A stretch of 64,000 nucleotides of DNA, taken from assembly GCA_022508345.1 (NCBI GenBank), contig JAFLVK010000001.1, forward strand, positions 356,371-420,370. Direction: 5' to 3'. The notes under the pieces are model-generated. The model had not been told where the DNA came from. It saw nothing but the letters and a program-made list of their open reading frames with translations, and made no database searches. The translations under genes and the position numbers were made by a program. This stretch comes from Clostridiales bacterium (GTDB taxonomy: Bacteria > Bacillota > Clostridia > Christensenellales > CAG-314). Below, one piece after another: positions 1 to 64,000 of this stretch (position 1 is its first letter; each line of letters begins with the position of its first letter).

Positions 1-3000
1 GCCGTGATGATGGAGCTATTTTGTACTGTTAAAGCAGAGCCTGCCAAGAAAATTCCACCGCCGTAATTGGCGTTACAATCGTTTATCGTTGTTCCATTCA
101 AGGTTACGCTTGCGCAACTTTGAACGTATATTGCGCCGCCGTTGCTAATTGACTGTCCGCTATTAACCTCAGCGCTGCAATTAGAAATGGTTGTGGAGTT
201 GATTGTTACCTTCTTGCTACCGCAATCCACCAGATATATTGCGCCGCCGCTTGCAGACCCAGATGCATTGCCTTCCTCCGCGTGACAGTCATCAAACTGA
301 CAGGAGGTGATAGTAACCGTTGTGGAGTCTGCATAAATAGCGCCGCCGTCTGACGCTATGCAATTTACGAATTGGCAGTTTTCCACCGTCAAGGTGCCAT
401 TATGTATAGCTATCGCTCCGCCTTTGCCACTCGACTTACAATTTGTAAATTTGACATAGCTACAGTTGAGAGTTGCTCCGTTGCCGTTTATCAGTGGTCC
501 GCCGCCATAAGAATTGCCGTCCAGAATCAGCTTGTGGGTAGCGCTTCCCTGCAAGGTAAGGCGTACGCCACTATGCACGTCAAATAACACGCCGTTGCCA
601 CCTTTGGTGATGGTAATATCCTTGGTAACACTGTCCGCAATGGCAATAGTCACGTTGAGCGTAATTGATAAGTCAAGCTCCCATATATCGTCCAGCAGAT
701 AAATGGTATCACCGGCAACAGCAGCATACAACGCCTCCTGCAGGCTGCCGTAGCTTATTTGGTTAATTTTGCAAACGGGATGAGCAGTATTTACTTCAGC
801 CGAAACTGCGTCGCTTTGCGAGGAGCACTCCAGTCTTTTGTCATAGGCAACTACTTTATATGACGGTACGTATCCGTTTTCATATGAGGTTGAGTCAATG
901 AAACTGTATCCCTCTGTAAAGCCTATGACCTTGTAGCCGTCTATGTCATTGCCTTGAAGAATTTCATAGCCGTAATGCGCGCTGTTAGTTGACGTAGGCA
1001 AAATAAGCTTGTATCCGCCCCCAACCTTGACAACGGAGTTTATGGACGGTTTGTAGGTATCGGTGTACAGTCCTGCGCCACCATTAGCCACATATTTGTA
1101 CGTGTTGTTGTTTGCGTACCATATTTTGTACTGTTTTGCATCGGTGATTCTATTTTCTGCCTTCGCTTGCGCCATAACACTTTTGTAAGTGTTGGAGGTG
1201 TTTGCGTATTTGAAAGGTTTATCCGAACCATAGAAATACCCCCAGCGCTCAAAGTAGTATGACATATCTATACCCGTTGCAAGCGAGGCAAAGTACGCCA
1301 TCAGTTCGGTGTTGGCAAGTCCTTTCCTATTCTCGTACCTGTAGAAGTTTTCAAACTTCGCCCAATAGCCGGGCATAACACACTCGATTTCCCACCAGAA
1401 GTCAAAGCATCCCTTGTGTCCCGACCAGAAATTGGTTGTGTCCGCGAGGTCGCTGGTCAACGTGTTCCTTATCATTTCAAAACTGCCATGATTGCCGGTG
1501 TTGTGTGTGGTTTCGTAATATTTTGCTATGACGTTATTGGTAGTTTCGGATAGCCTTCGGTCAGACAAATCAAACAAATGCCCGATTTCGTGCGGAATAC
1601 CCCAACCAAACGTCGTGGATCGGATGGCTTCGGGAAGAAAGTCCACCAAGCCTATAATTTCAGGAAATGCATAAGCTGCATACATGCCCATCGCTTGAAC
1701 GTATCTGACGTTGAAATTTAAGTGTTGAACCCTTTCGTCATAACGGTATCCGCCGGGTTTAAGCGCAATGCCTTCGAAGGTGAGTATATCCTCCACCATA
1801 TCGTCCCAAGTTTTCAAAACATCAAGGGGGTCGCGCGTAGAGGCGTAAACATTGTACGCCGATGATGCCGGGATTGTCAAGATTGCGTGGTCGGCAATTA
1901 GCTCGGTTACGTCGGCATACTCATTGGGGCTGGACTTTACAAGTGCGCTGTATTCAGCCAATTTCGCTCTATATTCCCCAACGTCGGTGTCGTACGTCAT
2001 CAATGGGAACTCGTAGCCACCCTCGATGTACACCTTGACTCCACCTTGTTGCTGGTTGGGTAAGTAAGGATTGGTGATGTAGATAGCCCCACCCGAAACG
2101 GTAGCTCGATTGTATGTGAAATCGGGATTGGCATGTACAAAATCGGGTATGGTGATAACATTTCTTCCCCTCGAAAGAGAATAACTTTGTTGATAATTGT
2201 AGCAATAATTGAGATACTGTGCCACGTCTATCCCGGGTAGGGGTACTCCATCGGGTGCATCTACCCAAACGGTTATTGTTTGTCCTGCGTTCTGATAAAT
2301 TCCCGTCGGTTGCTTGTTCGTGCCGGCGTAATCCATCTTGAGAGTACCTCTCGCATAGTTGATTATATTTCCGTATTGAGTTATATTTCTTAAATTACTA
2401 TCGTCCGTAGCAAATTCGCGCCCTTCAACGTAGCCCGCCGTACCGTTTAGCAAAGCCTCCGCTCTTTCGATACGGGGCAAGTACGCGCTTTGGTAGTTGG
2501 CGTGTCCGCTAAGTTCCTTCCTCAATAGCGCCATGGTTTCCTGATTTGCATACTTAGGATTCAACTCGGTCCATCTGTAATCCGTAAACAAATCGCTCAC
2601 AATGTCAACGGAACTGTGCTCCGGCTGGAAAAACATAATTTCAGCCGCAGATGGCACCGCCCAATAATCGGACAGCGAGTTGTTGACAACGGAAACTTCG
2701 ACAAATTGAAACCTAAGTCTATTTGCCGTTATCGGCTCGCCGAATTTGAACACCACTATGTCCGATGTCGGAGACCAAGTCTCAAACGTAACGCTGTTGG
2801 ACGTATAATTGCCTACACCGTACCACACCTTCAAATTAGTGGGAAAGCCGCTTGGCGAACCGTTATAGGACATACTTTTGTAGATGATTCTGTCAATGGT
2901 AGCGTTCTGCTTGAAGTCAATGTCTATGTAGATGTCCGCGCTTGCGGAAACTACTCTTTTAGATATGAAAACCGTATCGAATTTGCCGTCAAAGGCGTTT

Positions 3001-3257
3001 GACAACGGATAGCCACCGTATGTATCATGTGCAAATTTGTAAGTAAAATTTACGTTTGGCATCAACTGATACACGTCTCTGTATTCCTTTGTCAACCACT
3101 CAGAATCGGGCTCCACGGTGGAAACAGACTCGCCCCAAGCGTAGACTTTGTCTGTATCTGCTATGGGATTTATTGTTAGCCCCAACACAGCAAACAACAA
3201 GATCAAACCGAGACACACAATTAAAATTGTTTTTCTAGCTTGATAACTTTTAAACAT
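1..3257 (-). CDS. Secreted M60-like (enhancin/mucinase) metallopeptidase with beta-helix tail, 3' end off window
   Basis: An open frame of 1085 codons runs from the ATG at 3257 off the left edge, so the C-terminus is missing. Residues 1-35 are a basic start plus hydrophobic stretch (signal peptide or anchor). About 45-190 resembles a discoidin/F5-8 type C carbohydrate-binding domain. The zinc site is HEIGH at 556-560 with a downstream Glu (E571) followed by TTNN, as in peptidase family M60, whose members cleave mucin-type glycoproteins. The last ~250 residues carry at least five GGAIY/GGAIA/GGGIF repeats with alternating short Ser/Thr/Cys-rich strands, the pattern of a right-handed beta-helix of the Pmp type. 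The start is supported by AAGGAG about 13 nt upstream. Inferred role: extracellular digestion of host or dietary glycoprotein. The family call is fairly sure; substrate is unknown. Confidence 0.85.
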   Translation of the reverse strand, partial: MFKSYQARKTILIVCLGLILLFAVLGLTINPIADTDKVYAWGESVSTVEPDSEWLTKEYRDVYQLMPNVNFTYKFAHDTYGGYPLSNAFDGKFDTVFISKRVVSASADIYIDIDFKQNATIDRIIYKSMSYNGSPSGFPTNLKVWYGVGNYTSNSVTFETWSPTSDIVVFKFGEPITANRLRFQFVEVSVVNNSLSDYWAVPSAAEIMFFQPEHSSVDIVSDLFTDYRWTELNPKYANQETMALLRKELSGHANYQSAYLPRIERAEALLNGTAGYVEGREFATDDSNLRNITQYGNIINYARGTLKMDYAGTNKQPTGIYQNAGQTITVWVDAPDGVPLPGIDVAQYLNYCYNYQQSYSLSRGRNVITIPDFVHANPDFTYNRATVSGGAIYITNPYLPNQQQGGVKVYIEGGYEFPLMTYDTDVGEYRAKLAEYSALVKSSPNEYADVTELIADHAILTIPASSAYNVYASTRDPLDVLKTWDDMVEDILTFEGIALKPGGYRYDERVQHLNFNVRYVQAMGMYAAYAFPEIIGLVDFLPEAIRSTTFGWGIPHEIGHLFDLSDRRLSETTNNVIAKYYETTHNTGNHGSFEMIRNTLTSDLADTTNFWSGHKGCFDFWWEIECVMPGYWAKFENFYRYENRKGLANTELMAYFASLATGIDMSYYFERWGYFYGSDKPFKYANTSNTYKSVMAQAKAENRITDAKQYKIWYANNNTYKYVANGGAGLYTDTYKPSINSVVKVGGGYKLILPTSTNSAHYGYEILQGNDIDGYKVIGFTEGYSFIDSTSYENGYVPSYKVVAYDKRLECSSQSDAVSAEVNTAHPVCKINQISYGSLQEALYAAVAGDTIYLLDDIWELDLSITLNVTIAIADSVTKDITITKGGNGVLFDVHSGVRLTLQGSATHKLILDGNSYGGGPLINGNGATLNCSYVKFTNCKSSGKGGAIAIHNGTLTVENCQFVNCIASDGGAIYADSTTVTITSCQFDDCHAEEGNASGSASGGAIYLVDCGSKKVTINSTTISNCSAEVNSGQSISNGGAIYVQSCASVTLNGTTINDCNANYGGGIFLAGSALTVQNSSIIT

Positions 3258-3290
3258 AGTTTCTTTACAACTCCTTACAAGGATATGTAT

Positions 3291-3320
3291 ATTATATAAT
3301 ATAACGCAACGCTCCGTCAA
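3291..3320 (-). promoter_or_regulatory. Promoter of the M60 peptidase gene
   Basis: On the minus strand TTGACG (3315-3320) is separated by 18 nt from TATAAT (3291-3296), giving a leader of roughly 30 nt before the ATG at 3257. The hexamers match the sigma-A consensus at 5/6 and 6/6. Confidence 0.55.
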
Positions 3321-3330
3321 TGCATTTGAG

Positions 3331-3358
3331 TTCGACTTTGTTTGGGGTCAGTCCACCA
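3331..3358 (+). repeat. Island intergenic module, copy A of the conserved motif
   Basis: The motif runs TTCGACTTTGTTTGGGGTCA then GTCCACCA. It is repeated almost exactly at 4399-4426, and in shortened form at 9017-9040. Its first bases (GTTCGACT, 3330-3337) are exactly complementary to AGTCGAAC in the 5' arm of the adjoining terminator (3369-3376), so an alternative pairing is possible here. Function unknown. Confidence 0.65.
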
Positions 3359-3365
3359 TACGATA

Positions 3366-3401
3366 CCCAGTCGAACCCGAAAGGGTTTGATTGGGTTTTT
3401 T
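3366..3401 (+). terminator. Strong intrinsic terminator in module A
   Basis: CCCAGTCGAACCC, a GAAA tetraloop and GGGTTTGATTGGG form a 13-bp stem with two G-T wobbles, followed by six T. It points along + although no + gene lies immediately upstream, which suggests that a gene was lost here or that it is a leader terminator. Confidence 0.75.
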
Positions 3402-3476
3402 CTTTGAAATGCACCCTTTAAGGCGTGTTTTTTATTTATACAAGCACCAGCAACAGTGCCAAGTTAGTCTTTACAG

Positions 3477-3505
3477 TTGCAAATAATGTATAATTACGCT
3501 ATAAT
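3477..3505 (+). promoter_or_regulatory. Sigma-A promoter for the YjbR-VOC pair
   Basis: TTGCAA (3477-3482), 17 nt, TATAAT (3500-3505). The last bases of the spacer and the -10 (ACGCTATAATT) are shared with the promoter at 4531-4559, so the two are copies of one module. Confidence 0.7.
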
Positions 3506-3589
3506 TACTTGGTCGATGGTCAGTTATTTAATCAATAATTAGAAATATTCCAATGCTCCTTTTCAGGTGCTGTCGATACAAGGTATTCT

Positions 3590-3958
3590 ATGAAATATAA
3601 TTGGTTAGATGAATATTTACTGAGCAAAAATGGAGTTACAAAGGACTTCAAGGCAGAGTGGGGTTGGTACCGCTATATGATTGGCGACAAAATGTTTGTT
3701 GCCGTTTGTATGGGTGAAGACAATAAGCCCTATTATATTACACTAAAATTAGAGCCTGCCGAAGGGGAATATTGGCGTCAGAAGTATGAGGACGTTATAC
3801 AAGGATACTATATGAATAAAGTTCATTGGAATTCTATCAAACCCGATGGCGCAGTTCCTGACGATACACTGCGTGATATGGTTGATAAATCATACACGTT
3901 AGTTTTACAATCTCTGCCGAAAAAATTACAAAAAGAGATTACGGGCAAAAACAACTAA
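3590..3958 (+). CDS. MmcQ/YjbR family protein
   Basis: A 122-residue protein. The C-terminal half, with YYMNKVHWNSI followed by an acidic turn and DDTLRDMVDKSYTLVL, matches the conserved core of the MmcQ/YjbR (CyaY-like fold, double-wing DNA-binding) family; length is typical. These proteins are widespread in Firmicutes and have no well-proved role. A weak AAGG lies about 9 nt before the ATG. It is first of a two-gene unit with the VOC protein 39 nt downstream, under the 3477-3505 promoter. A+T content is higher than that of the chromosome outside the island. Confidence 0.8.
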   Translation: MKYNWLDEYLLSKNGVTKDFKAEWGWYRYMIGDKMFVAVCMGEDNKPYYITLKLEPAEGEYWRQKYEDVIQGYYMNKVHWNSIKPDGAVPDDTLRDMVDKSYTLVLQSLPKKLQKEITGKNN

Positions 3959-3997
3959 AAGCAAACGTAGAAAATTAGGAAACTTGCCGGAATTGGC

Positions 3998-4378
3998 TTG
4001 TTTGTGAAAGATATGGCTACAATGGTACGCTTTTATCGAGACGTATTAGGTTTTGAGATTAAAGAAGGCGAAAATGCCGTCAATGTTTATTTGATTAAAG
4101 ACGGCACGTTGTTTATGCTTTACGAAAGAAAGAATTTTGAAGCAATGACAAGCAGGAAATACGAGTATATCAACGGATTTAACGGACATTTTGAAATAGC
4201 GTTGTATGTAGATACTTTTGAAGAAGTTGACAAGCGTTTTGCCGAAGTCGTAAGTAAAGGCGCAACGCCCGTGCTTGAACCTACAACAGAAATGTGGGGA
4301 CAAAGAACATGCTATATTGCCGACCCCGAAGGTAATTTGATTGAAATAGGCTCTTTTAATAAACCATTTCAAAGATAA
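3998..4378 (+). CDS. VOC family (glyoxalase/bleomycin resistance-like) protein, start uncertain
   Basis: The frame reads FVKDMATMVRFYRDVLGFEI, then a second beta-alpha-beta unit ending YIADPEGNLIEIGSF, which is the paired-module vicinal oxygen chelate fold of about 125 residues. Family alignment continues upstream of any ATG, GTG or TTG: the codons before TTG 3998 read RKLAGIG back to an ATT at 3974, preceded by a stop at 3968. The usual start may therefore have mutated to ATT, or translation begins at TTG 3998 or ATG 4013. Substrate cannot be told; the metal-ligand set was not confirmed. It follows the YjbR-like gene by 39 nt. Confidence 0.75.
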   Translation: MFVKDMATMVRFYRDVLGFEIKEGENAVNVYLIKDGTLFMLYERKNFEAMTSRKYEYINGFNGHFEIALYVDTFEEVDKRFAEVVSKGATPVLEPTTEMWGQRTCYIADPEGNLIEIGSFNKPFQR

Positions 4379-4391
4379 AAATCAATTTACA

Positions 4392-4426
4392 GGTGGGGTT
4401 CGACTTTGTTTTGGGTCAGTCCACCA
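4392..4426 (+). repeat. Island intergenic module, copy B of the conserved motif
   Basis: This copy is nearly identical to that at 3331-3358 (one T/G difference in the central run). It is extended by GGTGG on the left, which can pair with CCACC at its right end. It lies directly after the VOC stop codon and before a hairpin terminator. Confidence 0.65.
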
Positions 4427-4431
4427 CTCAT

Positions 4432-4479
4432 AACCTAAAACGACCCTATGTTATCGGGGAACAGTTTTAGGTTGTTTTT
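4432..4479 (+). terminator. Intrinsic terminator in module B
   Basis: AACCTAAAAC (4432-4441) pairs perfectly with GTTTTAGGTT (4464-4473). The loop contains a further CCC/GGG pairing, and GTTTTTC follows. It closes the YjbR-VOC unit. Confidence 0.7.
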
Positions 4480-4530
4480 CACTTGTAAAAATTCAAAACT
4501 GCGTTTAATTGTAGGTTTGTTTATATAAAC

Positions 4531-4559
4531 TTGCAAATAACTATTTGGCACGCTATAAT
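4531..4559 (+). promoter_or_regulatory. Sigma-A promoter for the cation efflux gene
   Basis: TTGCAA (4531-4536), 17 nt, TATAAT (4554-4559). Transcripts would begin near 4566 and share the segment TAAGATAACAGTAATTTA with the leader before the DinB-like gene. Confidence 0.75.
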
Positions 4560-4608
4560 TGTTTGTAAGATAACAGTAATTTAACTGTGGGCATTTGTGG
4601 AATAGAAT

Positions 4609-5718
4609 ATGAAAAACAAAAATTTACACGTGAGCAAGGGAACATTAACAAGCGCAATCGGAATTGTTTGCAACATTTTGCTTGCCGCCTCTAAAATTAC
4701 CATAGGTCTTGTATTTGGTCTGGTTTCTGTTGTGGCAGACGGCTTCAACAATTTGGGGGATTGCGGAAGCAGCGCAGTAACACTTGTTGCCTTTCGCATT
4801 TCAGAAAAGCCTGCCGACAAAGAACACCCATATGGGCATCGGCGCGCGGAATATATCGCAGCGTTGGTTACCGGATTTTTCGTGCTGTTTTTCGCTGTGG
4901 AGCTTGTGCGCGAATCAATAGAAAAAATTGTTTCTTGCGTGTTGCCCGAAGCTTCATGGATAATTTATCTTGTGTTGGCAATTTCCGTAGTGATTAAAGC
5001 AGGAATGTTTGTTTTTTATCGTATAGTCGCAAAGAAATTACAGTCCGATTCTCTAAAAGCAGCGGCAACGGATAGCTTATGCGATTGTATTGCAACTACA
5101 GCCGTTATCTGCGGTGTGTTGATTATGCAATTTACGGGTTTTTCTGCTGATGGTTGGACAGGAATACTTGTAGCATTGTTTATTCTGTGGCAAGGTGTCA
5201 AAATTGTCAAAGAAGCCAGCTCCAAGCTGCTAGGACAAGCACCGTCTGCGGAGTTGCTTGGAAAAATCAAAGAAATTATCTGCAGCAAAGAGGGAATTAT
5301 TGGCGTGCATGATCTGCGCGTGTACAATTACGGGAAAGATATGGTTTTCTCGACGGTGCACGTGGAAATGGACGCTACATTGCCTTCTCTTGAAGCGCAC
5401 ACAATCCTTGACATGATAGAACATGAAGTAAAAGATACACTCAATGTTTCACTTACTGCACACTTTGACCCGATTGATTTGCAGGACAGAGAGGCGTTGG
5501 AGATTGAATCTCGTGTGCGCGATGCAATTGAAGGAATTGCAGATGAAATTGAATTACACGACTTTCGACTTGTTCGCGGGGCAATAAACAAGGTGATTTT
5601 TGACGTTGAAGTGTCTTACTCCTGCAAAAAAACCGACGATGAATTGCGCCTAAGCCTCGAAAAAGCAGTACACAGTGTTGTCGATTACCAAGCATTGATT
5701 ACAATAGAAAGAAAATAA
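4609..5718 (+). CDS. Cation diffusion facilitator (CDF) family efflux transporter
   Basis: A 369-residue protein with about six hydrophobic membrane segments in residues 12-200 and a soluble C-terminal domain (about 210-369). The membrane part has the CDF metal-site signatures DGFNNLGDCGSS (D44-S54) in TM2 and HPYGHRRAEYI (from H73) after it. CDF proteins exchange divalent cations such as Zn, Fe, Mn or Co for protons; which metal cannot be told here. The cytosolic domain is longer than the usual ~80-residue ferredoxin-like domain and seems to hold two such units (about 210-285 and 295-369). It is a monocistronic cassette-like unit with its own promoter. Confidence 0.9.
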   Translation: MKNKNLHVSKGTLTSAIGIVCNILLAASKITIGLVFGLVSVVADGFNNLGDCGSSAVTLVAFRISEKPADKEHPYGHRRAEYIAALVTGFFVLFFAVELVRESIEKIVSCVLPEASWIIYLVLAISVVIKAGMFVFYRIVAKKLQSDSLKAAATDSLCDCIATTAVICGVLIMQFTGFSADGWTGILVALFILWQGVKIVKEASSKLLGQAPSAELLGKIKEIICSKEGIIGVHDLRVYNYGKDMVFSTVHVEMDATLPSLEAHTILDMIEHEVKDTLNVSLTAHFDPIDLQDREALEIESRVRDAIEGIADEIELHDFRLVRGAINKVIFDVEVSYSCKKTDDELRLSLEKAVHSVVDYQALITIERK

Positions 5719-5722
5719 AATT

Positions 5723-5741
5723 TAAGATAAACAGTAATTTA
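5723..5741 (+). repeat. Shared leader segment before the DinB-like gene
   Basis: TAAGATAAACAGTAATTTA differs by one base from the leader after the 4531-4559 promoter. A related CAAACAGTGATTTACAGGAG precedes the membrane protein at 9127. It links the units of the island to a common donor or common copying mechanism. Confidence 0.5.
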
Positions 5742-5752
5742 GCGGAGAATTA

Positions 5753-6424
5753 ATGAATAAAGAATGGGCAGAACTTAATAGGACATTGCAATGTCAACTA
5801 AAAGATGTAGATACCTTTGCCGACGGCGTGCAAACGGTTTTAAGATTGCGGCAAGAACTATTTGATGTGCTGTGTCAATTAAAGGTTGAATTGACCCGTG
5901 AAGAATTTAATGCCAGTCCTTTCATGAATACGCAAGGATACCACAGCAAAACCATTGCTTACTCAATATGGCATATATTTCGCATTGAAGATATTGTTGC
6001 GCATACACTCATTAGTCACAATGAACAAATATTTGTGTCGGGCAATTTCGATTGCCGTATCAACTGCCCTATCATAACAACGGGAAATGAACTTGACAAT
6101 AAGCAGGTAGTAGAATTTTCCCAAGCGTTAGATTTAGACGAACTGTATCAATATGCGACTGCTGTTAAAGATAGCACAAATGAGATATTGAGCAACCTGA
6201 CTTTTGCAGATTTGAAACGGAAAATAACAAACATTGAGAAAGAACACTTGAAACAGTTAAATGTTGTAAGCGCGGACGAAAAAGCCTGTTGGCTGATTGA
6301 TTATTGGTGCGGGAAAGACGTTAGGGGACTCATTCAAATGCCGCTTACACGTCATTGGATAATGCACGTTGAAGCAAGCTTGCGAATTAAAAATAAGTTG
6401 CTGCGTAAAACAGAACATATATAA
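5753..6424 (+). CDS. DinB/YfiT-like superfamily protein
   Basis: A 223-residue, mostly alpha-helical protein. SIWHIFRIEDIVAHTLI near residues 65-82 and LTRHWIMHVEASLRI near 200 carry histidines placed as in the metal-binding four-helix DinB fold, which includes thiol S-transferases and many proteins of unknown role. GGAG precedes the ATG by 6 nt. No promoter is seen in the 34-nt gap, so it may be read through from the CDF gene, although its leader is a copy of a promoter-proximal leader. Family placement is moderate; function unknown. Confidence 0.65.
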   Translation: MNKEWAELNRTLQCQLKDVDTFADGVQTVLRLRQELFDVLCQLKVELTREEFNASPFMNTQGYHSKTIAYSIWHIFRIEDIVAHTLISHNEQIFVSGNFDCRINCPIITTGNELDNKQVVEFSQALDLDELYQYATAVKDSTNEILSNLTFADLKRKITNIEKEHLKQLNVVSADEKACWLIDYWCGKDVRGLIQMPLTRHWIMHVEASLRIKNKLLRKTEHI

Positions 6425-6515
6425 CTAGAGTTGAGCGTGGTAAACGAAATATTTCCATTGTTAATATTGCAAGTTAGTCTTGCGGAATTTTTGCGTTTAC
6501 AAAGGAGGATATAAA

Positions 6516-7508
6516 ATGTCATTGATTGCAAAAGATGAAATGCATCAAGCCCAAATCAATGCCGGCATATTGGGAAGAAAGAGAGGGCACAAATTTGAAA
6601 ATACATTATCTTGCGCTATAAATAATTACAATTTTGTACAAATAGTTCCGCAACGAAATATTTCCCACATTTTTTGTGGGAATCCTGCTCATCTACTTTT
6701 ACAATATCTTGCTAATGATTTAAATGAAACTATTGTTGCTGCCAAAGCATGGTGGTTAGGTGCATTGGCAACTTCCGGGGTTGGAGACAGACTATTAGAC
6801 GAGAATGGGAACCCCATCACGAAATCCAAGTCTGACATTTTAATAGAACTTGTATTAAAAACAAATATTAAAAAATTGATTGGTATCTCCGTAAAAACCT
6901 GTGATAAGAAAACGCCTACCAATGACCAAATGTATTTTACTACAGCCAAAGCTTTTTGCAACTTGCTGGAAACAAACGGTATTCACGTAAGTGACGAAGC
7001 CATAAAAGGGTTATCTCAGTTTTGTGGTGACATTGGATACAGACCCAAAGATATGTTAGATGAATCTTTATTAAGATTGCGCATATCAGATCCAAACAGA
7101 TTTTACTGGGAAGAATTATCCATCACTGCACAAAATGAGTGGAAAATGATTTTCACAATGCATCAAGATGCGATAACTCGTCTTTTGTTCCAAAAAGCAT
7201 ATAAAAATGACCCGTATGCGCCAGATTATCTAATACACCAAACTGTAAGGTATGAAAACTTTGATTGTTGTACAGTCGCATTGTTCTCTATGGATGAGAT
7301 AGTATCATACTCAAAACAATACAGCAGTTATGCATTATCTACATATACCATTAGAAAGGGAACATATAAACATGATAATGCAATACACTCTGCCCCAAGA
7401 TTTGGATACATTCAATTCCAAAGAGGTGGGCAGAAACAACATCCAACTCAGCTACAATTTAATCTAAAGGCAGGTTATTTTAAACATCTTCCGATAGTAA
7501 CTGACTGA
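6516..7508 (+). CDS. Probable type II restriction endonuclease paired with a 5-methylcytosine methyltransferase
   Basis: I start at ATG 6516 because AGGAGG lies 7 nt upstream, giving 330 residues. I do not recognise the subfamily. The centre shows SKSDILIELVL (D107) and IGISVKT (S125-V-K127), a spacing compatible with a PD-(D/E)XK nuclease core whose second acidic residue is replaced by Ser, as seen in some restriction enzymes of the Cfr10I type. The late motif APRFGYIQFQRGGQKQHP is distinctive and may be part of DNA recognition. The gene faces the methyltransferase and overlaps it tail to tail by 29 nt, the classic arrangement of a restriction-modification pair. The recognition sequence cannot be predicted. 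Confidence 0.7.
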   Translation: MSLIAKDEMHQAQINAGILGRKRGHKFENTLSCAINNYNFVQIVPQRNISHIFCGNPAHLLLQYLANDLNETIVAAKAWWLGALATSGVGDRLLDENGNPITKSKSDILIELVLKTNIKKLIGISVKTCDKKTPTNDQMYFTTAKAFCNLLETNGIHVSDEAIKGLSQFCGDIGYRPKDMLDESLLRLRISDPNRFYWEELSITAQNEWKMIFTMHQDAITRLLFQKAYKNDPYAPDYLIHQTVRYENFDCCTVALFSMDEIVSYSKQYSSYALSTYTIRKGTYKHDNAIHSAPRFGYIQFQRGGQKQHPTQLQFNLKAGYFKHLPIVTD

Positions 7509-8931
7509 ATATTTCTTCTGCTAATTTTTTGGCAAAGATTGGCGGAACAGCATTGCCAATTGCTTTTCGTATATTCCCCCAATTACCTTCAAATATAAAT
7601 TCATCCGGGAATGATTGAACTCTCGCTGCTTCACGGATTGTTAAAGATCTCGTTGCCGTGGGGTGCACATTGCGACATCCGGATATCATACTAAAATTTG
7701 TGGAAATTGTCGAGCACGGCTCGTCCCAAATTATTCTTTTGTAAGTAGTGTTAAATCCACTGGGTGGACGCAGTGAGGGGTCTTTATTTTCGTGTGCACT
7801 ACAGCCCTCCGGAACATTTTTCAACCACCTGATGACGTGCTCAGGGTGGACAACGCTCCAATGCAATGGGTCAGTTGATGATTCGCCACTCTCAATATTT
7901 GGCAAGTCATGTGTTGCATCTCTAAATGTTAATGCTTGCTTGCAATCTAATACAACGGGAGTTTGATTCGGCTTACTGATGTTATGTGTAGGAAGAGGGA
8001 ACACAAAATTACCTTGGTTAATATCGTTTCGCACTCCTACTAAAATAATACGTTCTCGAGATTGTGGAACGCCATATTCATAGGTATTTATTTCTTCTTT
8101 TGTTACGGTATAGCCTTCTTGTTGAAATGCCGAAAGGATATTTTCAATAAATAATGTACCATCAGGCGTTTTCATTGAAGTTAACAATCGCACATTTTCC
8201 ATAACAAACACTTTGGGGCGCAGTATTGCTACAATGTGTACGTAGTATTTATATAGCTGATTTCTAATATCATTGGGGTCTCGTTTCCCTGCTAAGCTAA
8301 AGCCTTGGCAAGGGGGACCACCGATTATGACATCAATTGGACCGTACTCGTTTTCCCATTTTTTTAAATCCTCATCTGTAATCAGACAAATGTCCTTTTC
8401 TAATAGCATGCTGTTTGGGAAATTATCTTCATATATAGCATTTGCGGATGGTTCAATTTCCACATGACCTATAAGATTATATCCTTCTGCAGCAAAACCT
8501 AAAGACATCCCTCCACAGCCGGAAAATAAAGCTAATGTTTTGGGAGCATTTAATGCTACCGGTTTTTGTGCGGATTGATAGATATTAGAAAGGGTACGAA
8601 CATAGTCAGTATTGCCAATACCCTCTCTGTGTTTTAGCCGCGACAAATAATCTTCAGCTGATTGAATAGGTTTAGGCGTCCCTTTCTTGGAACCATCAAT
8701 TGTAATGCGCTTTTTCCTGACATCAAATGTATTACTTTCAATATTGTTTATTGATTCCTGTAGCGCAGAAAATAGAACAGAAATATCTTCAGAAGATGGA
8801 ACTGTTTTCCCTAGCTCCCAATTTGAAATAGTCGCAGGAGAATACCCGGACATTTTGGACAGATTAATTTGACTTATCTTATATTGTTGTCGAAGTTTTT
8901 TAATCTCGCTATAATTCATGATTTTTCCCAT
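7480..8931 (-). CDS. DNA (cytosine-5) methyltransferase with N-terminal XRE helix-turn-helix
   Basis: 483 residues. Residues 7-57 are an XRE/Cro-type HTH (SKMSGYSPATISNWELGK). From about 131 the C5-methyltransferase motifs follow in order: I FSGCGGMSLGF, IV PPCQGFS with catalytic C208, VI ENV (245-247), VIII QSRERI (290-295) and X AIGNAVPP near the C-terminus. It protects DNA from the facing nuclease. In the SsoII and EcoRII systems an N-terminal HTH lets the methyltransferase repress its own promoter; the same is inferred here and would time nuclease and methylase expression. Start 8931 or ATG 8919 are both possible; neither has a clear ribosome-binding site. Confidence 0.93.
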   Translation of the reverse strand: MGKIMNYSEIKKLRQQYKISQINLSKMSGYSPATISNWELGKTVPSSEDISVLFSALQESINNIESNTFDVRKKRITIDGSKKGTPKPIQSAEDYLSRLKHREGIGNTDYVRTLSNIYQSAQKPVALNAPKTLALFSGCGGMSLGFAAEGYNLIGHVEIEPSANAIYEDNFPNSMLLEKDICLITDEDLKKWENEYGPIDVIIGGPPCQGFSLAGKRDPNDIRNQLYKYYVHIVAILRPKVFVMENVRLLTSMKTPDGTLFIENILSAFQQEGYTVTKEEINTYEYGVPQSRERIILVGVRNDINQGNFVFPLPTHNISKPNQTPVVLDCKQALTFRDATHDLPNIESGESSTDPLHWSVVHPEHVIRWLKNVPEGCSAHENKDPSLRPPSGFNTTYKRIIWDEPCSTISTNFSMISGCRNVHPTATRSLTIREAARVQSFPDEFIFEGNWGNIRKAIGNAVPPIFAKKLAEEIFSQLLSEDV

Positions 8932-9016
8932 AAAACATTTATTGCGTAATAATGGTTTGTTTTAATAATATCAAAAAATAGCGATATATGCAAGTTGTAT
9001 ATATTAAAAATTCGTC

Positions 9017-9040
9017 ATGGGTTGCGACTGCTCCACCACT
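9017..9040 (+). repeat. Island intergenic module, copy C (shortened)
   Basis: ATGGGTTGCGACTG then CTCCACCACT matches the ends of copy B (4392-4426) with the centre deleted. No terminator hairpin follows this copy; a promoter (9060-9088) does. Confidence 0.45.
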
Positions 9041-9059
9041 AATAATAAGCTGTTTAAAC

Positions 9060-9088
9060 TTTCAATTCGAGCGCAGTTATGTGATAAT
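9060..9088 (+). promoter_or_regulatory. Promoter of the 9127 membrane protein
   Basis: TTTCAA (9060-9065), 17 nt, GATAAT (9083-9088), aligned in position with the TTGCAA-17-TATAAT promoters of the other island units. Confidence 0.5.
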
Positions 9089-9126
9089 CTGTGCTACGAC
9101 AAACAGTGATTTACAGGAGAATCGAA

Positions 9127-9597
9127 ATGGCAAAAATTAACCGTATATCCGTTATAAAAATTGTTGTAGCTATAGTCGGTGTTATTATTGCAATCGTTGG
9201 TATTTTTGTACCATGGTTTGCTGCTGAAACCGAACATCCACTTTATAAAGGCAGTATGTATGGTCTTTTTAAACAATTCCGTGAAACTGATTTTCCTCTC
9301 GAAGTTTTGCAGTCATTTGCACTTATCTCGCTCATACTTTCCGTAGCGACTTGCGTGATTTGTATCTTGCAACCTATAGGCATTATAAAAATAAAGCAGA
9401 TGTTTCGCATTATTTGTGCAATTATTGTACTTCTTTTTGCAGTTCTAACATTCATTTTTGATATTGTGATTGCCAAACAATATGGAATAATGTTCAGTGG
9501 TTTGCCATCCCTGTGTTTTGTTCCTAGCGCAGGTGCTTACCTTCGAACTTTAAGTGGTATTATTGTTAGTGTTCCGCTACTTTGTGGCAATAGATAA
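9127..9597 (+). CDS. Small four-helix membrane protein of unknown function
   Basis: Start ATG 9127 is chosen for the ACAGGAG 7 nt upstream; 156 residues. Four hydrophobic segments lie at about 9-29, 63-83, 90-110 and 130-150, with a short polar loop after the first. No family recognised. It is followed after 205 nt by a broken XRE regulator, which may once have controlled it. The 205 bp between holds nothing I can support. Confidence 0.6.
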   Translation: MAKINRISVIKIVVAIVGVIIAIVGIFVPWFAAETEHPLYKGSMYGLFKQFRETDFPLEVLQSFALISLILSVATCVICILQPIGIIKIKQMFRIICAIIVLLFAVLTFIFDIVIAKQYGIMFSGLPSLCFVPSAGAYLRTLSGIIVSVPLLCGNR

Positions 9598-9802
9598 ACT
9601 TAGTATATTAATGGTCCTCTTTAAGAAATCCTATTTTGAATTTTTATTACTTGAAGTAGAACTAGCGATAAATTTCAATGTTGCCATTTACAATATTGAA
9701 AACATGGTACAAAAACTATTGACAAGTAAACTTGGCAAAGTAAGTACAGCAGAAAAAACAAAAAAGCCAATTTGGCATTGGGCATCTGTGCGGAGTGGAA
9801 TA

Positions 9803-9932
9803 ATGGACGACAAATTGATACTTAAAAACCACGTCAAGGAAGCGCGGCAAAAAGCAGGGCTGTCACAAGAGGGGCTTGCAAATCTTGTGTATATCGCTGG
9901 ACTGAAAATTTGAAAACATTTTCTACTTTTAA
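9803..9932 (+). pseudogene. Remnant of an XRE-family regulator with internal deletion, frameshift and stop
   Basis: ATG 9803 with GGAG upstream opens 36 codons ending EARQKAGLSQEGLANLV-YIAGLKI. The first part is the start of the common ~67-residue Cro-like regulators. The expected recognition helix and following ~25 residues are absent. In the next frame, from 9897, the codons read LD-stop-KFENIFYF-stop, which matches the usual C-terminal LDKKFEDIFYF. So the gene lost its middle, shifted frame by one base and gained a TGA. It sits at the right edge of the island. Confidence 0.7.
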
Positions 9933-9960
9933 TAAATTTTGGTAACTGTGAAAATTTCAA

Positions 9961-9989
9961 AAAGACCACAAGTATTTGTGGTCTTTTTT
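9961..9989. terminator. Bidirectional terminator
   Basis: AAAGACCACA (9961-9970) and TGTGGTCTTT (9977-9986) form a 10-bp stem flanked by A and T runs. It separates the island from the minus-strand PHP gene that ends at 9998. Confidence 0.85.
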
Positions 9990-9997
9990 GTGTGGGT

Positions 9998-10771
9998 TTA
10001 ATTTTTTACGTTGGTAAGCTTGAGTTGTCGGTTTACAAAGTAGCAGGTTTGTAATGGCTGTGGGAGGCTAGCCAACGTATGCTGGTAATCGCAACCCAAG
10101 TCGTTAACATTGTGACTGTCGCTGTTGATTGTTACGTACTTACCGCCACATTGGGCGTAGTACTGTATCGCTTTGAGCGACGGCATGGTGGCGGCAACTC
10201 CATTACGCAAAGAGGACGTGTTGATTTCCACAACAATGCCCTTTTCGGCACACAAGCGCAATGTTTGGCAAATATAATCTAAATCTTCGACGAAATCGTC
10301 ATGGTACTTCTTGGGTAAATCAGCGTGACCAAGCACATCGAAACCGCCAAACTGCACCATTTCGCGCACGTATCTGTTGTAAAGCTGTTCGTACTCGCGC
10401 CTGCTGTAGTGCTTGCCGCTGGGTTCGTAATCGGCAGGGTGGTGAATTGACCCGATAATCATATCCGGCTTGCACTCGTACACTGCTTGCATAATTTCAG
10501 GGTGGAGATGCGGTTCGCCTATCTCAAACCCCAAAAGCAAATCTACCTGCCCGCAGAACTGTTGCTTCAGACGTTGAAACTCCGCATTGCGTGCCTCAAA
10601 CTGAAAGCCGTCAAACGTGTTGTAGTGCCTGTTGCAATCGATATGATCGGTAAAGCACACGACGTCTATGCCACGCTCGATTGCTTTCAACGCATACTGC
10701 TGCATTGTTACCGTACTGTCGAAGCTGTAGTTTGTGTGAGTGTGCAGGTCACACCGCAAAATCTTAGACAT
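9998..10771 (-). CDS. PHP-domain phosphoesterase, histidinol-phosphatase-like
   Basis: 257 residues. DLHTHTNYS at the start, CFTDHID near residue 40, IIGSIHH, DVLGHADL and NSDSHN give the ordered metal-ligand motifs of the PHP fold. Overall length and layout match the HisK-type histidinol-phosphatase branch. No other his genes are near, so another phosphoester substrate is possible. Its start overlaps the end of the phosphopantetheinyl transferase gene by 8 nt, so the two are probably cotranscribed and translationally coupled. Confidence 0.8.
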   Translation of the reverse strand: MSKILRCDLHTHTNYSFDSTVTMQQYALKAIERGIDVVCFTDHIDCNRHYNTFDGFQFEARNAEFQRLKQQFCGQVDLLLGFEIGEPHLHPEIMQAVYECKPDMIIGSIHHPADYEPSGKHYSRREYEQLYNRYVREMVQFGGFDVLGHADLPKKYHDDFVEDLDYICQTLRLCAEKGIVVEINTSSLRNGVAATMPSLKAIQYYAQCGGKYVTINSDSHNVNDLGCDYQHTLASLPQPLQTCYFVNRQLKLTNVKN

Positions 10772-11408
10772 TGTTCCTCCAAACCAACTCTATCTTCGAC
10801 GGAATGTATCTTGCAACAGACAAGGCATATTCGACACCATCGATTGTCACAAGCTGGCTGTGAATTGATTTCACGGTAGTGTCACATGCTTTCGGAACAA
10901 ATGCACTGCGGCTACGAAGCTTGTAAAAGCTTTCCTTTTTCGTCCACATCTGTGCAAGAAGTTCCGCTTTTTGTTTGGCGGGAGCTTCGCGCAACACAAG
11001 CTGCTCGTTGTCGGTGAGTATGCGATTGAAAAAGCTGCTGTTGTCGGTGTGACGTTCGAAGCGTTCCACCGCCTCGATATCCACCCCAACAAAATGATTG
11101 CACACCGCGACCACCACCACATTGTTGCTGTGTGCCAGCGAAAATTCGAACCCATTGCGACAGTTCCACTTGCCGTTGTCGTCGATGTAAAAGTTGAAAT
11201 CGGCAACTCCGCCATCGTAGCAATCGCGCAAAACGTAGTCCAGTAGCTTCCACACGCAGTAACGCTGTTGCTTTGTTTTCAAGTCGGTGCAGCTGTGTAT
11301 CATTTCGTTGCGAATTGCAGGCTCAACTTCACCTACAGATACGTCGCTGTCAAAGGTGGCAATGTAGACCATGACAGTGTTATTAAGTTTTGCATTGTTT
11401 TTCGGCAT
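10764..11408 (-). CDS. 4'-phosphopantetheinyl transferase (Sfp/AcpS superfamily)
   Basis: 214 residues from ATG 11408 (TTG 11414 is also open; neither has a visible Shine-Dalgarno). FSLAHSNN, VGVDIEAVER and MWTKKESFYKL are the signature motifs, with the Asp/Glu of VDIE and the Glu of KKESF as magnesium ligands. It moves the phosphopantetheine arm of CoA to a carrier protein. Length is that of the shorter Sfp-type enzymes. Whether the partner is the fatty-acid ACP or a secondary-metabolism carrier cannot be told; no synthase genes are in the window. Confidence 0.85.
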   Translation of the reverse strand: MPKNNAKLNNTVMVYIATFDSDVSVGEVEPAIRNEMIHSCTDLKTKQQRYCVWKLLDYVLRDCYDGGVADFNFYIDDNGKWNCRNGFEFSLAHSNNVVVVAVCNHFVGVDIEAVERFERHTDNSSFFNRILTDNEQLVLREAPAKQKAELLAQMWTKKESFYKLRSRSAFVPKACDTTVKSIHSQLVTIDGVEYALSVARYIPSKIELVWRNNV

Positions 11409-11439
11409 AATCAATATCGTTTATTTTACCATACGCATT

Positions 11440-11467
11440 AAAAAAGCGCAATCCTAAAAGATTGCGC
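11440..11467 (-). terminator. Terminator after the GlmU-like gene
   Basis: On the minus strand GCGCAATC, a 6-nt loop and GATTGCGC are followed by six T (11440-11445). Confidence 0.85.
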
Positions 11468-11486
11468 CAATATTATTCTGCCTAAC

Positions 11487-12098
11487 TTATTGTTTGAAAT
11501 ATTTATATGCTCTGCCCTCTTTGACGGTAAGATAGCTTCGCCCAATGCTGAACGCGCCGTCGGGCATATCTTTGTCCACGGTTGTTCCGCACGCTACAAA
11601 GCAATCCTTGCCGACAGTAAGTGGCGCAACTAGGTTGGCGTTGCACCCAATGAAGCAATCTTCACCCACCGTTGTGTGATGCTTGGTTCGCCCGTCAAAG
11701 TTGACAAACACTACCCCACATCCTATATTTGTGCGCGCGCCCACTTCCGCATCACCAATGTAGCTGAGGTGCGCTGCCTTTACGCCGTCGTGCAGACGGC
11801 TTGCCTTTATTTCCACGAAATTGCCTATGCGGCAGTCGTTACCGACGTGAGCGTTGTTACGCAGGTGCGCATTCGGCCCAACGGTGCAGTTATCCCCTAC
11901 TACGCTGTCGGTTATGCGCGACGAACGAATAACTGTGTTCCTGCCAATTGTTGCATTTTCGATATACGAAAAGCTTTGAACAACGCAACCATCGGATAAC
12001 ACCGTGTTGCCCTTTACCACAGCAAACGGCTCGATAGTTACGTTCTTGCCCACCTTGACGCTTTCTTCAATTATGTACTCTGCCACGTTCTTCCCCAC
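11487..12098 (-). CDS. Stand-alone left-handed beta-helix acetyltransferase, GlmU C-terminal domain-like
   Basis: 203 residues of hexapeptide repeats. The run FVEIKASRL, KAAHLSYIGDAEVG, TNIGCGVVFVNFDG, KHHTTVGEDCFIG and NANLVAPLTVG is that of the GlmU acetyltransferase half, including the catalytic-type His in KAAHLSYIGD. The N-terminal uridylyltransferase half is absent, and no frame upstream encodes it. It may acetylate glucosamine-1-phosphate in peptidoglycan precursor synthesis, with the uridylyltransferase encoded elsewhere, or act on another sugar phosphate. The GTG start at 12098 has no clear ribosome-binding site; a TATAAT-like box lies 14 nt upstream. Confidence 0.75.
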   Translation of the reverse strand: MGKNVAEYIIEESVKVGKNVTIEPFAVVKGNTVLSDGCVVQSFSYIENATIGRNTVIRSSRITDSVVGDNCTVGPNAHLRNNAHVGNDCRIGNFVEIKASRLHDGVKAAHLSYIGDAEVGARTNIGCGVVFVNFDGRTKHHTTVGEDCFIGCNANLVAPLTVGKDCFVACGTTVDKDMPDGAFSIGRSYLTVKEGRAYKYFKQ

Positions 12099-12153
12099 AC
12101 ACTAGATATATCATTATATGCAGGAAATGGCTTTACAGTCCATCAGTTTGCTT

Positions 12154-12183
12154 CACGTCCAGCGCCCAATACACAGGGACGTG
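12154..12183. other. Isolated hairpin between glmU-like gene and spoIIE
   Basis: CACGTCC (12154-12160) pairs with GGACGTG (12177-12183), with TTTTC on the right. It could be a weak terminator along +, but no + gene is upstream. The remaining bases of 12099-12220 hold nothing else I can support. Confidence 0.3.
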
Positions 12184-12220
12184 TTTTCAAGTCACTTTAG
12201 TTAAAATACATACCCGCCGG

Positions 12221-12341
12221 TGAGGGGGTAGAAGCGAGGTAGGCGAGGCGCACGCGGATGAGGCGACAGGAGTGTACTGGGCGTACATGACTGAGCCGAA
12301 ACGCAAGTGCAACAAAGCATACCGAAGTTTATAGCCCCTCA
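12221..12341 (-). repeat. Palindromic element PE, copy 1, at the 3' end of spoIIE
   Basis: A 121-bp imperfect palindrome. The outer arms TGAGGGG (12221-12227) and CCCCTCA (12335-12341) close it, and the right arm includes the spoIIE stop codon. The apex reads AGGAG, TGTAC (12273-12277), TGGGC, GTACA (12283-12287), TGACTGAG. Intermediate arms pair with mismatches and G-T wobbles, for example GGTAGGC against GCATACC. Copies 2 and 3 lie at 50445-50580 and 55629-55755. Read as spoIIE mRNA it makes one long hairpin straight after the stop codon. Confidence 0.75.
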
Positions 12342-14612
12342 CGCAATTTTGGCGACGACTACCGTCATGTCATCCGCCGGCTTGTTGTTGCACAGCTTTA
12401 GCGCTTTGCTAAGTATCACATCGGCAATACTTTGCGGAACATTCAGCGACACTTCGGCAAACACGCGGGCAAGTGCCACGGGATCCTTGAAGCAATCAGC
12501 AACACCGTCGGATAGCAATACTACAACATCGCCACCCATAAGCGCCTTTTTGGTAATGGACGGCTTCATCTCCTCCAACACACCAAGGGGCAGGCTGCTA
12601 CCGGAAACAATCTCCACCTTGCCGTCATTTTTTACAAGTCCGGCGCATGCACCCAGCTTGATAAAGTCCGCCAGGCCGTTGTACAAGTCCAGCACAACCA
12701 CGTCCACCGCGCAAAAGATTTCGTTTCCGCTACCCACCAGCAGCTTGTTTACACAGGACAGTATCGTGTCGTTGTCAAAGCCCGCGCGGTAAAAGCTTTC
12801 CACCAGGCTTATCGACGTTGCGGACATCTGTTCCGCTTTGTCTCCGCTACCCATGCCGTCGCAAAGGGCTACAATACACTTGCCGTTGTCCGTACGCGTA
12901 ACGGTGTGGGTGTCGCCGGAAATTTCATTGCCGTGCTTTGCAACGGAGCTTACGCCAAAGGTAACATTGTAACGCGGGCGAACATTCAAAAAAACATTGA
13001 CCCATGTAGCGCTTTCGGTGCTTTCAATGCGTTCGATTGCCATGCTTTGCTTGACGACGTTGCTTACCACCTTTTCGATAGTTTCGTTGTCGACGTCGCT
13101 CTTGGCTACCGTAAGCACAACTGTAACAATCTCCTTTTGCTGGGCGATAACCGCGCCCGAACACAGCACGTTGTGGAACACAAGGCTGTCCACCAGCTCC
13201 TGCTCTCGGGTGTGGTCGTAGCCTGTGCGGTTTTTGCAATCGGACGCCAGCTGCATCAACAAGTTGGACACGCCGCCCATCTGTTCGCCAAGCAAGGTTT
13301 TGCCGTTGTCCGCCTGTTCAACACGTTCGCGATAAGCGCGGTAAATTTGCGCTTGTTCGTTCACCTCGCTGAGCATTGCCGAAACCCTATCGCACTTGAC
13401 GGATAACGCCTGCGGAACGTCCAAAATGGAGCACTTGCCCCGTTTTACTGCACACACTCCCAGCTGTAGCAGGCTTTGCTCCGTTTGTGCGATATCCTGT
13501 CGCCAACACTTTGCCCTGCTTGGGCAGTCGCGGCAAACGCTTTCGGAGCACTGCCTTACAATGCCTTTTTCCGCCTCTTCAGGAGTGATAGCCCCTGCCG
13601 ACATTGTGAAAAAGGCTTGCTTCATGGACATGAATATATCTGACAGACGGTATAACCTACGCGATACCGTGTCGCCCACCTTTTGCACCACGCTTTTGCT
13701 AAGATACCGCTCGGCACTGCCCGAACAGTAATCGTGAACGTGCCTGTACACGCCTGTGGGCACAACGACGAACACCAGCGCAGATGCAAACGTCGGAGCA
13801 AACACCGCCATATTGAACGCGCCGTGAAGATTGAGAAAATAGGACATGAGCACATCCACCAACAGCACAGACAGCGCACCGACGTATCTGTTTACCTTGC
13901 ACAGGGTAACGCTGGCTAGCGCGGAGATAACGCAATACACACAGCATTCGTAGCTGCCCGTTGCAAACACGTTGCCAATACCGATAAGCACTGCACCCAT
14001 AAGTGCGGTTTTGTCGCTAAAACACACCACACAAAACAAAATTGCAAATGGAACAACAAAATAAATGAGCTGAAGCTGACCGAACGTAATTAGCGACAGC
14101 GAGTAGCTTGCAACAGCTGTCAGCAAGCCGATACACACAGTTTCGTCCAAGGCGGGACGGTAGTTGAGCCCGCGAACGAAAACCGCGCGGAACACGTAAA
14201 TACACACATAGGAAAAGGCAATGCCTATCGCTGCGTAAAGGCACCTGTCAAACAGACTGAAGTAATCGACAAAGCTGTAAACTACGTAAAAGACGTTGGC
14301 TACAACAAGGTAAATAAGCAAAGTAAGCTTGTTTATTTTGTGCTTGGTAAAGTAGTGAATACCCACAAACACCAGCAACACGGCAGCTTTCACAGCAGCG
14401 TGCAGCAGGTTGACCCAGCCGTAAACAACTGCACTGCTGAGATACACAACCGTGGCAACAATGGGGTTCGCCGAGTACACCGCGCCGACAAACAAGCCAA
14501 AAGCAATGTTCCCCTCAAACACGCCGCCGGACACAACCGCCAGCGCAGTAAAGGTAACGTAAAGTAAAATTGTCTTGACTGTCAGCTTTTCCTTTACCGT
14601 AGATAACTTCAT
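12339..14612 (-). CDS. spoIIE: Stage II sporulation protein E, SpoIIE serine phosphatase
   Basis: 757 residues. Residues 1-290 hold about ten membrane segments. A middle region follows with Cys-rich CSESVCRDCPSRAKCW (about 355-370), and the C-terminal PP2C-type phosphatase has ALCDGMGSG ending at residue 590, SDGVAD (701-706) and PADDMTV (Asp 747-748). In Bacillus SpoIIE dephosphorylates SpoIIAA to activate sigma-F in the forespore and helps the asymmetric septum. It is somewhat shorter than the Bacillus protein (about 830). It lies downstream of spmAB on the same strand. Confidence 0.95.
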   Translation of the reverse strand: MKLSTVKEKLTVKTILLYVTFTALAVVSGGVFEGNIAFGLFVGAVYSANPIVATVVYLSSAVVYGWVNLLHAAVKAAVLLVFVGIHYFTKHKINKLTLLIYLVVANVFYVVYSFVDYFSLFDRCLYAAIGIAFSYVCIYVFRAVFVRGLNYRPALDETVCIGLLTAVASYSLSLITFGQLQLIYFVVPFAILFCVVCFSDKTALMGAVLIGIGNVFATGSYECCVYCVISALASVTLCKVNRYVGALSVLLVDVLMSYFLNLHGAFNMAVFAPTFASALVFVVVPTGVYRHVHDYCSGSAERYLSKSVVQKVGDTVSRRLYRLSDIFMSMKQAFFTMSAGAITPEEAEKGIVRQCSESVCRDCPSRAKCWRQDIAQTEQSLLQLGVCAVKRGKCSILDVPQALSVKCDRVSAMLSEVNEQAQIYRAYRERVEQADNGKTLLGEQMGGVSNLLMQLASDCKNRTGYDHTREQELVDSLVFHNVLCSGAVIAQQKEIVTVVLTVAKSDVDNETIEKVVSNVVKQSMAIERIESTESATWVNVFLNVRPRYNVTFGVSSVAKHGNEISGDTHTVTRTDNGKCIVALCDGMGSGDKAEQMSATSISLVESFYRAGFDNDTILSCVNKLLVGSGNEIFCAVDVVVLDLYNGLADFIKLGACAGLVKNDGKVEIVSGSSLPLGVLEEMKPSITKKALMGGDVVVLLSDGVADCFKDPVALARVFAEVSLNVPQSIADVILSKALKLCNNKPADDMTVVVAKIA

Positions 14613-14617
14613 TGTAA

Positions 14618-14642
14618 AAACTCCCCAAAAGTGGACTTGGGG
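14618..14642 (-). promoter_or_regulatory. Hairpin covering the spoIIE ribosome-binding site
   Basis: On the minus strand CCCCAA (14637-14642), an 8-nt loop and TTGGGG (14623-14628) are followed by AGTTTTTACA and the spoIIE ATG. The 3' arm contains the only Shine-Dalgarno (GGGGAG). The same element resembles a terminator for spmAB because of the T run, so it may end spmAB messages and/or hide the spoIIE start. Confidence 0.5.
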
Positions 14643-14714
14643 TAATAATACAACGGCTAGTACGGCTGGTTTTGAAATTATGTGTAAATTATTGTAAAAA
14701 AATGGTAAGTAACT

Positions 14715-15218
14715 TTACATTAACCTGCACAGCAAGCACGCCACCACGCTCCCCAGCAGATTGCAAAACAGCGCGATGGGAATAGCCCAGCCTGTCCTTT
14801 TAACCTTGGTGCCTGCAAAGTACACCGAAGCAACGTAGAATACCGTTTCGCTACTGCCCATGATAACCGAAGCGCAACGCCCGACGTAGCTGTCCACGCC
14901 GTAGGTGTTGTAAACGTCGGTGAGTATTGCCAGGCTACCGCTACCGGAAAACGGGCGAAGCAGCACAAGCTGGACAACTTCGCTAGGAATACCCAGCAGC
15001 TTAAAGGGTGGGGCTAAGAAACGGGTGATGTACACGTCTACACCGCTTGCGTGTAACGCGTTTACCATGATGAATATTGCCGCAAGGTAGGGGAATATAG
15101 ACAGCGACAAATTGAAGGACTTTTTCGCCCCAAGTACAAAACTGTCGTAGACGTTTACGCGCTTTACAAGCCCCGTGACAAGCACGGCTAATAGCAATAT
15201 CGGCACGACGTAATTCAT
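14715..15218 (-). CDS. spmB: Spore maturation protein B
   Basis: 167 residues with about four hydrophobic helices. The conserved nucleoside-recognition (Gate) core includes FPYLAAIFIMVNALHASG, LLRPFSGSGSLAI and MGSSETVFYV, which is diagnostic for SpmB. SpmA and SpmB are needed for spore core dehydration and heat resistance in Bacillus and Clostridium. The start overlaps the spmA stop by 4 nt (ATGA), so the two are translationally coupled. Confidence 0.95.
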   Translation of the reverse strand: MNYVVPILLLAVLVTGLVKRVNVYDSFVLGAKKSFNLSLSIFPYLAAIFIMVNALHASGVDVYITRFLAPPFKLLGIPSEVVQLVLLRPFSGSGSLAILTDVYNTYGVDSYVGRCASVIMGSSETVFYVASVYFAGTKVKRTGWAIPIALFCNLLGSVVACLLCRLM

Positions 15219-15772
15219 GACTTGGGCCTTCCATACGCCATAAACACCAGCGCCACGCCCACAACGCTTGTTACAATGGTGGAAAGCAGGTTGGGCAGCA
15301 GGATATCCGACGGGTTAGCCGAACCCATCGAGGCGCGCAACCCTATCACCGTTGTGGGAATTAGCTGCACGCTTGTGGCGTTGATAACAAACAGCATTGC
15401 CCCACTGCGTGATAGCTGCTCCTCATGCTCCATCACCTGTATTGCGGAAATCGCCGATGGCGTTGCTGCATTACCCACCCCCAGCAGGTTGGAGGCAAGA
15501 TTTAGCGAAATGTAGTCGGAAGCGGCCTTTTCGATGTTGCCGTACAGCCACCTGTTGAGACGAGTAAACAATCGCGACAAACCCTCCACCAGCTTGCACC
15601 TGTCGGCAACTTCGAAAATGCCCAGCCACAGGCAGTACACGCCACATAGCCCCAGTGCAGTGGTCAATGCCTGCGCCGAGCTATCCAAACATACAGTGAG
15701 CACGCCCTGCGGATTGGTAAATGTAAGCACCGCAAGCGACAGCACCGTTACAACCGTCCAAACAATATTCAT
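15215..15772 (-). CDS. spmA: Spore maturation protein A
   Basis: 185 residues, integral membrane. The Gate-domain signature ASDYISLNLASNLLGVGNAA and MFVINATSVQLIPTTVIGLR-type segment (about 130-150) identify SpmA. It is divergent from metG across 134 bp. No forespore-type promoter could be assigned with confidence in that gap. Confidence 0.95.
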   Translation of the reverse strand: MNIVWTVVTVLSLAVLTFTNPQGVLTVCLDSSAQALTTALGLCGVYCLWLGIFEVADRCKLVEGLSRLFTRLNRWLYGNIEKAASDYISLNLASNLLGVGNAATPSAISAIQVMEHEEQLSRSGAMLFVINATSVQLIPTTVIGLRASMGSANPSDILLPNLLSTIVTSVVGVALVFMAYGRPKS

Positions 15773-15792
15773 ACTGTAGTTTATTAAACTTG

Positions 15793-15821
15793 TTTACAAA
15801 AAAAAACAAAAGATATATACT
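15793..15821 (+). promoter_or_regulatory. Promoter of the metG operon
   Basis: TTTACA (15793-15798), 17 nt, TATACT (15816-15821). The ~80-nt leader has a small GCGG/CCGC hairpin (near 15866-15882) and GAGAGG before metG. Confidence 0.65.
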
Positions 15822-15906
15822 ATATGTACTTTAATCGCTTGTTTGTGCGGTTAAAAATATTCGCTGCGGTTTCATTTGCCGCATACGAAAAACCGAGAGG
15901 TATATT

Positions 15907-17841
15907 ATGAGCAAAAAAACTTACTACATCACCACACCCATTTACTACAGTAGCGGAAGCCTGCATATCGGGCATTGCTACACTACAGTCATTTGCGACG
16001 CCATTGCGCGCTTCAAACGCATGGACGGCTACGACGTGTTTTACCTGACGGGCAGCGACGAACACGGACAAAAGGTGCAACAGAAAGCCCAAGCGGCAGG
16101 CGTAACACCCAAAGAATACGTAGACAGGCTGTACGAACAGATTGTGGAGCTGTGGAAAATACTGGGGATATCCTACGACAAGTTTATCCGCACCACCGAC
16201 GACTACCACGAGAAAACCGTGCAAAAGGTGTACGAAAAGCTACTTGAAAGCGGCGATTTGTACAAATCGGAATACGAGGGCTGGTACTGCACCCCTTGCG
16301 AATCTTTCTGGACGGAAAGCCAGCTTGTAGACGGCAAGTGCCCCGACTGCGGACGTGAGGTGAAGCTGCAAAAGGAGGAAAGCTACTTCTTCCGCCTGTC
16401 GAAGTACCAAGACAGACTAATCAAGTTCTACGAGGAAAACCCCGAATTTATTTCACCCAAGTCGCGCATGAACGAGATGATAAACAACTTTATCAAGCCG
16501 GGTCTCAAGGACTTGTGCGTGTCGCGTACAACATTCGACTGGGGTGTAAAGCTACCGTTTGACGAAAAACACGTTGCTTACGTTTGGATAGATGCGCTGA
16601 CCAACTACATCACGGCACTGGGATATCTGCAAGAGGACAGCACACTTTACGACAAGTTTTGGCCGGCAGATTTGCACATGGTGGGCAAGGAAATTGTACG
16701 TTTCCACACTATCATATGGCCTGCGCTACTGATGGCTCTCGATTTGCCACTGCCCAAAAAGGTGTACGGACACGGTTGGGTGCTGTTTGGCAACGACAAG
16801 ATGAGCAAGTCCAAGGGTAACATTGTTGACCCCATCTTTTTGAGCAATCGCTACGGTGCAGACGTACTGCGCTACTTTTTGCTTCGCGAAATTCCCTTTG
16901 GCAGCGACGGCAACTACAACAACGAAGCGCTACTAACGCGCACCAACGCCGACTTGGTCAACGACCTGGGCAACCTTGTGTCGCGCACCACGGCAATGGT
17001 TACGCAATACTTCGATGGAGTAATTCCCCGTCCTAACGGCTACACGGAGCTGGACAGTGAATTGATTGCACTGTGCGAGGGCACCCTCACAAAGGTTCGC
17101 GCAGATATTGACAATCTGTCCGCCCCCGACGCACTGGTGGATATATTCAAGATTGTCGAGCGCGCCAACAAGTACATTGACGAAACAATGCCCTGGGCGC
17201 TGAACAAGGCAGGGGACAAGGAGCGCCTTGCAACAGTAATGTACGTGCTGTGCGAATGTATCCGTTTTTCGGCGACAATGCTGCTGCCCTTTATCCCCAC
17301 CACGGCAAACACTATTTTTGCCAAACTTGGCTTGCCCACCCCCACCAACTTCACCAAGCTGAAAAAGTTTGGCGGTATTGGCAAAAACGTCAAGGTAACA
17401 AAGGGCGACAACCTGTTCAACCGTATCGACATACCCAAGGAGCTTGCGGAATTGGACAAAATTGCCGAAGAGCAAGCAAAAAAGGCTAACAAAGCTGAAG
17501 AAAAGCCGTCGGAAGAGGAGCAAATATCCATTGACGACTTCATGAAGGTAAAGCTGTGCACCGCAAAGGTACTTAGCTGCGAAAAAGTGGAAAAAAGCGA
17601 CAAGCTACTTGTGTTCAAGCTGCAAGTGGGCGACGAAGTTCGCCAAGTAGTGAGCGGAATTGCCGAACACTACACCCCCGAATACATGATTGGCAAAACC
17701 GTTGTGCTTGTTAGCAACCTCAAGCCCGCAAAAATACGCGGCGTAGACAGCAACGGCATGATACTGTGCGCTGCCGATGGCAAAAGCGTTGTGTTCGTTA
17801 CTCCCGAAAAGGACATTGACAGCGGAAAGGTTGTAAGATAA
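15907..17841 (+). CDS. metG: Methionyl-tRNA synthetase
   Basis: 644 residues. HIGH at 20-23 and KMSKS at 298-302 are the class I active-site motifs. C128/C131 and C145/C148 form one CxxC-CxxC zinc knuckle in the connective domain. About 540-644 is a C-terminal tRNA-binding (Trbp111-like, OB-fold) domain, preceded by a Lys/Glu-rich linker. It charges tRNA-Met. GAGAGG lies 6 nt before the ATG. Its stop overlaps the tatD start (TAATG). Confidence 0.97.
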   Translation: MSKKTYYITTPIYYSSGSLHIGHCYTTVICDAIARFKRMDGYDVFYLTGSDEHGQKVQQKAQAAGVTPKEYVDRLYEQIVELWKILGISYDKFIRTTDDYHEKTVQKVYEKLLESGDLYKSEYEGWYCTPCESFWTESQLVDGKCPDCGREVKLQKEESYFFRLSKYQDRLIKFYEENPEFISPKSRMNEMINNFIKPGLKDLCVSRTTFDWGVKLPFDEKHVAYVWIDALTNYITALGYLQEDSTLYDKFWPADLHMVGKEIVRFHTIIWPALLMALDLPLPKKVYGHGWVLFGNDKMSKSKGNIVDPIFLSNRYGADVLRYFLLREIPFGSDGNYNNEALLTRTNADLVNDLGNLVSRTTAMVTQYFDGVIPRPNGYTELDSELIALCEGTLTKVRADIDNLSAPDALVDIFKIVERANKYIDETMPWALNKAGDKERLATVMYVLCECIRFSATMLLPFIPTTANTIFAKLGLPTPTNFTKLKKFGGIGKNVKVTKGDNLFNRIDIPKELAELDKIAEEQAKKANKAEEKPSEEEQISIDDFMKVKLCTAKVLSCEKVEKSDKLLVFKLQVGDEVRQVVSGIAEHYTPEYMIGKTVVLVSNLKPAKIRGVDSNGMILCAADGKSVVFVTPEKDIDSGKVVR

Positions 17842-18623
17842 TGATAGACAGTCACTTGCACCTGGACGATGCCAAGCTGTCAAGCATGGTTGACGAAATA
17901 TATGACAGTTTTGCAGATTGCGGCATAGAATTTGTTATCAACAACAGCTGCGACATGCCCACCATGACCAACGGCGTGGAATTGGCAAACAAATACGAAA
18001 ATATTTTTGCCACTGTGGGCATGCATCCCCACGAAAGCAAGCATTTCAACCAAAAGTTTGTTTCCTTAATGAAACAGTACGCAAAGCACCCCAAAGTTGT
18101 TGCTGTGGGCGAAATCGGGCTGGACTACTACTACGATTTGTCGGACAGACTTACGCAACGGGACGTATTTGCACAGCAGATAGAAATTGCCGACAGCTTG
18201 CACCTACCCTTAACACTGCACGTCCGTGATGCGTACGGCGACGCGTGGGATATCCTGCGTGCGCAGAAAAAACACCTCAACAACGGTGTGCTGTGGCACT
18301 GCTACAGCGGTAGCGCGGAATTTGCACGCCAAATGGTGCGCGAAGGGCACTACTTTGCATTCGGCGGGGCAATTACCTTTAAAAATGCGCACAAAGAGGA
18401 CGTGTTTCAGCAAATTCCCATGGAGCGCGTGCTTTCGGAAACGGACAGCCCATATATGTCTCCCGAACCGCTACGGGGCAGGGTCAACACACCGCTTAAC
18501 ATCCCGATAATTGTTGCAAAAATTGCAAGCTTTTACGGCATGGACGTTGAAACAACGGAAGCGCAAATTCGGGAAAATACGCTAAGATTATTCCCCAAAA
18601 TAAAAACATATTTGAAAAAATAA
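17841..18623 (+). CDS. tatD: TatD family metal-dependent hydrolase
   Basis: 260 residues, TIM-barrel amidohydrolase fold. DSHLHLDD at the N-terminus gives the HxH metal pair, AVGEIGLDYYYD the Glu ligand, TLHVRDA and LWHCYSG the later histidines and SETDSPYM the catalytic Asp. TatD enzymes are 3'-5' DNA exonucleases or D-aminoacyl-tRNA deacylase-like hydrolases. The metG-tatD order is common in Firmicutes. It starts within the metG stop. Confidence 0.95.
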   Translation: MIDSHLHLDDAKLSSMVDEIYDSFADCGIEFVINNSCDMPTMTNGVELANKYENIFATVGMHPHESKHFNQKFVSLMKQYAKHPKVVAVGEIGLDYYYDLSDRLTQRDVFAQQIEIADSLHLPLTLHVRDAYGDAWDILRAQKKHLNNGVLWHCYSGSAEFARQMVREGHYFAFGGAITFKNAHKEDVFQQIPMERVLSETDSPYMSPEPLRGRVNTPLNIPIIVAKIASFYGMDVETTEAQIRENTLRLFPKIKTYLKK

Positions 18624-18648
18624 AACAGTCCCTTTCTTAAGGTGAACT

Positions 18649-19242
18649 ATGAATAATTATGTATACATAATAGGAAACAAAATATATATCAACCTCACCA
18701 ACCGTTGCAGCAACAATTGCGACTTTTGCATACGGCAGGGGCGCGAGGGCATGTCGGGAACGGCGCTGTGGATTGACGATGAACCCACTGCTGCCGACGT
18801 AATAGAACAGCTACCCACAAACCTGGACGATTACGAGCCCGAAGTGGTATTTTGCGGTTTCGGCGAGCCCACCTACAACCTGGAAGCACTGGACGAGGTG
18901 GCAAGCTACCTGCACTGCGTGGACAAAACCACGAGGATAAACACCAACGGTCAAGCAAACCTAATAAACAAAGAGGACGTAACGGAGCTGATTGTAACAA
19001 GCTGTGACGTGATAAATGTGTCGCTAAACGAATGCAATGCGGACAAGTATCAACAGCACTGCAACAGCATATTCGGTACAAAAGCGTACGAAGCGATGTT
19101 GGAATTTGCAACGCTGTGCAAGCAAAAAGGCGGAAACGTAATATTTTCCGTTGTGGACAGCATTGGTGCAAAGGACATTGCCGAGTGTCAAAGGCTTGCA
19201 GATAGGCTACACATTCCACTGAGAATAAGAGCAAAAGAATGA
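18649..19242 (+). CDS. TatD-associated radical SAM protein
   Basis: 197 residues. NLTNRCSNNCDFCIRQGREG carries the CxxxCxxC cluster motif within the first 30 residues, followed by FCGFGEPTYN, the SAM-binding GGE-like motif. The family with this short length is regularly found next to tatD, often described as TatD-family-associated radical SAM protein; its reaction is not established. AAGG with a short spacer precedes the ATG. It overlaps queH by 4 nt, which ties it to queuosine salvage or tRNA modification by context only. Confidence 0.9.
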   Translation: MNNYVYIIGNKIYINLTNRCSNNCDFCIRQGREGMSGTALWIDDEPTAADVIEQLPTNLDDYEPEVVFCGFGEPTYNLEALDEVASYLHCVDKTTRINTNGQANLINKEDVTELIVTSCDVINVSLNECNADKYQQHCNSIFGTKAYEAMLEFATLCKQKGGNVIFSVVDSIGAKDIAECQRLADRLHIPLRIRAKE

Positions 19243-19871
19243 ACCTAAATTACGACAAAGAGTTGGAAAAAATAAAGAGCGGCATTGACGTGAACAATCC
19301 GCCGAGGCTGCTTTTGCAGGTGTGTTGCGCGCCCTGCGCCACATATTGCCTCACGCGGCTGCTCAGACACTTCGACGTGACGCTGTACTACGCCAACGAC
19401 AACATCACCGACCAAGCCGAATGGCAAAAGAGGCTTGAGCAAGTGCAAAAGCTTGTGGACGCAGTAAACGGCAACAAATTCGAAATTTCGGCAATTCGCC
19501 CGCTGCGCTTGGTTGTACAGGAACACAACGCTTCGCGGTTCTTTGCCGCAGCTAAGGGCTTGGAGCGCGAAAAAGAAGGAGGCGCTCGCTGTGAACAGTG
19601 CTTTGTGTTGAGGCTAGCCGATGCACAGAAATACGCTACAGAACACGGCTTCCACTACTTTGGCACCACGCTCACCGTTTCCCCCTACAAAAACAGCAAG
19701 CTGTTGAACGAAATAGGCTTGAGCTTGCAAACGGATAACGTCAAGTGGCTAAGTTCCGACTTCAAGAAGCAAAACGGTTACAACGAAAGCATACGCTTGT
19801 CGCAATGCTACGGGCTGTACCGACAGCACTACTGTGGCTGCACATATTCAGCACAAACATTAGATAAATAA
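19239..19871 (+). CDS. queH: Epoxyqueuosine reductase QueH
   Basis: 210 residues. VCCAPC (C29, C30, C33), YANDNI, GGARCEQCFVLRL and a terminal YRQHYCGC pattern are the conserved features of QueH (formerly DUF208), which reduces epoxyqueuosine to queuosine in tRNA and is unrelated to QueG. Cysteines of these motifs bind an iron-sulfur cluster and a second iron. Last gene of the metG operon; a terminator follows. It fits with the queuosine-precursor transporter at 58765. Confidence 0.95.
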   Translation: MNLNYDKELEKIKSGIDVNNPPRLLLQVCCAPCATYCLTRLLRHFDVTLYYANDNITDQAEWQKRLEQVQKLVDAVNGNKFEISAIRPLRLVVQEHNASRFFAAAKGLEREKEGGARCEQCFVLRLADAQKYATEHGFHYFGTTLTVSPYKNSKLLNEIGLSLQTDNVKWLSSDFKKQNGYNESIRLSQCYGLYRQHYCGCTYSAQTLDK

Positions 19872-19876
19872 GAGGT

Positions 19877-19909
19877 AAAAAAAGGCGAGATTAAATCTCG
19901 CCTTTTTTG
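19877..19909. terminator. Bidirectional terminator between queH and the Ig-domain lipoprotein
   Basis: AAAAAAAGGCGAGATT and AATCTCGCCTTTTTT form a perfect stem with a tiny loop, flanked by A and T runs. Confidence 0.9.
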
Positions 19910-19957
19910 TATAGTTTTTAGGAAAACTCTTTTTGTTTAGTTTTGATACCGTATCAA

Positions 19958-22498
19958 TTACGCAGCTTTGCGAGCAACGTCGATAACCATACCGAAGTAA
20001 GGCGCATATTGCTGAGAAACAATAGCTCCTGCGGACATATAGATGCACATTTTGTCGTTTGTGAGAGCTCCAAACGCTTGATAGTCCTCAGCGGTCAAAG
20101 GAGACATTCCGCCTGTTGCTGTTGCAGAAGGATCCAGTTTAGCCAAAATATCATTAGGTTGCGATGGACCAAATGTTCCTGCAGGAACAAACAAAGCGTA
20201 TAGGTCACCTATTTGCAAAATGGGCGGATATTTCGTTGCGTTGTACCCTTGCGCGTAACTTACTGTACGAAGCACTTGGTTGTGCATTCTAAATTCGTTT
20301 GCGGGATCGCTTGTTTGAGTAAATGAGCCGCGTACGTCAATCATGTGTTCAACACTTGTTGCGCCGTCGCCATCGAACAGAGCGCCGGGTGAACATATCA
20401 TCAATGCAATTACGTTAAATAGCTCGTTGCCGCGATTGGGATTGTTAGCGTCGGTGAACAGCATTGTTTTGCCCATATTGTTCAACAACGGTTCCATCTT
20501 CTTGAGATAGGTGAACAGTCCTGCAACGTACGGACTTTGCGCCTTGTACCAAGCCTCATTACCGTTTGCGTAAGCTTGCAATTCGCTTTTGTCGTCAACG
20601 GTGAGAGTAGGACCGCCTTCGTCGCTGGTTGTTGTTGTGACGCCTTCATGGATGCCGTCGCAAAGGATAAACAGAGGACCGCCGGAACCAACCAACGTGC
20701 TGTTTGTAACAGTAGCGTTGCTGCGCCACAGATACATCATGTTGGAGTAGGAATTGGAGAACTTGACGTGGTCAAGGTTTACGTACGCCTTGGATTGTTC
20801 ACCCTGTGCGGCAAATTGGTCATTGCTGTCAAAGGTGAAGTCGCCGAAGTTGTCGCCCAAAAGGTTGGTGAAGAAGCGTGTAGCAACTACGTTGTAGCAG
20901 GAGATACTTGTAGTGTAATTGCTGCTTAGTTGCAGGCCTGCGGAGTGGAAGGTCTCTTCCGTGTTGGTAACTTGCGGATTGTTGCCGTCCATAGCGATGT
21001 TTTTGATAGTGAACTCCGTCTTGGGTGCGCCTTCTTTTCTACTTTGAAGCAATTGGAACACTGCCCAATGTGAGTAGGGGTCACTTTGCGCTGTATCCTT
21101 GTCCCAATCGAGGAACACCTCAAGCAGTCTGCCGTCCTTGGAGCGGGCGCCCTTTGCGGGGCTGGTGATGCTGTTGTAGTTACCGGAAACACTGACTCTG
21201 CTTGTGGAGAAAATCGCCTTTGCCATGTTCAGATTGAAGTTCAACTCGGGAGCAAACTTGATGTTGTGTCCTTTGCTGTCCTTGTCGCAGTCGATTACGC
21301 GCATCATGTCTTCGTAGTCACCCTCGCTGCCTCCGCCAAAACCGTCGCGCAACGTGCCTACAAGTCCGTCTTGAGCAACCTTGTGTTGATTAAGGTTTTC
21401 AATTGCTTCGGTGTATTTGTTGCCGGATAACGTGTTTTCGTCACTTGACCAGAAGAACAGTGAAGGCATCAAATCGGGGTCGAGCTGGATGCTGTCGTGC
21501 AAAATAACGTAGTCTACCTTGCCAACGTACTTGTAAAGAGGTTCTTCGTCTGCTTCACGCTTCAACGGGGTGACACCTTGTTTCTCCTTCAAATTGAATT
21601 TAGCTGCTGACTCATCAAATTCGACGTCGCACTTCCAGATTTCCGACCAAGCGCCCTTTTCAAGGTCTGCCATGACGGAAAGTCCAAGTTGATCGTACAC
21701 GTTGTAACCGCCACCGACAACCTTGACTTCAATTGTAATGGTGACGTCACTGTCGTCTTCTACGCTGTCAAGGTCGTACTCTTCCTCGTCGGGAGTGATA
21801 ACAATCTTAAAGTACTTGTCTGCTGCCTGCTCGGTAAACTTGTAGGTGTTGTCGTCAATTGCAACGTATTCGTCAAGGTCGGCACCGCTTAGAACTTGAT
21901 ACGTGCCGGTCTTGCTTTCCTTCATAGAAACCGTTGCAACTGTCTTGGCGTTTTCAATTGTTACGTCCTTTTCGGCAGCAAGGTCCAATCCGGAAATGGA
22001 GGGACGGAAGATAAACTTGTTGACATTACCAACTTCGTAAGTTTCGCCGGAAACGCGGAAGTCAGCCATGCTCTCCTCTTGCTTGGAGGACTTACGGACG
22101 TAATTGGTGTAAAATGCCGGTTCTGTCAATTCGGAAACGATAAATACTTCTACAGGTTTATCGTTGCCCTTTACCTTCACGGTGATGTGCACTTGGTCGG
22201 ACTTGCCTTCGTAAGTGATTGTGTACGAAGTAGTACCGGACTGACTCAAATCTGCTTCGGAAACAGTTGCTTTGAGTTGAGCTACCGTTTTTTGCTCGGT
22301 TGTACCGTCGCTGTAAGTTACCTTGATTACAAGGCTGTCGTAATCAATTGTGTCACCCACGTAGTACTCTGTCTTGGGGTTAACAACAGAGATTTCTTTG
22401 ACTGTTTTTGTTCCGCCTAGATCGCATGCAGCCAGTACAGGCAACACGATGGTAAGCACCATAATCAAAGCAATCAATACTGTTAGCTTTTTTTTCAT
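19958..22498 (-). CDS. Large lipoprotein with bacterial Ig-like domain, function unknown
   Basis: 846 residues. The signal peptide ends in a lipobox (VLAAC, Cys about residue 25). Residues ~33-110 form a Big_3-type Ig-like domain (YYVGDTIDYDSLVIKVTYSDG-like pattern). The remaining ~730 residues have no motif I recognise; they contain alternating polar beta-rich stretches and long Asn/Ser-rich loops. The middle (about 430-620) has a parallel-beta-helix-like character. AAGGAG precedes the ATG by 8 nt. It sits at the end of the ABC export cluster, 66 nt after a small anchored protein, so it may be the exported or partner surface protein. A weak hairpin (CGTCA/TGACG near 22545) lies between. Confidence 0.65.
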   Translation of the reverse strand: MKKKLTVLIALIMVLTIVLPVLAACDLGGTKTVKEISVVNPKTEYYVGDTIDYDSLVIKVTYSDGTTEQKTVAQLKATVSEADLSQSGTTSYTITYEGKSDQVHITVKVKGNDKPVEVFIVSELTEPAFYTNYVRKSSKQEESMADFRVSGETYEVGNVNKFIFRPSISGLDLAAEKDVTIENAKTVATVSMKESKTGTYQVLSGADLDEYVAIDDNTYKFTEQAADKYFKIVITPDEEEYDLDSVEDDSDVTITIEVKVVGGGYNVYDQLGLSVMADLEKGAWSEIWKCDVEFDESAAKFNLKEKQGVTPLKREADEEPLYKYVGKVDYVILHDSIQLDPDLMPSLFFWSSDENTLSGNKYTEAIENLNQHKVAQDGLVGTLRDGFGGGSEGDYEDMMRVIDCDKDSKGHNIKFAPELNFNLNMAKAIFSTSRVSVSGNYNSITSPAKGARSKDGRLLEVFLDWDKDTAQSDPYSHWAVFQLLQSRKEGAPKTEFTIKNIAMDGNNPQVTNTEETFHSAGLQLSSNYTTSISCYNVVATRFFTNLLGDNFGDFTFDSNDQFAAQGEQSKAYVNLDHVKFSNSYSNMMYLWRSNATVTNSTLVGSGGPLFILCDGIHEGVTTTTSDEGGPTLTVDDKSELQAYANGNEAWYKAQSPYVAGLFTYLKKMEPLLNNMGKTMLFTDANNPNRGNELFNVIALMICSPGALFDGDGATSVEHMIDVRGSFTQTSDPANEFRMHNQVLRTVSYAQGYNATKYPPILQIGDLYALFVPAGTFGPSQPNDILAKLDPSATATGGMSPLTAEDYQAFGALTNDKMCIYMSAGAIVSQQYAPYFGMVIDVARKAA

Positions 22499-22564
22499 GT
22501 TTTTTTCTCCTTAAATTTGATTTTTTTCCATTATATTAAACGTCAAAAGTGACGGTTGTTTTTG

Positions 22565-22996
22565 TTAGTAGGTGTAAATTCTGAAATCCATACCCTTGAA
22601 TGTTGCCGAGTCCTTGGAGCTGTAATGCAAACGAACGGTGCCTCGTCTAAGGATAAGTATTTCGCCTTTTTCACCAATCTTGGCAAGCGGATTGTCTTCC
22701 TTGTTGTTGTCGATAGTGATTGTCAGCTCCTTGTTGGTGCTATCCACCGGCTCTATGCGGGTGCTTATGATAACGGTCAATCCTTCTTCGTAAGGCAACA
22801 TAACGTAATAGTAATCGGCTGATTCACCCTTTTTTATTTCCAACGACTGTCCGTCTATCGTAACAACGGATGTCGGGATGATGTCTGTGACATACACTCG
22901 CGAATCGATGGGGATAGCCTGCATGCCGAACACACCCACAATTATTACAGAACCGAGAAACACTATCAAAAGTAAAATTATCGTTGATTTTTTCAT
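22565..22996 (-). CDS. Small membrane-anchored protein of the ABC cluster
   Basis: 143 residues: one N-terminal hydrophobic helix (about 5-26), then an extracytoplasmic beta-rich domain. No family recognised. It begins 3 nt after the end of the permease gene and so is part of that operon. A role as an accessory subunit of the exporter is inferred from position only. Confidence 0.6.
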   Translation of the reverse strand: MKKSTIILLLIVFLGSVIIVGVFGMQAIPIDSRVYVTDIIPTSVVTIDGQSLEIKKGESADYYYVMLPYEEGLTVIISTRIEPVDSTNKELTITIDNNKEDNPLAKIGEKGEILILRRGTVRLHYSSKDSATFKGMDFRIYTY

Positions 22997-22999
22997 AGT

Positions 23000-24697
23000 C
23001 TATTTCTCCACAAAATACAGTTTGGAACGGGTCACATACAGATATATCCTAGCAACGACAATTACTGCTGCAATACAAACACCCTTGATAAGCGCGCTCT
23101 GTGTACCTCTGTCGGAAAACAGATAATACATCACGGTAAATAGCGCCGATAGCAAAAAGCCGATAATTGTTGCATTGCGCTCATTGGGGCTGTCGTACTG
23201 CACGCCTACTGTCTGATACTGATCGGCGAAGTTACGCATGATGTCCATCTCGGCGCACCACAGCAGGTGCGATTCGGCAACTAATAGCGTTATTACGCCC
23301 ATTAGCACAATTTCCTTGAGATAGTCCGAACTTAGTGCTTGATAAACAAGCTCGCCATCTACGTTTTTGTACGCAAGTGCCAAAATGAACGCCACAACCA
23401 CTAACGCCGTCGATACCACAATTACTCCCGCACGGAAGACAATACGTCCAAATAGTGTGTAGATGGGTTTTTGCGGACGGGTTTTCAGGATGTTACGCGC
23501 AGCCGCTTCCTTGCTGTAAACACAAGCGTAAACATTGTTAAACGCCAGCGTAATAACAAGCATGACAAGCAAATTGAACGCCTTGGTCATTACCTGTCCC
23601 GAGTAGTTGGTGTTCATTGCCGCGTACAGTCTGTTGAGGAACAGTATCGCAATGGCAGGCAGCACCAGCTGAATGAATGACATGATAAGGAACCTGCTGC
23701 TACGTACGTCCATCTTCATGGATTCGAAGAATGGGGACGTGCGACGACGGTGAACCTTGTTTTTTTGCGGCTTAACCTTGCGCTTTTCGTATTCGAATTG
23801 CTTGCTTGCCATCCACACAAACATGGGCTTGGCAATTGCAAAGGACAACGCCAGCAGCACTGCCACAGCACCGACCATAATGCCCCAGTACATAAATGTG
23901 TCGCCTTGGATAAGCCTTGCGCCGATTCGCAGCGTTCCGCCCACTATCATGAGGGTCAGGTAGTAGTACGGCGCAGAATACTTAGCAAATGCGTTCAAGA
24001 AATCTTGAATTGACAATGTAATAGCGTACCACTGTCCCAAGATGTTGATATTGGACGGTATGAGCCCAATAAGCACCACTATGCCCCAAGTAACGAGGGA
24101 AGCGCCGGCTAGTGTCAGTATGGCTTGCAACCATTTGAACTTTTTGACAAACTGCCACACGTACAGGGTGGGAATGCTAACTATTGCCGCAATTGCCACG
24201 GGCACCAACGATACAAACAGGAAGCAGAACAGTAACCACAGATAGTAGTACCACACGGCGCCGTTTATCATGCCGTACGCCACAAACAGCGGCAAAGTAA
24301 GTGTGATATTCTTCTTCAATTCGAAGATGTAGTACAGTATAAGCTTGGAAATGTACACTTGGGTGGAGCTGACGGGCAACGTCAACAACACTCTGTTATC
24401 TGCCGTCATGTACAGTGTCTGTGTCAACCCTACCGTACAAGTAATAATTGACATCACCTGAATGAGCGTAAACAGCACGTTTACAACAGTATCGGGGATG
24501 AAACTTGACGGATAAAAGATGGACAGCATGTTGCATACCATGAACAGCAAGTAGAAAATTGCCACTACTACCGCCAGCTTGATTATCGCCAAGCCTACCT
24601 TGATTATCGTAGAGCGGGCGGAGCGGACAAAGGATAAATCAAGCTTATCCCGCAGCTGCATCATGACAAGCGTTTTAAGTTTTTTAAGACCTGCCAT
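23000..24697 (-). CDS. ABC-type export permease (ABC-2-like)
   Basis: 565 residues with about 12 hydrophobic segments. There are two blocks separated by a basic cytosolic stretch (about 300-330, KRKVKPQKNKVHRRR). The protein resembles the large ABC exporter permeases of Firmicutes with no catalytic motif of its own. It starts 2 nt after the stop of the YwaF-ATPase fusion, which supplies the ATP-hydrolysing subunit. Substrate unknown. Confidence 0.75.
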   Translation of the reverse strand: MAGLKKLKTLVMMQLRDKLDLSFVRSARSTIIKVGLAIIKLAVVVAIFYLLFMVCNMLSIFYPSSFIPDTVVNVLFTLIQVMSIITCTVGLTQTLYMTADNRVLLTLPVSSTQVYISKLILYYIFELKKNITLTLPLFVAYGMINGAVWYYYLWLLFCFLFVSLVPVAIAAIVSIPTLYVWQFVKKFKWLQAILTLAGASLVTWGIVVLIGLIPSNINILGQWYAITLSIQDFLNAFAKYSAPYYYLTLMIVGGTLRIGARLIQGDTFMYWGIMVGAVAVLLALSFAIAKPMFVWMASKQFEYEKRKVKPQKNKVHRRRTSPFFESMKMDVRSSRFLIMSFIQLVLPAIAILFLNRLYAAMNTNYSGQVMTKAFNLLVMLVITLAFNNVYACVYSKEAAARNILKTRPQKPIYTLFGRIVFRAGVIVVSTALVVVAFILALAYKNVDGELVYQALSSDYLKEIVLMGVITLLVAESHLLWCAEMDIMRNFADQYQTVGVQYDSPNERNATIIGFLLSALFTVMYYLFSDRGTQSALIKGVCIAAVIVVARIYLYVTRSKLYFVEK

Positions 24698-24699
24698 TG

Positions 24700-26982
24700 T
24701 TACGCCCTCTTGCCTCTCTTGGCTTTTTTGCTGGGTTGCTCTTCTTCGCTGTGTTTAGCTTCATTTACTGCAATGGGCTCTACAACGCTGTCGTTGATGA
24801 CGGACATGTAGAACTTTTCAAGGCTTTCGCCCTGTTTTTCCATTTGGTGAACGTCGCGAACGCACTGAATTTGACCCTTGCGGATAATTGCAATCTTGTC
24901 GCAGATACGCTCAACTACGTCGATAATGTGGCTGGAGAAGAACACGATGTTGCCTGCAGCTGCATGCTCCTTCATGCATTCCTTTACCTGGAAGATACTG
25001 TTGGGGTCCAAGCCTGTCAAGGGCTCGTCCAGTATCCACACCTTGGGGTTGTGTATCAGCGCTGCCATTATCGTAACCTTTTGCTTCATACCGTGTGAAT
25101 AGGTACGGATGGGGTTGTCAATTGCGTGTTCCAGCTCGAAGCGCTTGATCATCTTGTTGAGGCGCTCGTCGCGGTCCGCCTTGCTTACCTCGTAAAGGTC
25201 GGCAATGTAGTTGATGTATTCGCGTGCGGTAAGCCTTTCGTACAGCGCGTAGTGATCGGGCACAAACCCTATTTGTCTCTTTGCCTGCACGCTTTGCGTT
25301 GCTACGTCGTAGCCGCACACTTCTATCGCGCCGTCCGTTATGGTCTGAATACCGACAATGCTCTTGATAATTGTAGATTTACCTGCGCCGTTCGGTCCAA
25401 GGAAGCCGTAGATTTCGCCACCGCAAACCTCAAGGTCTGCGTCTTTAACGGCGTAAACGTCGCTTGTGCCGTAGCGTTTGGTAAATTTATTTAGTACTAG
25501 TTTGTTTACGTTTTCCATATTCATTGGCTCCTCTATGCTACGTCCTGCCAGTTTAACTTCCATAGCAAGCTTGTCCACCTTGATTTTTTTGTTACGTTCA
25601 GCAATATCCAACCATCCCGATACTGCGTTGTAGCCCAGCTCGTATATGAACCACATGCCGAACGCAAGCAGCACATACACAAGGAAGAACAGAAATTGAT
25701 ACAGTGGATAGAATGTTAATGTCATTCCGTTCAATTCGTACGTCCACACGATATTTCGCAAGTTTTCCGCCCAGTTGCCCAGCTTGTCCGCAATGAAGTC
25801 GCTGTTGATGAAGAAGTAGTCGACGTCAGGATTGTAGTTGCTGAACCAGGGGTTAACTATTAGCATCAGCACGAAGTACACGGCAAAGCCAATCATGCTG
25901 TAGCTGAACTGCCTCCAACGCGGACGGGCGAATATTCCCAAGCCGACAATCAACAGCGGCATGAAGAACGCTTGCCAGTGATTGATGTAGAATAGCCACA
26001 GATCGTTGGACACTATCGTTGTGCTATCGCTGTAGTTGGGCATTGTCAGCGCCAAAAATGCGCCCAGTACGTTAATGAAGTAGGTGAAGTAGAAAAACCG
26101 TTTCCACTTGAACGTCAAGCACAGCGGAGTGACGTACATTGCAGTGTTGCACAGGTGCAACGGCAGGGTTGTAACCCAGCTTTCGCCCACGAAGTCGATA
26201 AATCTGTGGTGATACGAGAACATCAACAGTCCCGTCCATGCGTAGTACATCATTGCAAGACGCTTGGTCTCTATGTCCTTGTTCCTTAAAAGCACGTACA
26301 GCACAACAGGAACAACAAAGGAGGGATACAATATCAAGCGGTGCCAGAAATTCAAGTCCAAGGGGTGAAAGCTGTACTCAGGCAGCACCACTTGGAACGC
26401 GTAGCTGGGAATGGATGCAAAAACCATGCCTATAACAGCCAACGTAAACCACAGCCATTCCGTCTTGCGCAAATGAATGTCGGCGATACGGTTTACTGCA
26501 AACACTGCGCAGTAACCTAGCCCCAGGCCCGTTTCCACTGCTATTAGCGTTGCTCTTACGTTGAACGCCTCCAACCCCTCTGTACCGGTGATTGCCAAAA
26601 TGTGCGTTCCCAGCAACACGAAGTTGACAATGAACACTATCGTTGCAAAGTAGCTTACCAACGCGGGAACTGTCCTCACCTTGAAGAAGCTTGCAAGAAT
26701 CACCAACATTTCCGCAGCGTATGCCAGCCACACCTGGAACAAAGCCAGCAGTATCAGCGACTTGGACTCAAAGCCGTAGCCCGACTGCAAATGAATGATT
26801 TTTGCAATGTTGTCGCCGTCTGTTGCCAACATGTAGCGGAAGAACAGCGCCGTAGCAAGCAATAGCGATACGGTTTTGAAGAATATGTTGATTTTTGCAG
26901 GGGCGCGTTTGTGCAGCAGCAAGCCGATTGTGATAACCAGCGCAGCCACCAGCGCCGCTATTGCGTAATAAATACCAAGCAT
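24700..26982 (-). CDS. Fusion of YwaF/TMEM164-like membrane domain and ABC transporter ATPase
   Basis: Start ATG 26982 is chosen because AAAGGAG lies 5 nt upstream; 760 residues. Residues 1-440 contain about 12 membrane helices. The second half of these carries the YwaF signature TLPLHLCN (His near 276) and a following Asn/Trp-rich segment typical of that family, relatives of which (TMEM164) are acyltransferases. From ~490 to 725 is a complete ABC ATPase: Walker A GPNGAGKST (near 528), Q-loop, signature YSHGMKQK in place of LSGGQ, Walker B WILDEPLTGLD and switch His in SSHI. The C-tail is Lys-rich. Fusing a YwaF domain to an ATPase is unusual. Together with the permease it should form an exporter. 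Confidence 0.85.
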   Translation of the reverse strand: MLGIYYAIAALVAALVITIGLLLHKRAPAKINIFFKTVSLLLATALFFRYMLATDGDNIAKIIHLQSGYGFESKSLILLALFQVWLAYAAEMLVILASFFKVRTVPALVSYFATIVFIVNFVLLGTHILAITGTEGLEAFNVRATLIAVETGLGLGYCAVFAVNRIADIHLRKTEWLWFTLAVIGMVFASIPSYAFQVVLPEYSFHPLDLNFWHRLILYPSFVVPVVLYVLLRNKDIETKRLAMMYYAWTGLLMFSYHHRFIDFVGESWVTTLPLHLCNTAMYVTPLCLTFKWKRFFYFTYFINVLGAFLALTMPNYSDSTTIVSNDLWLFYINHWQAFFMPLLIVGLGIFARPRWRQFSYSMIGFAVYFVLMLIVNPWFSNYNPDVDYFFINSDFIADKLGNWAENLRNIVWTYELNGMTLTFYPLYQFLFFLVYVLLAFGMWFIYELGYNAVSGWLDIAERNKKIKVDKLAMEVKLAGRSIEEPMNMENVNKLVLNKFTKRYGTSDVYAVKDADLEVCGGEIYGFLGPNGAGKSTIIKSIVGIQTITDGAIEVCGYDVATQSVQAKRQIGFVPDHYALYERLTAREYINYIADLYEVSKADRDERLNKMIKRFELEHAIDNPIRTYSHGMKQKVTIMAALIHNPKVWILDEPLTGLDPNSIFQVKECMKEHAAAGNIVFFSSHIIDVVERICDKIAIIRKGQIQCVRDVHQMEKQGESLEKFYMSVINDSVVEPIAVNEAKHSEEEQPSKKAKRGKRA

Positions 26983-27223
26983 AGTATCTCCTTTACTTAT
27001 GTACAAGGTAGGTGCAGAATTGCATCAAAAAAATCCGCCAATCTACACTACATATAGTGTGCAAAAAACGGATTTACTTTCATTAACCGAAACTGCGTTT
27101 TTTCGCCGATTTTCGCAAAGGACGGCAACGGATACTTTGCCTGCAATATCCGCTGTTACCCAGCAGATTAAAATGCGCGACAAAACAAACCGTCTTACGC
27201 GGTTAGGGTTAGGTATTCAGTTG

Positions 27224-27691
27224 TTAAGATAAAAAGCAGACCTTTTGTCTGTAGGAAACAGCAACCTCACCGGCTTCAGTGTTGAATACTCTTCTGATAT
27301 GTGTGTGCTTTTCCTTTTCTAATTCGACGTTTTGGGTTGTTCTGCAAAGCAGATTTAAAATTACCAGCTCAAGCAGGCACGCACAGAAAAACGTAACTGC
27401 CAGCATCAAGCTGAAGGATTGGTGATATAAAAAGCCGGTTACAGCGGACAGCGCACTTTGACTGAACAAAATTTCCGCACTTTGCTGAACCAAATGAAGC
27501 AGCTTGACAAACGTGAGATTTACGTGCTGAACAAGGCTGCTAAGTAGGATATTGATTAGCACAAACAAAAAGAACGTAACAAAAAGGCGGACAACCGCAT
27601 GTAGCAAATTGCCGATTCTTCTTACGTTACATTCCAATCTTACCTGTTGCTCGTTTTCGATAATACGAGAACCGTAATTAAAGCTGTGCAT
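27224..27691 (-). CDS. Membrane protein of unknown function
   Basis: 155 residues from ATG 27691 (TTG 27715 is also open). Two strong hydrophobic segments (about 30-52 and 90-120) are joined by a loop rich in Leu and Gln. No family recognised. A good promoter lies upstream. The 241 bp between it and the YwaF fusion (26983-27223) contain only an ACACTACATATAGTGT palindrome (near 27044) and no gene. Confidence 0.5.
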   Translation of the reverse strand: MHSFNYGSRIIENEQQVRLECNVRRIGNLLHAVVRLFVTFFLFVLINILLSSLVQHVNLTFVKLLHLVQQSAEILFSQSALSAVTGFLYHQSFSLMLAVTFFCACLLELVILNLLCRTTQNVELEKEKHTHIRRVFNTEAGEVAVSYRQKVCFLS

Positions 27692-27757
27692 CTTACCCAC
27701 CGTTCCAGTAATCAACTGTTAAAATAAAGCAAGTATTTTTCACTTATGCAATATAAA

Positions 27758-27785
27758 ATTATAATCAATCTGTGAAGATTGTCAA
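27758..27785 (-). promoter_or_regulatory. Promoter of the 27224-27691 gene
   Basis: On the minus strand TTGACA (27780-27785), 16 nt, TATAAT (27758-27763): full consensus hexamers. Confidence 0.75.
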
Positions 27786-27833
27786 CGATTTTTTATATAT
27801 TTTTTGTTTTTGGCGGGATGCAGCCACACTAAA

Positions 27834-28724
27834 CTAAAACACGTCCTCAATTCCCGCGGTTTCAATGCCCTTGCGGTCGCGGACAATGGTGTTTAGCAAC
27901 TTGCGCGGAAGGTCGAGGTTTTGCTGCACTATTACAGACAGCTGGTCGTAGGGAAATGGGTGCTCGAAGCTGTCCGAACCCACCTCGATTGTGTAAGCGG
28001 GGATACGCAGCTTGTCTACGCACCAGTCCTTGAATCCGCCCACACTGCCGGAAAGTGTCACAAGCTTGTAGCCGGTGTACTTGGCAATGGCTTCGGCGTA
28101 GCGTTTGTCGCGGTAACGTCGGTGCGATGCCTGTCCGAACTCCCAGTAGATTTCCTCCCCCTTGCAGTGATAGGACAAGGTAACCACAGGCTTTACGCGC
28201 TCGGTAAATTCCGCCAATGCACGCGTTTCCGCAGCGGAAAAGGGCGCCTTTCCAACGTAGTTTTGCGCCGACTTGAAGTAGCCGTTTTGTGCCCCCTCGC
28301 CCCAGCGCGCGTCGAAGTTGACGTTTAAATCTACGCCGTCGGCATTGGCTTTCCACAGCGTAAAGTCGCTACCGCCGTTTATCTTTAACAGGTTGCTCTT
28401 GCGCTGCTTATCCCTTACCCAGCCTACGCCCTCCTGACAAAGACGTACGCCGTCGGGGTTGGTCATGGGGACAAAATATATGCCGCCGTCTAGCGGCAAA
28501 TGCGAGTTTTTCACAAGATGCTTAGCCAAACACACCACAAGTAACGCCGTGATGTGCTCACGCGCGTGCATTGCACCCTGCACTATCATGTAATTACCGT
28601 TTTTCTTCCCCACGAATACATAGGGAATGTGTTGCTTTAGCTCACTTTCGCCAACAATGCCCGTTTCTACGCCGTATTGGCAAAATTTTTCCATTTCGTC
28701 TAACAAATCACTGTAACGAAACAA
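27834..28724 (-). CDS. M14 family zinc peptidase, gamma-D-glutamyl-diaminopimelate peptidase-like
   Basis: 296 residues. GAMHAREH gives the zinc ligands H53 and E56, MTNPDGV the substrate-carboxylate region, SYHCKGEEIYW the third zinc His and YTIEVG the catalytic Glu. The layout matches bacterial cytosolic or secreted M14 enzymes such as endopeptidase I, which cut gamma-D-Glu-meso-DAP bonds in peptidoglycan; no signal peptide is seen. The TTG start has AAAGGAG at 7 nt. It may recycle wall peptides or act in the spore. Confidence 0.85.
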   Translation of the reverse strand: MFRYSDLLDEMEKFCQYGVETGIVGESELKQHIPYVFVGKKNGNYMIVQGAMHAREHITALLVVCLAKHLVKNSHLPLDGGIYFVPMTNPDGVRLCQEGVGWVRDKQRKSNLLKINGGSDFTLWKANADGVDLNVNFDARWGEGAQNGYFKSAQNYVGKAPFSAAETRALAEFTERVKPVVTLSYHCKGEEIYWEFGQASHRRYRDKRYAEAIAKYTGYKLVTLSGSVGGFKDWCVDKLRIPAYTIEVGSDSFEHPFPYDQLSVIVQQNLDLPRKLLNTIVRDRKGIETAGIEDVF

Positions 28725-28874
28725 CCCACGACTCCTTTTTGCGCTCTTTTAATATATGTCGAAATTGTCGAAAAAGTACATCTCGCCGACGGGGCAATTA
28801 GCAAGATGCGCGGTGCAAATATACTTTTTTGTGCAAATTGAATCAATAGATATTGGAAATATGCGCGAAAAATA

Positions 28875-28903
28875 TTGATAAATACAAAATTTTGTTATAT
28901 AAT
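28875..28903 (+). promoter_or_regulatory. Promoter of the 28949 gene
   Basis: TTGATA (28875-28880), 17 nt, TATAAT (28898-28903). The ~40-nt leader contains AAGGAG 8 nt before the ATG. Confidence 0.75.
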
Positions 28904-28948
28904 TATATATAGAAACTTAAAACAACTTGAAATATAAGGAGAATTGTT

Positions 28949-29248
28949 ATGACTAAATACGAAAAAGACGAAATAAGACAATTGCCCAACAAATACAAAC
29001 CTATTGGCGCTTGGGGATACTTTGGATACAACATTTTGTTCAGCATTCCTGTTATCGGACTCATCTGCCTGATTGTATTTGCTTGCAGCAACTCCAACAT
29101 CAACAGACGTAGCTATGCAAGAAGCTTTTTCTGCGTGCTGATACTGGCATTGATTGTTGTGGGCATTTTGTTTGCTGTGGGCATGGGTAGCGGTATGTTC
29201 GCTGCTTTGCTGGAAGCGTTGCAAAGCGCTGGCGGACCCAACGGCTAA
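28949..29248 (+). CDS. Small two-helix membrane protein
   Basis: 99 residues. The segment PIGAWGYFGYNILFSIPVIG, followed by CSNSNINRRSYARSFFC, is a recurrent small-protein motif in gut Clostridia (known from general familiarity, role unproved). Two membrane helices at about 27-45 and 60-85; the C-terminus is Gly-rich. It is monocistronic with a strong promoter and terminator. Confidence 0.75.
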   Translation: MTKYEKDEIRQLPNKYKPIGAWGYFGYNILFSIPVIGLICLIVFACSNSNINRRSYARSFFCVLILALIVVGILFAVGMGSGMFAALLEALQSAGGPNG

Positions 29249-29289
29249 GCTGTGTAACACTTAAACTACAACCATTAAGATTTTAATTG

Positions 29290-29319
29290 AAAAAACGCCG
29301 ATATTTCGGCGTTTTTTTT
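29290..29319. terminator. Bidirectional terminator, tail to tail with tilS
   Basis: AAAAAACGCCGA, a TATT loop and TCGGCGTTTTTTTT form the hairpin; it serves the + membrane protein and the minus-strand tilS. Confidence 0.9.
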
Positions 29320-29321
29320 GT

Positions 29322-30593
29322 TTACATTTTTTCCTGCTTCAATTTGATGTAATAGCTTTGCGCCCCCTGCTCCACCTTTACACTGTCGGAAATTTCCACC
29401 CCGCAAATCACAAGTATGTCGCTGCCGTCGGCAACAAGCAACAGTCTATCCCGTTCACGTTGGGGTATTTTTTTGTCGATAAGGTACTGTTTTAGCGTTT
29501 TTGTGCCTCCACCGAACTTGGTAAAGCTGTCCCCTGCCTGTCGCGTACGGAACACTGCCGTTGGGGGAATTTTGCTGACGTCTACACGCAAACTTCCATT
29601 CAAGGGCTGCTCGGATACTTCCACCGCTCCCAGTGGCGTTTTGCTGATGCCAAGACGGAAAGGCACTTCGAACTTGTCCAATGGCAAGTCGCTAAGCCTC
29701 AGTATTGACACAAAGTCGTAGTCGTTGATTGCAACGTAATCAAAGGGCAAATTGAGGCGTTTTCCGCCAACATTATTTGCAATTGACACAATGGCGTCGA
29801 AATGCGCCTTTTCCATGTCGTAAAACACGCCCAGCCTGTTGAAAACCTTGCTCAGTACCCTGTACGCAATGGGTGAGGGTTGCAGCAGCAAATTTTTGGG
29901 AACGCGGGTGACACTGCCGTCAAACACAACGGTTGTAATGTCCGCAAGACTGTCCAAGTACTCGTCATCTTGCAATATGTTTTCCGCAAAACGCAGGATA
30001 TTTTGTTGTGCCGACGTATTTAACTCGCCAAGCAACGGCAAAACCCTGTGTCGGATAAAGTTGCGCGTGTACTTGGTGTCGTCGTTGGTGCTGTCCTGTA
30101 CAAAGGGCACGCCGTTATCCCGTGCGTACTGTTCGATTTCCTCTCGCGTAAGCTCCAGTAGCGGACGGAAGTATTTGCCGTTGGTACGCTTTATGCCCGT
30201 TGCGCCCTTTGCTCCGCTACCGCGCAAAATGTGCATAAGCACCGTTTCCGCATTGTCGTTGGCGTTGTGTGCAAGGCAAACGCAGTCGCATTCAAGGGCA
30301 TCAAGCACTTGGTAACGCAGTATGCGCGCACCCGTTTCCACGGATAGCCTGTGCTGTGCGCAGTAGCCTGGCACGTCCACCGAAACCACACGGCACTCAA
30401 CACCAAGCTGGGCACAGTAGTCGGCAACAAAGCTGCAATCGCTTGCCGCTTCCTTGCGTATGCCGTGATTGATTGTTACAACATAAAAATTCGGGCGTGG
30501 CGAAAGTGTTGCGAATTTGTGCAGCATTACCATGCTGTCCACACCGCCGGACACCGCCAACGCGTATTTAAGTTGTAAATCTAAATACTTCAT
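29322..30593 (-). CDS. tilS: tRNA(Ile)-lysidine synthase
   Basis: 423 residues. AVSGGVDSMVM (S15-S20) is the PP-loop ATP site. LAHNANDNAETVLM and the later GATGIKRTNGKYFRPLL match TilS, and the C-terminal third is the TilS substrate-binding domain (FTKFGGGTKTLKQYLIDKKI). It makes lysidine at C34 of tRNA-Ile(CAU), changing codon recognition to AUA, and is essential in most bacteria. It ends next to the shared terminator. Confidence 0.95.
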   Translation of the reverse strand: MKYLDLQLKYALAVSGGVDSMVMLHKFATLSPRPNFYVVTINHGIRKEAASDCSFVADYCAQLGVECRVVSVDVPGYCAQHRLSVETGARILRYQVLDALECDCVCLAHNANDNAETVLMHILRGSGAKGATGIKRTNGKYFRPLLELTREEIEQYARDNGVPFVQDSTNDDTKYTRNFIRHRVLPLLGELNTSAQQNILRFAENILQDDEYLDSLADITTVVFDGSVTRVPKNLLLQPSPIAYRVLSKVFNRLGVFYDMEKAHFDAIVSIANNVGGKRLNLPFDYVAINDYDFVSILRLSDLPLDKFEVPFRLGISKTPLGAVEVSEQPLNGSLRVDVSKIPPTAVFRTRQAGDSFTKFGGGTKTLKQYLIDKKIPQRERDRLLLVADGSDILVICGVEISDSVKVEQGAQSYYIKLKQEKM

Positions 30594-30657
30594 TGTTGTT
30601 CACAGTTCCTCAAAAATAACAGATTATCTAAATAAATTTTAGCTACCGCATTAAAAG

Positions 30658-30706
30658 AGGCGAGTGTGTTGCGCTACAAAACAATCTGCAACAAGTACGA
30701 GCCTTT
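30658..30706 (-). terminator. Long imperfect hairpin after rsmA
   Basis: AGGCGAGTGTGTTGC and GCAACAAGTACGAGCCT form an interrupted stem; on the minus strand CTTTT follows. It lies 3 nt after the rsmA stop. It lacks the conserved apex of element PE. Confidence 0.5.
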
Positions 30707-30708
30707 CT

Positions 30709-31542
30709 TTATTTCAGTTGCAATCTTTCAATAGTTTGATACAAGTTTACGAACTGCTCGACGGACAGTTCCTCACCGCGACAGCCAACGGGCAGGTTGC
30801 AGGCTACAAGTAAATCTTGCGCTTGCTCCTTGCTGATTGCAAATCCGACGGAAAGGTTGTTGACAAGAGTTTTTCTGCGCATAGCAAATGACACACGCAC
30901 AACCTTGCGGAACAGCGCCGCATTGGGTATATTGAATTTGCTACGGTTAAAGGTGATACGCACCACCGCGCTATCCACGTTCGGTTGCGGATAGAACAGG
31001 TCTCGCGTTAGTATCCTGGTGATTTCCACATCTGCAACGGCGTTGACTGCAACGGTAATTGCACCGTAGTCCTTAGTAGCGGGCTTTGCCGCAAGGCGCT
31101 CGGCAACTTCCTTTTGAATGGTCAACGTCAGCGAAGTGACATTTGTCGCCTCTTCCACAAATCGCATAATTAGCGGTGACGTGAGGTAGTAGGGAATGTT
31201 AGCAACAACGCGGTAAGCCCCACCGCACAGTGATTCAAGCTCAGGCATTTTGTAGCGCATCACGTCTGCCATTACTACCTTGACGTTTTTGCAATCGGCA
31301 AGTGTGATGTCCAGCACCTTTTGGAGGTTTCTGTCAATTTCAAAGGCTATCACACTGTCGGCGTGCTTGCTGAGCACGCGCGTGAGCGTTCCTGCGCCTG
31401 CACCGATTTCCAGCACTGTACCGCCGTCGATTTGGGCGTCGTTGCATATGTTATTTAACAGGTTTTCGTCCGTAAGGAAGTTTTGTCCAAACTGTTTGTT
31501 AAACCGAAACCCCATATCCCGTAATATTTGCTTGATGTCCAT
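30709..31542 (-). CDS. rsmA: 16S rRNA dimethyladenosine transferase RsmA (KsgA)
   Basis: Start ATG 31542 gives 277 residues, normal for the family; the longer frame upstream has no family match. FGQNFLTDENLL opens the protein, VLEIGAGAGTLT is the SAM-binding motif I and VVANIPYYLTSPL the NIPY catalytic motif. It dimethylates A1518/A1519 of 16S rRNA. The promoter position predicts a leaderless message. Confidence 0.97.
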   Translation of the reverse strand: MDIKQILRDMGFRFNKQFGQNFLTDENLLNNICNDAQIDGGTVLEIGAGAGTLTRVLSKHADSVIAFEIDRNLQKVLDITLADCKNVKVVMADVMRYKMPELESLCGGAYRVVANIPYYLTSPLIMRFVEEATNVTSLTLTIQKEVAERLAAKPATKDYGAITVAVNAVADVEITRILTRDLFYPQPNVDSAVVRITFNRSKFNIPNAALFRKVVRVSFAMRRKTLVNNLSVGFAISKEQAQDLLVACNLPVGCRGEELSVEQFVNLYQTIERLQLK

Positions 31543-31548
31543 AGTGTA

Positions 31549-31577
31549 ATTATATCGTAATTGGAATTGAAAATCAA
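31549..31577 (-). promoter_or_regulatory. Promoter giving a leaderless rsmA message
   Basis: On the minus strand TTGATT (31572-31577), 17 nt, TATAAT (31549-31554), then six bases and the ATG. The expected start of transcription is the A of the start codon, and no Shine-Dalgarno is present. Confidence 0.65.
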
Positions 31578-31608
31578 CATTTTGTAAGTTAAGTAAACAA
31601 TTATTGCC

Positions 31609-31642
31609 AAAACAAAAACCCCACCTTGTAACTAAGGCGGGA
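31609..31642 (-). terminator. Terminator of the rpsF-ssb-rpsR operon
   Basis: On the minus strand CCCGCCTT, a 6-nt loop and AAGGTGGGG are followed by TTTTTGTTTT. Confidence 0.85.
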
Positions 31643-31670
31643 TTTTGTAATTTCAATGTGTGTTGCTAAA

Positions 31671-31916
31671 TTAGTCTGCAACGTAGGGAATCAAAGCCAT
31701 TTGACGTGCGCGCTTGATTGCTACTGCAAGCTCTCTTTGGTGGCGAGCGCATACTCCCGTCATACGGCGAGGAAGAATTTTGCCACTTTCTGCCATGTAC
31801 TTGCGAAGCTTAGCAACGTCCTTGTAATCGATGTACTCGGACTTTTCTACGCAAAAGTTGCAAACCTTGCGGCGTGCAGGACTTCTCATCGGTCTTTTTA
31901 CTTCTTTATTTTCCAT
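31671..31916 (-). CDS. rpsR: 30S ribosomal protein S18
   Basis: 81 residues from ATG 31916, with AAAGGAG about 12 nt upstream. [16 protein letters not shown] contains the zinc-type CxxC at the N-terminus, and [16 protein letters not shown] is the S18 rRNA-binding core. Third gene of the conserved rpsF-ssb-rpsR operon. Confidence 0.97.
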
Positions 31917-32003
31917 TGTTGTTATTAAACTCCTTTTATTTGTTAGCAAAGCTATTTGCAGGCGTAAACGTAGTTCGTATCAGACGAAGAATACACTTGC
32001 AAA

Positions 32004-32405
32004 TTAGAAAGGCATATCGTCGTCGTCAACTTCCTTCAACTCGTCAATTGCCTCGTCACGTGCTACCTGTTCGCCCTGTCCCTGTTGAGCGCCACCGTTA
32101 GCGCGGGTCAGGAACTCTACTTGGTCGGCCCTTACGTCGAATGTTTGACGTCTTACGCCGTCGCGCTCGTAGCTACCCGTTTGGATACTGCCGAACACTG
32201 CAACCTGGCTACCCTTTGCAAGATACTTGACGCAGTTTTGCGCAAGCTCGTTCCAAGTGATGATGTTGATGAAGTCTACGCTGTTTTCTCTGTCGCGGCT
32301 GAAACGGTCTACTGCAATTGAGAAACGGCAGTAGGAACGTCCCGAGTCAAGAGTCGACGCCTGAGGATCGCGTGTTAATCTACCAATCAAAAATACTTTG
32401 TTCAT
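32004..32405 (-). CDS. ssb: Single-stranded DNA-binding protein
   Basis: 133 residues. The OB-fold opens MNKVFLIGRLTRDP, with FSIAVDR and FINIITWNELAQN. The Gln/Gly-rich linker is short and the acidic C-terminal tip DDDDMPF is the protein-interaction motif. Shorter than Bacillus SSB (172), as in many Clostridia. Between rpsF and rpsR. Confidence 0.97.
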   Translation of the reverse strand: MNKVFLIGRLTRDPQASTLDSGRSYCRFSIAVDRFSRDRENSVDFINIITWNELAQNCVKYLAKGSQVAVFGSIQTGSYERDGVRRQTFDVRADQVEFLTRANGGAQQGQGEQVARDEAIDELKEVDDDDMPF

Positions 32406-32419
32406 ATTTTCTCCTTTGT

Positions 32420-32701
32420 TTATCTCTTGACAATCATGAAACGAACAACAGCGTCAGTGATGCGCATTACGCGTTCCAATTCGTCGGGAAGAGTTGCAGG
32501 CGCGGTGAAGTTTACCAGAACGTAGTAACCTTCGTTTTTGTAGTTGATGGGATAAGCAAGACGTCTTGTTCCCCACTTGTCTACGTTGTCAACCGTACCG
32601 CCGTTAGCCGTAACAACTGCGTTGAGCTTTTCGATAACTGCTTCTTTAGCTTCGTCAGCCAGTTCGTTGTTAAGGATATACAACAATTCGTAACTGTTCA
32701 T
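32420..32701 (-). CDS. rpsF: 30S ribosomal protein S6
   Basis: 93 residues beginning MNSYELLYILNNELADE, with GTRRLAYPINYKNEGYYVLV as the S18-contacting strand pair. GGAGG precedes the ATG. First gene of its operon. Confidence 0.97.
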   Translation of the reverse strand: MNSYELLYILNNELADEAKEAVIEKLNAVVTANGGTVDNVDKWGTRRLAYPINYKNEGYYVLVNFTAPATLPDELERVMRITDAVVRFMIVKR

Positions 32702-32712
32702 AATACTTTTAC

Positions 32713-32808
32713 CTCCTTGTGGTCTATGTGGCCGCGGTTAGTACCCCGCAGCAAGGTGCGCCCTAGTTGGGCAACATATATTATATAGTATAATTTCGAA
32801 TATTGCAA
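32713..32808 (-). promoter_or_regulatory. rpsF promoter and candidate S6:S18 autoregulatory leader
   Basis: On the minus strand TTGCAA (32803-32808), 17 nt, TATAAT (32780-32785). The ~75-nt leader has a GCCC/GGGC hairpin (32758-32771) and then GCGG-loop-CCGC followed by GCCAC. Many bacteria have a leader bound by the S6:S18 complex through a bulged CCG; the GC-rich stem here could be that element but I cannot confirm the fold. Confidence 0.55.
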
Positions 32809-32823
32809 GCGTTTTTTTAAGTG

Positions 32824-35295
32824 TTAATCTGTTCGGAGGCAGGTTACCGGGTCCTTGCGCGACGCGACGATTGCAGGTACCAAGCCCGCAAGCAAAGTCA
32901 AGCCGATGGAAAGCAAAAGCATGCCCAGTATAATTTCGGCGGAGAACAGCACTATGCCGTAAACGCCCATAAGCGCATTGATAACGATGTTGACGATAAT
33001 GCCGATAATTATCGAGAAGCCCACGCCAAGCAAGCCCGCCATAGAACCGATAATTACCGTTTCGCTGTTGAATATGCTTGCAATATCCACCTTGCGCGCG
33101 CCGATACTGCGCAGCACGCCAATTTCCTTGGTGCGCTCCACTACCGACGTGTAGGTAATGATACTTATCATAACGGTAGACACCACAAGCGATATTGCCG
33201 AAAATGCAATCAACACGTAGCTGATTACGTCAATAACGGTGTTTAACACGTTTACTGCCACCTGGGTGTAGTCGGTGTACACCACGACGTTGTCGGGGTT
33301 GAGCTCGTTCCACCTGTTGAGATAGTTTGCTATCTGCATCTTGGACGAGGCGTTTTTGGGGTAGATTGCTATCGCCGTGGGTGAAGCGTACGCACCGATA
33401 TTTTTCAGCGCCTCTATGTACAGTTGCTCCTTGGTGGTCATGCCGTAGTTGGACAAATCGGGGAAGCTGTAGCCTGAAAACACGTCCTTGTCGGTGTTTT
33501 CCAGCTGCGCCAAGCTAACCTGCGACTGTAACGAATCGCTCAACACAAAGTCCGTCAATTCCGGCAGATACGCCAAGCCCGATTGCAACCACATTGTTGC
33601 CTTGTCGTTTTTTGGGCGCAAAACGCTTACAATCTTGAGCGTCACGGCGTAGTCGCTATCTGCAAGATTCGCGTACTTGGTGGCGTTTGCGTTGTCCGAT
33701 GAGGTAAACCAGCCGTTGCTACCCCTGGTGTACCAGCCGTCGTTTAGTATCAGCTTGTACTCCTTGCCCACAATTTCCGAATAGGGAATTTCCTTGGGTA
33801 GCTCATCGTTTTTCTTTTCCATAAGCCCGAGATTTTCCAACGCCGAAGTGGAAAGACGGTTGTACCTGTCCACAACTATGGACACCTCTGTGTAATCTTT
33901 CGGGTAACCGTTGCCGACGTAATCGGTAGGTTCCCCGTCGTCGCCCAGCTTGTACAGCACGCTGTAGTTGTCCTCGACAAGCTCGGCGTTGCTTATCATT
34001 TGTCGCGCATAGGTGGACCAACGGTTTCGGCGAACGTATTTGCCTGTGTTTGCGTTCAGCTGCAACACGTTCATCTTGACACTGTAGGTGAAGTTGACTG
34101 CGTTCACCCAACCGACGTTCATGTTGTTGATGTATTGGATGTACTGCTCGCTGAGGTTGTTGTTGACAACCATGCTACTGAACATGTTGCCATTGTACGG
34201 CACAACGCCCGTGGTGTCCTTGGGGTACGGCTTGCCACCCGTAACATCGCCAATGACATCGTAAATTTTGTTGACGTCGTATGCCGTTTCCGTAATGGTA
34301 ATGGCTGTGTCGCCAACCGCTTCCGACTGCATGTTTAGTACGAAACGGTCCATGCCTGCAGATATTGCAAGCACTATCGTTATGCCGAAGATACCTATGC
34401 TGCCTGCAAAGCTCGTCCAAAAGGTGCGACCCTTTTTGGCATTGAGGCTGCGGGCGGATATCACAAACGCCGTCCACAGCGACATTCCACGTCTTTGGCG
34501 TTTCGGCCTTTTAACAGATTTAGCTTGACTTGCGCTGTCAGCTTGTGAGGCATTCTCCGTTGCTGCTTCAACTACCGTTTGCTGTGCGGCTAGGTCCTGT
34601 TCACATTCCTTTTCGGAGTAAGCGTTGCTGTCTCCCACAAGTTCACCGTCAAACAAATTGACAATGCGCGTAGAGTACTTCTCGGCAAGCTCGCCGTTGT
34701 GCGTAACCATGATTACCAAACGGTCTTGGGCAATTTCCTTCAACAGCTCCATTACCTGCACGCCCGTTTCGCTGTCCAATGCACCTGTGGGCTCGTCTGC
34801 CAAGATTATGTCGGGGTCGTTAACGATAGCGCGCGCAATGGCTACACGTTGCATTTGTCCGCCGGAAAGCTGATTGGGGCGTTTTTTGAGTTGGTCACCC
34901 AGCCCCACCTTTTCCAATGCCAAACGCGCCTTTTTGATGCGCTCTTCCTTGGCTTCGCCTGCAATGGACAGCGCCAGCGTCACGTTATCAAGCACGTTCA
35001 TGTGCGGTATGAGGTTATAGCTTTGGAATACAAAGCCTATCGAACGGTTGCGGTATGCGTCCCAGTCGGAATCGTTAAACCCCTTGGTGCTTTTGCCATT
35101 GATGACAAGGTCGCCGTCGCTGTACCTGTCCAGCCCGCCTATGATATTGAGCATGGTCGTCTTTCCGCAACCGGAGGGTCCAAGTATGGACACAAATTCG
35201 TTTTTGCGGAAGTTTAGCGACACGCCCTTTAAGGCATGAACAGTCAACTCATTGGTGACTTTGTAATCTTTTTTGATGTGTTTTAGTTGCAGCAT
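32824..35295 (-). CDS. MacB-like ABC transporter, ATPase fused to FtsX-type permease
   Basis: 823 residues. About 1-230 is an ABC ATPase with [23 protein letters not shown] and [12 protein letters not shown] Ser/Ala/Lys-rich linker (230-270) is followed by a membrane helix (~290-312), a ~330-residue extracytoplasmic domain, and three C-terminal helices with [19 protein letters not shown], the FtsX/MacB loop. This is a mechanotransmission-type ABC protein, the sort used for peptide or lipoprotein extraction and antimicrobial resistance. Substrate unknown. The rpsF -35 box lies 16 bp after its stop. Confidence 0.9.
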
Positions 35296-35302
35296 TTTTC
35301 CT

Positions 35303-36070
35303 CTATTCAGATAAGAAATCTATTATATCCTTGATAAGCAAATCAGCGTGGTTGGTGTACAGCATGGCGTGCCCGATATCCTCGTAAATCTTGTTTTGAG
35401 CGTTGACAAAGTGCTCCAAAACGTACTTGACCGACTTGTGCGGTACAAGCTCGTCCAACCTGCCCCACAACACCAGTATTGGCGTTTGCAGGGGCTTGTT
35501 GCTTTCCACCAACTTGTTGCAGCTCTTGATAATCTTGCGAAATACGTTGTACACGCGCGGGGTGAGCATCCTGTCCTTGTTGACGTTGCCTCTCAGTATG
35601 TTTATGCTTGTGGCAACATTTTCGAAATAGGAGGTAAACACCTTTTTTATTTCGTAGCCCTTTTCCACAATGCTCTCCTCCGATTCGTTGTCAAGCAAGG
35701 GCTTTAAGCCGTGTTCGCCGTAGAACTTGATTGTTTCCAACGGCATAAGAAAATTGATGTACTTGTTGGCAGGCGCCAAAAGCACTGCGCGATGCACGTC
35801 TCGCTGCGAACACAGCCAGGTTGTTAGCGCACCGCCCATTGAAAAGCCCACTACGTCCACCTGATCGTGGGCGGCTCGCAGCTTGTCGTAGGCGGACAGC
35901 ACGGTTTTCAAGGTGTCGTCTACGTTGAACTCGTCCAGTGTCGAATCGCCGTTGTGCCCGGGGATTTCCACCGCAAGCACCTCGTCGTAGCATTCGAAGT
36001 GGTCGTACAGCTTGCCGAAGTCCTCCTTGACGGTCAAAAATCCGTGTATTGTCATTACTGCTTTGCTCAA
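35303..36070 (-). CDS. Alpha/beta hydrolase, esterase/lipase type
   Basis: 255 residues. VVGFSMGGALTTWL supplies the GxSxG nucleophile elbow; the later LVLWGRLDELVPH holds the acid and DIGHAMLY the catalytic His. Short, no signal peptide; similar in plan to carboxylesterase Est or monoacylglycerol lipases. Lies 3 nt after ung and 7 nt before the MacB-like gene. Confidence 0.85.
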   Translation of the reverse strand: MSKAVMTIHGFLTVKEDFGKLYDHFECYDEVLAVEIPGHNGDSTLDEFNVDDTLKTVLSAYDKLRAAHDQVDVVGFSMGGALTTWLCSQRDVHRAVLLAPANKYINFLMPLETIKFYGEHGLKPLLDNESEESIVEKGYEIKKVFTSYFENVATSINILRGNVNKDRMLTPRVYNVFRKIIKSCNKLVESNKPLQTPILVLWGRLDELVPHKSVKYVLEHFVNAQNKIYEDIGHAMLYTNHADLLIKDIIDFLSE

Positions 36071-36073
36071 TTT

Positions 36074-36733
36074 TTACCACCTTATCTGTTTATCTTGCTT
36101 TTGAAGAAATTCGTTAGCTTTTGTAAAGTGTCCGCACCCGAAAAATCCGTTGTACGCCGACAGCGGACTGGGGTGAGCTGACGTCAGCACCAAGTGTTGT
36201 GGCGCTGTAATCAGTTGCTTTTTTTCGTAAGCGTTGCGTCCCCACAGCAAAAACACCATGCCCCGTTCGCGCTCGTTGAGATGCTTGATTACCGCGTCAG
36301 TGAAGATTTCCCAGCCCTTGTCCTTGTGCGAATTGGGCTTGCCCTCTTCCACCGTCAGCACAGTGTTCAACAGTAGCACGCCCTGCTTTGCCCACGGCGT
36401 TAAATCACCGCCGACAATTTCCGACCTTTTGCCCGTTTCCTCCTCTATCTCCTTGAAGATGTTGAGTAGACTTTTCGGCGGCGCAATGCCTGCCGGTACG
36501 GAAAAGCTCATACCCATTGCCTGGTGCGGATTGTAATAGGGGTCCTGACCAAGTATCACCACATTTACGTCCTCGTAAGCAGTGTTGTCAAATGCATTTA
36601 GCATAAGCCTTTTGGGCGGGTAAATGCGTTTAGTTGCGTATTCCTGCACCAAAAAACTCTTCAACTGTGCAAAATAGGGCTTGTCAAACTCACGCTTGAA
36701 CAGTTCATCCCAACCGTTATACGTTCTCGTCAT
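36074..36733 (-). CDS. ung: Uracil-DNA glycosylase, family 1
   Basis: Start ATG 36733 gives 219 residues. VVILGQDPYYNPHQAMG has the catalytic Asp and uracil-binding Tyr; LLLNTVLTV and HPSPLSAYNGFFG are the remaining active-site motifs. It removes uracil from DNA. It overlaps the small membrane gene upstream by 17 nt. Confidence 0.96.
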   Translation of the reverse strand: MTRTYNGWDELFKREFDKPYFAQLKSFLVQEYATKRIYPPKRLMLNAFDNTAYEDVNVVILGQDPYYNPHQAMGMSFSVPAGIAPPKSLLNIFKEIEEETGKRSEIVGGDLTPWAKQGVLLLNTVLTVEEGKPNSHKDKGWEIFTDAVIKHLNERERGMVFLLWGRNAYEKKQLITAPQHLVLTSAHPSPLSAYNGFFGCGHFTKANEFLQKQDKQIRW

Positions 36734-36914
36734 TGTGTGTTTCCTTTTCGTCCTGTGTATCGCTGCCCTCACGCTTGACGTAGGTTCTGTTACGCTTTAG
36801 GTTGCGGTAGATGGATATGCACCTGCCAAGTATCGACACGAGCATGACCACCGCCAGCGCAACTATTACCCAAGGCAAAATATTTTGTAAATCTATCGGT
36901 TCTGCAAATAACAT
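36717..36914 (-). CDS. Small single-helix membrane protein
   Basis: 65 residues: a hydrophobic helix at about 12-30, then a basic and finally acidic tail. No family recognised. It overlaps ung by 17 nt and follows galM by 4 nt, so it sits inside an operon; that positioning is the main support that it is real. Confidence 0.55.
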   Translation of the reverse strand: MLFAEPIDLQNILPWVIVALAVVMLVSILGRCISIYRNLKRNRTYVKREGSDTQDEKETHNDENV

Positions 36915-36918
36915 AAGT

Positions 36919-37935
36919 CTATCTTTTTACGCTGAAAATAAATGTCGTCCGAGAGTGGAATTTGTCGCCCTTTTTCAAAATGGGCTGAGCGCAATCGTCG
37001 CGGTTGATAGCGTTGGGATAAAACTGGGTTTCCAAGCAAAAACCTGCGCGTTTGCCGTAAACAGACTTGCCATTTTCGCTAACGAGGAAATTTCCCGTGT
37101 ACAGCTGCATGCCCGGCATGTCGGTGTACACGTCCATCTGAACACCGCTTTTGGTAGAAACAGCCGATGCTGCATGCTCTCCGTCCAAACAGTAACAGTG
37201 ATCGTAGCCATTTGCAAAACGCAACTGCATGTCCTGCTGATCAATATCCCTGCCAATAGGCTTTGAAATACGGAATTCAAACGGAGTGTCGCCCACAAGC
37301 GCACGCTTGGTGGGTATCAACTCTTTGTTGATTTGCAAATAGCTATTGGCGTTGATGTACAAGATGTTGTCCATGGCGTTGCCGTCGCTTTCGCCATTGA
37401 GGTTGAAATAGGCGTGATTTGTGGGGTTGCAAAGTGTGTCCGCGTCGCTTTCCGCGTAGTAGTCGACAAACAGACTGCTTCCGCTAACTGTGTACTTCAC
37501 CCACAGCACAATATTTGCAGGGTAGCCGTCCTCACCGTCCGCTAGTTCGGTGCGTAGCGTTACGCTATTGGCGCGTTCGTCAACTTCCTCCACAGCAAAA
37601 ACCTTGGAATTGAATCCACGCGCCCCGCCGTGCAGGCTGTTTGCGCCGTCGTTTTGCGTCACTTGATAACGCTTGCCGTTGAGCGTAAAGGCTCCGCCTG
37701 CAATGCGATTGGCACAGCGCCCCACAACTGCGCCCATGTAGGTGCCGTTGTGCAGTAGCGACTTAACATCCGTCATGCCAAGAGCTACGTCCACGAGTGC
37801 GCCTGTCTTGTCCGGCACGCGCAAGGACAGCACCGTTGCGCCCAATGTGAGCACGGTAACTTCAATATTGTCCGCCAGCGTGTAAGCGTAAAGCGGGGTA
37901 CCACTGTAGGTTTCAAATAGTTTTTTTGTAATCAT
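36919..37935 (-). CDS. galM: Aldose 1-epimerase (mutarotase)
   Basis: 338 residues. NRIAGGAFTLNGKRY, NSLHGGARGFNSKVF, LCNPTNHAYFNLNGE and GYDHCYCLDG carry the catalytic His and substrate residues of GalM; a C-terminal Glu lies in AGFCLETQFYPNA. It interconverts alpha and beta anomers of sugars. No other galactose gene is close. Confidence 0.95.
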   Translation of the reverse strand: MITKKLFETYSGTPLYAYTLADNIEVTVLTLGATVLSLRVPDKTGALVDVALGMTDVKSLLHNGTYMGAVVGRCANRIAGGAFTLNGKRYQVTQNDGANSLHGGARGFNSKVFAVEEVDERANSVTLRTELADGEDGYPANIVLWVKYTVSGSSLFVDYYAESDADTLCNPTNHAYFNLNGESDGNAMDNILYINANSYLQINKELIPTKRALVGDTPFEFRISKPIGRDIDQQDMQLRFANGYDHCYCLDGEHAASAVSTKSGVQMDVYTDMPGMQLYTGNFLVSENGKSVYGKRAGFCLETQFYPNAINRDDCAQPILKKGDKFHSRTTFIFSVKR

Positions 37936-37954
37936 AGATACTTCCCTTCCACCG

Positions 37955-39859
37955 TTACCAAATGGTTACGCGTTTTTCGGGAGCTAGGTACATGCCGTCC
38001 TTTTCCGTTACGTCAAATGCCTTGTACCATTCGGGGAAGTTTCGCGGTTGCATGTTGGCGCGAAGCTCGGCAGGACCGTGCACGTCAACGGACAGCAATA
38101 GCTGCAAATATTCCGGACGGGCTTTCATGCACCACACGCGCGCCCAGTTGCGGAAATACGCCTGATAATCGGCGTTCTTTAGGTGGCTCATCATTTCGAG
38201 AGTTACAGCCATGCCGCCGTTATCTGCAATGTTTTCGCTGACGATGAACTTGCCGTTTACCTTGCCTTGCGGTAATTCGATACCGTCAAATTCCTCTATC
38301 ATGGCGTGGGTACGCTCCTCAAAGCGCTTGAAGTCCTCGTCCGTCCACCAGTTGTTAAGGTTGCCGTTTTCGTCGCACTTAGCGCCGTTGTTGTCGAATG
38401 CGTGGGAAATTTCATGTCCGATAACTGCACCTATACCGCCCAAGTTTTCACTCCTCGACTGCTTGATGGAATAGAAGGGCGCTTGCAATATTGCCGCGGG
38501 GAAGGTAATGTCGTTGCTTGTGGGGCTGTAGCAAGCGTTTACCATGTGTCCGGGCATGGGCCACTCGGTGCGGTCTACGTCCTTGTACAGCTTTGAGTTG
38601 TTGTCCACTGTGCGGATATGTCCCAAAACTTCCATTGCTTTGTACAAACTGTCGCTTGAGCCAAACGCAAGCTTGTTGTAAATCTCCTTGCATTTGTCGG
38701 GGTAGCCCATTTTGATTACGATAGTTCCAAGCTTCTTGATTGCCTTTTCTTTGGTCTGTTCTGACAGGAAATCGTTTTTCGCAACTCTGCCCTTGTAGGT
38801 CTCGATTATCTCTTTTACAATCTCGACGACGTCTGCCTTTGCCTTTTCGCCGAAATATTTCTTACCGTAGTAAATGCCGACGGGTTCGGAAAATACCGAT
38901 GAAGCCAAACGGTAAGCCTGTTTTTCAATGCTGGGCAACGCAGCCACACCCGACAGCATATTGCTATACGTTGCGCCGATTGCGCGAATCTGTTCGGAAA
39001 GCAGACTCGTTGAACCAATGTATTCCGTGACGTACGCCCAGTGCTTATATTTTTCAAAGTTGTCTGCATTGAACAGCTTGGCAAATCCGTTGAGGAAACG
39101 CGGTTCCGCAACGATTACCTTTTCAGGCAATTTTCCAAACAAATCTTTTGCGAGTTTGACGAAATCGACGGGAGCAAGCAGCTTTGCCACTTCTTCAACC
39201 GACATGGGGTTGTACATTGCGGGGTAATCCGACCACTCCTCGTTGCTCTTGACAAGCGTAGCGATAATAGCGTCAAATTCCAACGCGTCTTTTACGTACT
39301 GCGTTTGTTGTTCGGCAGTCAAGTCGGTAAACGTCAACAACTGCGCTGCCATTCCCTGCCATACGCCGAGAAGGGCGTTTTTCTGTTGCTCCATTTCCGG
39401 CTTGTAGTAGGTTACGTCGGGCAAAATGGCGCTTGGTCCAAATAGCATCAGGGCGTGATGCAACGAATCTTTGAAATCGACCGTAACCTCAAGCGAAAAG
39501 GGCAAATTTATTCTGTGAGAAACGAATTCGCTCAAAGCAGTATTGAAATCGCTGATACTGCCAAGGCTTTCGATTTTATGCAGTCTTTCCATGACGGGAG
39601 CAACGCCCTCGGCATTTCTCTTTTCGGTGTTTTTGACAAGTTTGTAAAGTTCCACCGCTTTTTTGACGTTTTCGTCAGGGCATTTCATTTTGCCTGCCGC
39701 CATTTTGTTGAAATCGCCAATTAACAGCTTTTCAACGTCTTGGTCCAAATCGGCAAAGCCGCCGATACGTGGTTTGTCGTCGGGTATAACTGCGTTGTCA
39801 ATCCACTCTTTGTTTACGTGTAGGTACAAATCGTCTTGCACTCTTATTTCTTTTTTCAT
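37955..39859 (-). CDS. pepO: M13 family (neprilysin/PepO-type) metallopeptidase
   Basis: 634 residues. VIGHEISHAFD gives H482, E483 and H486; the second Glu is in ENIADNGG (near 542) and NACYSPTSNDITFPAAIL is the substrate-binding NAFY-like segment. No signal peptide, so probably an intracellular oligopeptidase as in other Gram-positive PepO proteins. It forms a peptidase-rich stretch with the M32 gene downstream on the same strand. Confidence 0.95.
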   Translation of the reverse strand: MKKEIRVQDDLYLHVNKEWIDNAVIPDDKPRIGGFADLDQDVEKLLIGDFNKMAAGKMKCPDENVKKAVELYKLVKNTEKRNAEGVAPVMERLHKIESLGSISDFNTALSEFVSHRINLPFSLEVTVDFKDSLHHALMLFGPSAILPDVTYYKPEMEQQKNALLGVWQGMAAQLLTFTDLTAEQQTQYVKDALEFDAIIATLVKSNEEWSDYPAMYNPMSVEEVAKLLAPVDFVKLAKDLFGKLPEKVIVAEPRFLNGFAKLFNADNFEKYKHWAYVTEYIGSTSLLSEQIRAIGATYSNMLSGVAALPSIEKQAYRLASSVFSEPVGIYYGKKYFGEKAKADVVEIVKEIIETYKGRVAKNDFLSEQTKEKAIKKLGTIVIKMGYPDKCKEIYNKLAFGSSDSLYKAMEVLGHIRTVDNNSKLYKDVDRTEWPMPGHMVNACYSPTSNDITFPAAILQAPFYSIKQSRSENLGGIGAVIGHEISHAFDNNGAKCDENGNLNNWWTDEDFKRFEERTHAMIEEFDGIELPQGKVNGKFIVSENIADNGGMAVTLEMMSHLKNADYQAYFRNWARVWCMKARPEYLQLLLSVDVHGPAELRANMQPRNFPEWYKAFDVTEKDGMYLAPEKRVTIW

Positions 39860-39886
39860 AGTGACTGCTCCTTTACATGTATTTTA

Positions 39887-41005
39887 TTATTTTTTAGGTT
39901 TTGGGCCGTTGAAGGTGTAATATGAACATTTTATGCCCGCATTGTAGATGTAGCGCTTTTTGTCGGCGCGGCGACCGAAGTCGCGTTCGAATGTTTCAAC
40001 GGGGGAGAGGAAGTAGAAGTTCCACTTGTCTAGCGCGCGGTACAGCTTGCCCATATCTCGCGCTATTTGCCTTGCCTGCTCGATATCCCCAAGCCTTTCG
40101 CCATATGGCGGGTTGCTTATATTCACTCCGTAGCTTGACTTGGACACAAATTCGCGTGCATCGCGCAGGTTGAACTTGATGTATTTGTCTACGCCTGCCT
40201 GCTTTGCGTGAAATTCCGCAATTTCAATGGCCTTTTCCGAAATGTCTCCGCCGATAATCTGCAAATCGCGCTCCACCCTCACGTCGTTAGCTTCCTGCAA
40301 TGCAAGCGCGTAAGCGTTAGCATCGACGCAACCCCACTGCTGATATGCGAACTTGCGGTTTAACCCGGGCGCAATCTTCAACGCTTTCATGGCTGCCTCA
40401 ATGGGCAATGTGCCGCTTCCGCAAAACAAGTCGGTAAATGTCTTGTCGGGGTTCCACACGGACAGGTCAATCAAAGCCGAAGCCGTTGTTTCCTTTAGCG
40501 GAGCGTCGTAGGGCTTTACGCGATAGCCGCGTTTGTGCAGCCCAACGCCCGTAGTGTCCAGGTTGACGGAGCACACGTCGTCGGTGATGTCCAGCTCCAC
40601 CCTGTACTCCTCGTCGCTTTCAATCAGCACACCGTATTTCTGTTGCAAAACGGATACAATGGCCTTTTTGCCCACTGCCTGTATCGAGTGATGTGCAAAC
40701 AGTTTGCTGTTGACTGCCTTTGTAATCACCGTTACGCGGCCGTTTTTGCTTACTAGCTCCCACCATGGAACAGAAGCAACCCCAGCGTACAGCTCGTCGA
40801 AATCGTTTGCGGGGAACTGGGCTAGCTGAATCAACACACGTTCGCCACTGCGCAAAAACATGTTGAGGCGTGCAACGTCATTGAAGCTGCAACCCTCCAC
40901 CGCTATTCGCCCGTTGATTGCACGCGTGTCGGGGTAACCCAGCATATCAAGTTGTCTTTTTACCACCGCCTCTATGCCTGTGGCGGCGGGAATAAGTAGT
41001 TTCAT
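39887..41005 (-). CDS. THUMP-domain RNA methyltransferase, RlmL/YpsC-like
   Basis: 372 residues. An N-terminal THUMP region (about 45-155) is followed by a Rossmann methyltransferase: TFTDLFCGSGTLPIEAA is motif I and ISNPPYGERLGD the NPPY motif. Family members methylate N2 of a guanosine in 23S rRNA (G2445 for RlmL). Starts 6 nt after the M32 gene. Confidence 0.9.
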   Translation of the reverse strand: MKLLIPAATGIEAVVKRQLDMLGYPDTRAINGRIAVEGCSFNDVARLNMFLRSGERVLIQLAQFPANDFDELYAGVASVPWWELVSKNGRVTVITKAVNSKLFAHHSIQAVGKKAIVSVLQQKYGVLIESDEEYRVELDITDDVCSVNLDTTGVGLHKRGYRVKPYDAPLKETTASALIDLSVWNPDKTFTDLFCGSGTLPIEAAMKALKIAPGLNRKFAYQQWGCVDANAYALALQEANDVRVERDLQIIGGDISEKAIEIAEFHAKQAGVDKYIKFNLRDAREFVSKSSYGVNISNPPYGERLGDIEQARQIARDMGKLYRALDKWNFYFLSPVETFERDFGRRADKKRYIYNAGIKCSYYTFNGPKPKK

Positions 41006-41011
41006 ACCGCT

Positions 41012-42514
41012 TTACTTAGAGTATTTATTTATCAGATACTCCACGTAGTAATCGGGGTTGAAGTCCTCACCCGTAGCCAGGCGCAGTATCTCGTCGGGGT
41101 ACTTGGATGCGCCGTACTTGTGGATATGGTCTTTCAGCCAAGCGTTGATTTTCTTGGTTGTTTTTGTCTTGAGGCTGGCTTCCACGTCGAAGTCCTTGCT
41201 CATGTAGTGATACAGCTGCGCCGCAATTGCACTGCCCAGCGCATATGTGGGGAAGTAACCGAAGTTACCGTACGCCCAGTGCACGTCCTGAAGCACGCCC
41301 AATGTGTCCGTAGGCGGTGTGATACCGAAGTACTCGGTGAACTTCCTGTTCCAGTATTTGGGCAAGTCCTTTACTTCAAGCTCGCCTGCAATTACCTTTT
41401 GCTCAATTTCGTAGCGTAGCATGATGTGCAGCGGATAGGTCAGCTCGTCCGCTTCGGTACGGATAAAGCTTGCTTCCACTCTGTTTATGTAAGCAACGAA
41501 ATCGTCCAGCGTTACATTGTCCAGTTGCGGAGCAAATACCTGTTGCAGCTTGCCGAAATGCACCTGCCAAAACGCACGGCTACGTCCAATTATATTTTCG
41601 TAAAAGCGCGATTGACTTTCGTGCAGTCCCAGGCTTGCGCCACCGCTGCAAAACGTGCCGTTTAGCGTCGGGTCGCACTGACGTTCGTAGGTTGCGTGTC
41701 CCGTTTCGTGAATAGCAGAGAAAATGGCGGATACAAGGCTGTCCTCGTAGTAGTGATTTGTTATGCGTACGTCCTCTGTGCCGAAACCGCTTGTAAAGGG
41801 GTGTTCGCTTTCCTTCATTATTCCGCGGCTCTTGTCGAAGCACATAACGTCCCTGAGATATTCGCAAAATTCGCGTTGCTTTTCTTTAGCAAATGTTTGC
41901 TTGGTCCATTCGGGCACTTCTGTGGGATTTGCCGTCATTTTCTTTACAAATGGGACAAGCTTTTTGCGCAATACATTGAAAAACTTGTCGTACTTTGCCT
42001 GATTGTAATGAGGCTCGTACATATCCAACAGTACGTCGTAGCCCTTTACTGTGTCCGTTGCCAGCCACACCGTCTGTTTGCGGCAAAACTCCACAATCTT
42101 TTCAAGATAGGGGCGGAAAAGCTCGAAATCGTTTTCGTTTTTCGCGCGCACATACATTGGATACGCCTTGGCAGACAGCTCGCTGTACGCCATGTATTCT
42201 TCAACGGGAATCTTCTTGGTGTCGGCAATGTTTTTGTACACCACCTCTATTTCGTGGCGCAAAACACTGTCCAGTTCATCACGGTGTTCATACAGTACGC
42301 CCACAGCGCGTTCGTATTCCGGGTCTGTTGTCAGGTTGTAGCTCATTTCGGAAATTACTGCAGCCTGTTCGCTATTTGCCAGTATGCTGTTTTCCGCTGC
42401 GTCCGTTTGCGTATCCCAACCGATAACAAAATCGACATAGTGCATTGCCAGTATCTTTTTGCGTTGTTCAAGATAAAAGCCCATTTCCTTTTGTATGTTA
42501 GGTTCCTTGTGCAT
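41012..42514 (-). CDS. M32 family carboxypeptidase (Taq type)
   Basis: 500 residues. HETGHATYERQ gives H269, E270 and H273; DVRITNHYYED, LHESQSRFYENIIGRSRAFW (third ligand Glu) and IRTEADELTYPLHIMLRYE are the diagnostic M32 motifs. It is a metal-dependent carboxypeptidase with broad specificity, probably in peptide use. Confidence 0.95.
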   Translation of the reverse strand: MHKEPNIQKEMGFYLEQRKKILAMHYVDFVIGWDTQTDAAENSILANSEQAAVISEMSYNLTTDPEYERAVGVLYEHRDELDSVLRHEIEVVYKNIADTKKIPVEEYMAYSELSAKAYPMYVRAKNENDFELFRPYLEKIVEFCRKQTVWLATDTVKGYDVLLDMYEPHYNQAKYDKFFNVLRKKLVPFVKKMTANPTEVPEWTKQTFAKEKQREFCEYLRDVMCFDKSRGIMKESEHPFTSGFGTEDVRITNHYYEDSLVSAIFSAIHETGHATYERQCDPTLNGTFCSGGASLGLHESQSRFYENIIGRSRAFWQVHFGKLQQVFAPQLDNVTLDDFVAYINRVEASFIRTEADELTYPLHIMLRYEIEQKVIAGELEVKDLPKYWNRKFTEYFGITPPTDTLGVLQDVHWAYGNFGYFPTYALGSAIAAQLYHYMSKDFDVEASLKTKTTKKINAWLKDHIHKYGASKYPDEILRLATGEDFNPDYYVEYLINKYSK

Positions 42515-42524
42515 ATAAAACTCC

Positions 42525-45089
42525 TTATTCTTCTATTTTCTCTTGCTGTTCATTTTCCTCAACGTAAATTTCGTTGTCGCCGATACCGTTTACAAAGTCG
42601 TTGATTTCCGCCCTTACTCTGCGCGTTTTGTCGATGTATTTAACCAGGAATTTCAACCCAATTACAATGCCACCCATTACAAGCGCATTCAGTGCGATAA
42701 ACAAAATCGAGTAGCCGCTTATCGATACGAACATGGGGGCTTCCGTTTTGCCAAACCAACCGGCGATAATCCCCAACGCCCACGGGAAGAACAGATAGCA
42801 AAGCGCTGTACCCACTGTTCCGACTGCTCCGACAACCAGGTTGTACCAACCGTAGGGGAACAGCAGTATCCACAGGGAAATAACGCCCGTTGCCGTCATT
42901 GAAAACATTGCAACCGTGCTGATTTGGTCGGCATCAAGCCCCAACACGTTTGCAAATGCGTAGGTCATTGCTACGGACAGGAACATCGCTATGCCGCTTG
43001 GCAAGGTTCTGCGCAAGGTGTTGACAAGGAACTTGCCCTTGATTAGTGCGCGGTTGGGCTTCAACGCCAATAGGAATGACGAAATACCAATCACGAAAAA
43101 TTCGATTGCGTACAGCTGCTTGGGTCCAAAGGGATAGGTTTGCGCAAGTATCAGGCACAGTATTGTTGTAAACACCGTCATGGATGTCTTCATAAGGAAC
43201 AGCGACGAGCTGTTTTGAATGTTGTTTACAACCTGTCTGCCCTCCGCAACAACGCTGGGCATGGAGCTGAACTTGTTGTCCATAAGTACCAAATTTGCCA
43301 CGGTTTTTGCCGCGTCCGTACCGCAGCCGACGGATATTGCGCAGTCGCTTTCGCGCATGGCTAGGATATCGTTTACGCCGTCGCCCGTCATGGCAACGGT
43401 CTTGCCCGCCTGCTTCATTGCGCGCACAAGTATTGCCTTTTGCTCGGGGGTTACTCTGCCAAATACCGTGTATTTGTTGGCGGCGTCACACACCTCTTCT
43501 TCACTCATTCCGTCAAGAGATATGTACTTGTCCGCATCCTTTACGCCCACCTTTTGCGCAATTACGGATACCGATACGGGGTTGTCGCCTGATATTACCT
43601 TGACCGCCACGTCGTTATCCTTGAACCACTTGATGATTTCGGGAGCGTCATCACGGACGGTATCCTGCAACACTACGATTGCAATGGGCTCCAGCCCTGT
43701 AGCTTCGTCGTTTTTGATGGCTTGCTTGGCGTGACCGACTGCAAGCACGCGCAGTCCCTGCTTCAAAAGCGCTGTGGTTTGCGCGTTGAATTCCTTTGTG
43801 CTCTTTTTGAACATAAATTCCGACGCGCCCATTGCAACAGTGCCCTTGCCAACAAGCGTTGCAGCGCTGTATTTGCGCGCCGATGAGAAAGGTATTACCT
43901 GGGTGAAGTCGTAGGTAGCTACACCCTCCAGATACTTCTTCAGTGCTTGCGCCGTCATGTTGTCGTCGCCCGTTGCGGCAATTAGGCTGCTAAGCAACGT
44001 CTTTATTTCTTCCTCGTTGTGACCGTCTAGGGGGATAATTTGCTCCACCGTCATGCTGCCGTCGGTGATTGTGCCCGTCTTGTCAAGGCACAGCGTGTCA
44101 ATGCGCGCAAGCATTTCGATACAGGGCAGCTCGCGCACAAGCACATTCTTCTTGGCTAGCTTCAACGCCGCAACTGCCAGCGCTACACTTGTTAACAGCA
44201 CCATTCCGCTGGGTACCATGCCAATCATGCTGCCGCTCATGGCGATGATGGATTCGTTGACCCACTCGACCACGCTAACAAGCTGACCGTCCACCGTTGC
44301 CGTGCCGTTGCCGAAGTAGCCCGTCCAGATATTTGCACCGCTGCCAATTAGCCCTTGCATTTGATTGCTCAAAAAGAACGTCAATATGCCCAAAGGGAAG
44401 ATAATGATGGAAATGAACTTGATTATGCTCCTGATTCCCCTCATCAGTTCGGAATTGGGAGTTTTGGCCCTTTTTACGCGCGCCGACAGCTGTTCGACGT
44501 AGTTATCCTTGCCCACGTTGATTACGCTTGCCGTGCAGTTGCCCGACACAACAAAGCTGCCGGAATACAAGGTGTCGCCACGTCTTTTCTTTACGGCGTC
44601 GCTTTCGCCCGTCAGCATGGATTCGTTTACTTCCACTTCGCCCGTTAGTATCTGGCTGTCGCAGCTTATTTGATTGCCCGACGAGTACAGTATGATTTCG
44701 TCAATGGCAATGTCGCGCGTGGCAATGGTCCGCTGTTCGCCCTCTCGGATAACCTCCGCCGTGGGCTCTGACACAATGGACAGCTTTTCTACGGCAAGCT
44801 TGCTGCGTATTTCTTGGAAAATACCAATGACCGTGTTTGCCACAATGATGACGACAAACATCATGTTTGTAACGCTACCTGCCAGCAGCATTAGCAAAAA
44901 TATGATAAATCCAAGCAGATTGAAGAACGTAAATATGTTGGACATAAAAATCTGCAAGTAGCTTTTGCCCACCACCTTTTTTTGACGGTTGACAAATCCT
45001 GCCTTTCTGCGAAGTTTTACGTCCAGCTCCGTCAAACCGATGTTAATGTCGGGTTTGCAACGAGCAAGATCGATTTTGTTCCTTTTCAT
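42525..45089 (-). CDS. P-type cation-transporting ATPase, CtpE-like
   Basis: 854 residues with about ten membrane helices. LCLDKTGTITDG holds the phosphorylated D336; TGES-like LTGESDAV is in the actuator domain, and MTGDGVNDILAMRESDCAI is the hinge motif. No N-terminal heavy-metal domain is present. The membrane motif MVPSGMVLLTSVALAVAALK before the phosphorylation site resembles the CtpE group, one of which imports calcium in mycobacteria. The ion here is inferred, not proved. Confidence 0.9.
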   Translation of the reverse strand: MKRNKIDLARCKPDINIGLTELDVKLRRKAGFVNRQKKVVGKSYLQIFMSNIFTFFNLLGFIIFLLMLLAGSVTNMMFVVIIVANTVIGIFQEIRSKLAVEKLSIVSEPTAEVIREGEQRTIATRDIAIDEIILYSSGNQISCDSQILTGEVEVNESMLTGESDAVKKRRGDTLYSGSFVVSGNCTASVINVGKDNYVEQLSARVKRAKTPNSELMRGIRSIIKFISIIIFPLGILTFFLSNQMQGLIGSGANIWTGYFGNGTATVDGQLVSVVEWVNESIIAMSGSMIGMVPSGMVLLTSVALAVAALKLAKKNVLVRELPCIEMLARIDTLCLDKTGTITDGSMTVEQIIPLDGHNEEEIKTLLSSLIAATGDDNMTAQALKKYLEGVATYDFTQVIPFSSARKYSAATLVGKGTVAMGASEFMFKKSTKEFNAQTTALLKQGLRVLAVGHAKQAIKNDEATGLEPIAIVVLQDTVRDDAPEIIKWFKDNDVAVKVISGDNPVSVSVIAQKVGVKDADKYISLDGMSEEEVCDAANKYTVFGRVTPEQKAILVRAMKQAGKTVAMTGDGVNDILAMRESDCAISVGCGTDAAKTVANLVLMDNKFSSMPSVVAEGRQVVNNIQNSSSLFLMKTSMTVFTTILCLILAQTYPFGPKQLYAIEFFVIGISSFLLALKPNRALIKGKFLVNTLRRTLPSGIAMFLSVAMTYAFANVLGLDADQISTVAMFSMTATGVISLWILLFPYGWYNLVVGAVGTVGTALCYLFFPWALGIIAGWFGKTEAPMFVSISGYSILFIALNALVMGGIVIGLKFLVKYIDKTRRVRAEINDFVNGIGDNEIYVEENEQQEKIEE

Positions 45090-45136
45090 AGTGTCTCCTT
45101 AGCGTTTGGGTTGTCCCAGTGGGGCAATTATTTGGC

Positions 45137-46162
45137 TTACTTAGGCTTCTCGCCACGAAGCTTAAGCGTTGGGTTTGCATTTAGATTGAGTGTTGCGAAT
45201 TGGTTTTTCAAATACATGTAGTAACCGCGCGATGCTATCATTGCCGCGTTGTCGCCGCAAAGCGACAGCTTGGGCAGGCACACTTGCTTTCCCTGCTCCT
45301 GTAGCTCGGTTAACCGTTCCCTCAGATAGCTGTTGGCGCCCACTCCGCCTGCAACGGCAACGGTGTCGTAACCGTTTGTTTTCACCACGTCCTTGAGCCT
45401 CATCAGCAGTCCGTCAATGGCGGCTACGGTAAAGCTTGCGGCAATATCTGCCTTGTTTAGCTCTTCACCCTTTTGCTGTGCGTTGTGAACCAGGTTGATA
45501 ACGGCGGTTTTCAGCCCACTGTAGCTGAAATTGCCGTTAGACGTCACGACGGAATGGAACTTGTACACTGCTTGTCCCTGTTTTGCCAGCTTGTCTATTT
45601 GCGGTCCGCCTGGATAGGGAAGCCCCAGTACCCGTGCAACCTTGTCGAATGCTTCACCCACTGCGTCATCCACCGTGGAGCAGATTACGTCGTATTTGTC
45701 GTAATCTAGCACGTTTACTATTGCCGTGTGTCCTCCGCTGGTAAGCAAGCATGTAAAGGGCGGCTGCAAATTGGGGAAGGTGAGGTAGTTTGCGCAGATG
45801 TGCCCCTCGATGTGATTGACGGCAATAAGCGGCAGCCCGCTTGCCTGGCACAGCCCCTTAGCGTAGGACACGCCAACAAGCAACGCTCCAACAAGCCCCG
45901 CGCCGTAGGTCACTGCAACAGCATCGATGTCGGTTAGCGCAACGCCTGCTTCATCCAGCGCCATCTTGACCACCTTGTCCACCGCTTCGACGTGATTGCG
46001 ACTGGCAATTTCCGGCACAACACCGCCGTACAGACGGTGTATGTCTATTTGAGATAGCACCACATTTGACAAAATCTCCCGCCCGTTTTTCACAACGGAA
46101 GCGGCTGTTTCGTCACATGAGCTTTCAATTCCCAATATGTAAGTGTCTTTACTGCATTTCAT
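45137..46162 (-). CDS. tsaD: tRNA threonylcarbamoyladenosine transferase subunit TsaD
   Basis: 341 residues. GIESSCDETAASVV at the N-terminus, HIEGH with metal ligands H117 and H121, and CGDNAAMIASRGYY near the C-terminus are the ASKHA-type signatures of TsaD (Gcp). With TsaB and TsaE it puts threonylcarbamoyl on A37 of ANN-reading tRNAs. Promoter placement predicts a nearly leaderless message. Confidence 0.97.
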   Translation of the reverse strand: MKCSKDTYILGIESSCDETAASVVKNGREILSNVVLSQIDIHRLYGGVVPEIASRNHVEAVDKVVKMALDEAGVALTDIDAVAVTYGAGLVGALLVGVSYAKGLCQASGLPLIAVNHIEGHICANYLTFPNLQPPFTCLLTSGGHTAIVNVLDYDKYDVICSTVDDAVGEAFDKVARVLGLPYPGGPQIDKLAKQGQAVYKFHSVVTSNGNFSYSGLKTAVINLVHNAQQKGEELNKADIAASFTVAAIDGLLMRLKDVVKTNGYDTVAVAGGVGANSYLRERLTELQEQGKQVCLPKLSLCGDNAAMIASRGYYMYLKNQFATLNLNANPTLKLRGEKPK

Positions 46163-46170
46163 TACCCTTA

Positions 46171-46199
46171 ATAATACGATAGTAAAGCAATTTTGTCAA
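46171..46199 (-). promoter_or_regulatory. Promoter of tsaD, predicted leader of 0-2 nt
   Basis: On the minus strand TTGACA (46194-46199), 17 nt, TATTAT (46171-46176). Only eight bases separate the -10 box from the ATG. Confidence 0.65.
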
Positions 46200-46344
46200 T
46201 TTATTACCAGTTTTCAAAATATTATATTTTTATATTAAATATAAATAACAAAGTTGCACCGCCAAGCGCCACACCTATTAAAAGTGTAACACTAAGCTTA
46301 CCGTTGACATAAAATGTTACGAAAAAATATCAAGGAGAACAATT

Positions 46345-47397
46345 TTGGCTACCATCTACATTGGCGCAAATGACGAACATGGGCAAAATCCGTTTACGAC
46401 AGGCAAGCGCACGCCGGTAATGCCCTACTTGAATGTTCCTTTTTACGAAAACCAATTCAACCGCCCCACAAAAATCAAATTTCTTGAGGCATGCCTCCGA
46501 AACGGCTTTGCCGTGTACGACGTGAAACCGGAACTGACGGACACCGCCATTTCAACACGCGTAGCAAGGATAAACAGGCAAAACCTGACGTTGCTAGTCA
46601 CCTACGGCTACAACGCTTTCGGCAGCGGAAACAGCTTCAATTCGGCGCAGGGTATTTCCACATTCTACTCGCTGCAGAACATTCGTCCTGCACTGTCACG
46701 CGCGCTTGCCGAGGACGTGTACGAACAGCTGCTGCAAGGCACAGGACAAGTGGGTCGGGGCGTATCAACCTTGACGGACGTAGGCGTGTTGCAAAGTGTC
46801 AACTGTGTGTCCATTTTGGTTGAACCGGGATTTATGACCAACTTCAACGAAGCCAAGCTCATGAGGGACCCCGACTTCCAAACCGAGGTGGCAGAGGAAA
46901 CCTGCAAGGGCGTTTGCGTGTACCTGGGGCAGACATATTTGCCGAGAGGCAACATTGAAAATTATCCTACGTTACGCAACGGCTCAAAGGGCAACTTCGT
47001 ATATTTGATGCAATACATACTTACGCAAAACGGCTACAACATTTCCGTTGACGGCAGCTTTGGACCGAATACGTTAAACGCCGTTACAGCATTTCAGACG
47101 GCAAACGGCTTGACTGCGGACGGCATTGTGGGACCCAACACTTGGCGCACATTGCTTGTTTTGCCACCCCAACCTACAATTCGTCAGGGCAGTAGCGGAA
47201 CATATGTGAGATACCTGCAGGAAAAGCTCACGTCTAAGCTTTATCCGCTGGGCAACATTGACGGAATATTCGGCAATGCAACGCGCACTGCGGTAGTTGA
47301 ATTCCAAAATGAAAACGGGCTCACTGCCGACGGCATTGTAGGGCCTATCACTTGGCAAGCCATCACTCAAATCGGTGGCGGCCGCCCGCTCCCCTAA
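46345..47397 (+). CDS. Degenerate N-acetylmuramoyl-alanine amidase-like protein with two peptidoglycan-binding domains
   Basis: 350 residues from TTG 46345 (AAGGAG 9 nt upstream). Residues 1-200 align by eye with Amidase_3: H12 (DEHGQN), E35 (YENQFNR) and E160 (VEPGFMTN) stand where the first zinc His, the zinc Glu and the catalytic Glu belong. The second zinc His of the usual SIHANA is replaced by Gly 88 in TYGYNAFGSG. About 207-270 and 280-345 are two PG_binding_1 domains, each ending GLTADGIVGP.TW. It has no signal peptide, as in some spore-compartment enzymes. It is likely a wall-binding protein without normal amidase activity. Confidence 0.75.
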   Translation: MATIYIGANDEHGQNPFTTGKRTPVMPYLNVPFYENQFNRPTKIKFLEACLRNGFAVYDVKPELTDTAISTRVARINRQNLTLLVTYGYNAFGSGNSFNSAQGISTFYSLQNIRPALSRALAEDVYEQLLQGTGQVGRGVSTLTDVGVLQSVNCVSILVEPGFMTNFNEAKLMRDPDFQTEVAEETCKGVCVYLGQTYLPRGNIENYPTLRNGSKGNFVYLMQYILTQNGYNISVDGSFGPNTLNAVTAFQTANGLTADGIVGPNTWRTLLVLPPQPTIRQGSSGTYVRYLQEKLTSKLYPLGNIDGIFGNATRTAVVEFQNENGLTADGIVGPITWQAITQIGGGRPLP

Positions 47398-47467
47398 GCC
47401 TGCTACAACCAATTCACCAAAGTATCCAACTCCTAGCTTTTAACATATTTAATTTGGTGAAAACATA

Positions 47468-47495
47468 AAAGGACAGCGTAAATTCGCTGTCCTTT
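47468..47495. terminator. Bidirectional terminator
   Basis: AAAGGACAGCG (47468-47478), a 6-nt loop and CGCTGTCCTTT (47485-47495). It separates the amidase-like gene from the convergent flavodoxin-like gene. Confidence 0.8.
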
Positions 47496-47524
47496 GACTT
47501 AATAATAGAAATTTAATTTTACAA

Positions 47525-48064
47525 TTAATTTTTTAGCACAAAGTTCCTCACGTTTTCCATAGCTACATCGGACGTGGGCAAATCACCCGCAACACTGTCC
47601 TTGCCGTATTCGTATGATGCCAAAAACAGTATTTCAGGCGCGTCAACCGTCTGATAACTAAACACATGGGTGAAGTTATCTCTGTTGGAGTTGCTCACTA
47701 CGATAAACTTTTTCTTCGCGTACAGATACTTGTTCAACAAGCTTTCGTTTTTGCGGAAGTAGCAGATACTCCTTTCGTTAAATGCAAAGTAATTGGAGCA
47801 CGGATAGTCGCAGTAATTGGGAACTACAAAAATAGACAGATCACTGTTTGTGATTGCATCTAATACTTCCCTTTCCTTGTCGCGAACAAAAGGACACTTG
47901 TCGCCATTTTTAAAGCACTGACACATACAATTACCGCAACCGTGTATGCTGAAGTCGGAAAAGCTGTAGCGCTTTGCTTTGGGATATAATGATTTGATAT
48001 ATTCGCTGATTTTGGCGCAATTTCCGTTTTTACGCGAACTAAAAGAAATTATACATACATTCAT
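47525..48064 (-). CDS. Flavodoxin-like NAD(P)H-dependent oxidoreductase
   Basis: 179 residues from ATG 48064 (GGAGGAA 9 nt upstream). IISFSSRKNGNCAKISEYI is an N-terminal FMN-phosphate loop as in the iron-sulfur-flavoprotein and NADPH-FMN reductase families. It is followed by CGNCMCQCFKNGDKC, a cluster of cysteines of the kind that binds an iron-sulfur centre in iron-sulfur flavoproteins. Electron acceptor unknown. Confidence 0.65.
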   Translation of the reverse strand: MNVCIISFSSRKNGNCAKISEYIKSLYPKAKRYSFSDFSIHGCGNCMCQCFKNGDKCPFVRDKEREVLDAITNSDLSIFVVPNYCDYPCSNYFAFNERSICYFRKNESLLNKYLYAKKKFIVVSNSNRDNFTHVFSYQTVDAPEILFLASYEYGKDSVAGDLPTSDVAMENVRNFVLKN

Positions 48065-48110
48065 TAGTAACAATTCCTCCAATTTTGTTGTCAATTGTAC
48101 ATTACGATAT

Positions 48111-48521
48111 TTACGCTATGTGCTTGGTGATGAAAGCAGGCAGCTCCTCCTTGGTGCCACTGGCAGTAACAACGAAGTTTACGTTGTGCTCCTTACTGAT
48201 TTGCTCCAAGCCTTGGTAAAGCTCGGCAAGCTCACTGACGTTGCAATCAAGCAGACGTGTGATACCGTCCATATAAACTTGCTCTATATCGAAGTTAGCG
48301 GCTAACATTCCCTTGATGAAGGAAAGAATGTCGTGCTGGCTGGTTAACCCGTAGTGAGATGCGTCAACAAGTCGAACGCTACGGTGTAAATCGTGTAATC
48401 TGTGATTTGAGCGGTCGATGTACACAACAACGCCCTTTGCGTCCTTTGCGTATGTGTTGGCTTGGTCTACTATTATCTTGGTTTTGCCTGTGCCTTTTGC
48501 GCCGTAAATTACTTGTATCAA
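48111..48521 (-). CDS. Small P-loop ATP-binding protein
   Basis: 136 residues from TTG 48521, chosen for GGAGGA 8 nt upstream; the longer frame has an unrelated basic extension. VIYGAKGTGKTKII is Walker A, and QVYMDGITRLL may be Walker B. Proteins of this size in Clostridia are often labelled PilT-like, without evidence for a pilus role. No pilus gene is near. Confidence 0.65.
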   Translation of the reverse strand: MIQVIYGAKGTGKTKIIVDQANTYAKDAKGVVVYIDRSNHRLHDLHRSVRLVDASHYGLTSQHDILSFIKGMLAANFDIEQVYMDGITRLLDCNVSELAELYQGLEQISKEHNVNFVVTASGTKEELPAFITKHIA

Positions 48522-48630
48522 TTGAGTGTTCCTCCGTTTCTTTTTGTGAAGGACAACCTTCACCTATACCTATTGTAGCGTATTTGTTAAGAAAATTCAA
48601 GGGCTTTAAAAAAATAATCTAAAACAAACA

Positions 48631-48651
48631 GCTCCCCTACCACAGGGGAGC
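48631..48651 (-). terminator. Hairpin after the hydrogenase operon
   Basis: GCTCCCCT, a 5-nt loop and AGGGGAGC, followed on the minus strand by a T-rich but interrupted tract. Confidence 0.6.
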
Positions 48652-48674
48652 CATTAGTTGACTGTTGCAAAATT

Positions 48675-50414
48675 CTATTCCTTGTTGTATTTAGCCTTAG
48701 CGTTGTAGTGTGTGTGCAGCAGCTTGTGCGCCTTGTCACCGTTGGGTTCGCCAAGATATTGCTGATACACTTCCGTTACCGAGCCGTTTTTGTGGCTGCG
48801 ACGGTTGTACATGGCTTTGTCGGCATTGTACAGCACGCTTGCACGCGTTGTAGCAACATCGTCTCTGTGCTTGACGAATGTTGCACGGATAGGTTGTCCG
48901 CCACCCATTACACAGCCACCAGGACAGGTCATAACTTCGATAAATTGGTAGTCACATTCACCTGATTTTACCCTGTCACACACTTTCTTTGCATTTGCCA
49001 GCCCGTTTACCACTGCAACCTTGACGGTTTTGCCTGCAATCGCATACGAAGCTTCCTTAACTCCGGACAAGCCGCGCACTTCTTCGAACTCCAGCTTGTT
49101 GAACGGTGCTGTGGGGTCCAGTACACTAACTGCCGTGCGCAGTGCCGCCTCCATAACACCACCCGTTGCACCGAAGATGATACCCGCGCCGGAATATTCG
49201 CCAAATGGGCTGTCCGTTTCGCTGTCGGGCAGGTCGTTTAACAATATGCCGTTTTCCTTCAACAGTCGCGCAATCTCTCTTGTGGTGAGCACCGCGTCCA
49301 CATCGGGAACGCCATCGGTAAAGGTGCGTTGTTTTTCACCCTTTTTAGCTGTGCAGGGCATGATGGAAACAACAAATATATCCCTGGGGTCTAAATTTTG
49401 CCGTTTTGCAAATACGCCCTTAACCAGCGCACCGAACATCTGTTGCGGAGACTTGCAGGTGGAAAGATTGTCCAGCAGCTCGGGATAGTTCTTCTCAGCG
49501 TAGTTGACCCAACCGGGGCAGCAGCTGGTAAACATGGGCAGCTTGCCGCCATTTGCTATCCTCGACACAAGCTCGTTTGCCTCTTCCATGATGGTGAAGT
49601 CTGCCGAACTGTTTATGTCAAACACTTGCTTGAAGCCAAGATAGCGAAGCGCTGTATTTATCTTGCCTTGACAGTTGGTTCCTACCGGTGTGTCAAATTC
49701 CTCGGCAAGCGCAGCCCTAACCGACGGAGCGGTACCCACAACTACGTACTTGTTGTGGTTGGCAAGCGCTTCCTGTACGCGCAGCGTTTCCGGCTTGGTT
49801 CTCAGTGCGCCTGTGGGGCACACAACAGTACACTGTCCGCAGCCCACACATGGGGTATTGGTCAATTTCATGTCGAACGGACACGCAATATGGGTTGCAA
49901 AACCGCGCTCGTTTGTTCCGATAACGCCAACGCCCTGCTGAGCCTTGCACACGGCTACGCACCTGCGACACAATATACATTTGCTGTTGTCGCGGATGAT
50001 GTAGTCGGTGGATTCGTCGTAAACGAAGTCGCGTGTTGCGCCCTCGAAGCGGGAGCTGTCGCAATCGTACTTGTAGGACAGGCGTTGCAGTTCGCAGTTG
50101 GTGTTGCGTTCGCAGGACAGGCAATCCTTGCGGTGGTCGGACAAAATCAACTCGATTGTAGTCTTGCGCGAATTGAGCACGCGTTGTGAATTGGTGTACA
50201 CTTCCATGCCGTCACGGGCAGGATATTCGCAAGCGGCAACAAGGCTGTTCATGCCCTTGACCTCCACCACGCACACACGGCACGCGCCCAGCTCGCTGAT
50301 ATTTTTCATATGACACAGGGTGGGTATTTTGATACCGATGCTCCTTGCCGCTTCAAGGAGCGTTGCCCCTTCCTCAACGTATACAGGTATATTATTTATT
50401 TTTAAACCAATCAT
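48675..50414 (-). CDS. hydA: [FeFe] hydrogenase catalytic subunit (HydA/HndD type)
   Basis: 579 residues. An N-terminal [2Fe-2S] domain (C34, C45, C48, C62) is followed by a His-Cys3 [4Fe-4S] region (DHRKDCLSCERNTNC), a two-cluster ferredoxin domain (about 140-215) and the H-cluster domain. The latter has L1 TSCCPGW (C298, C299), L2 MPCTAKK (C354) and L3 TCPGGCVMGGGQP (C497, C501). The short C-terminal small-subunit domain is fused. With the NuoE- and NuoF-like proteins upstream this is the group A3 layout, which couples NADH and ferredoxin oxidation to H2 production. Separated from the NuoF gene by palindromic element copy 2. Confidence 0.95.
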   Translation of the reverse strand: MIGLKINNIPVYVEEGATLLEAARSIGIKIPTLCHMKNISELGACRVCVVEVKGMNSLVAACEYPARDGMEVYTNSQRVLNSRKTTIELILSDHRKDCLSCERNTNCELQRLSYKYDCDSSRFEGATRDFVYDESTDYIIRDNSKCILCRRCVAVCKAQQGVGVIGTNERGFATHIACPFDMKLTNTPCVGCGQCTVVCPTGALRTKPETLRVQEALANHNKYVVVGTAPSVRAALAEEFDTPVGTNCQGKINTALRYLGFKQVFDINSSADFTIMEEANELVSRIANGGKLPMFTSCCPGWVNYAEKNYPELLDNLSTCKSPQQMFGALVKGVFAKRQNLDPRDIFVVSIMPCTAKKGEKQRTFTDGVPDVDAVLTTREIARLLKENGILLNDLPDSETDSPFGEYSGAGIIFGATGGVMEAALRTAVSVLDPTAPFNKLEFEEVRGLSGVKEASYAIAGKTVKVAVVNGLANAKKVCDRVKSGECDYQFIEVMTCPGGCVMGGGQPIRATFVKHRDDVATTRASVLYNADKAMYNRRSHKNGSVTEVYQQYLGEPNGDKAHKLLHTHYNAKAKYNKE

Positions 50415-50444
50415 TTTTAAAACATTATCTCCTCGTCATAAAGT

Positions 50445-50580
50445 TTTTTGAAAGTACAGTCGCGCGGAAGGCGGGTAACAGGTGGCAGTTGACCGAAAGG
50501 AGCGTACTATACGTACGTGACTGAGGCAACCTGACGCACGTAGCCCGTATAACGCGATGAATGTGCTTTCAAACTTTTTC
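50445..50580 (-). repeat. Palindromic element PE, copy 2, inside the hydrogenase operon
   Basis: An imperfect palindrome between the NuoF-like stop and hydA. Its outer arms TTTTTTGAAAGTACA and TGTGCTTTCAAACTTTTT pair with mismatches; the right arm includes the stop codon of the NuoF-like gene. Apex: AGGAG, CGTAC (50503-50507), TATAC, GTACG (50513-50517), TGACTGAG. The hydA ribosome-binding site (GAGGAG) lies just beyond the left arm. Confidence 0.7.
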
Positions 50581-52431
50581 GATTGCGTTGAAGCGGCACT
50601 TAGAAGCGCACACACCGCATTTAACGCACTTAGTTGTGTCAATTACGTGCGGTTCCTTGACAGTTCCGCTGATTGCATTTGCGGGACAGTTGCGCGCGCA
50701 CAGCGTACAACCCTTGCACTTTTCGGGGATGATTGTGTACTTCAACAGGGACTTGCACACACCTGCGGGGCACCTGTGCTCCTTGACGTGAGCAACGTAC
50801 TCTTCACGAAAATATTTCAGCGTGGACAGTACAGGGTTGGGAGCAGACTGTCCCAAGCCACACAGAGAATTGTCCTTTATGTAGTGGCACAGCTCTTCCA
50901 TCTTGTCAAGGTCTTCCATTGTTGCCGTGCCCTCGGTAACCTTGCACAGCATTTCGTACAGACGGCGCGTACCAATGCGACATGGGGTACATTTTCCGCA
51001 AGATTCATCAACGGTGAATTGCAAATAGAACTTAGCAATGTCCACCATGCAGTTGTCTTCGTCTAGTACTATCAATCCGCCGCTACCCATCATGGAACCG
51101 ATGGAGGACAGGCTTTCGTAGTCGATGGGGATATCCTGTAGTGACGCGGGGATACATCCGCCACTGGGTCCGCCCGTTTGAGCAGCTTTGAACTGCTTGC
51201 CGTTGGGTATGCCACCGCCGATGTCGTAAATGATTTCCTTGAGGGGTGTACCCATGGGTATTTCCACAAGGCCTGTGTTGTTGATTTTGCCACCCAAGGC
51301 GAAAACCTTGGTGCCCTTGCTCTTTTCCGTACCTATTGCAGCGTACTTGTCGGCACCGTTCAGTATTATTTGCGCAATGTTTGCGTAAGTTTCCACGTTG
51401 TTCAAAAGCGTGGGCTTGCCAAACAGTCCCTTTTCGGCAGGGAAGGGAGGACGGGGACGGGGTTCGCCACGGTGACCTTCGATACTGGTCATCAATGCCG
51501 TTTCCTCACCGCACACAAACGCGCCTGCGCCAAGACGTATTTCCAAGTCGAAGCAGAAGCTTGTTCCGAAGATGTTGTTGCCAAGCAAGCCGTATTCGCG
51601 CGCTTGATTGATGGCTAACTGCAGGCGTTGCACCGCAATGGGGTACTCGGCACGCACGTAAACGTAGCCTTGATCTGCGCCAACAGCGTAGGCGGCAATT
51701 GCCATGGCTTCCACAACGCAGTGAGGGTCACCCTCCAACACCGAACGGTCCATGAACGCACCGGGGTCGCCCTCGTCGGCGTTACAGCAAACGTATTTTT
51801 TGTCGCCGTGAGCCTTTTGCGTGAACATCCATTTGCGCCCTGTCAAAAAGCCTGCGCCACCGCGACCGCGCAGTCCCGACCTTGTTACTTCGTCAACAAT
51901 TTGGTCGGGGGTCATTGTCAATGCCTTTTGCAATGCAAAGTAGCCGTCGCGGGCAATGTATTCGTCGATATTTTCCGGGTCGATAACGCCGCAGTTGCGC
52001 AATGCGTGGCGAAGCTGACGGCAGTAGCTTTCAATTTCGTTGAAGGGCTTGCTCTTTCCGTCTGCATCTATGTAAAGCAGGCGCTCCACCTCTTTGTTGC
52101 CGATAAGGTGGCTCTCTACGATTTCCTCGGCGTCCTCCACCTTGACGTGGCTGTAAAATGTTCCGTCGGGGTACACCACAACCACCGGGCCTGCAGCACA
52201 CAGACCGAAACAGCCTGTTTGTCCAACGTGAACGCGGCTGAGCCCGGCCTCTTTAACCAGCTCGGTTAGGCGAGCGCGAATTTTCTGTGAGGATTCGGAA
52301 GCGCAACCTGTTGAACCGCAAACAAGCACCTGTCTGTCAAATTCCATTCCTTTGAGCTTTGCGTGGGTAAAGCGATTGCCAACCTTTTTGTAGGTATTAT
52401 TTTTTATTTGATTCAGTCTCTTGGCATCCAT
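50569..52431 (-). CDS. hydB: NuoF-like flavoprotein subunit of the hydrogenase (HydB/HndC type)
   Basis: 620 residues. Residues ~30-120 are a thioredoxin-like [2Fe-2S] domain (CGSTGCAS and QTGCFGLCAAGP). The NuoF core follows with GLRGRGGAGFLTGRKW for FMN and NADH, and CGKCTPCRIGTRRLYEML for a [4Fe-4S] cluster. The last ~70 residues are a two-cluster ferredoxin (CKGCTLCARNCPANAI and CVKCGVCASKCRFNAI). It accepts or donates NADH electrons in the trimeric hydrogenase. It ends inside PE copy 2. Confidence 0.95.
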   Translation of the reverse strand: MDAKRLNQIKNNTYKKVGNRFTHAKLKGMEFDRQVLVCGSTGCASESSQKIRARLTELVKEAGLSRVHVGQTGCFGLCAAGPVVVVYPDGTFYSHVKVEDAEEIVESHLIGNKEVERLLYIDADGKSKPFNEIESYCRQLRHALRNCGVIDPENIDEYIARDGYFALQKALTMTPDQIVDEVTRSGLRGRGGAGFLTGRKWMFTQKAHGDKKYVCCNADEGDPGAFMDRSVLEGDPHCVVEAMAIAAYAVGADQGYVYVRAEYPIAVQRLQLAINQAREYGLLGNNIFGTSFCFDLEIRLGAGAFVCGEETALMTSIEGHRGEPRPRPPFPAEKGLFGKPTLLNNVETYANIAQIILNGADKYAAIGTEKSKGTKVFALGGKINNTGLVEIPMGTPLKEIIYDIGGGIPNGKQFKAAQTGGPSGGCIPASLQDIPIDYESLSSIGSMMGSGGLIVLDEDNCMVDIAKFYLQFTVDESCGKCTPCRIGTRRLYEMLCKVTEGTATMEDLDKMEELCHYIKDNSLCGLGQSAPNPVLSTLKYFREEYVAHVKEHRCPAGVCKSLLKYTIIPEKCKGCTLCARNCPANAISGTVKEPHVIDTTKCVKCGVCASKCRFNAIEKV

Positions 52432-52434
52432 GAC

Positions 52435-52929
52435 TTACACCCCCTTGTACTTGTTGAGTATTGCTTCAACGTCGTCCGGCTTGATACGTCCGTACACGTC
52501 TTCATTTATCGTCATTACGGGAGCCATGCCACAGCAACCAACACAACGGGTTGCGTCCAGGCTAAACAACTTGTCAGCAGTGCATTCGCCGCTTTTAATA
52601 CCGAGTAGCGCTTGCAACTTGTCGTAGATATCCTGTGAACCGTTGACGTAGCATGCTGTACCCAGGCAAATACCTATTTGGTACTTTCCCTTGGGATACA
52701 GTGAGAATTGAGAGTAAAATGTTGCAACTCCGTACACATCGCTAAGTGCCACATCCAACTCCTCGGCAATGATTTGCTGAACCTCGTAGGGCAAATAACC
52801 GTACAGCCCTTGCGCAAATTGCATTGCAGGCATCAATGCGCCCTGCTTTTCTTTCAGTTCCTTCAGCTTGAGACGTAACATCCGTTCCTGTTCCGGCGTT
52901 CCGTCAAAAGGTAATGTTGAACCTTTCAT
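52435..52929 (-). CDS. hydC: NuoE-like [2Fe-2S] subunit of the hydrogenase (HydC/HndA type)
   Basis: 164 residues from ATG 52929, with GGAGG 5 nt upstream; the 28 extra codons back to 53013 look like leader. GICLGTACYVNG and CVGCCGMAP supply the four cysteines of the thioredoxin-fold [2Fe-2S] cluster. First gene of the operon, 3 nt before the NuoF-like gene. The region 52930-53129 upstream is very A+T rich and must contain the promoter; no clear -35/-10 pair or Rex operator was identified. Confidence 0.93.
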   Translation of the reverse strand: MKGSTLPFDGTPEQERMLRLKLKELKEKQGALMPAMQFAQGLYGYLPYEVQQIIAEELDVALSDVYGVATFYSQFSLYPKGKYQIGICLGTACYVNGSQDIYDKLQALLGIKSGECTADKLFSLDATRCVGCCGMAPVMTINEDVYGRIKPDDVEAILNKYKGV

Positions 52930-53129
52930 ATCGTCCTCCATTTTTTTGCGTAGTTTAAAAAACAACTTTTTCAGTATATCAAAAAATACGTTTTTCGACA
53001 AATTTATAGACATTATAACAATATATGAATTTTTTATAGATATATAAGTATTTTTTAGGGCACAGGCCTAAGTAGTCCACACAAAACGGTTTTAGTGCAT
53101 TTAATTGCGCTAAGTATTGCAGAAAATGA

Positions 53130-53160
53130 AAAAAGCTCCCACTGCACAGGGGAGCTTTTT
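53130..53160. terminator. Terminator after the ABC importer operon
   Basis: AAAAAGCTCCC and GGGAGCTTTTT form an 11-bp stem with a 9-nt loop; T-rich on both strands. Confidence 0.8.
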
Positions 53161-53170
53161 AATTGACTTG

Positions 53171-53896
53171 TTATCTGTTTTTTAGGTCGTTTACGCTTGC
53201 TTCCGCGGTTTTACTTGCCTCAACGATGAGGTGCTCTTGCAGTTGCTTGCGCAAGGCGATTGTTTCGTCGGAGTAGGGTGAGCGTTGTTCCCTTGGGGTG
53301 GTCAACTCGGCAACGTGGGTGAGGCTTGCCGGACGGTTGGCTAACAAATAGATGTTGTCGGCAAGCGCCAACGCCTCGTCGATGTCGTGGGTTACCAGCA
53401 CTACCGTTTTGTCGTAATTTTTCAGCAGAGTGTGCAATGTGTCATACAGCTTGCACCTTATGCCGTAGTCAAGGCTGTGAAAGGGCTCATCCAGCAGCAG
53501 TACCGAGCGGTTGGCTGCAAAGGCACGCGCAAGCGCAACACGCTGTTGTTCACCGCCGGATAGCGTAGTTGACTTCTTGTCCTTCAATTCAAATATTTGT
53601 GCTAACTTCAGTACGTTTTCTATCTGTTCGCGACCTGTTTTGCCGTCAATTACTGCCAAAACATTGTTGTAAACGCTTATCGGCGCAAGACTTGGGGTTT
53701 GAAAAACCATTGCCACCTTGTCCGATTGGCAACTGCCCGAATATTCAACCAGGTTGGCAATTACGCTCAACAGCGTTGTTTTGCCACTGCCCGACTGACC
53801 GACAACGACGTTTACTCCCTTGCCAAATTCACAGCTGAAGTTATCGTAAATTGTGTTGTCGCCGTAGCTGACGGAGATATCTGCTAGCTTGATCAT
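53171..53896 (-). CDS. ABC importer ATPase, SsuB/TauB-like
   Basis: 241 residues from ATG 53896. Walker A VVGQSGSGKTT, Q-loop VFQTPSL, signature LSGGEQQRVALARA and Walker B LLLDEPFHSLD are complete. It resembles the ATPases of the nitrate/sulfonate/taurine/thiamine-precursor importers. Starts 5 nt after the permease gene. Confidence 0.88.
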   Translation of the reverse strand: MIKLADISVSYGDNTIYDNFSCEFGKGVNVVVGQSGSGKTTLLSVIANLVEYSGSCQSDKVAMVFQTPSLAPISVYNNVLAVIDGKTGREQIENVLKLAQIFELKDKKSTTLSGGEQQRVALARAFAANRSVLLLDEPFHSLDYGIRCKLYDTLHTLLKNYDKTVVLVTHDIDEALALADNIYLLANRPASLTHVAELTTPREQRSPYSDETIALRKQLQEHLIVEASKTAEASVNDLKNR

Positions 53897-53901
53897 AATT
53901 A

Positions 53902-54663
53902 CTACCGTGACCTCCTTGTACATCTTGCTTGGCACAGAGAAATTACACCGCTGATAGCAAAGCAAACAACCAGTGTCAACAACGTCAACGCAACCACCCT
54001 TGCCGTGTCCAAATTTACCTTGCCTATGTACATTTGCCTGCCTATGCCGGAAAAGGGCAGGGCAAGCACTTCCCCTGCAATGACAACCTTGATACACAGC
54101 GGAAGCTCCTCGGCAACAATTGTCAGCAGCTCGTCACGGACAATGGGCAGAAACATAAATTTTATTTTCTTTGCCGCAGTTACTTCGTACACCTTGCACA
54201 CGTCAAGCAAATTGCCGTTGTGCTTAAACGCGCGCGATAGCACACTGTACACAATGGGAAACGCCACCAAAAACGCCACCACCGCAGGCACAACTGTGGA
54301 ATTAAATACAATTAGCGTAACCAAAATAATTGCAATGGTTGGCAGCGCGCGCAAAAAAGTAACTACGCAATCTACAGAGAAAGCGCACTTGGGATACAAA
54401 AACACCAGCATACTGAGTAGCACTGCCACAATTACCGAAACAACAAAAGCGCATATTGCCCGTAGCAAGGTGTTGAGCAGCGCAAGATAGATTGCTCCGT
54501 CGCCAAGCAGTGTAAAGGTAAGCTTTACCACCGCCCAAGGTTCGGGCACAATCAATTCGCTGTCAAAAATTAACGCTGCGACGTACCACAAAAGTATCGC
54601 CACAGCGATTAACACAACTATCTGTATTAAATTGCTAACAAATTGTTTAGTTCGAATTTTCAT
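53902..54663 (-). CDS. ABC importer permease, SsuC/TauC-like
   Basis: 253 residues with six hydrophobic helices. FLRALPTIAIILVTLIVF and the EVTAAKKIKFMFLPIVRDEL loop correspond to the EAA motif of BPD_transp_1 permeases. Its start overlaps the binding protein gene by 17 nt, so the subunits are translationally coupled. Confidence 0.88.
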   Translation of the reverse strand: MKIRTKQFVSNLIQIVVLIAVAILLWYVAALIFDSELIVPEPWAVVKLTFTLLGDGAIYLALLNTLLRAICAFVVSVIVAVLLSMLVFLYPKCAFSVDCVVTFLRALPTIAIILVTLIVFNSTVVPAVVAFLVAFPIVYSVLSRAFKHNGNLLDVCKVYEVTAAKKIKFMFLPIVRDELLTIVAEELPLCIKVVIAGEVLALPFSGIGRQMYIGKVNLDTARVVALTLLTLVVCFAISGVISLCQARCTRRSR

Positions 54664-55597
54664 GATAAATGCTGTCGGGTATAGAGGTTATACCGAACGT
54701 GCTTAGGTAGCTTGCTATGTCTGCTTTGGCATCTTGAGCTGCAATAATTGTAAGGTTGCAACGAGCAATGAGCTCCGTGGTATAAGTGACAGTAAGCGAA
54801 CTTCCTGCTTTTCCCAACAGTTGGCTCAAGCTACTGCAGTTAGCCGTTACGAACGCGCTGTTTGCCGTAAGTGATGCCATTAGCTGCGTGGCAAATTCGT
54901 CGGTGAGCAAATCTTTCTTGACAATCAAGCTGGCTTGAGGATAGCCATTTTGGCTGGAGTCCGTAGCCTCCTGCCACAACTGTTGCAAATCGAACAGGTT
55001 GAACACTTCAATGCCCTTATCTTGCGCTTTAGCCATGAGTTGCGTTACAGCAGGTTCGCCTAAAAGAGCGAACTTTGCCTTGCCGTTAAGTATCTGCGGA
55101 ATTATCGTTGTAGCGTCCGTTTGATACTGTATATCTATTGCATTTTCACCTTGATATTTCACGCCCCAGGTGTCGCAAACCTTTTTGAAGACGTATTCGG
55201 GGGTGTTTCCAAGCCCGATACTGTAAAGCGTTTCGCCCTGCAACTCGGCTAAGCTTTCAATGCGTTGTGTACCCACGATGTACAGCACACCGTACACGTT
55301 TACGCTAAACAGCAGGTAATCGTTGCGCTTTTTGCAGATGTTTACCGCAGCGTTAGTGGGTAGCACTGCCATGTCCGCTTCGCCGTTGCTGCACTTTGCC
55401 ACAACCTCTTCGCCTGTGGTAACGACAGTGTCCACGGCTTGCTTTCCAACAGCCTTGTCGTTGACAATCTTTGCAACGGACAAAGCAGGCGCGCCGTCGG
55501 GAACATACAAGGTTAATTTGTTGTCATTGCATGCGCACATCGCGCACACTGAAGCAATCAAAATTATTGCTACCAATATTGCTAAATATTTTTTCAT
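54647..55597 (-). CDS. Substrate-binding lipoprotein of an SsuABC/TauABC-type importer
   Basis: 316 residues. A signal peptide ends in a lipobox (CAMCAC near residue 22). The mature part has the two-lobe NMT1/THI5-like plan: YVPDGAPALSVAKIV at the start, a DMAVLPTNAAVN segment and FALLGEPAVTQLM. Ligand could be a sulfonate, a pyrimidine or another small organic anion; the sequence does not decide. GAGGA precedes the ATG by 6 nt, just outside PE copy 3. Confidence 0.85.
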   Translation of the reverse strand: MKKYLAILVAIILIASVCAMCACNDNKLTLYVPDGAPALSVAKIVNDKAVGKQAVDTVVTTGEEVVAKCSNGEADMAVLPTNAAVNICKKRNDYLLFSVNVYGVLYIVGTQRIESLAELQGETLYSIGLGNTPEYVFKKVCDTWGVKYQGENAIDIQYQTDATTIIPQILNGKAKFALLGEPAVTQLMAKAQDKGIEVFNLFDLQQLWQEATDSSQNGYPQASLIVKKDLLTDEFATQLMASLTANSAFVTANCSSLSQLLGKAGSSLTVTYTTELIARCNLTIIAAQDAKADIASYLSTFGITSIPDSIYHENSN

Positions 55598-55628
55598 TTT
55601 TTATCCTCAACATGTAAATATCCCGAAG

Positions 55629-55755
55629 GATTGAGGCGGTCAGATGCGAGGTAGACGAGGCGCGCGAGTATTTTGCGAAGGAGTTTACTAGGCGTAAATG
55701 ACTGAGCAAAAACGGAGCGGAACAAAGCATACCGACGCATATCAACGCCTCAATC
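55629..55755 (-). repeat. Palindromic element PE, copy 3, at the 3' end of prfA
   Basis: A 127-bp imperfect palindrome with perfect 10-bp outer arms GATTGAGGCG (55629-55638) and CGCCTCAATC (55746-55755). The right arm contains the last codon and stop of prfA. Apex: AGGAG, TTTAC (55684-55688), TAGGC, GTAAA (55694-55698), TGACTGAG. It lies between prfA and the importer operon. Confidence 0.75.
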
Positions 55756-56820
55756 GTCGTTGGATTGAAGTTTTGCTGTTTGGTCCGCCAAGCGCAACGC
55801 TTCCACCATTTCCGATATGTCGCCATTCATGAAGTTGTCGATGGAGTACAGGGTGAGGCCTATGCGGTGATCGGTAACACGCCCCTGAGGGAAGTTGTAG
55901 GTGCGGATACGCTCGCTACGGTCGCCCGTGCCCACTTGGCTTTTGCGTGTTGCGGCGTACTCGGCATCTGCCTGTGATTGATAAAAGTCGTACAGCTTGC
56001 TCTTCAATATGTTCATAGCCTTGTCTCTGTTTTTGATTTGGCTACGTTCGTCCTGGCAGTTGACTACAATGCCTGTGGGCAGGTGCGTAATGCGAATTGC
56101 GCTTTCCGTCTTGTTGACGTGCTGTCCGCCTGCACCGCTTGAGCGATAGGTGTCGATTTTCAAATCCTTGTCCAGTATTTCGATGTCTACGTCGGGGGCT
56201 TCGGGCAACACCGCAACAGTGATTGTACTGGTGTGGATACGTCCTTGGCTTTCCGTATCGGGCACGCGCTGAACACGGTGAACACCGCTTTCAAACTTGA
56301 ACTTGCTGTACGCGCCGTCGCCCACAACCATGAACGAACCTTCCTTTAAGCCGCCCAGTTCGTTTTCGTCGATGTCGATTTCCTCAATCTTCCAACGGTT
56401 TTTTTCCGCAAACATGTAGTACATGCGGCGAATTTCGTTGGCAAACAATGCCGCCTCTTCACCGCCTGCACCTGCACGTATTTCAATTATTACGTTTTTG
56501 TCGTCGTTGGGATCCTTGGGGAGGAGCAGTACCTTGAGTTCGGCAAGCAAATCCTCCAAAGCCTTTTTTTGCAAATTAACGTCCTCGTGCAAGAGAGCAA
56601 GCATTTCCTTGTCCGTTTCCGTTTCCAGCAGTTCCATGTTGGCGTCCAGTTCACTTTTAGCCTTGGTGTATTGCGTGTAGCACTCAACAATCGGGGTCAG
56701 GTTGCTGTGTTCCTTGACAAGCTTTTTCCAGCTGTTGTTGTCGGCAATAACCTCGGGCTTAGATATCTCTTCCGTGAGGAAATTGTACCGAGCAACTATT
56801 TTTTCTAATTTTTCTAACAT
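55750..56820 (-). CDS. prfA: Peptide chain release factor 1
   Basis: 356 residues. SSGAGGQHVNKTESAIR has the peptidyl-hydrolysis GGQ (231-233). RVPDTESQGRIHTS carries the PxT tripeptide that reads UAG/UAA, separating RF1 from RF2. Ends inside PE copy 3. It is directly downstream of the gene whose PrmC domain would methylate its GGQ glutamine. Confidence 0.97.
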   Translation of the reverse strand: MLEKLEKIVARYNFLTEEISKPEVIADNNSWKKLVKEHSNLTPIVECYTQYTKAKSELDANMELLETETDKEMLALLHEDVNLQKKALEDLLAELKVLLLPKDPNDDKNVIIEIRAGAGGEEAALFANEIRRMYYMFAEKNRWKIEEIDIDENELGGLKEGSFMVVGDGAYSKFKFESGVHRVQRVPDTESQGRIHTSTITVAVLPEAPDVDIEILDKDLKIDTYRSSGAGGQHVNKTESAIRITHLPTGIVVNCQDERSQIKNRDKAMNILKSKLYDFYQSQADAEYAATRKSQVGTGDRSERIRTYNFPQGRVTDHRIGLTLYSIDNFMNGDISEMVEALRLADQTAKLQSNDD

Positions 56821-56831
56821 ATTTTCTCCAA

Positions 56832-58592
56832 CTATTTCAATTTTGCAATTACAATGCGATCGTTGTCGCTGTAATCTTTCAAAACTTGCACTTCGAATTT
56901 TTCTTCAAGCAATGCCTTGACAGCTTCGCCCTGATTGTAGCCTATTTCCAATACAAGCAAGCCGTTTTTAAACAGGCAATGTGGCGCAACGGTGGCAATT
57001 TGTCTGTAGAAATCCAATCCATCGTCCCCGCCGTCAAGTGCTATTTTGGGTTCGTAATTTTTGACACTGTCGTCCAGTGTGTCAATAACGTCGCTTTCAA
57101 TGTAAGGCGGATTGCAAACGATTACATTGTACATGTCTGTTATTTCTTCAAACATATCGCTTTCAATAAGCTGTACGTTTGCTTTGTTTAGCTTGGCGTT
57201 TAGCTTGGCAACTTTCAATGCCTTTTTGCTTACGTCGGCTATGTCTACGCTTGCGCCCTTTGCAAGCGCTGCCGTTATGCCGATTACTCCGCTGCCGCAA
57301 CACAAGTCAAGCACTTTGCTCTTTTTGTCAATGCGTTTGAGCAGTTGCTCGCACACAAGCTCCGTTTCCTGCCGGGGAATGAGCACGTCCTTGTTGACGA
57401 CGTAGGTTCTTCCGTAAAATTCCGTTTTGCCTACAACATATTGCCAGGGCTCACCTGCGGCAATACGTTCTTTCATTTTTTCAAGGCGCAATGTCCAGCC
57501 GTAGGGAATTTTTATCGTATCTTTGGATAAATCTTCCTTTTTGATGTTGAGCATTGAAGTGAGCAACCAGTCAATGTCACCCTTTACGCACTCCGTCAAG
57601 CCACTTTCCAGCACTTGGGTTCTAAATTGGGCAAGGCTTACGGGAGCAGGGAAGTGCTCCTCGGGGATTGTCACGTCCGCGTCCATTTCCAGCACCTTGT
57701 TGAATGCTGCTATCGCAACCTCGCACATGCCGTCGTCCGGTTCGCGCGTTGTGAGCTTTTGGAATTGCTTGCCCAGCCACTTTAAGGGGCGGAACAAGAT
57801 GAAATTGGAGCAGGCAAGTAACATAAGCATTTCGTAGCTGATACCTGCTGTTACAGGCAACAGTGCTATCTTGAGCAAAGCACGTAGCCACCAATTTTCA
57901 AGGAACAGCGTGAAGCCCACCGCTGCGCACACAATGTCCAGCACCATCATGAGCACTACCGACAGCACCACTACAAACACAATAAAGCTTGTGCCGCAAC
58001 GGTCGTGGTAACGGCTGCACTTTTGTACGTTTTCCACAGTCAAGGGCATTTCGCTTTCAAAGCAGGCAATGGTTTTGTGCTCGGCGCCGTGATACATAAA
58101 CACGCGCTTGATTTCCTTCATTTGGGAAATCGCCACCATGTACACTACAAGTATCAACATCTTGGCAACGCCCTCAATCAAGGACTTGAGCCATGCCCAT
58201 TCCAAATTTTTGGTGTCAAGCTGCGCCAAGGCAAATACGCCCTTGGTAACGTAGGTGGGCAACACTACAAACAGCCCCAACGCCAATGCAACGCCCAGCA
58301 CCGTGGAAATACCCATGAGCCAGCCCATGCCGCCGTCACCCTTGGTATCTACCTCTTCCACCATGACTTCGGCAGATTTACTGATAATCTTGCTGCCGTC
58401 TATCATGGACACTATCAAATTGACAACACCGCGTAAAAACGGTACCCTGCGGTACCAAGGCTTTTTCGTTGCCAGACGTGTTGTATCCATACGGATATTG
58501 CCCAGCTCGTCGCGGACCGCCAACGCCATGCTGGTGGCACCGCGCATCATTACGCCTTCGAGGACGGCTTGTCCACCGATTTTTGTTTTCAT
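56832..58592 (-). CDS. Fusion of YqhQ (DUF1385) membrane protein and PrmC release-factor methyltransferase
   Basis: 586 residues. 1-290 is YqhQ-like: GGQAVLEGVMMRG at the N-terminus, YHGAEHKTIACFE and RCGTSFIVFV, with about five membrane helices. About 300-586 is a complete PrmC: VGKTEFYGRTY, LIPRQETELV, VLDLCCGSGVIGI and CNPPYIES with N494. PrmC methylates the GGQ Gln of release factors, and prfA follows by 11 nt. GAGGAG precedes the ATG. No stop or frameshift separates the halves. YqhQ and PrmC are usually separate neighbouring genes in Firmicutes. Confidence 0.92.
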   Translation of the reverse strand: MKTKIGGQAVLEGVMMRGATSMALAVRDELGNIRMDTTRLATKKPWYRRVPFLRGVVNLIVSMIDGSKIISKSAEVMVEEVDTKGDGGMGWLMGISTVLGVALALGLFVVLPTYVTKGVFALAQLDTKNLEWAWLKSLIEGVAKMLILVVYMVAISQMKEIKRVFMYHGAEHKTIACFESEMPLTVENVQKCSRYHDRCGTSFIVFVVVLSVVLMMVLDIVCAAVGFTLFLENWWLRALLKIALLPVTAGISYEMLMLLACSNFILFRPLKWLGKQFQKLTTREPDDGMCEVAIAAFNKVLEMDADVTIPEEHFPAPVSLAQFRTQVLESGLTECVKGDIDWLLTSMLNIKKEDLSKDTIKIPYGWTLRLEKMKERIAAGEPWQYVVGKTEFYGRTYVVNKDVLIPRQETELVCEQLLKRIDKKSKVLDLCCGSGVIGITAALAKGASVDIADVSKKALKVAKLNAKLNKANVQLIESDMFEEITDMYNVIVCNPPYIESDVIDTLDDSVKNYEPKIALDGGDDGLDFYRQIATVAPHCLFKNGLLVLEIGYNQGEAVKALLEEKFEVQVLKDYSDNDRIVIAKLK

Positions 58593-58644
58593 ATTTACTC
58601 CTCAGTGCGCGCTCGTTAACACGGCGCACATTTTTGCATTATAT

Positions 58645-58673
58645 ATTTTACCACATTACAATTATTTTGACAA
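58645..58673 (-). promoter_or_regulatory. Promoter of yqhQ-prmC, sharing its -35 box with the divergent promoter
   Basis: On the minus strand TTGTCA (58668-58673), 17 nt, TAAAAT (58645-58650). Confidence 0.55.
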
Positions 58674-58695
58674 CTTTACACAATGCGTGTATAAT
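58667..58695 (+). promoter_or_regulatory. Consensus promoter of the queuosine-precursor transporter
   Basis: TTGACA (58667-58672), 17 nt, TATAAT (58690-58695): perfect sigma-A hexamers and spacing. The start point is expected near 58702, the first base of the riboswitch stem. Confidence 0.85.
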
Positions 58696-58701
58696 AAAGC
58701 G

Positions 58702-58756
58702 AAAGATGTTACCTTGCAGAACCATCTTTGCCACATCGGCTAAATAAAACAAGGAG
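58702..58756 (+). promoter_or_regulatory. Putative preQ1-I-like riboswitch with inserted hairpin
   Basis: AAAGATG (58702-58708) pairs with CATCTTT (58723-58729). The loop holds GCAGAAC before the 3' arm, as in known preQ1-I aptamers (GCAGTAAC). A small GCC/GGC hairpin (58730-58740) is followed by the A-rich tail TAAATAAAACAAGGAG. CCTT in the loop (58712-58715) can pair with AAGG of the Shine-Dalgarno (58751-58754), forming the pseudoknot that blocks translation when ligand is bound. The downstream gene is a queuosine-precursor transporter, which fits. The hairpin insertion is atypical. Confidence 0.65.
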
Positions 58757-58764
58757 TTTTTTAC

Positions 58765-59517
58765 GTGAAGAAACTTAAAGAAAGTATATTTGAACTTCGT
58801 CTTTTACTGAAATCAGTCCCTGCGACCGTTACTTCGATTTTTGTTGTGGCAGTTTTTGCCATGAATTTACTGGCTAACAAAAGTATAAACACAGGCTCCT
58901 GGACTTGGCTCGCCCTTGATACCGGTATTATCGTATCTTGGGTGGCTTTTTTGTGCATGGACATGCTTACAAAGCACTTCGGTCCAAAGGCTGCCACGCA
59001 AATTTCGCTGTTTGCAATTTTTGTAAACCTTGTTATGTGCCTGTTGCTTTTTGTTGCAAGCAAAATTGGCGGCGTGTGGGGTGCGTACTTCGATTTGGGT
59101 GAACAAGCTGTTGTAAATGACGGCTTGAACATCACCTTTGGCGGAACGTGGTACGTTGTTGTCGGTAGCACCGTGGCATTTGTTGCATCGGCAATTGTCA
59201 ACAACTTCATGAACTTCGGTATAGGCAAGCTTTTTTACCGCAACCCCGACGGCTTTGCAGCTTACGCCTGCCGAACGTACGTTTCCACCGCTATTGCGCA
59301 ATTTCTTGACAACCTGATATTTGCACTGATTGTCAGCCACTTCTTTTTCGGTTGGAGCGTGGTTCAATGCCTGACGTGCGCGGCAACGGGCATGCTTGCG
59401 GAGCTTGTGTGTGAAGTAATCTTCTCCCCATTGGGCTTTCTAGTGTGCAAACGGTGGCAACGGGACAATGTAGGTCAGACATATTTAGATTATTGCAATT
59501 CAAAAATAACAAAATAA
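58765..59517 (+). CDS. VUT family queuosine-precursor transporter (YhhQ-like)
   Basis: 250 residues from GTG 58765. Six hydrophobic helices, with LDTGIIVSWVAFLCMDMLTK, RTYVSTAIAQFLDNLIFALI and CEVIFSPL conserved as in the VUT/YhhQ family, members of which import preQ0, preQ1 or queuine. The preQ1-like leader and the presence of queH at 19239 support salvage of a queuosine precursor. It is monocistronic or followed by the SDR gene after 58 nt. Confidence 0.88.
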   Translation: MKKLKESIFELRLLLKSVPATVTSIFVVAVFAMNLLANKSINTGSWTWLALDTGIIVSWVAFLCMDMLTKHFGPKAATQISLFAIFVNLVMCLLLFVASKIGGVWGAYFDLGEQAVVNDGLNITFGGTWYVVVGSTVAFVASAIVNNFMNFGIGKLFYRNPDGFAAYACRTYVSTAIAQFLDNLIFALIVSHFFFGWSVVQCLTCAATGMLAELVCEVIFSPLGFLVCKRWQRDNVGQTYLDYCNSKITK

Positions 59518-59575
59518 CGGCAACTGCGCTCATTTTACGGGAGCATTGTTAAGTCAAATTAGTAAAAGGTGAACA

Positions 59576-60223
59576 ATGAAAATAGTAGTTACAGGAACCA
59601 GCAACGGAATAGGCAAAGCCATAGCGGAGAAATTTCTTGCATGCGGACACACAGTCGTCGGCATAGATAAGGTTCAGCCCAGTTTAAGCCACGCACACTA
59701 CACTCATGTATTAACGGATATTTTCAGCGGTCAACTGCCTGAAATTGACGGCGTGGAAATACTAATCAACAACGCCGGCGTGCAGGATAGCGGCTGCGAC
59801 ATTGACATCAACTTGAAGGGCACAATACGCGTTACGGAAAAGTACGCCATTCAGCAAAAAATAAAAAGCGTTGTGTTCATTGCATCGGCAAGCGCCACCA
59901 CTGGGTCGGAATTTCCCGAATACGTTGCAAGTAAGGGTGGCATGGTATCGTATATGAAAAATGTTGCCTTGAGGATTGCCCAGTACGGCGCAACAAGCAA
60001 CAGTTTGTCACCTGGGGGCGTAATTACACCGCTTAACCAGCACATCATCGACAGCCCCGAGCTGTGGCAACAGGTTATGGATGAGACGCCGCTCAACAAA
60101 TGGGCGCTTGCCTCCGAAATTGCCGAGTTTGCTTATTTTGTTGCGGTAGTGAACAAGTCCATGACAGCGCAGGACATTGTTATCGACAACGGCGAAAGCG
60201 CAAAAGCGAAATTTATTTGGTAG
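59576..60223 (+). CDS. Short-chain dehydrogenase/reductase
   Basis: 215 residues. VVTGTSNGIGKAIAEKF is the NAD(P)-binding Rossmann motif, ILINNAGVQ the NNAG motif, and SASATTGSEFPEYVASKGG gives the Ser-Tyr-Lys catalytic set. The C-terminal substrate loop is short. It is usually classed with small SDR oxidoreductases; substrate unknown. Convergent with the LRR lipoprotein, with only 15 bp and no terminator between. Confidence 0.88.
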   Translation: MKIVVTGTSNGIGKAIAEKFLACGHTVVGIDKVQPSLSHAHYTHVLTDIFSGQLPEIDGVEILINNAGVQDSGCDIDINLKGTIRVTEKYAIQQKIKSVVFIASASATTGSEFPEYVASKGGMVSYMKNVALRIAQYGATSNSLSPGGVITPLNQHIIDSPELWQQVMDETPLNKWALASEIAEFAYFVAVVNKSMTAQDIVIDNGESAKAKFIW

Positions 60224-60238
60224 TTATTGATAGCTAAA

Positions 60239-61360
60239 CTATCCCAAGCAGATAACGCGCTCCAGAGAAGTATTCACCCTAAAGAAATAGCCGTATTTGT
60301 CAAGCTGATTCCACTGATCGAATGTGCCACCGAAGTATATAGTTGTCAGTTGTGTACATTGGTAAAAAGCACTTGTCACAATGGAGCGAACACTTGCAGG
60401 AATAAAAACACTTGTAAGCTCCACACAGCCAACAAAGGCGACCTCTTCGATGTATTCAACACCATCGGGGATGGTGAAAGTGCTAAATCCCACCTTGCCA
60501 AAGGCGAACTTGCCGATAGTTTTTACCCCACTGGGTATAACGGACGAGCATGTACCTGCAATTAGCTTGTTGGTAGCTTTGCTGATAATGCAATTGCCCT
60601 CACTGTAGTAGTATTGGTTGTCAGGGTGAATTGTTATGCTCTCGATGCTGTCACTGTAAGCGAACAATGCTACGTTGCCAATGCTGCTTACACTGTGGGG
60701 TATCAGTACGCTTTTGAGATTTAAACAGTAGGCAAATGCCTGACTGCTGATGGCTGCAACCGGGTATCCGTTGTAGCTGGAGGGGACTACTACTTCCGTT
60801 GAGTTGCGATCAACACTCACAACACAGTAGGCGTTTAAGTCTGTTTTAAACTGGTAATTTATTGCTTGCAACGACGGTATCCACTTGGCTGTAAGCACAA
60901 TTGTGTCCTCGACGTCCGTTTCCCAGACGTAATCGGACGTTATTCGCAAGTCGCGCCAAAACCAGCCAACGAAGTAATTGTTGGATTTCAATGTTTCGGG
61001 CAAGCTTCCAACCGCGCTGTCAAATGCAAAGATGGCTTGTTGTACAGGCTTGTATTCCGCGTTGTCGTAGTCGAACACAACTGTGTACTGCTTGGGTTCG
61101 TACACAGCTTGTACTGTCAAGTCGTTGCCGTTGAGGCTGAAAGGCTCCCAATGACCTTCGTAGCCGTACTTACCGGGAACATCGGGCATTTTTACCGTAG
61201 TTGCGTTTTGCTTGCATTGCACAGTTGCAACTGTTTGCCCATCTGCCACAAAGGTTACGGTAAATTTACCTGTGTCATCTGCGCAGGAAACCAACACCAG
61301 CGCCGCAAGCGATATCAACAAGGCTACAATCAAAGTAACAACAATATATTTTTTTCGCAT
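60239..61360 (-). CDS. Lipoprotein with InlB-type and BspA-type leucine-rich repeats
   Basis: 373 residues. The signal peptide ends in a lipobox (LVSC, Cys about 26). Residues ~33-160 hold two or three InlB B-repeat/Listeria-Bacteroides type beta domains (VTFVADGQTVATVQC... and a FVGWFWRD-like core). About 190-370 are BspA-type LRR_5 repeats such as AISSQAFAYCLNLKSVLIP and SVRSIVTSAFYQCTQLTTIYF. Surface-exposed, probable adhesin or binding protein. GGAG precedes the ATG; its promoter must overlap the divergent degV promoter. Confidence 0.85.
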   Translation of the reverse strand: MRKKYIVVTLIVALLISLAALVLVSCADDTGKFTVTFVADGQTVATVQCKQNATTVKMPDVPGKYGYEGHWEPFSLNGNDLTVQAVYEPKQYTVVFDYDNAEYKPVQQAIFAFDSAVGSLPETLKSNNYFVGWFWRDLRITSDYVWETDVEDTIVLTAKWIPSLQAINYQFKTDLNAYCVVSVDRNSTEVVVPSSYNGYPVAAISSQAFAYCLNLKSVLIPHSVSSIGNVALFAYSDSIESITIHPDNQYYYSEGNCIISKATNKLIAGTCSSVIPSGVKTIGKFAFGKVGFSTFTIPDGVEYIEEVAFVGCVELTSVFIPASVRSIVTSAFYQCTQLTTIYFGGTFDQWNQLDKYGYFFRVNTSLERVICLG

Positions 61361-61374
61361 GGCTGTGTCTCCTT

Positions 61375-61403
61375 TTGACAGAAATATTTTATTTATGTAT
61401 AAT
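61375..61403 (+). promoter_or_regulatory. Consensus promoter of the DegV gene
   Basis: TTGACA (61375-61380), 17 nt, TATAAT (61398-61403). The ~90-nt leader contains an inverted repeat GGTAAT-5-ATTACC (61459-61475), a possible operator. Confidence 0.8.
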
Positions 61404-61500
61404 GGAGCAAAGATAAATGATAAACTATAAGTAACAATACATATTATATGTGTTTGTCGGTAATCGAATATTACCTACTAAAGCAAAAAAAGGAGAAATT

Positions 61501-62367
61501 ATGAAAGATTATTTGCTGTTTATGGACGTGTCGGGCGACATCGATCGCAGTTACGTTGAACAGGGTAAAGTAAAGCTGCTACCCATGGAATTTGTTATCA
61601 ACGGTGAAGTGTACACCTACACCGACGACGAGCAGGGTATGAATGCAGTTCAGTTCTACGACTTTGTTCAGCAGAAGTTGCCCATGAGCACCACTCAGAT
61701 TTCTCCTGCTAAATGGGTTGAGTTTTTCGAGCCGTACGCCAAGGCAGGTCAATCGGTGCTGTGCCTGTGCCTCAGCAGCGGACTGTCCTCCTCATTCAAC
61801 TCGGCTTGCCTTGCAACTGAGGAATTGAAGGAGAAATATCCCGACGTAGACATACTGGTTGTGGATTCGCTCCGCGCAACGGGCATTGAGGGAATAATAT
61901 GCGAGCGCATGATTGAAAACAAGGACAAGGGTCTTACCATCAAGGAAAACCACGACGATTTGTTGGAATTTAGAAACAAGACATTTGCCTGCGCGTATGT
62001 TGACGACCTCGACGCACTGAAGCGTGGCGGACGTATCAGCAAAACAGTAGCTTTTGTGGGCGGACTGTTGGGAATTAAACCCCTTATTCAATTTTTGCCC
62101 AACGGAACGCTGGACATGTGGGGCAAACAACGCGGTTACAAGATGTCCATACACAACATGGTTCAGTACTATCTAGGCAAAGCAGACGTTGACAATTCGC
62201 ACACGGTGTACATCACCCACGCCAACGACGAGGCGTACGCAAACGAGCTTGCACAGGAAATCAAGGCGGTAAGCCCCCTTGCGGAAATCAAGATAAGGTT
62301 GCTCTCCCCCATCATCGGAGTGCACCTGGGCACCAGCGCAATGGTACTGGCATTTATCGGTAAGTAA
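61501..62367 (+). CDS. DegV family fatty-acid-binding protein
   Basis: 288 residues from ATG 61501 (AAAGGAG 6 nt upstream). LLFMDVSGDIDRSYVEQGKV, a STTQISPAKWVEFFEPY substrate loop, LCLSSGLSSSFNSA and LDALKRGGRISKTVAFVGGLLGIKPLI are characteristic of DegV. These proteins bind a fatty acid in a deep pocket and serve fatty-acid kinase (FakB). No fakA is in the window. Confidence 0.93.
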   Translation: MKDYLLFMDVSGDIDRSYVEQGKVKLLPMEFVINGEVYTYTDDEQGMNAVQFYDFVQQKLPMSTTQISPAKWVEFFEPYAKAGQSVLCLCLSSGLSSSFNSACLATEELKEKYPDVDILVVDSLRATGIEGIICERMIENKDKGLTIKENHDDLLEFRNKTFACAYVDDLDALKRGGRISKTVAFVGGLLGIKPLIQFLPNGTLDMWGKQRGYKMSIHNMVQYYLGKADVDNSHTVYITHANDEAYANELAQEIKAVSPLAEIKIRLLSPIIGVHLGTSAMVLAFIGK

Positions 62368-62406
62368 CAATATCATCGGTTAGTGAAATTAGCATTATAT
62401 AAAATA

Positions 62407-62438
62407 AAAACGACTTCGTTGATTTGAAGTCGTTTTTT
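62407..62438. terminator. Terminator after degV
   Basis: AAAACGACTTC, an 8-nt loop and GAAGTCGTTTTTT. Confidence 0.85.
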
Positions 62439-62466
62439 GTTTGATTTTGTATCCCAAGTGCAGCTT

Positions 62467-63273
62467 TTAACGTGATTTACTGAAATTTACCGTTGCCGAC
62501 CCTGCGGAAACATCCACTGTCAAGCGCTTGCTTCCACCGCTTCGGCTGGCTAGGTTGCAGCTACCTGCGCTGACGTGCGTGATTATCGTGTAGTCGGCTT
62601 GCTCTCCGTCAATGTTGATATTTACCGAGCCTGCCGAAAGGTTCAACTTGATGTCGTCACCCAACACACCGTTAGCAACATCCAGTGCGCCTGCGCTTAC
62701 GTCCACTGTAAATTTGCCCAGGCACTCAACGTGAGATATTTTCATTGCGCCGGCGTTCAGTTCCACATCGAAATTACCCATACAGGTGATATTATACATG
62801 TAAACTGCACCTGCATTTAGTTCGACGTCAATTGCTTTGTACGTTCCCGCGCCAATGGAAACTGCACCTGCGTTAACTGTCAAGTTAAGCCTCAGCTGCA
62901 AATGCTCGGGAATGTAAATCTTGGTTTCGGGTATTTTGTGTATCCACGTAAAGCTAGTGTACCAATGTAACTTGGTTGTTTCAATGTGCAAGGTGCTTCC
63001 GGATACAGAACATTTTGTTGTAAATGCTTGGCTATGCGGATACTGTACCTGTATCACATCGCCGTTGTAAAATTCCACCTTGAGCTCACCTGCGGAAAAC
63101 TCCAGTTCAATGTCGGTGAGGTCATCTTCAATTTCCGTCGTGAACGATTTGGTTTCCCACTGCACCGATTCGAAGTTCCAGCCGCCCACAATACCTGCGA
63201 CAATCACCGTGATTAAGCCGATGCAAATAAGCACGGCACCCACTATCAATGTTACTTTTACAGTTTTGTTCAT
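62467..63273 (-). CDS. DUF4097-type beta-repeat protein with N-terminal anchor
   Basis: 268 residues. One hydrophobic helix (8-30), then a beta-solenoid-like region with repeated LNAGAV, LNAGAM, VSAGAL, LSAGSV, VSAGSC and VSAGSA turns, the hallmark of the DUF4097 (putative adhesin/sensor) family. Commonly follows a DUF1700 gene and a PadR regulator. Role unknown; envelope-stress-type membrane remodelling is suggested for some. Its ATG overlaps the stop of the DUF1700 gene. Confidence 0.88.
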   Translation of the reverse strand: MNKTVKVTLIVGAVLICIGLITVIVAGIVGGWNFESVQWETKSFTTEIEDDLTDIELEFSAGELKVEFYNGDVIQVQYPHSQAFTTKCSVSGSTLHIETTKLHWYTSFTWIHKIPETKIYIPEHLQLRLNLTVNAGAVSIGAGTYKAIDVELNAGAVYMYNITCMGNFDVELNAGAMKISHVECLGKFTVDVSAGALDVANGVLGDDIKLNLSAGSVNINIDGEQADYTIITHVSAGSCNLASRSGGSKRLTVDVSAGSATVNFSKSR

Positions 63274-63965
63274 TACGCTTTCTCCCCACTACACAGTTGT
63301 TTGAGCCACTTGAAAAACATCTTGAATAACTTCCACATCCATTTGGCTAGCTTAAAGCACAGCGGAAACAGCAATATTCCCACCCCAAGTACAAGTATGC
63401 CTTCGCCAAGTGTCAATATGCCTGATAAGATATTGCTAAACATTACGCCAATGCCTGCGCAAATTGTTCCTATGCCGGAGGTAACAATTCCAAACGGTGC
63501 AACACACAGCCCTATTGTTATACCTACCATGGACATCACCAGCGCAAATATTGGGATAGCAAGCACCACGCACAGCAACACAAATAGCCAGTTGCTTTCT
63601 GTTGACTTTTCTTTGCTGCGTTTCTTCTCTTGCCTGTGAGCGTTTTCTTCCTGCGCGTAGAAAGTGTCACGCTCTTCCCTGTGACCTTCGTCATATTGGG
63701 TGTGATTTCTTCTGTCCGTATTTTCACGGTGCATCTTGCTGCGAGGCGATTCCTCACGGTAGTAGTCGTCGGAGTTTTCGTACAGTATTCGCTGTGCAGC
63801 GTCGTAGGGTGCGCCAAAGCCCTCTATTATTTCGCGCTCGGTAAAGCCCGCTTCCCGTCTGTCGGCGTACGCCTCGGCGTAGTAGTCAAGCACGCGCCTG
63901 CGCTCGGCATCTGTTACGGTTAGCAGATTGTTTTTCAGTTCGTCGCGCCATTCGTTATATGTCAT
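63273..63965 (-). CDS. DUF1700 (HAAS-signalling) membrane protein
   Basis: 230 residues. The N-terminus MTYNEWRDELKNNLL with YYAEAYADRREAGFTEREII is the cytosolic HAAS domain of DUF1700. A highly charged linker (80-122) precedes three hydrophobic segments (about 125-205). A GGGGG ribosome-binding site lies 5 nt upstream. The family typically pairs with a PadR-type repressor upstream, which would lie just beyond the right edge. Confidence 0.85.
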   Translation of the reverse strand: MTYNEWRDELKNNLLTVTDAERRRVLDYYAEAYADRREAGFTEREIIEGFGAPYDAAQRILYENSDDYYREESPRSKMHRENTDRRNHTQYDEGHREERDTFYAQEENAHRQEKKRSKEKSTESNWLFVLLCVVLAIPIFALVMSMVGITIGLCVAPFGIVTSGIGTICAGIGVMFSNILSGILTLGEGILVLGVGILLFPLCFKLAKWMWKLFKMFFKWLKQLCSGEKA

Positions 63966-64000
63966 TTTTCCCCCTAGTTTTACCTTTAATTAGTTTCGCC

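Follow-up and report, generated by a model that had tools for sequence, protein, structure and literature searches.

The window, a stretch of 64,000 nucleotides of genomic DNA from a Clostridiales bacterium, carries three strong copies of a palindromic element, each with its right end at the stop codon of a minus-strand gene (Table 1). A first-pass annotation had described three copies with a common apex, and all are present as described, including the apical stem variants TGTAC/GTACA, CGTAC/GTACG and TTTAC/GTAAA, the stop codon (TCA on the plus strand) within the right arm of every copy and, in copy 3, an outer arm paired at 10/10 positions, which forms a 10-bp perfect arm in the minus-strand fold. 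The gene names given there (spoIIE, NuoF-like and prfA) agree with Pfam, by which the three genes are unrelated to one another. The apex pattern AGGAG-NNTACTNNNCGTANN-TGACTGAG, with up to three mismatches allowed, matches three times in the window and never in 100 dinucleotide shuffles. Scanning the whole window with the covariance model finds three strong copies, all on the plus strand, the next match scoring 13.5 bits (E 0.64), and there are no Rfam matches at gathering score. Copy 1 folds with a z-score of -6.3 on the plus strand, against -2.5 on the minus strand.

Table 1. Palindromic copies, their apices and the anchored stop codons in the window. The covariance model was trained with the window copies included, so the scores of copies 1 to 3 are no independent proof.
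Feature	Position	Strand	Basis
Copy 1, subtype A	12220..12343	+	covariance model R1, 139.5 bits, E 7e-29; right end = spoIIE stop
Apex of copy 1: AGGAG, 5+5 bp stem, TGACTGAG	12268..12295	+	pattern match
spoIIE TGA stop within right arm of copy 1	12339..12341	-	ORF 12339-14612 (-), Pfam SpoIIE
Decayed, internally deleted B-like palindrome beside ssb stop (32004)	31955..32003	.	by eye; ssb by Pfam
Copy 2, subtype B	50448..50573	+	model R1, 94.9 bits; right end = NuoF-like gene stop
Apex of copy 2	50498..50525	+	pattern match
NuoF-like gene TGA stop within right arm of copy 2	50569..50571	-	ORF 50569-52431 (-), Pfam Complex1_51K plus NADH_4Fe-4S
Copy 3, subtype A	55632..55753	+	model R1, 126.3 bits; right end = prfA-like stop
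Apex of copy 3	55679..55706	+	pattern match
Release-factor gene TGA stop within right arm of copy 3	55750..55752	-	ORF 55750-56820 (-), Pfam PCRF/RF-1 (class-I release factor)

The three copies had been taken for one element; they do form one family, but copy 2 represents a subtype B (TTTGAAAG...CTTTCAAA) distinct from the subtype A of copies 1 and 3 (TTGAGGCGG...CCGCCTCAA), and the window holds a fourth element, the decayed palindrome beside ssb, which falls below the threshold of the covariance model and was missed by it. In the related genome G008 the site orthologous to this remnant carries a full copy (L081:2969-3093), and the orthologue of the copy 3 site (L085) is empty, with TAA where copy 3 has TGA.

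These look-alike hairpins belong to a real family of mobile palindromes, about 125 bases long and located mostly at exact gene ends. Further copies in the genome and its relatives had been anticipated, and a covariance model built from seven copies has matches in 20 of the 25 genomes of the genus, with 0–57 in each: 57 in G008, 38 in the source genome (G000) and 0–12 in each of the other 23, among which G007 ranks third overall and G012 completes the top four. The copies are scattered through the genomes and form no arrays. Among 100 copies, match length is 65–174 nt (median 124), and no gene was found inside any of them, the longest being 174 nt, although the model might miss a copy that a gene interrupts. 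At gathering score, Rfam recognises tRNA and 5S alone in 80 other loci, in 11 of them.

Pairing is maintained through extensive sequence change. Across 33 stem pairs in 100 copies, 91% of cells are standard pairs, and 774 cells are changed on both sides compared with 252 in shuffles, which is strong covariation. The outer arms had been said to differ between copies while pairing within each; the paired changes bear this out, but the arms are not simply gene-specific, for they share a consensus and it is the variation around this consensus that is paired. The ends of subtype A are sharp (TTGA...TCAA). Within-copy complementarity drops from 0.61 to 0.27 at the element edge, equal to a swapped-partner control, and pairing is at background level one base past the end; the arms therefore belong to the element, contrary to the proposal of adaptation to each gene end, if this means arms taken over from the gene or made to match it. 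An inverted target duplication, in which the left arm is copied from the gene end, is rejected for this genus by the same drop. At a few loci of other lineages (for example L126, L129 and L179), arms appear by eye to extend into coding sequence. Terminal inverted repeats are present, the arms pairing over approximately 12 nt up to the end. Target-site duplication at k=4–6 is at control level, with no clear duplication, and subtype A has small excesses at k=2 for one assumed end (11/79 against 4.5 in the control) and at k=3 for another (5/79 against 1.3).

The anchoring to stop codons seen in the window is non-random across the family: the right end lies between -15 and +2 nt from the stop codon of an opposing gene in 73 of 100 copies, where 24 are expected (computed among the 83 copies whose right-hand gene opposes them). 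In the remaining 17 of the 100 this gene does not oppose, and 27 are unanchored by ORF calls. In convergent gaps the anchored stop is at the right end in 19/21 cases and at the left end in 0/21, and none of 26 plus-strand left genes has an anchored stop. A lagging-strand orientation, as in IS200/605-like elements, was rejected because, of the copies on C1 and C12 (34 in all), the three that contradict the GC-skew half all obey the gene rule. As an anchored stop lies at the element's right end, the strand that folds is the antisense one with respect to the gene concerned. That strand folds better in 83/87 copies with RNA parameters and 86/87 with DNA parameters (flank controls, 67/174), and the structured 3' RNA that had been put forward earlier is accordingly not favoured as a sense-strand RNA. 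Pairing cells contain 215 G-U against 86 A-C combinations, a strand-specific excess on the plus strand, which also has an RNA-like composition (A+G 60%). Internal loops and an apical tandem G-A mismatch are retained and have not been perfected. Read in the sense direction, the hairpin is not immediately followed by the T-run of a host-gene terminator overall, left-flank bases 13–16 being mixed and lacking an A-run on the plus strand; single loci may differ.

Reciprocal empty sites occur among G000, G007 and G008. Where empty and occupied versions of a protein-gene site are comparable, the stop has kept its place in 8/14, no more than 4 nt from the element edge, as at prfA (GAC GAT TGA versus GGA GAA TAA), and in six of these eight the stop is now supplied by the element's own end. 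In 5/14 comparisons the site is 2–11 codons inside the former reading frame, and purifying selection may therefore account for part of the precision at stop codons. Eight site pairs are common to species whose syntenic DNA is mostly 70–85% identical, which is long-lived for selfish insertions. By eye, a terminator-like host hairpin remains beyond the element at L049 and L057, among other loci; one copy directly abuts the 3' end of tRNA-Val (L114) and another is close behind a 5S gene (L139).

Four enzyme families were searched for in the genus. A Y1/RAYT transposase had been envisaged elsewhere in the genome, but Y1_Tnp has no match in the four richest genomes (G000, G008, G007 and G012; 76–95% complete); it is present in 12/25 genomes of the genus and in 9/16 other host genomes, and the loci of 10 of the 26 Y1 matches were scanned and carry no copy. 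RVT_1 has no match in G000, G008 or G012 but is matched in G007, DEDD_IS110 has none in G000 or G008, and Phage_integrase (tyrosine recombinase, PF00589) has two matches each in G000 and G008 and as many as 14 in other genomes of the genus. None of the four shows a link with copy number in the genus, and as mobilisers they were set aside.

Beyond the genus, the apex is met again in Clostridia, Bacteroidales, Lentisphaerae and Deltaproteobacteria/Myxococcales, where it sits on arms that differ yet still pair, part of the apex in these other phyla being fixed by the search pattern. Stop anchoring is found in clostridial loci and in 9/12 matches from one deltaproteobacterial MAG, but in no more than 1/11 matches from Bacteroidales, 0/8 from Lentisphaerae and 0/2 from Myxococcales/Sandaracinaceae. 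An origin from phages or plasmids was rejected: the apex has no match in viral contigs; by blastn, copy 3 has none in phages or plasmids and copy 1 none in E. coli genomes.

Dispersal, sites empty in relatives, sharp subtype A ends, orientation, stop anchoring, paired stem variation and the cross-phylum apex are best explained, with a probability of about 0.62, by a non-autonomous, REP/MITE-like mobile palindrome of approximately 125 nt with TTGA...TCAA ends, inserted mostly at gene 3' ends and probably moved in the form of a folded single strand. This supports the earlier suggestion of a mobile palindrome that targets gene ends: the family looks mobile, its paired variation is strong and its preference for gene ends is real, and the many further copies, the covariation and the non-random placement are each the opposite of an outcome that would have refuted it. 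What moves would be the folded strand, either as ssDNA or in an RNA copy, with the apex as its recognition feature, and a trans-acting enzyme would recognise gene 3' ends; the TGA (or TAA) of the element's own end often becomes the new stop, making insertion almost harmless. Weighing against this reading are the failure to find a mobilising enzyme among the families searched, the lack of a gene-bearing copy, the unanchored copies, the scarce anchoring in Bacteroidales, Lentisphaerae and Myxococcales, the sites inside former reading frames and the long-lived site pairs. The paired changes could instead stem from palindrome-directed template switching (quasipalindrome correction) in an otherwise ordinary dispersed palindrome, and not from selection on the fold. 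Five copy pairs with near-identical cores (14/450 positions differ) indeed have strongly different arms, in which 21 base pairs have both partners changed while each copy keeps the pair, four have both changed and are unpaired and nine have one partner changed, counts that register shifts inflate; against it stand the unperfected apical G-A mismatch and internal loops and the strand-specific excess of G-U over A-C, and we consider this the less likely account by some distance. A structured 3' RNA acting in cis, by mRNA 3' protection or ribosome stalling, and selected at each gene, seems to us improbable. Its position at the stop codon, the site pairs common to different species and the stable sense-strand hairpins (mean -37.9 kcal/mol) fit, and there is a precedent in E. 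coli, where PMC12306157 reports ribosome stalling for REPs located no more than 15 nt from a stop; but the strand that folds better and bears the G-U pairs is the antisense one, the window copies stand behind unrelated genes, sites are often empty in relatives, and a host terminator-like hairpin still lies beyond the element at some of them. A SINE-like retro-element, whose structured plus-strand RNA would be the template for target-primed reverse transcription with a 3'-OH of the gene end as primer, would fix the orientation, the element's 3' end lying at the gene, and suit the purine-rich, G-U-rich plus strand, the copies behind tRNA-Val and 5S, and the RVT_1 match in G007; with RVT_1 lacking a match in the other three of the richest genomes and no clear target duplication, it is quite unlikely.

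Known palindromic repeats differ in instructive ways. REP/BIME elements of the GTAG and CGTC families are likewise short, multi-copy, palindromic and extragenic, mostly 3' of coding regions, and the GGAG adjoining the hairpin and the Y1_Tnp genes in the genus could be read as traces of a classical REP/BIME whose mobilising RAYT has been lost. REPs, however, measure 20–40 nt and bear a terminal GTAG/CGTC tag, where the present element has a conserved internal apex, one predominant orientation to the gene, an end mostly on or adjoining the stop codon and paired stem variation; REPs go with a RAYT (Y1), and the lack of a Y1 match in the richest genomes, the Y1 loci without copies and its patchy presence in other hosts make this reading very unlikely. 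CGTC REPs themselves lack a known transposase, according to PMC3733652. Bacterial MITEs resemble the element in being short, non-coding and dispersed, with inverted ends and sites empty in relatives, but its target-site duplication is not clear, the four enzyme families searched gave it no cognate transposase, and its whole length is a hairpin that covaries. In integron attC sites structure is conserved above sequence, the folded single strand lies in fixed orientation just behind a stop codon, and the ends are R'/R'' boxes (GTTRRRY/RYYYAAC). Our imperfect palindrome has the same structural habit and placement; nevertheless its ends are TTGA/TCAA, its apex and not its ends is conserved, its copies are dispersed and not arrayed, and tyrosine-recombinase matches are unrelated to copy number, so that an attC-like recombination site is scarcely credible. 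Among RNAs, RF02228 (sX9, a Xanthomonas sRNA) aligns weakly over the same GTAC...GTACACTCC hairpin (10.6 and 12.1 bits against a gathering score of 44); identity was rejected, as 11 host genomes gave no match at E<=0.01, with first-look candidates scored in part for nine of them. Some multicopy nucleotide sequences of Geobacter/Pelobacter are, by the description in PMC2996986, palindromic intergenic families. Literature searches with apex sequence strings gave nothing on this element, judged by title and abstract, and topic searches no description of it among the matches listed, in some cases the best 10 of 4,330, 15 of 52 and 6 of 18.

That several phyla have this tip in common points to a recognition event of great age or wide mobility. 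A bolder reading, which we hold to be less likely than not, would unite mobile structured strands from different phyla in one superfamily with the tip GGAG-YGTAC-N5-GTACR-YGAC, inserted by undescribed machinery directly at stop codons and other gene 3' ends, each copy bringing its own stop and its arms being re-specified pairwise from copy to copy. Where and how short palindromic repeats land in bacteria is seldom clear; with its empty sites, sharp ends, predominant orientation and stop-codon anchor, the present family makes a target rule directly testable, and since the usual enzymes were not found in the richest genomes, the question of the mobiliser is open to search. In such genomes the element partly rewrites the 3' ends of genes and their C-termini, which matters for annotation.

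The three palindromic copies that the first-pass annotation described in the window are real: both the pattern of the conserved hairpin tip (the apex) and R1, a covariance model of the element, recover them, and R1 gives the same three strong matches with filters off, although it was built from the seven exact-apex copies of the organism's own genome (G000), these three included. ORFs and gene assignments also place the TGA of a minus-strand gene within the right arm of all three, as had been claimed. A search of the genome and its relatives returned many further copies, so the family is larger than the three reported. In G000, a pattern search finds 7 exact apices and 11 with one mismatch. 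At E≤0.01, R1 matches 38 times in G000, 57 times in its congener G008 and 0–12 times in each of the other 23 genomes of the genus, with at least one match in 20 of the 25 genomes (G000 included). Family-wide, at E≤1e-5, 18 of 41 genomes match, 17 of them from the genus itself. G000 has 18 instances of the pattern GGAGYGTACTNNNCGTACRYGAC, and a sample of 390 other genomes of the class, taken without congeners, has none; patchy distribution of this kind is typical of mobile DNA.

We studied 100 copies at E≤0.001, taken from the window and 80 stretches round copies (L-numbers) and comprising 36 from G000, 55 from G008 and 9 from the congener G007 (38, 57 and 12 at E≤0.01); one G008 stretch was left out of this set. 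Three subtypes were recognised by eye, A (TTGAGGCGG...CCGCCTCAA), B (TTTGAAAG...CTTTCAAA) and C (CCAAACGG...CCGTTTGG), and a rule-based split placed 98 of the 100 copies (A 79, B 16, C 3). Some copies hold other short palindromic repeats, GTGGCGAGG...CCGACCCCCAGCG or ACTACGTGGCGTTCGCTTCGCTCGGCT-like, which suggests that further small repeat families land in palindromes; the fragments of these that we searched for are absent from the window.

Copies of the element, and sites discussed in the text
Feature	Location	Observation
Window copy 1	12220-12343	R1 match; right arm holds TGA of minus-strand spoIIE
Window copy 2	50448-50573	R1 match; right arm holds TGA of minus-strand NuoF-like gene
Window copy 3	55632-55753	R1 match; right arm holds TGA of minus-strand class-I release factor gene
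Unmoved-stop sites	L057, window 55632, L117:10248, L097, L115, L047:3407, L093:2995, L108:4314	
Copies with nested repeats	L110:2716-2886, L091:3008-3178; L073:2958-3109, L065:2779-2929, L069:3121-3294	
Three copies in the congener G004	L008, L013, G004:C37:2206-2233	Variant apex AGGAAGTTACTGGAGGTACCTGACTGAG; possible separate amplification
Subtype C copy	L114:9584-9711	Directly adjoins tRNA-Val gene L114:9712-9788
Subtype C copies	L114:8417-8544, L048:3006-3134	Apparent tRNA 3'-end remnant follows (by eye)
G007 copy	L098:1756-1878	Directly behind T-run resembling leader terminator (by eye); orthologous G008 site empty
Christensenella-type copy	L139:134-310	Close behind 5S rRNA gene (Rfam RF00001)

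The claim that stem sequence changes while pairing is kept extends to the whole set. Across 33 stem pairs of the 100-copy alignment, which is fitted to R1 and thus biased in the model's favour, standard pairs fill 91.3% of cells (67.8% when shuffled) and both-sided changes 774 cells, against 252.3 when shuffled, a count reached in 0 of 500 shuffles; sliding the partner by 1–3 columns lowers pairing to 25–42%. A MAFFT alignment of seven copies shows both-sided change at 20 of the 33 pairs. Once 13 copies of unusual length were excluded, the + strand of the element, antisense to the gene at its right end, folded better in 83 of 87 copies with RNA parameters and in 86 with DNA parameters (flanking controls 67/174). 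G-U cells number 215 against 86 A-C cells (or 150 once the fixed apical G-U is discounted), and purines are enriched on the + strand. For these three reasons the folded species is probably the + strand, as RNA or ssDNA.

Placement relative to stop codons is not random. Simple ORF calls give a minus-strand right-hand gene in 83 of the 100 copies, and 73 of the 100 have its stop within -15 to +2 nt of the element edge, where uniform placement in the gap would give 24 of the 83. These offsets are clustered: TGA inside the end (-5/-4), mostly TAA or TAG just outside (0 to +2), and mostly TAA further inside (-15/-12). The 27 unanchored copies include some beside short genes overlooked by the ORF caller (e.g. 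L097, L115) and others off gene ends. The constant orientation to the gene noted for the window predominates in this set too, the right-hand stop being anchored in 19 of 21 convergent gaps and the left-hand stop in none; no stop is anchored among 26 plus-strand left genes. Of 34 copies on contigs C1 and C12 of G000, 31 also have the orientation expected from the chromosome half defined by GC skew. The remaining three (70406 -, 536405 +, 653164 +) nevertheless meet the stop of an opposing gene with their right end, and it is therefore the gene that sets orientation. Skew in the stretches studied switches sign at about 476–533 kb of C1, a possible location of a replication origin or terminus.

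Orthologous positions in relatives show the target with and without the element. Flank comparison among G000, G007 and G008 gave 42 matches, 25 empty and 17 occupied, some being one site viewed twice. Among the 22 empty sites with a target gap of ≤260 nt, we set aside four with a visible remnant (L116:2999, L061, L110:3715, L081) and three with no reading frame for comparison (L098, L114 and L082, the last not at a gene end), leaving 14 protein-gene sites, with L070 seen twice and L115/L074 possibly containing a remnant. At eight of the 14 the stop codon has the same position in both alleles, ≤4 nt from the edge; six of these eight use the element's own TGA or TAA when occupied and TAA, TAG or TGA when empty, and L097 and L115 retain the host stop with the element after it. 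Allele ends differ by two residues at L117:3022, and at L049, L088, L125:12432, L070 and L085 the stop of the empty allele comes 2 to about 11 codons downstream of the site.

The ends of the element are fixed, with no clear target duplication. In subtype A (n=79), counting away from the AG(A/T)(A/T)GCG anchor, the complementarity between the two arms of a copy is 0.66–0.97 across positions 1–11, then 0.61 at position 12 and 0.27 at position 13. With swapped partners the values are 0.29–0.62 across positions 1–12 and 0.26 at position 13. Subtype B (n=16) falls at the same position; its arms vary little, and swapped partners pair nearly as well except at the 12th base (0.75 vs 0.29). Direct repeats of 4–6 nt at the ends are about as frequent as in controls, with small excesses in subtype A of 2-nt repeats at one assumed end (11/79, control 4.5) and of 3-nt repeats at the next (5/79, control 1.3).

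Eight site pairs shared between species, one of subtype B and two including truncated copies, have core identities of 0.69–0.89, much as random subtype-A pairs do (0.79, sd 0.06, 310 pairs). The arms differ strongly in five pairs of copies whose cores are almost the same, differing at 14 of 450 positions: among base pairs changed on both sides, 21 are paired and four are unpaired in one copy or both, and a further nine base pairs are changed on one side, counts inflated by 1-nt register shifts. The arms may be re-specified on insertion, or the cores may be exchanged through gene conversion.

Across genome_contigs the apex pattern occurs in at least 116 stretches, against about 4 expected by our own arithmetic. 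The 80 matches listed include Clostridia/Christensenellaceae, Bacteroidales/Muribaculaceae/Alistipes, Lentisphaerae and Deltaproteobacteria/Myxococcales; nearly all titles are MAGs or uncultured isolates, so single host assignments may be wrong. Some genomes carry the apex on several contigs; Deltaproteobacteria WY2.bin34 does so on at least 12. Of 43 loci hand-picked from these 80, roughly one for each genome, 39 have a + strand that folds better. The loci's own arms average -44.3 kcal/mol, compared with -29.2 when right flanks are swapped, and outdo all 30 swaps at 34 of the loci. By hand count, a minus-strand stop lies 32–58 nt right of the apex in 39 of 89 matches listed (four being G008's own): 9 of 12 in WY2.bin34, 1 of 11 in Bacteroidales, none of 8 in Lentisphaerae, none of 2 in Myxococcales/Sandaracinaceae, and the remainder clostridial or ungrouped.

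The search for a mobiliser covered four families. The proposed Y1/RAYT transposase found no counterpart in the four genomes richest in copies (G008, G000, G007 and G012), where a profile search gave no Y1_Tnp match; the domain is present in 12 of 25 genus genomes and 9 of 16 other hosts. RVT_1 occurs in 4 of 25 genus genomes, G007 among them, with no match in G000, G008 or G012; DEDD_IS110 occurs in 4 of 25 and in none of the richest four; Phage_integrase gives two matches each in G000 and G008. No copy of the element was found in 10 Y1 and 4 RT loci. The richest four are 76–95% complete, and a mobiliser gene could therefore have been missed, but it is unlikely to have been missed in all four. 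The suggestion of a REP/MITE-like mobile palindrome at gene ends is supported in that the element works like both, but it lacks defining features of each: it differs from REPs in unit size, in its tag and in having no RAYT in the richest genomes, and from MITEs in having no clear target duplication. The earlier finding is real and bigger than first reported, and we file the element with the mobile palindromic repeats, as a new form whose landing rule is the gene end.
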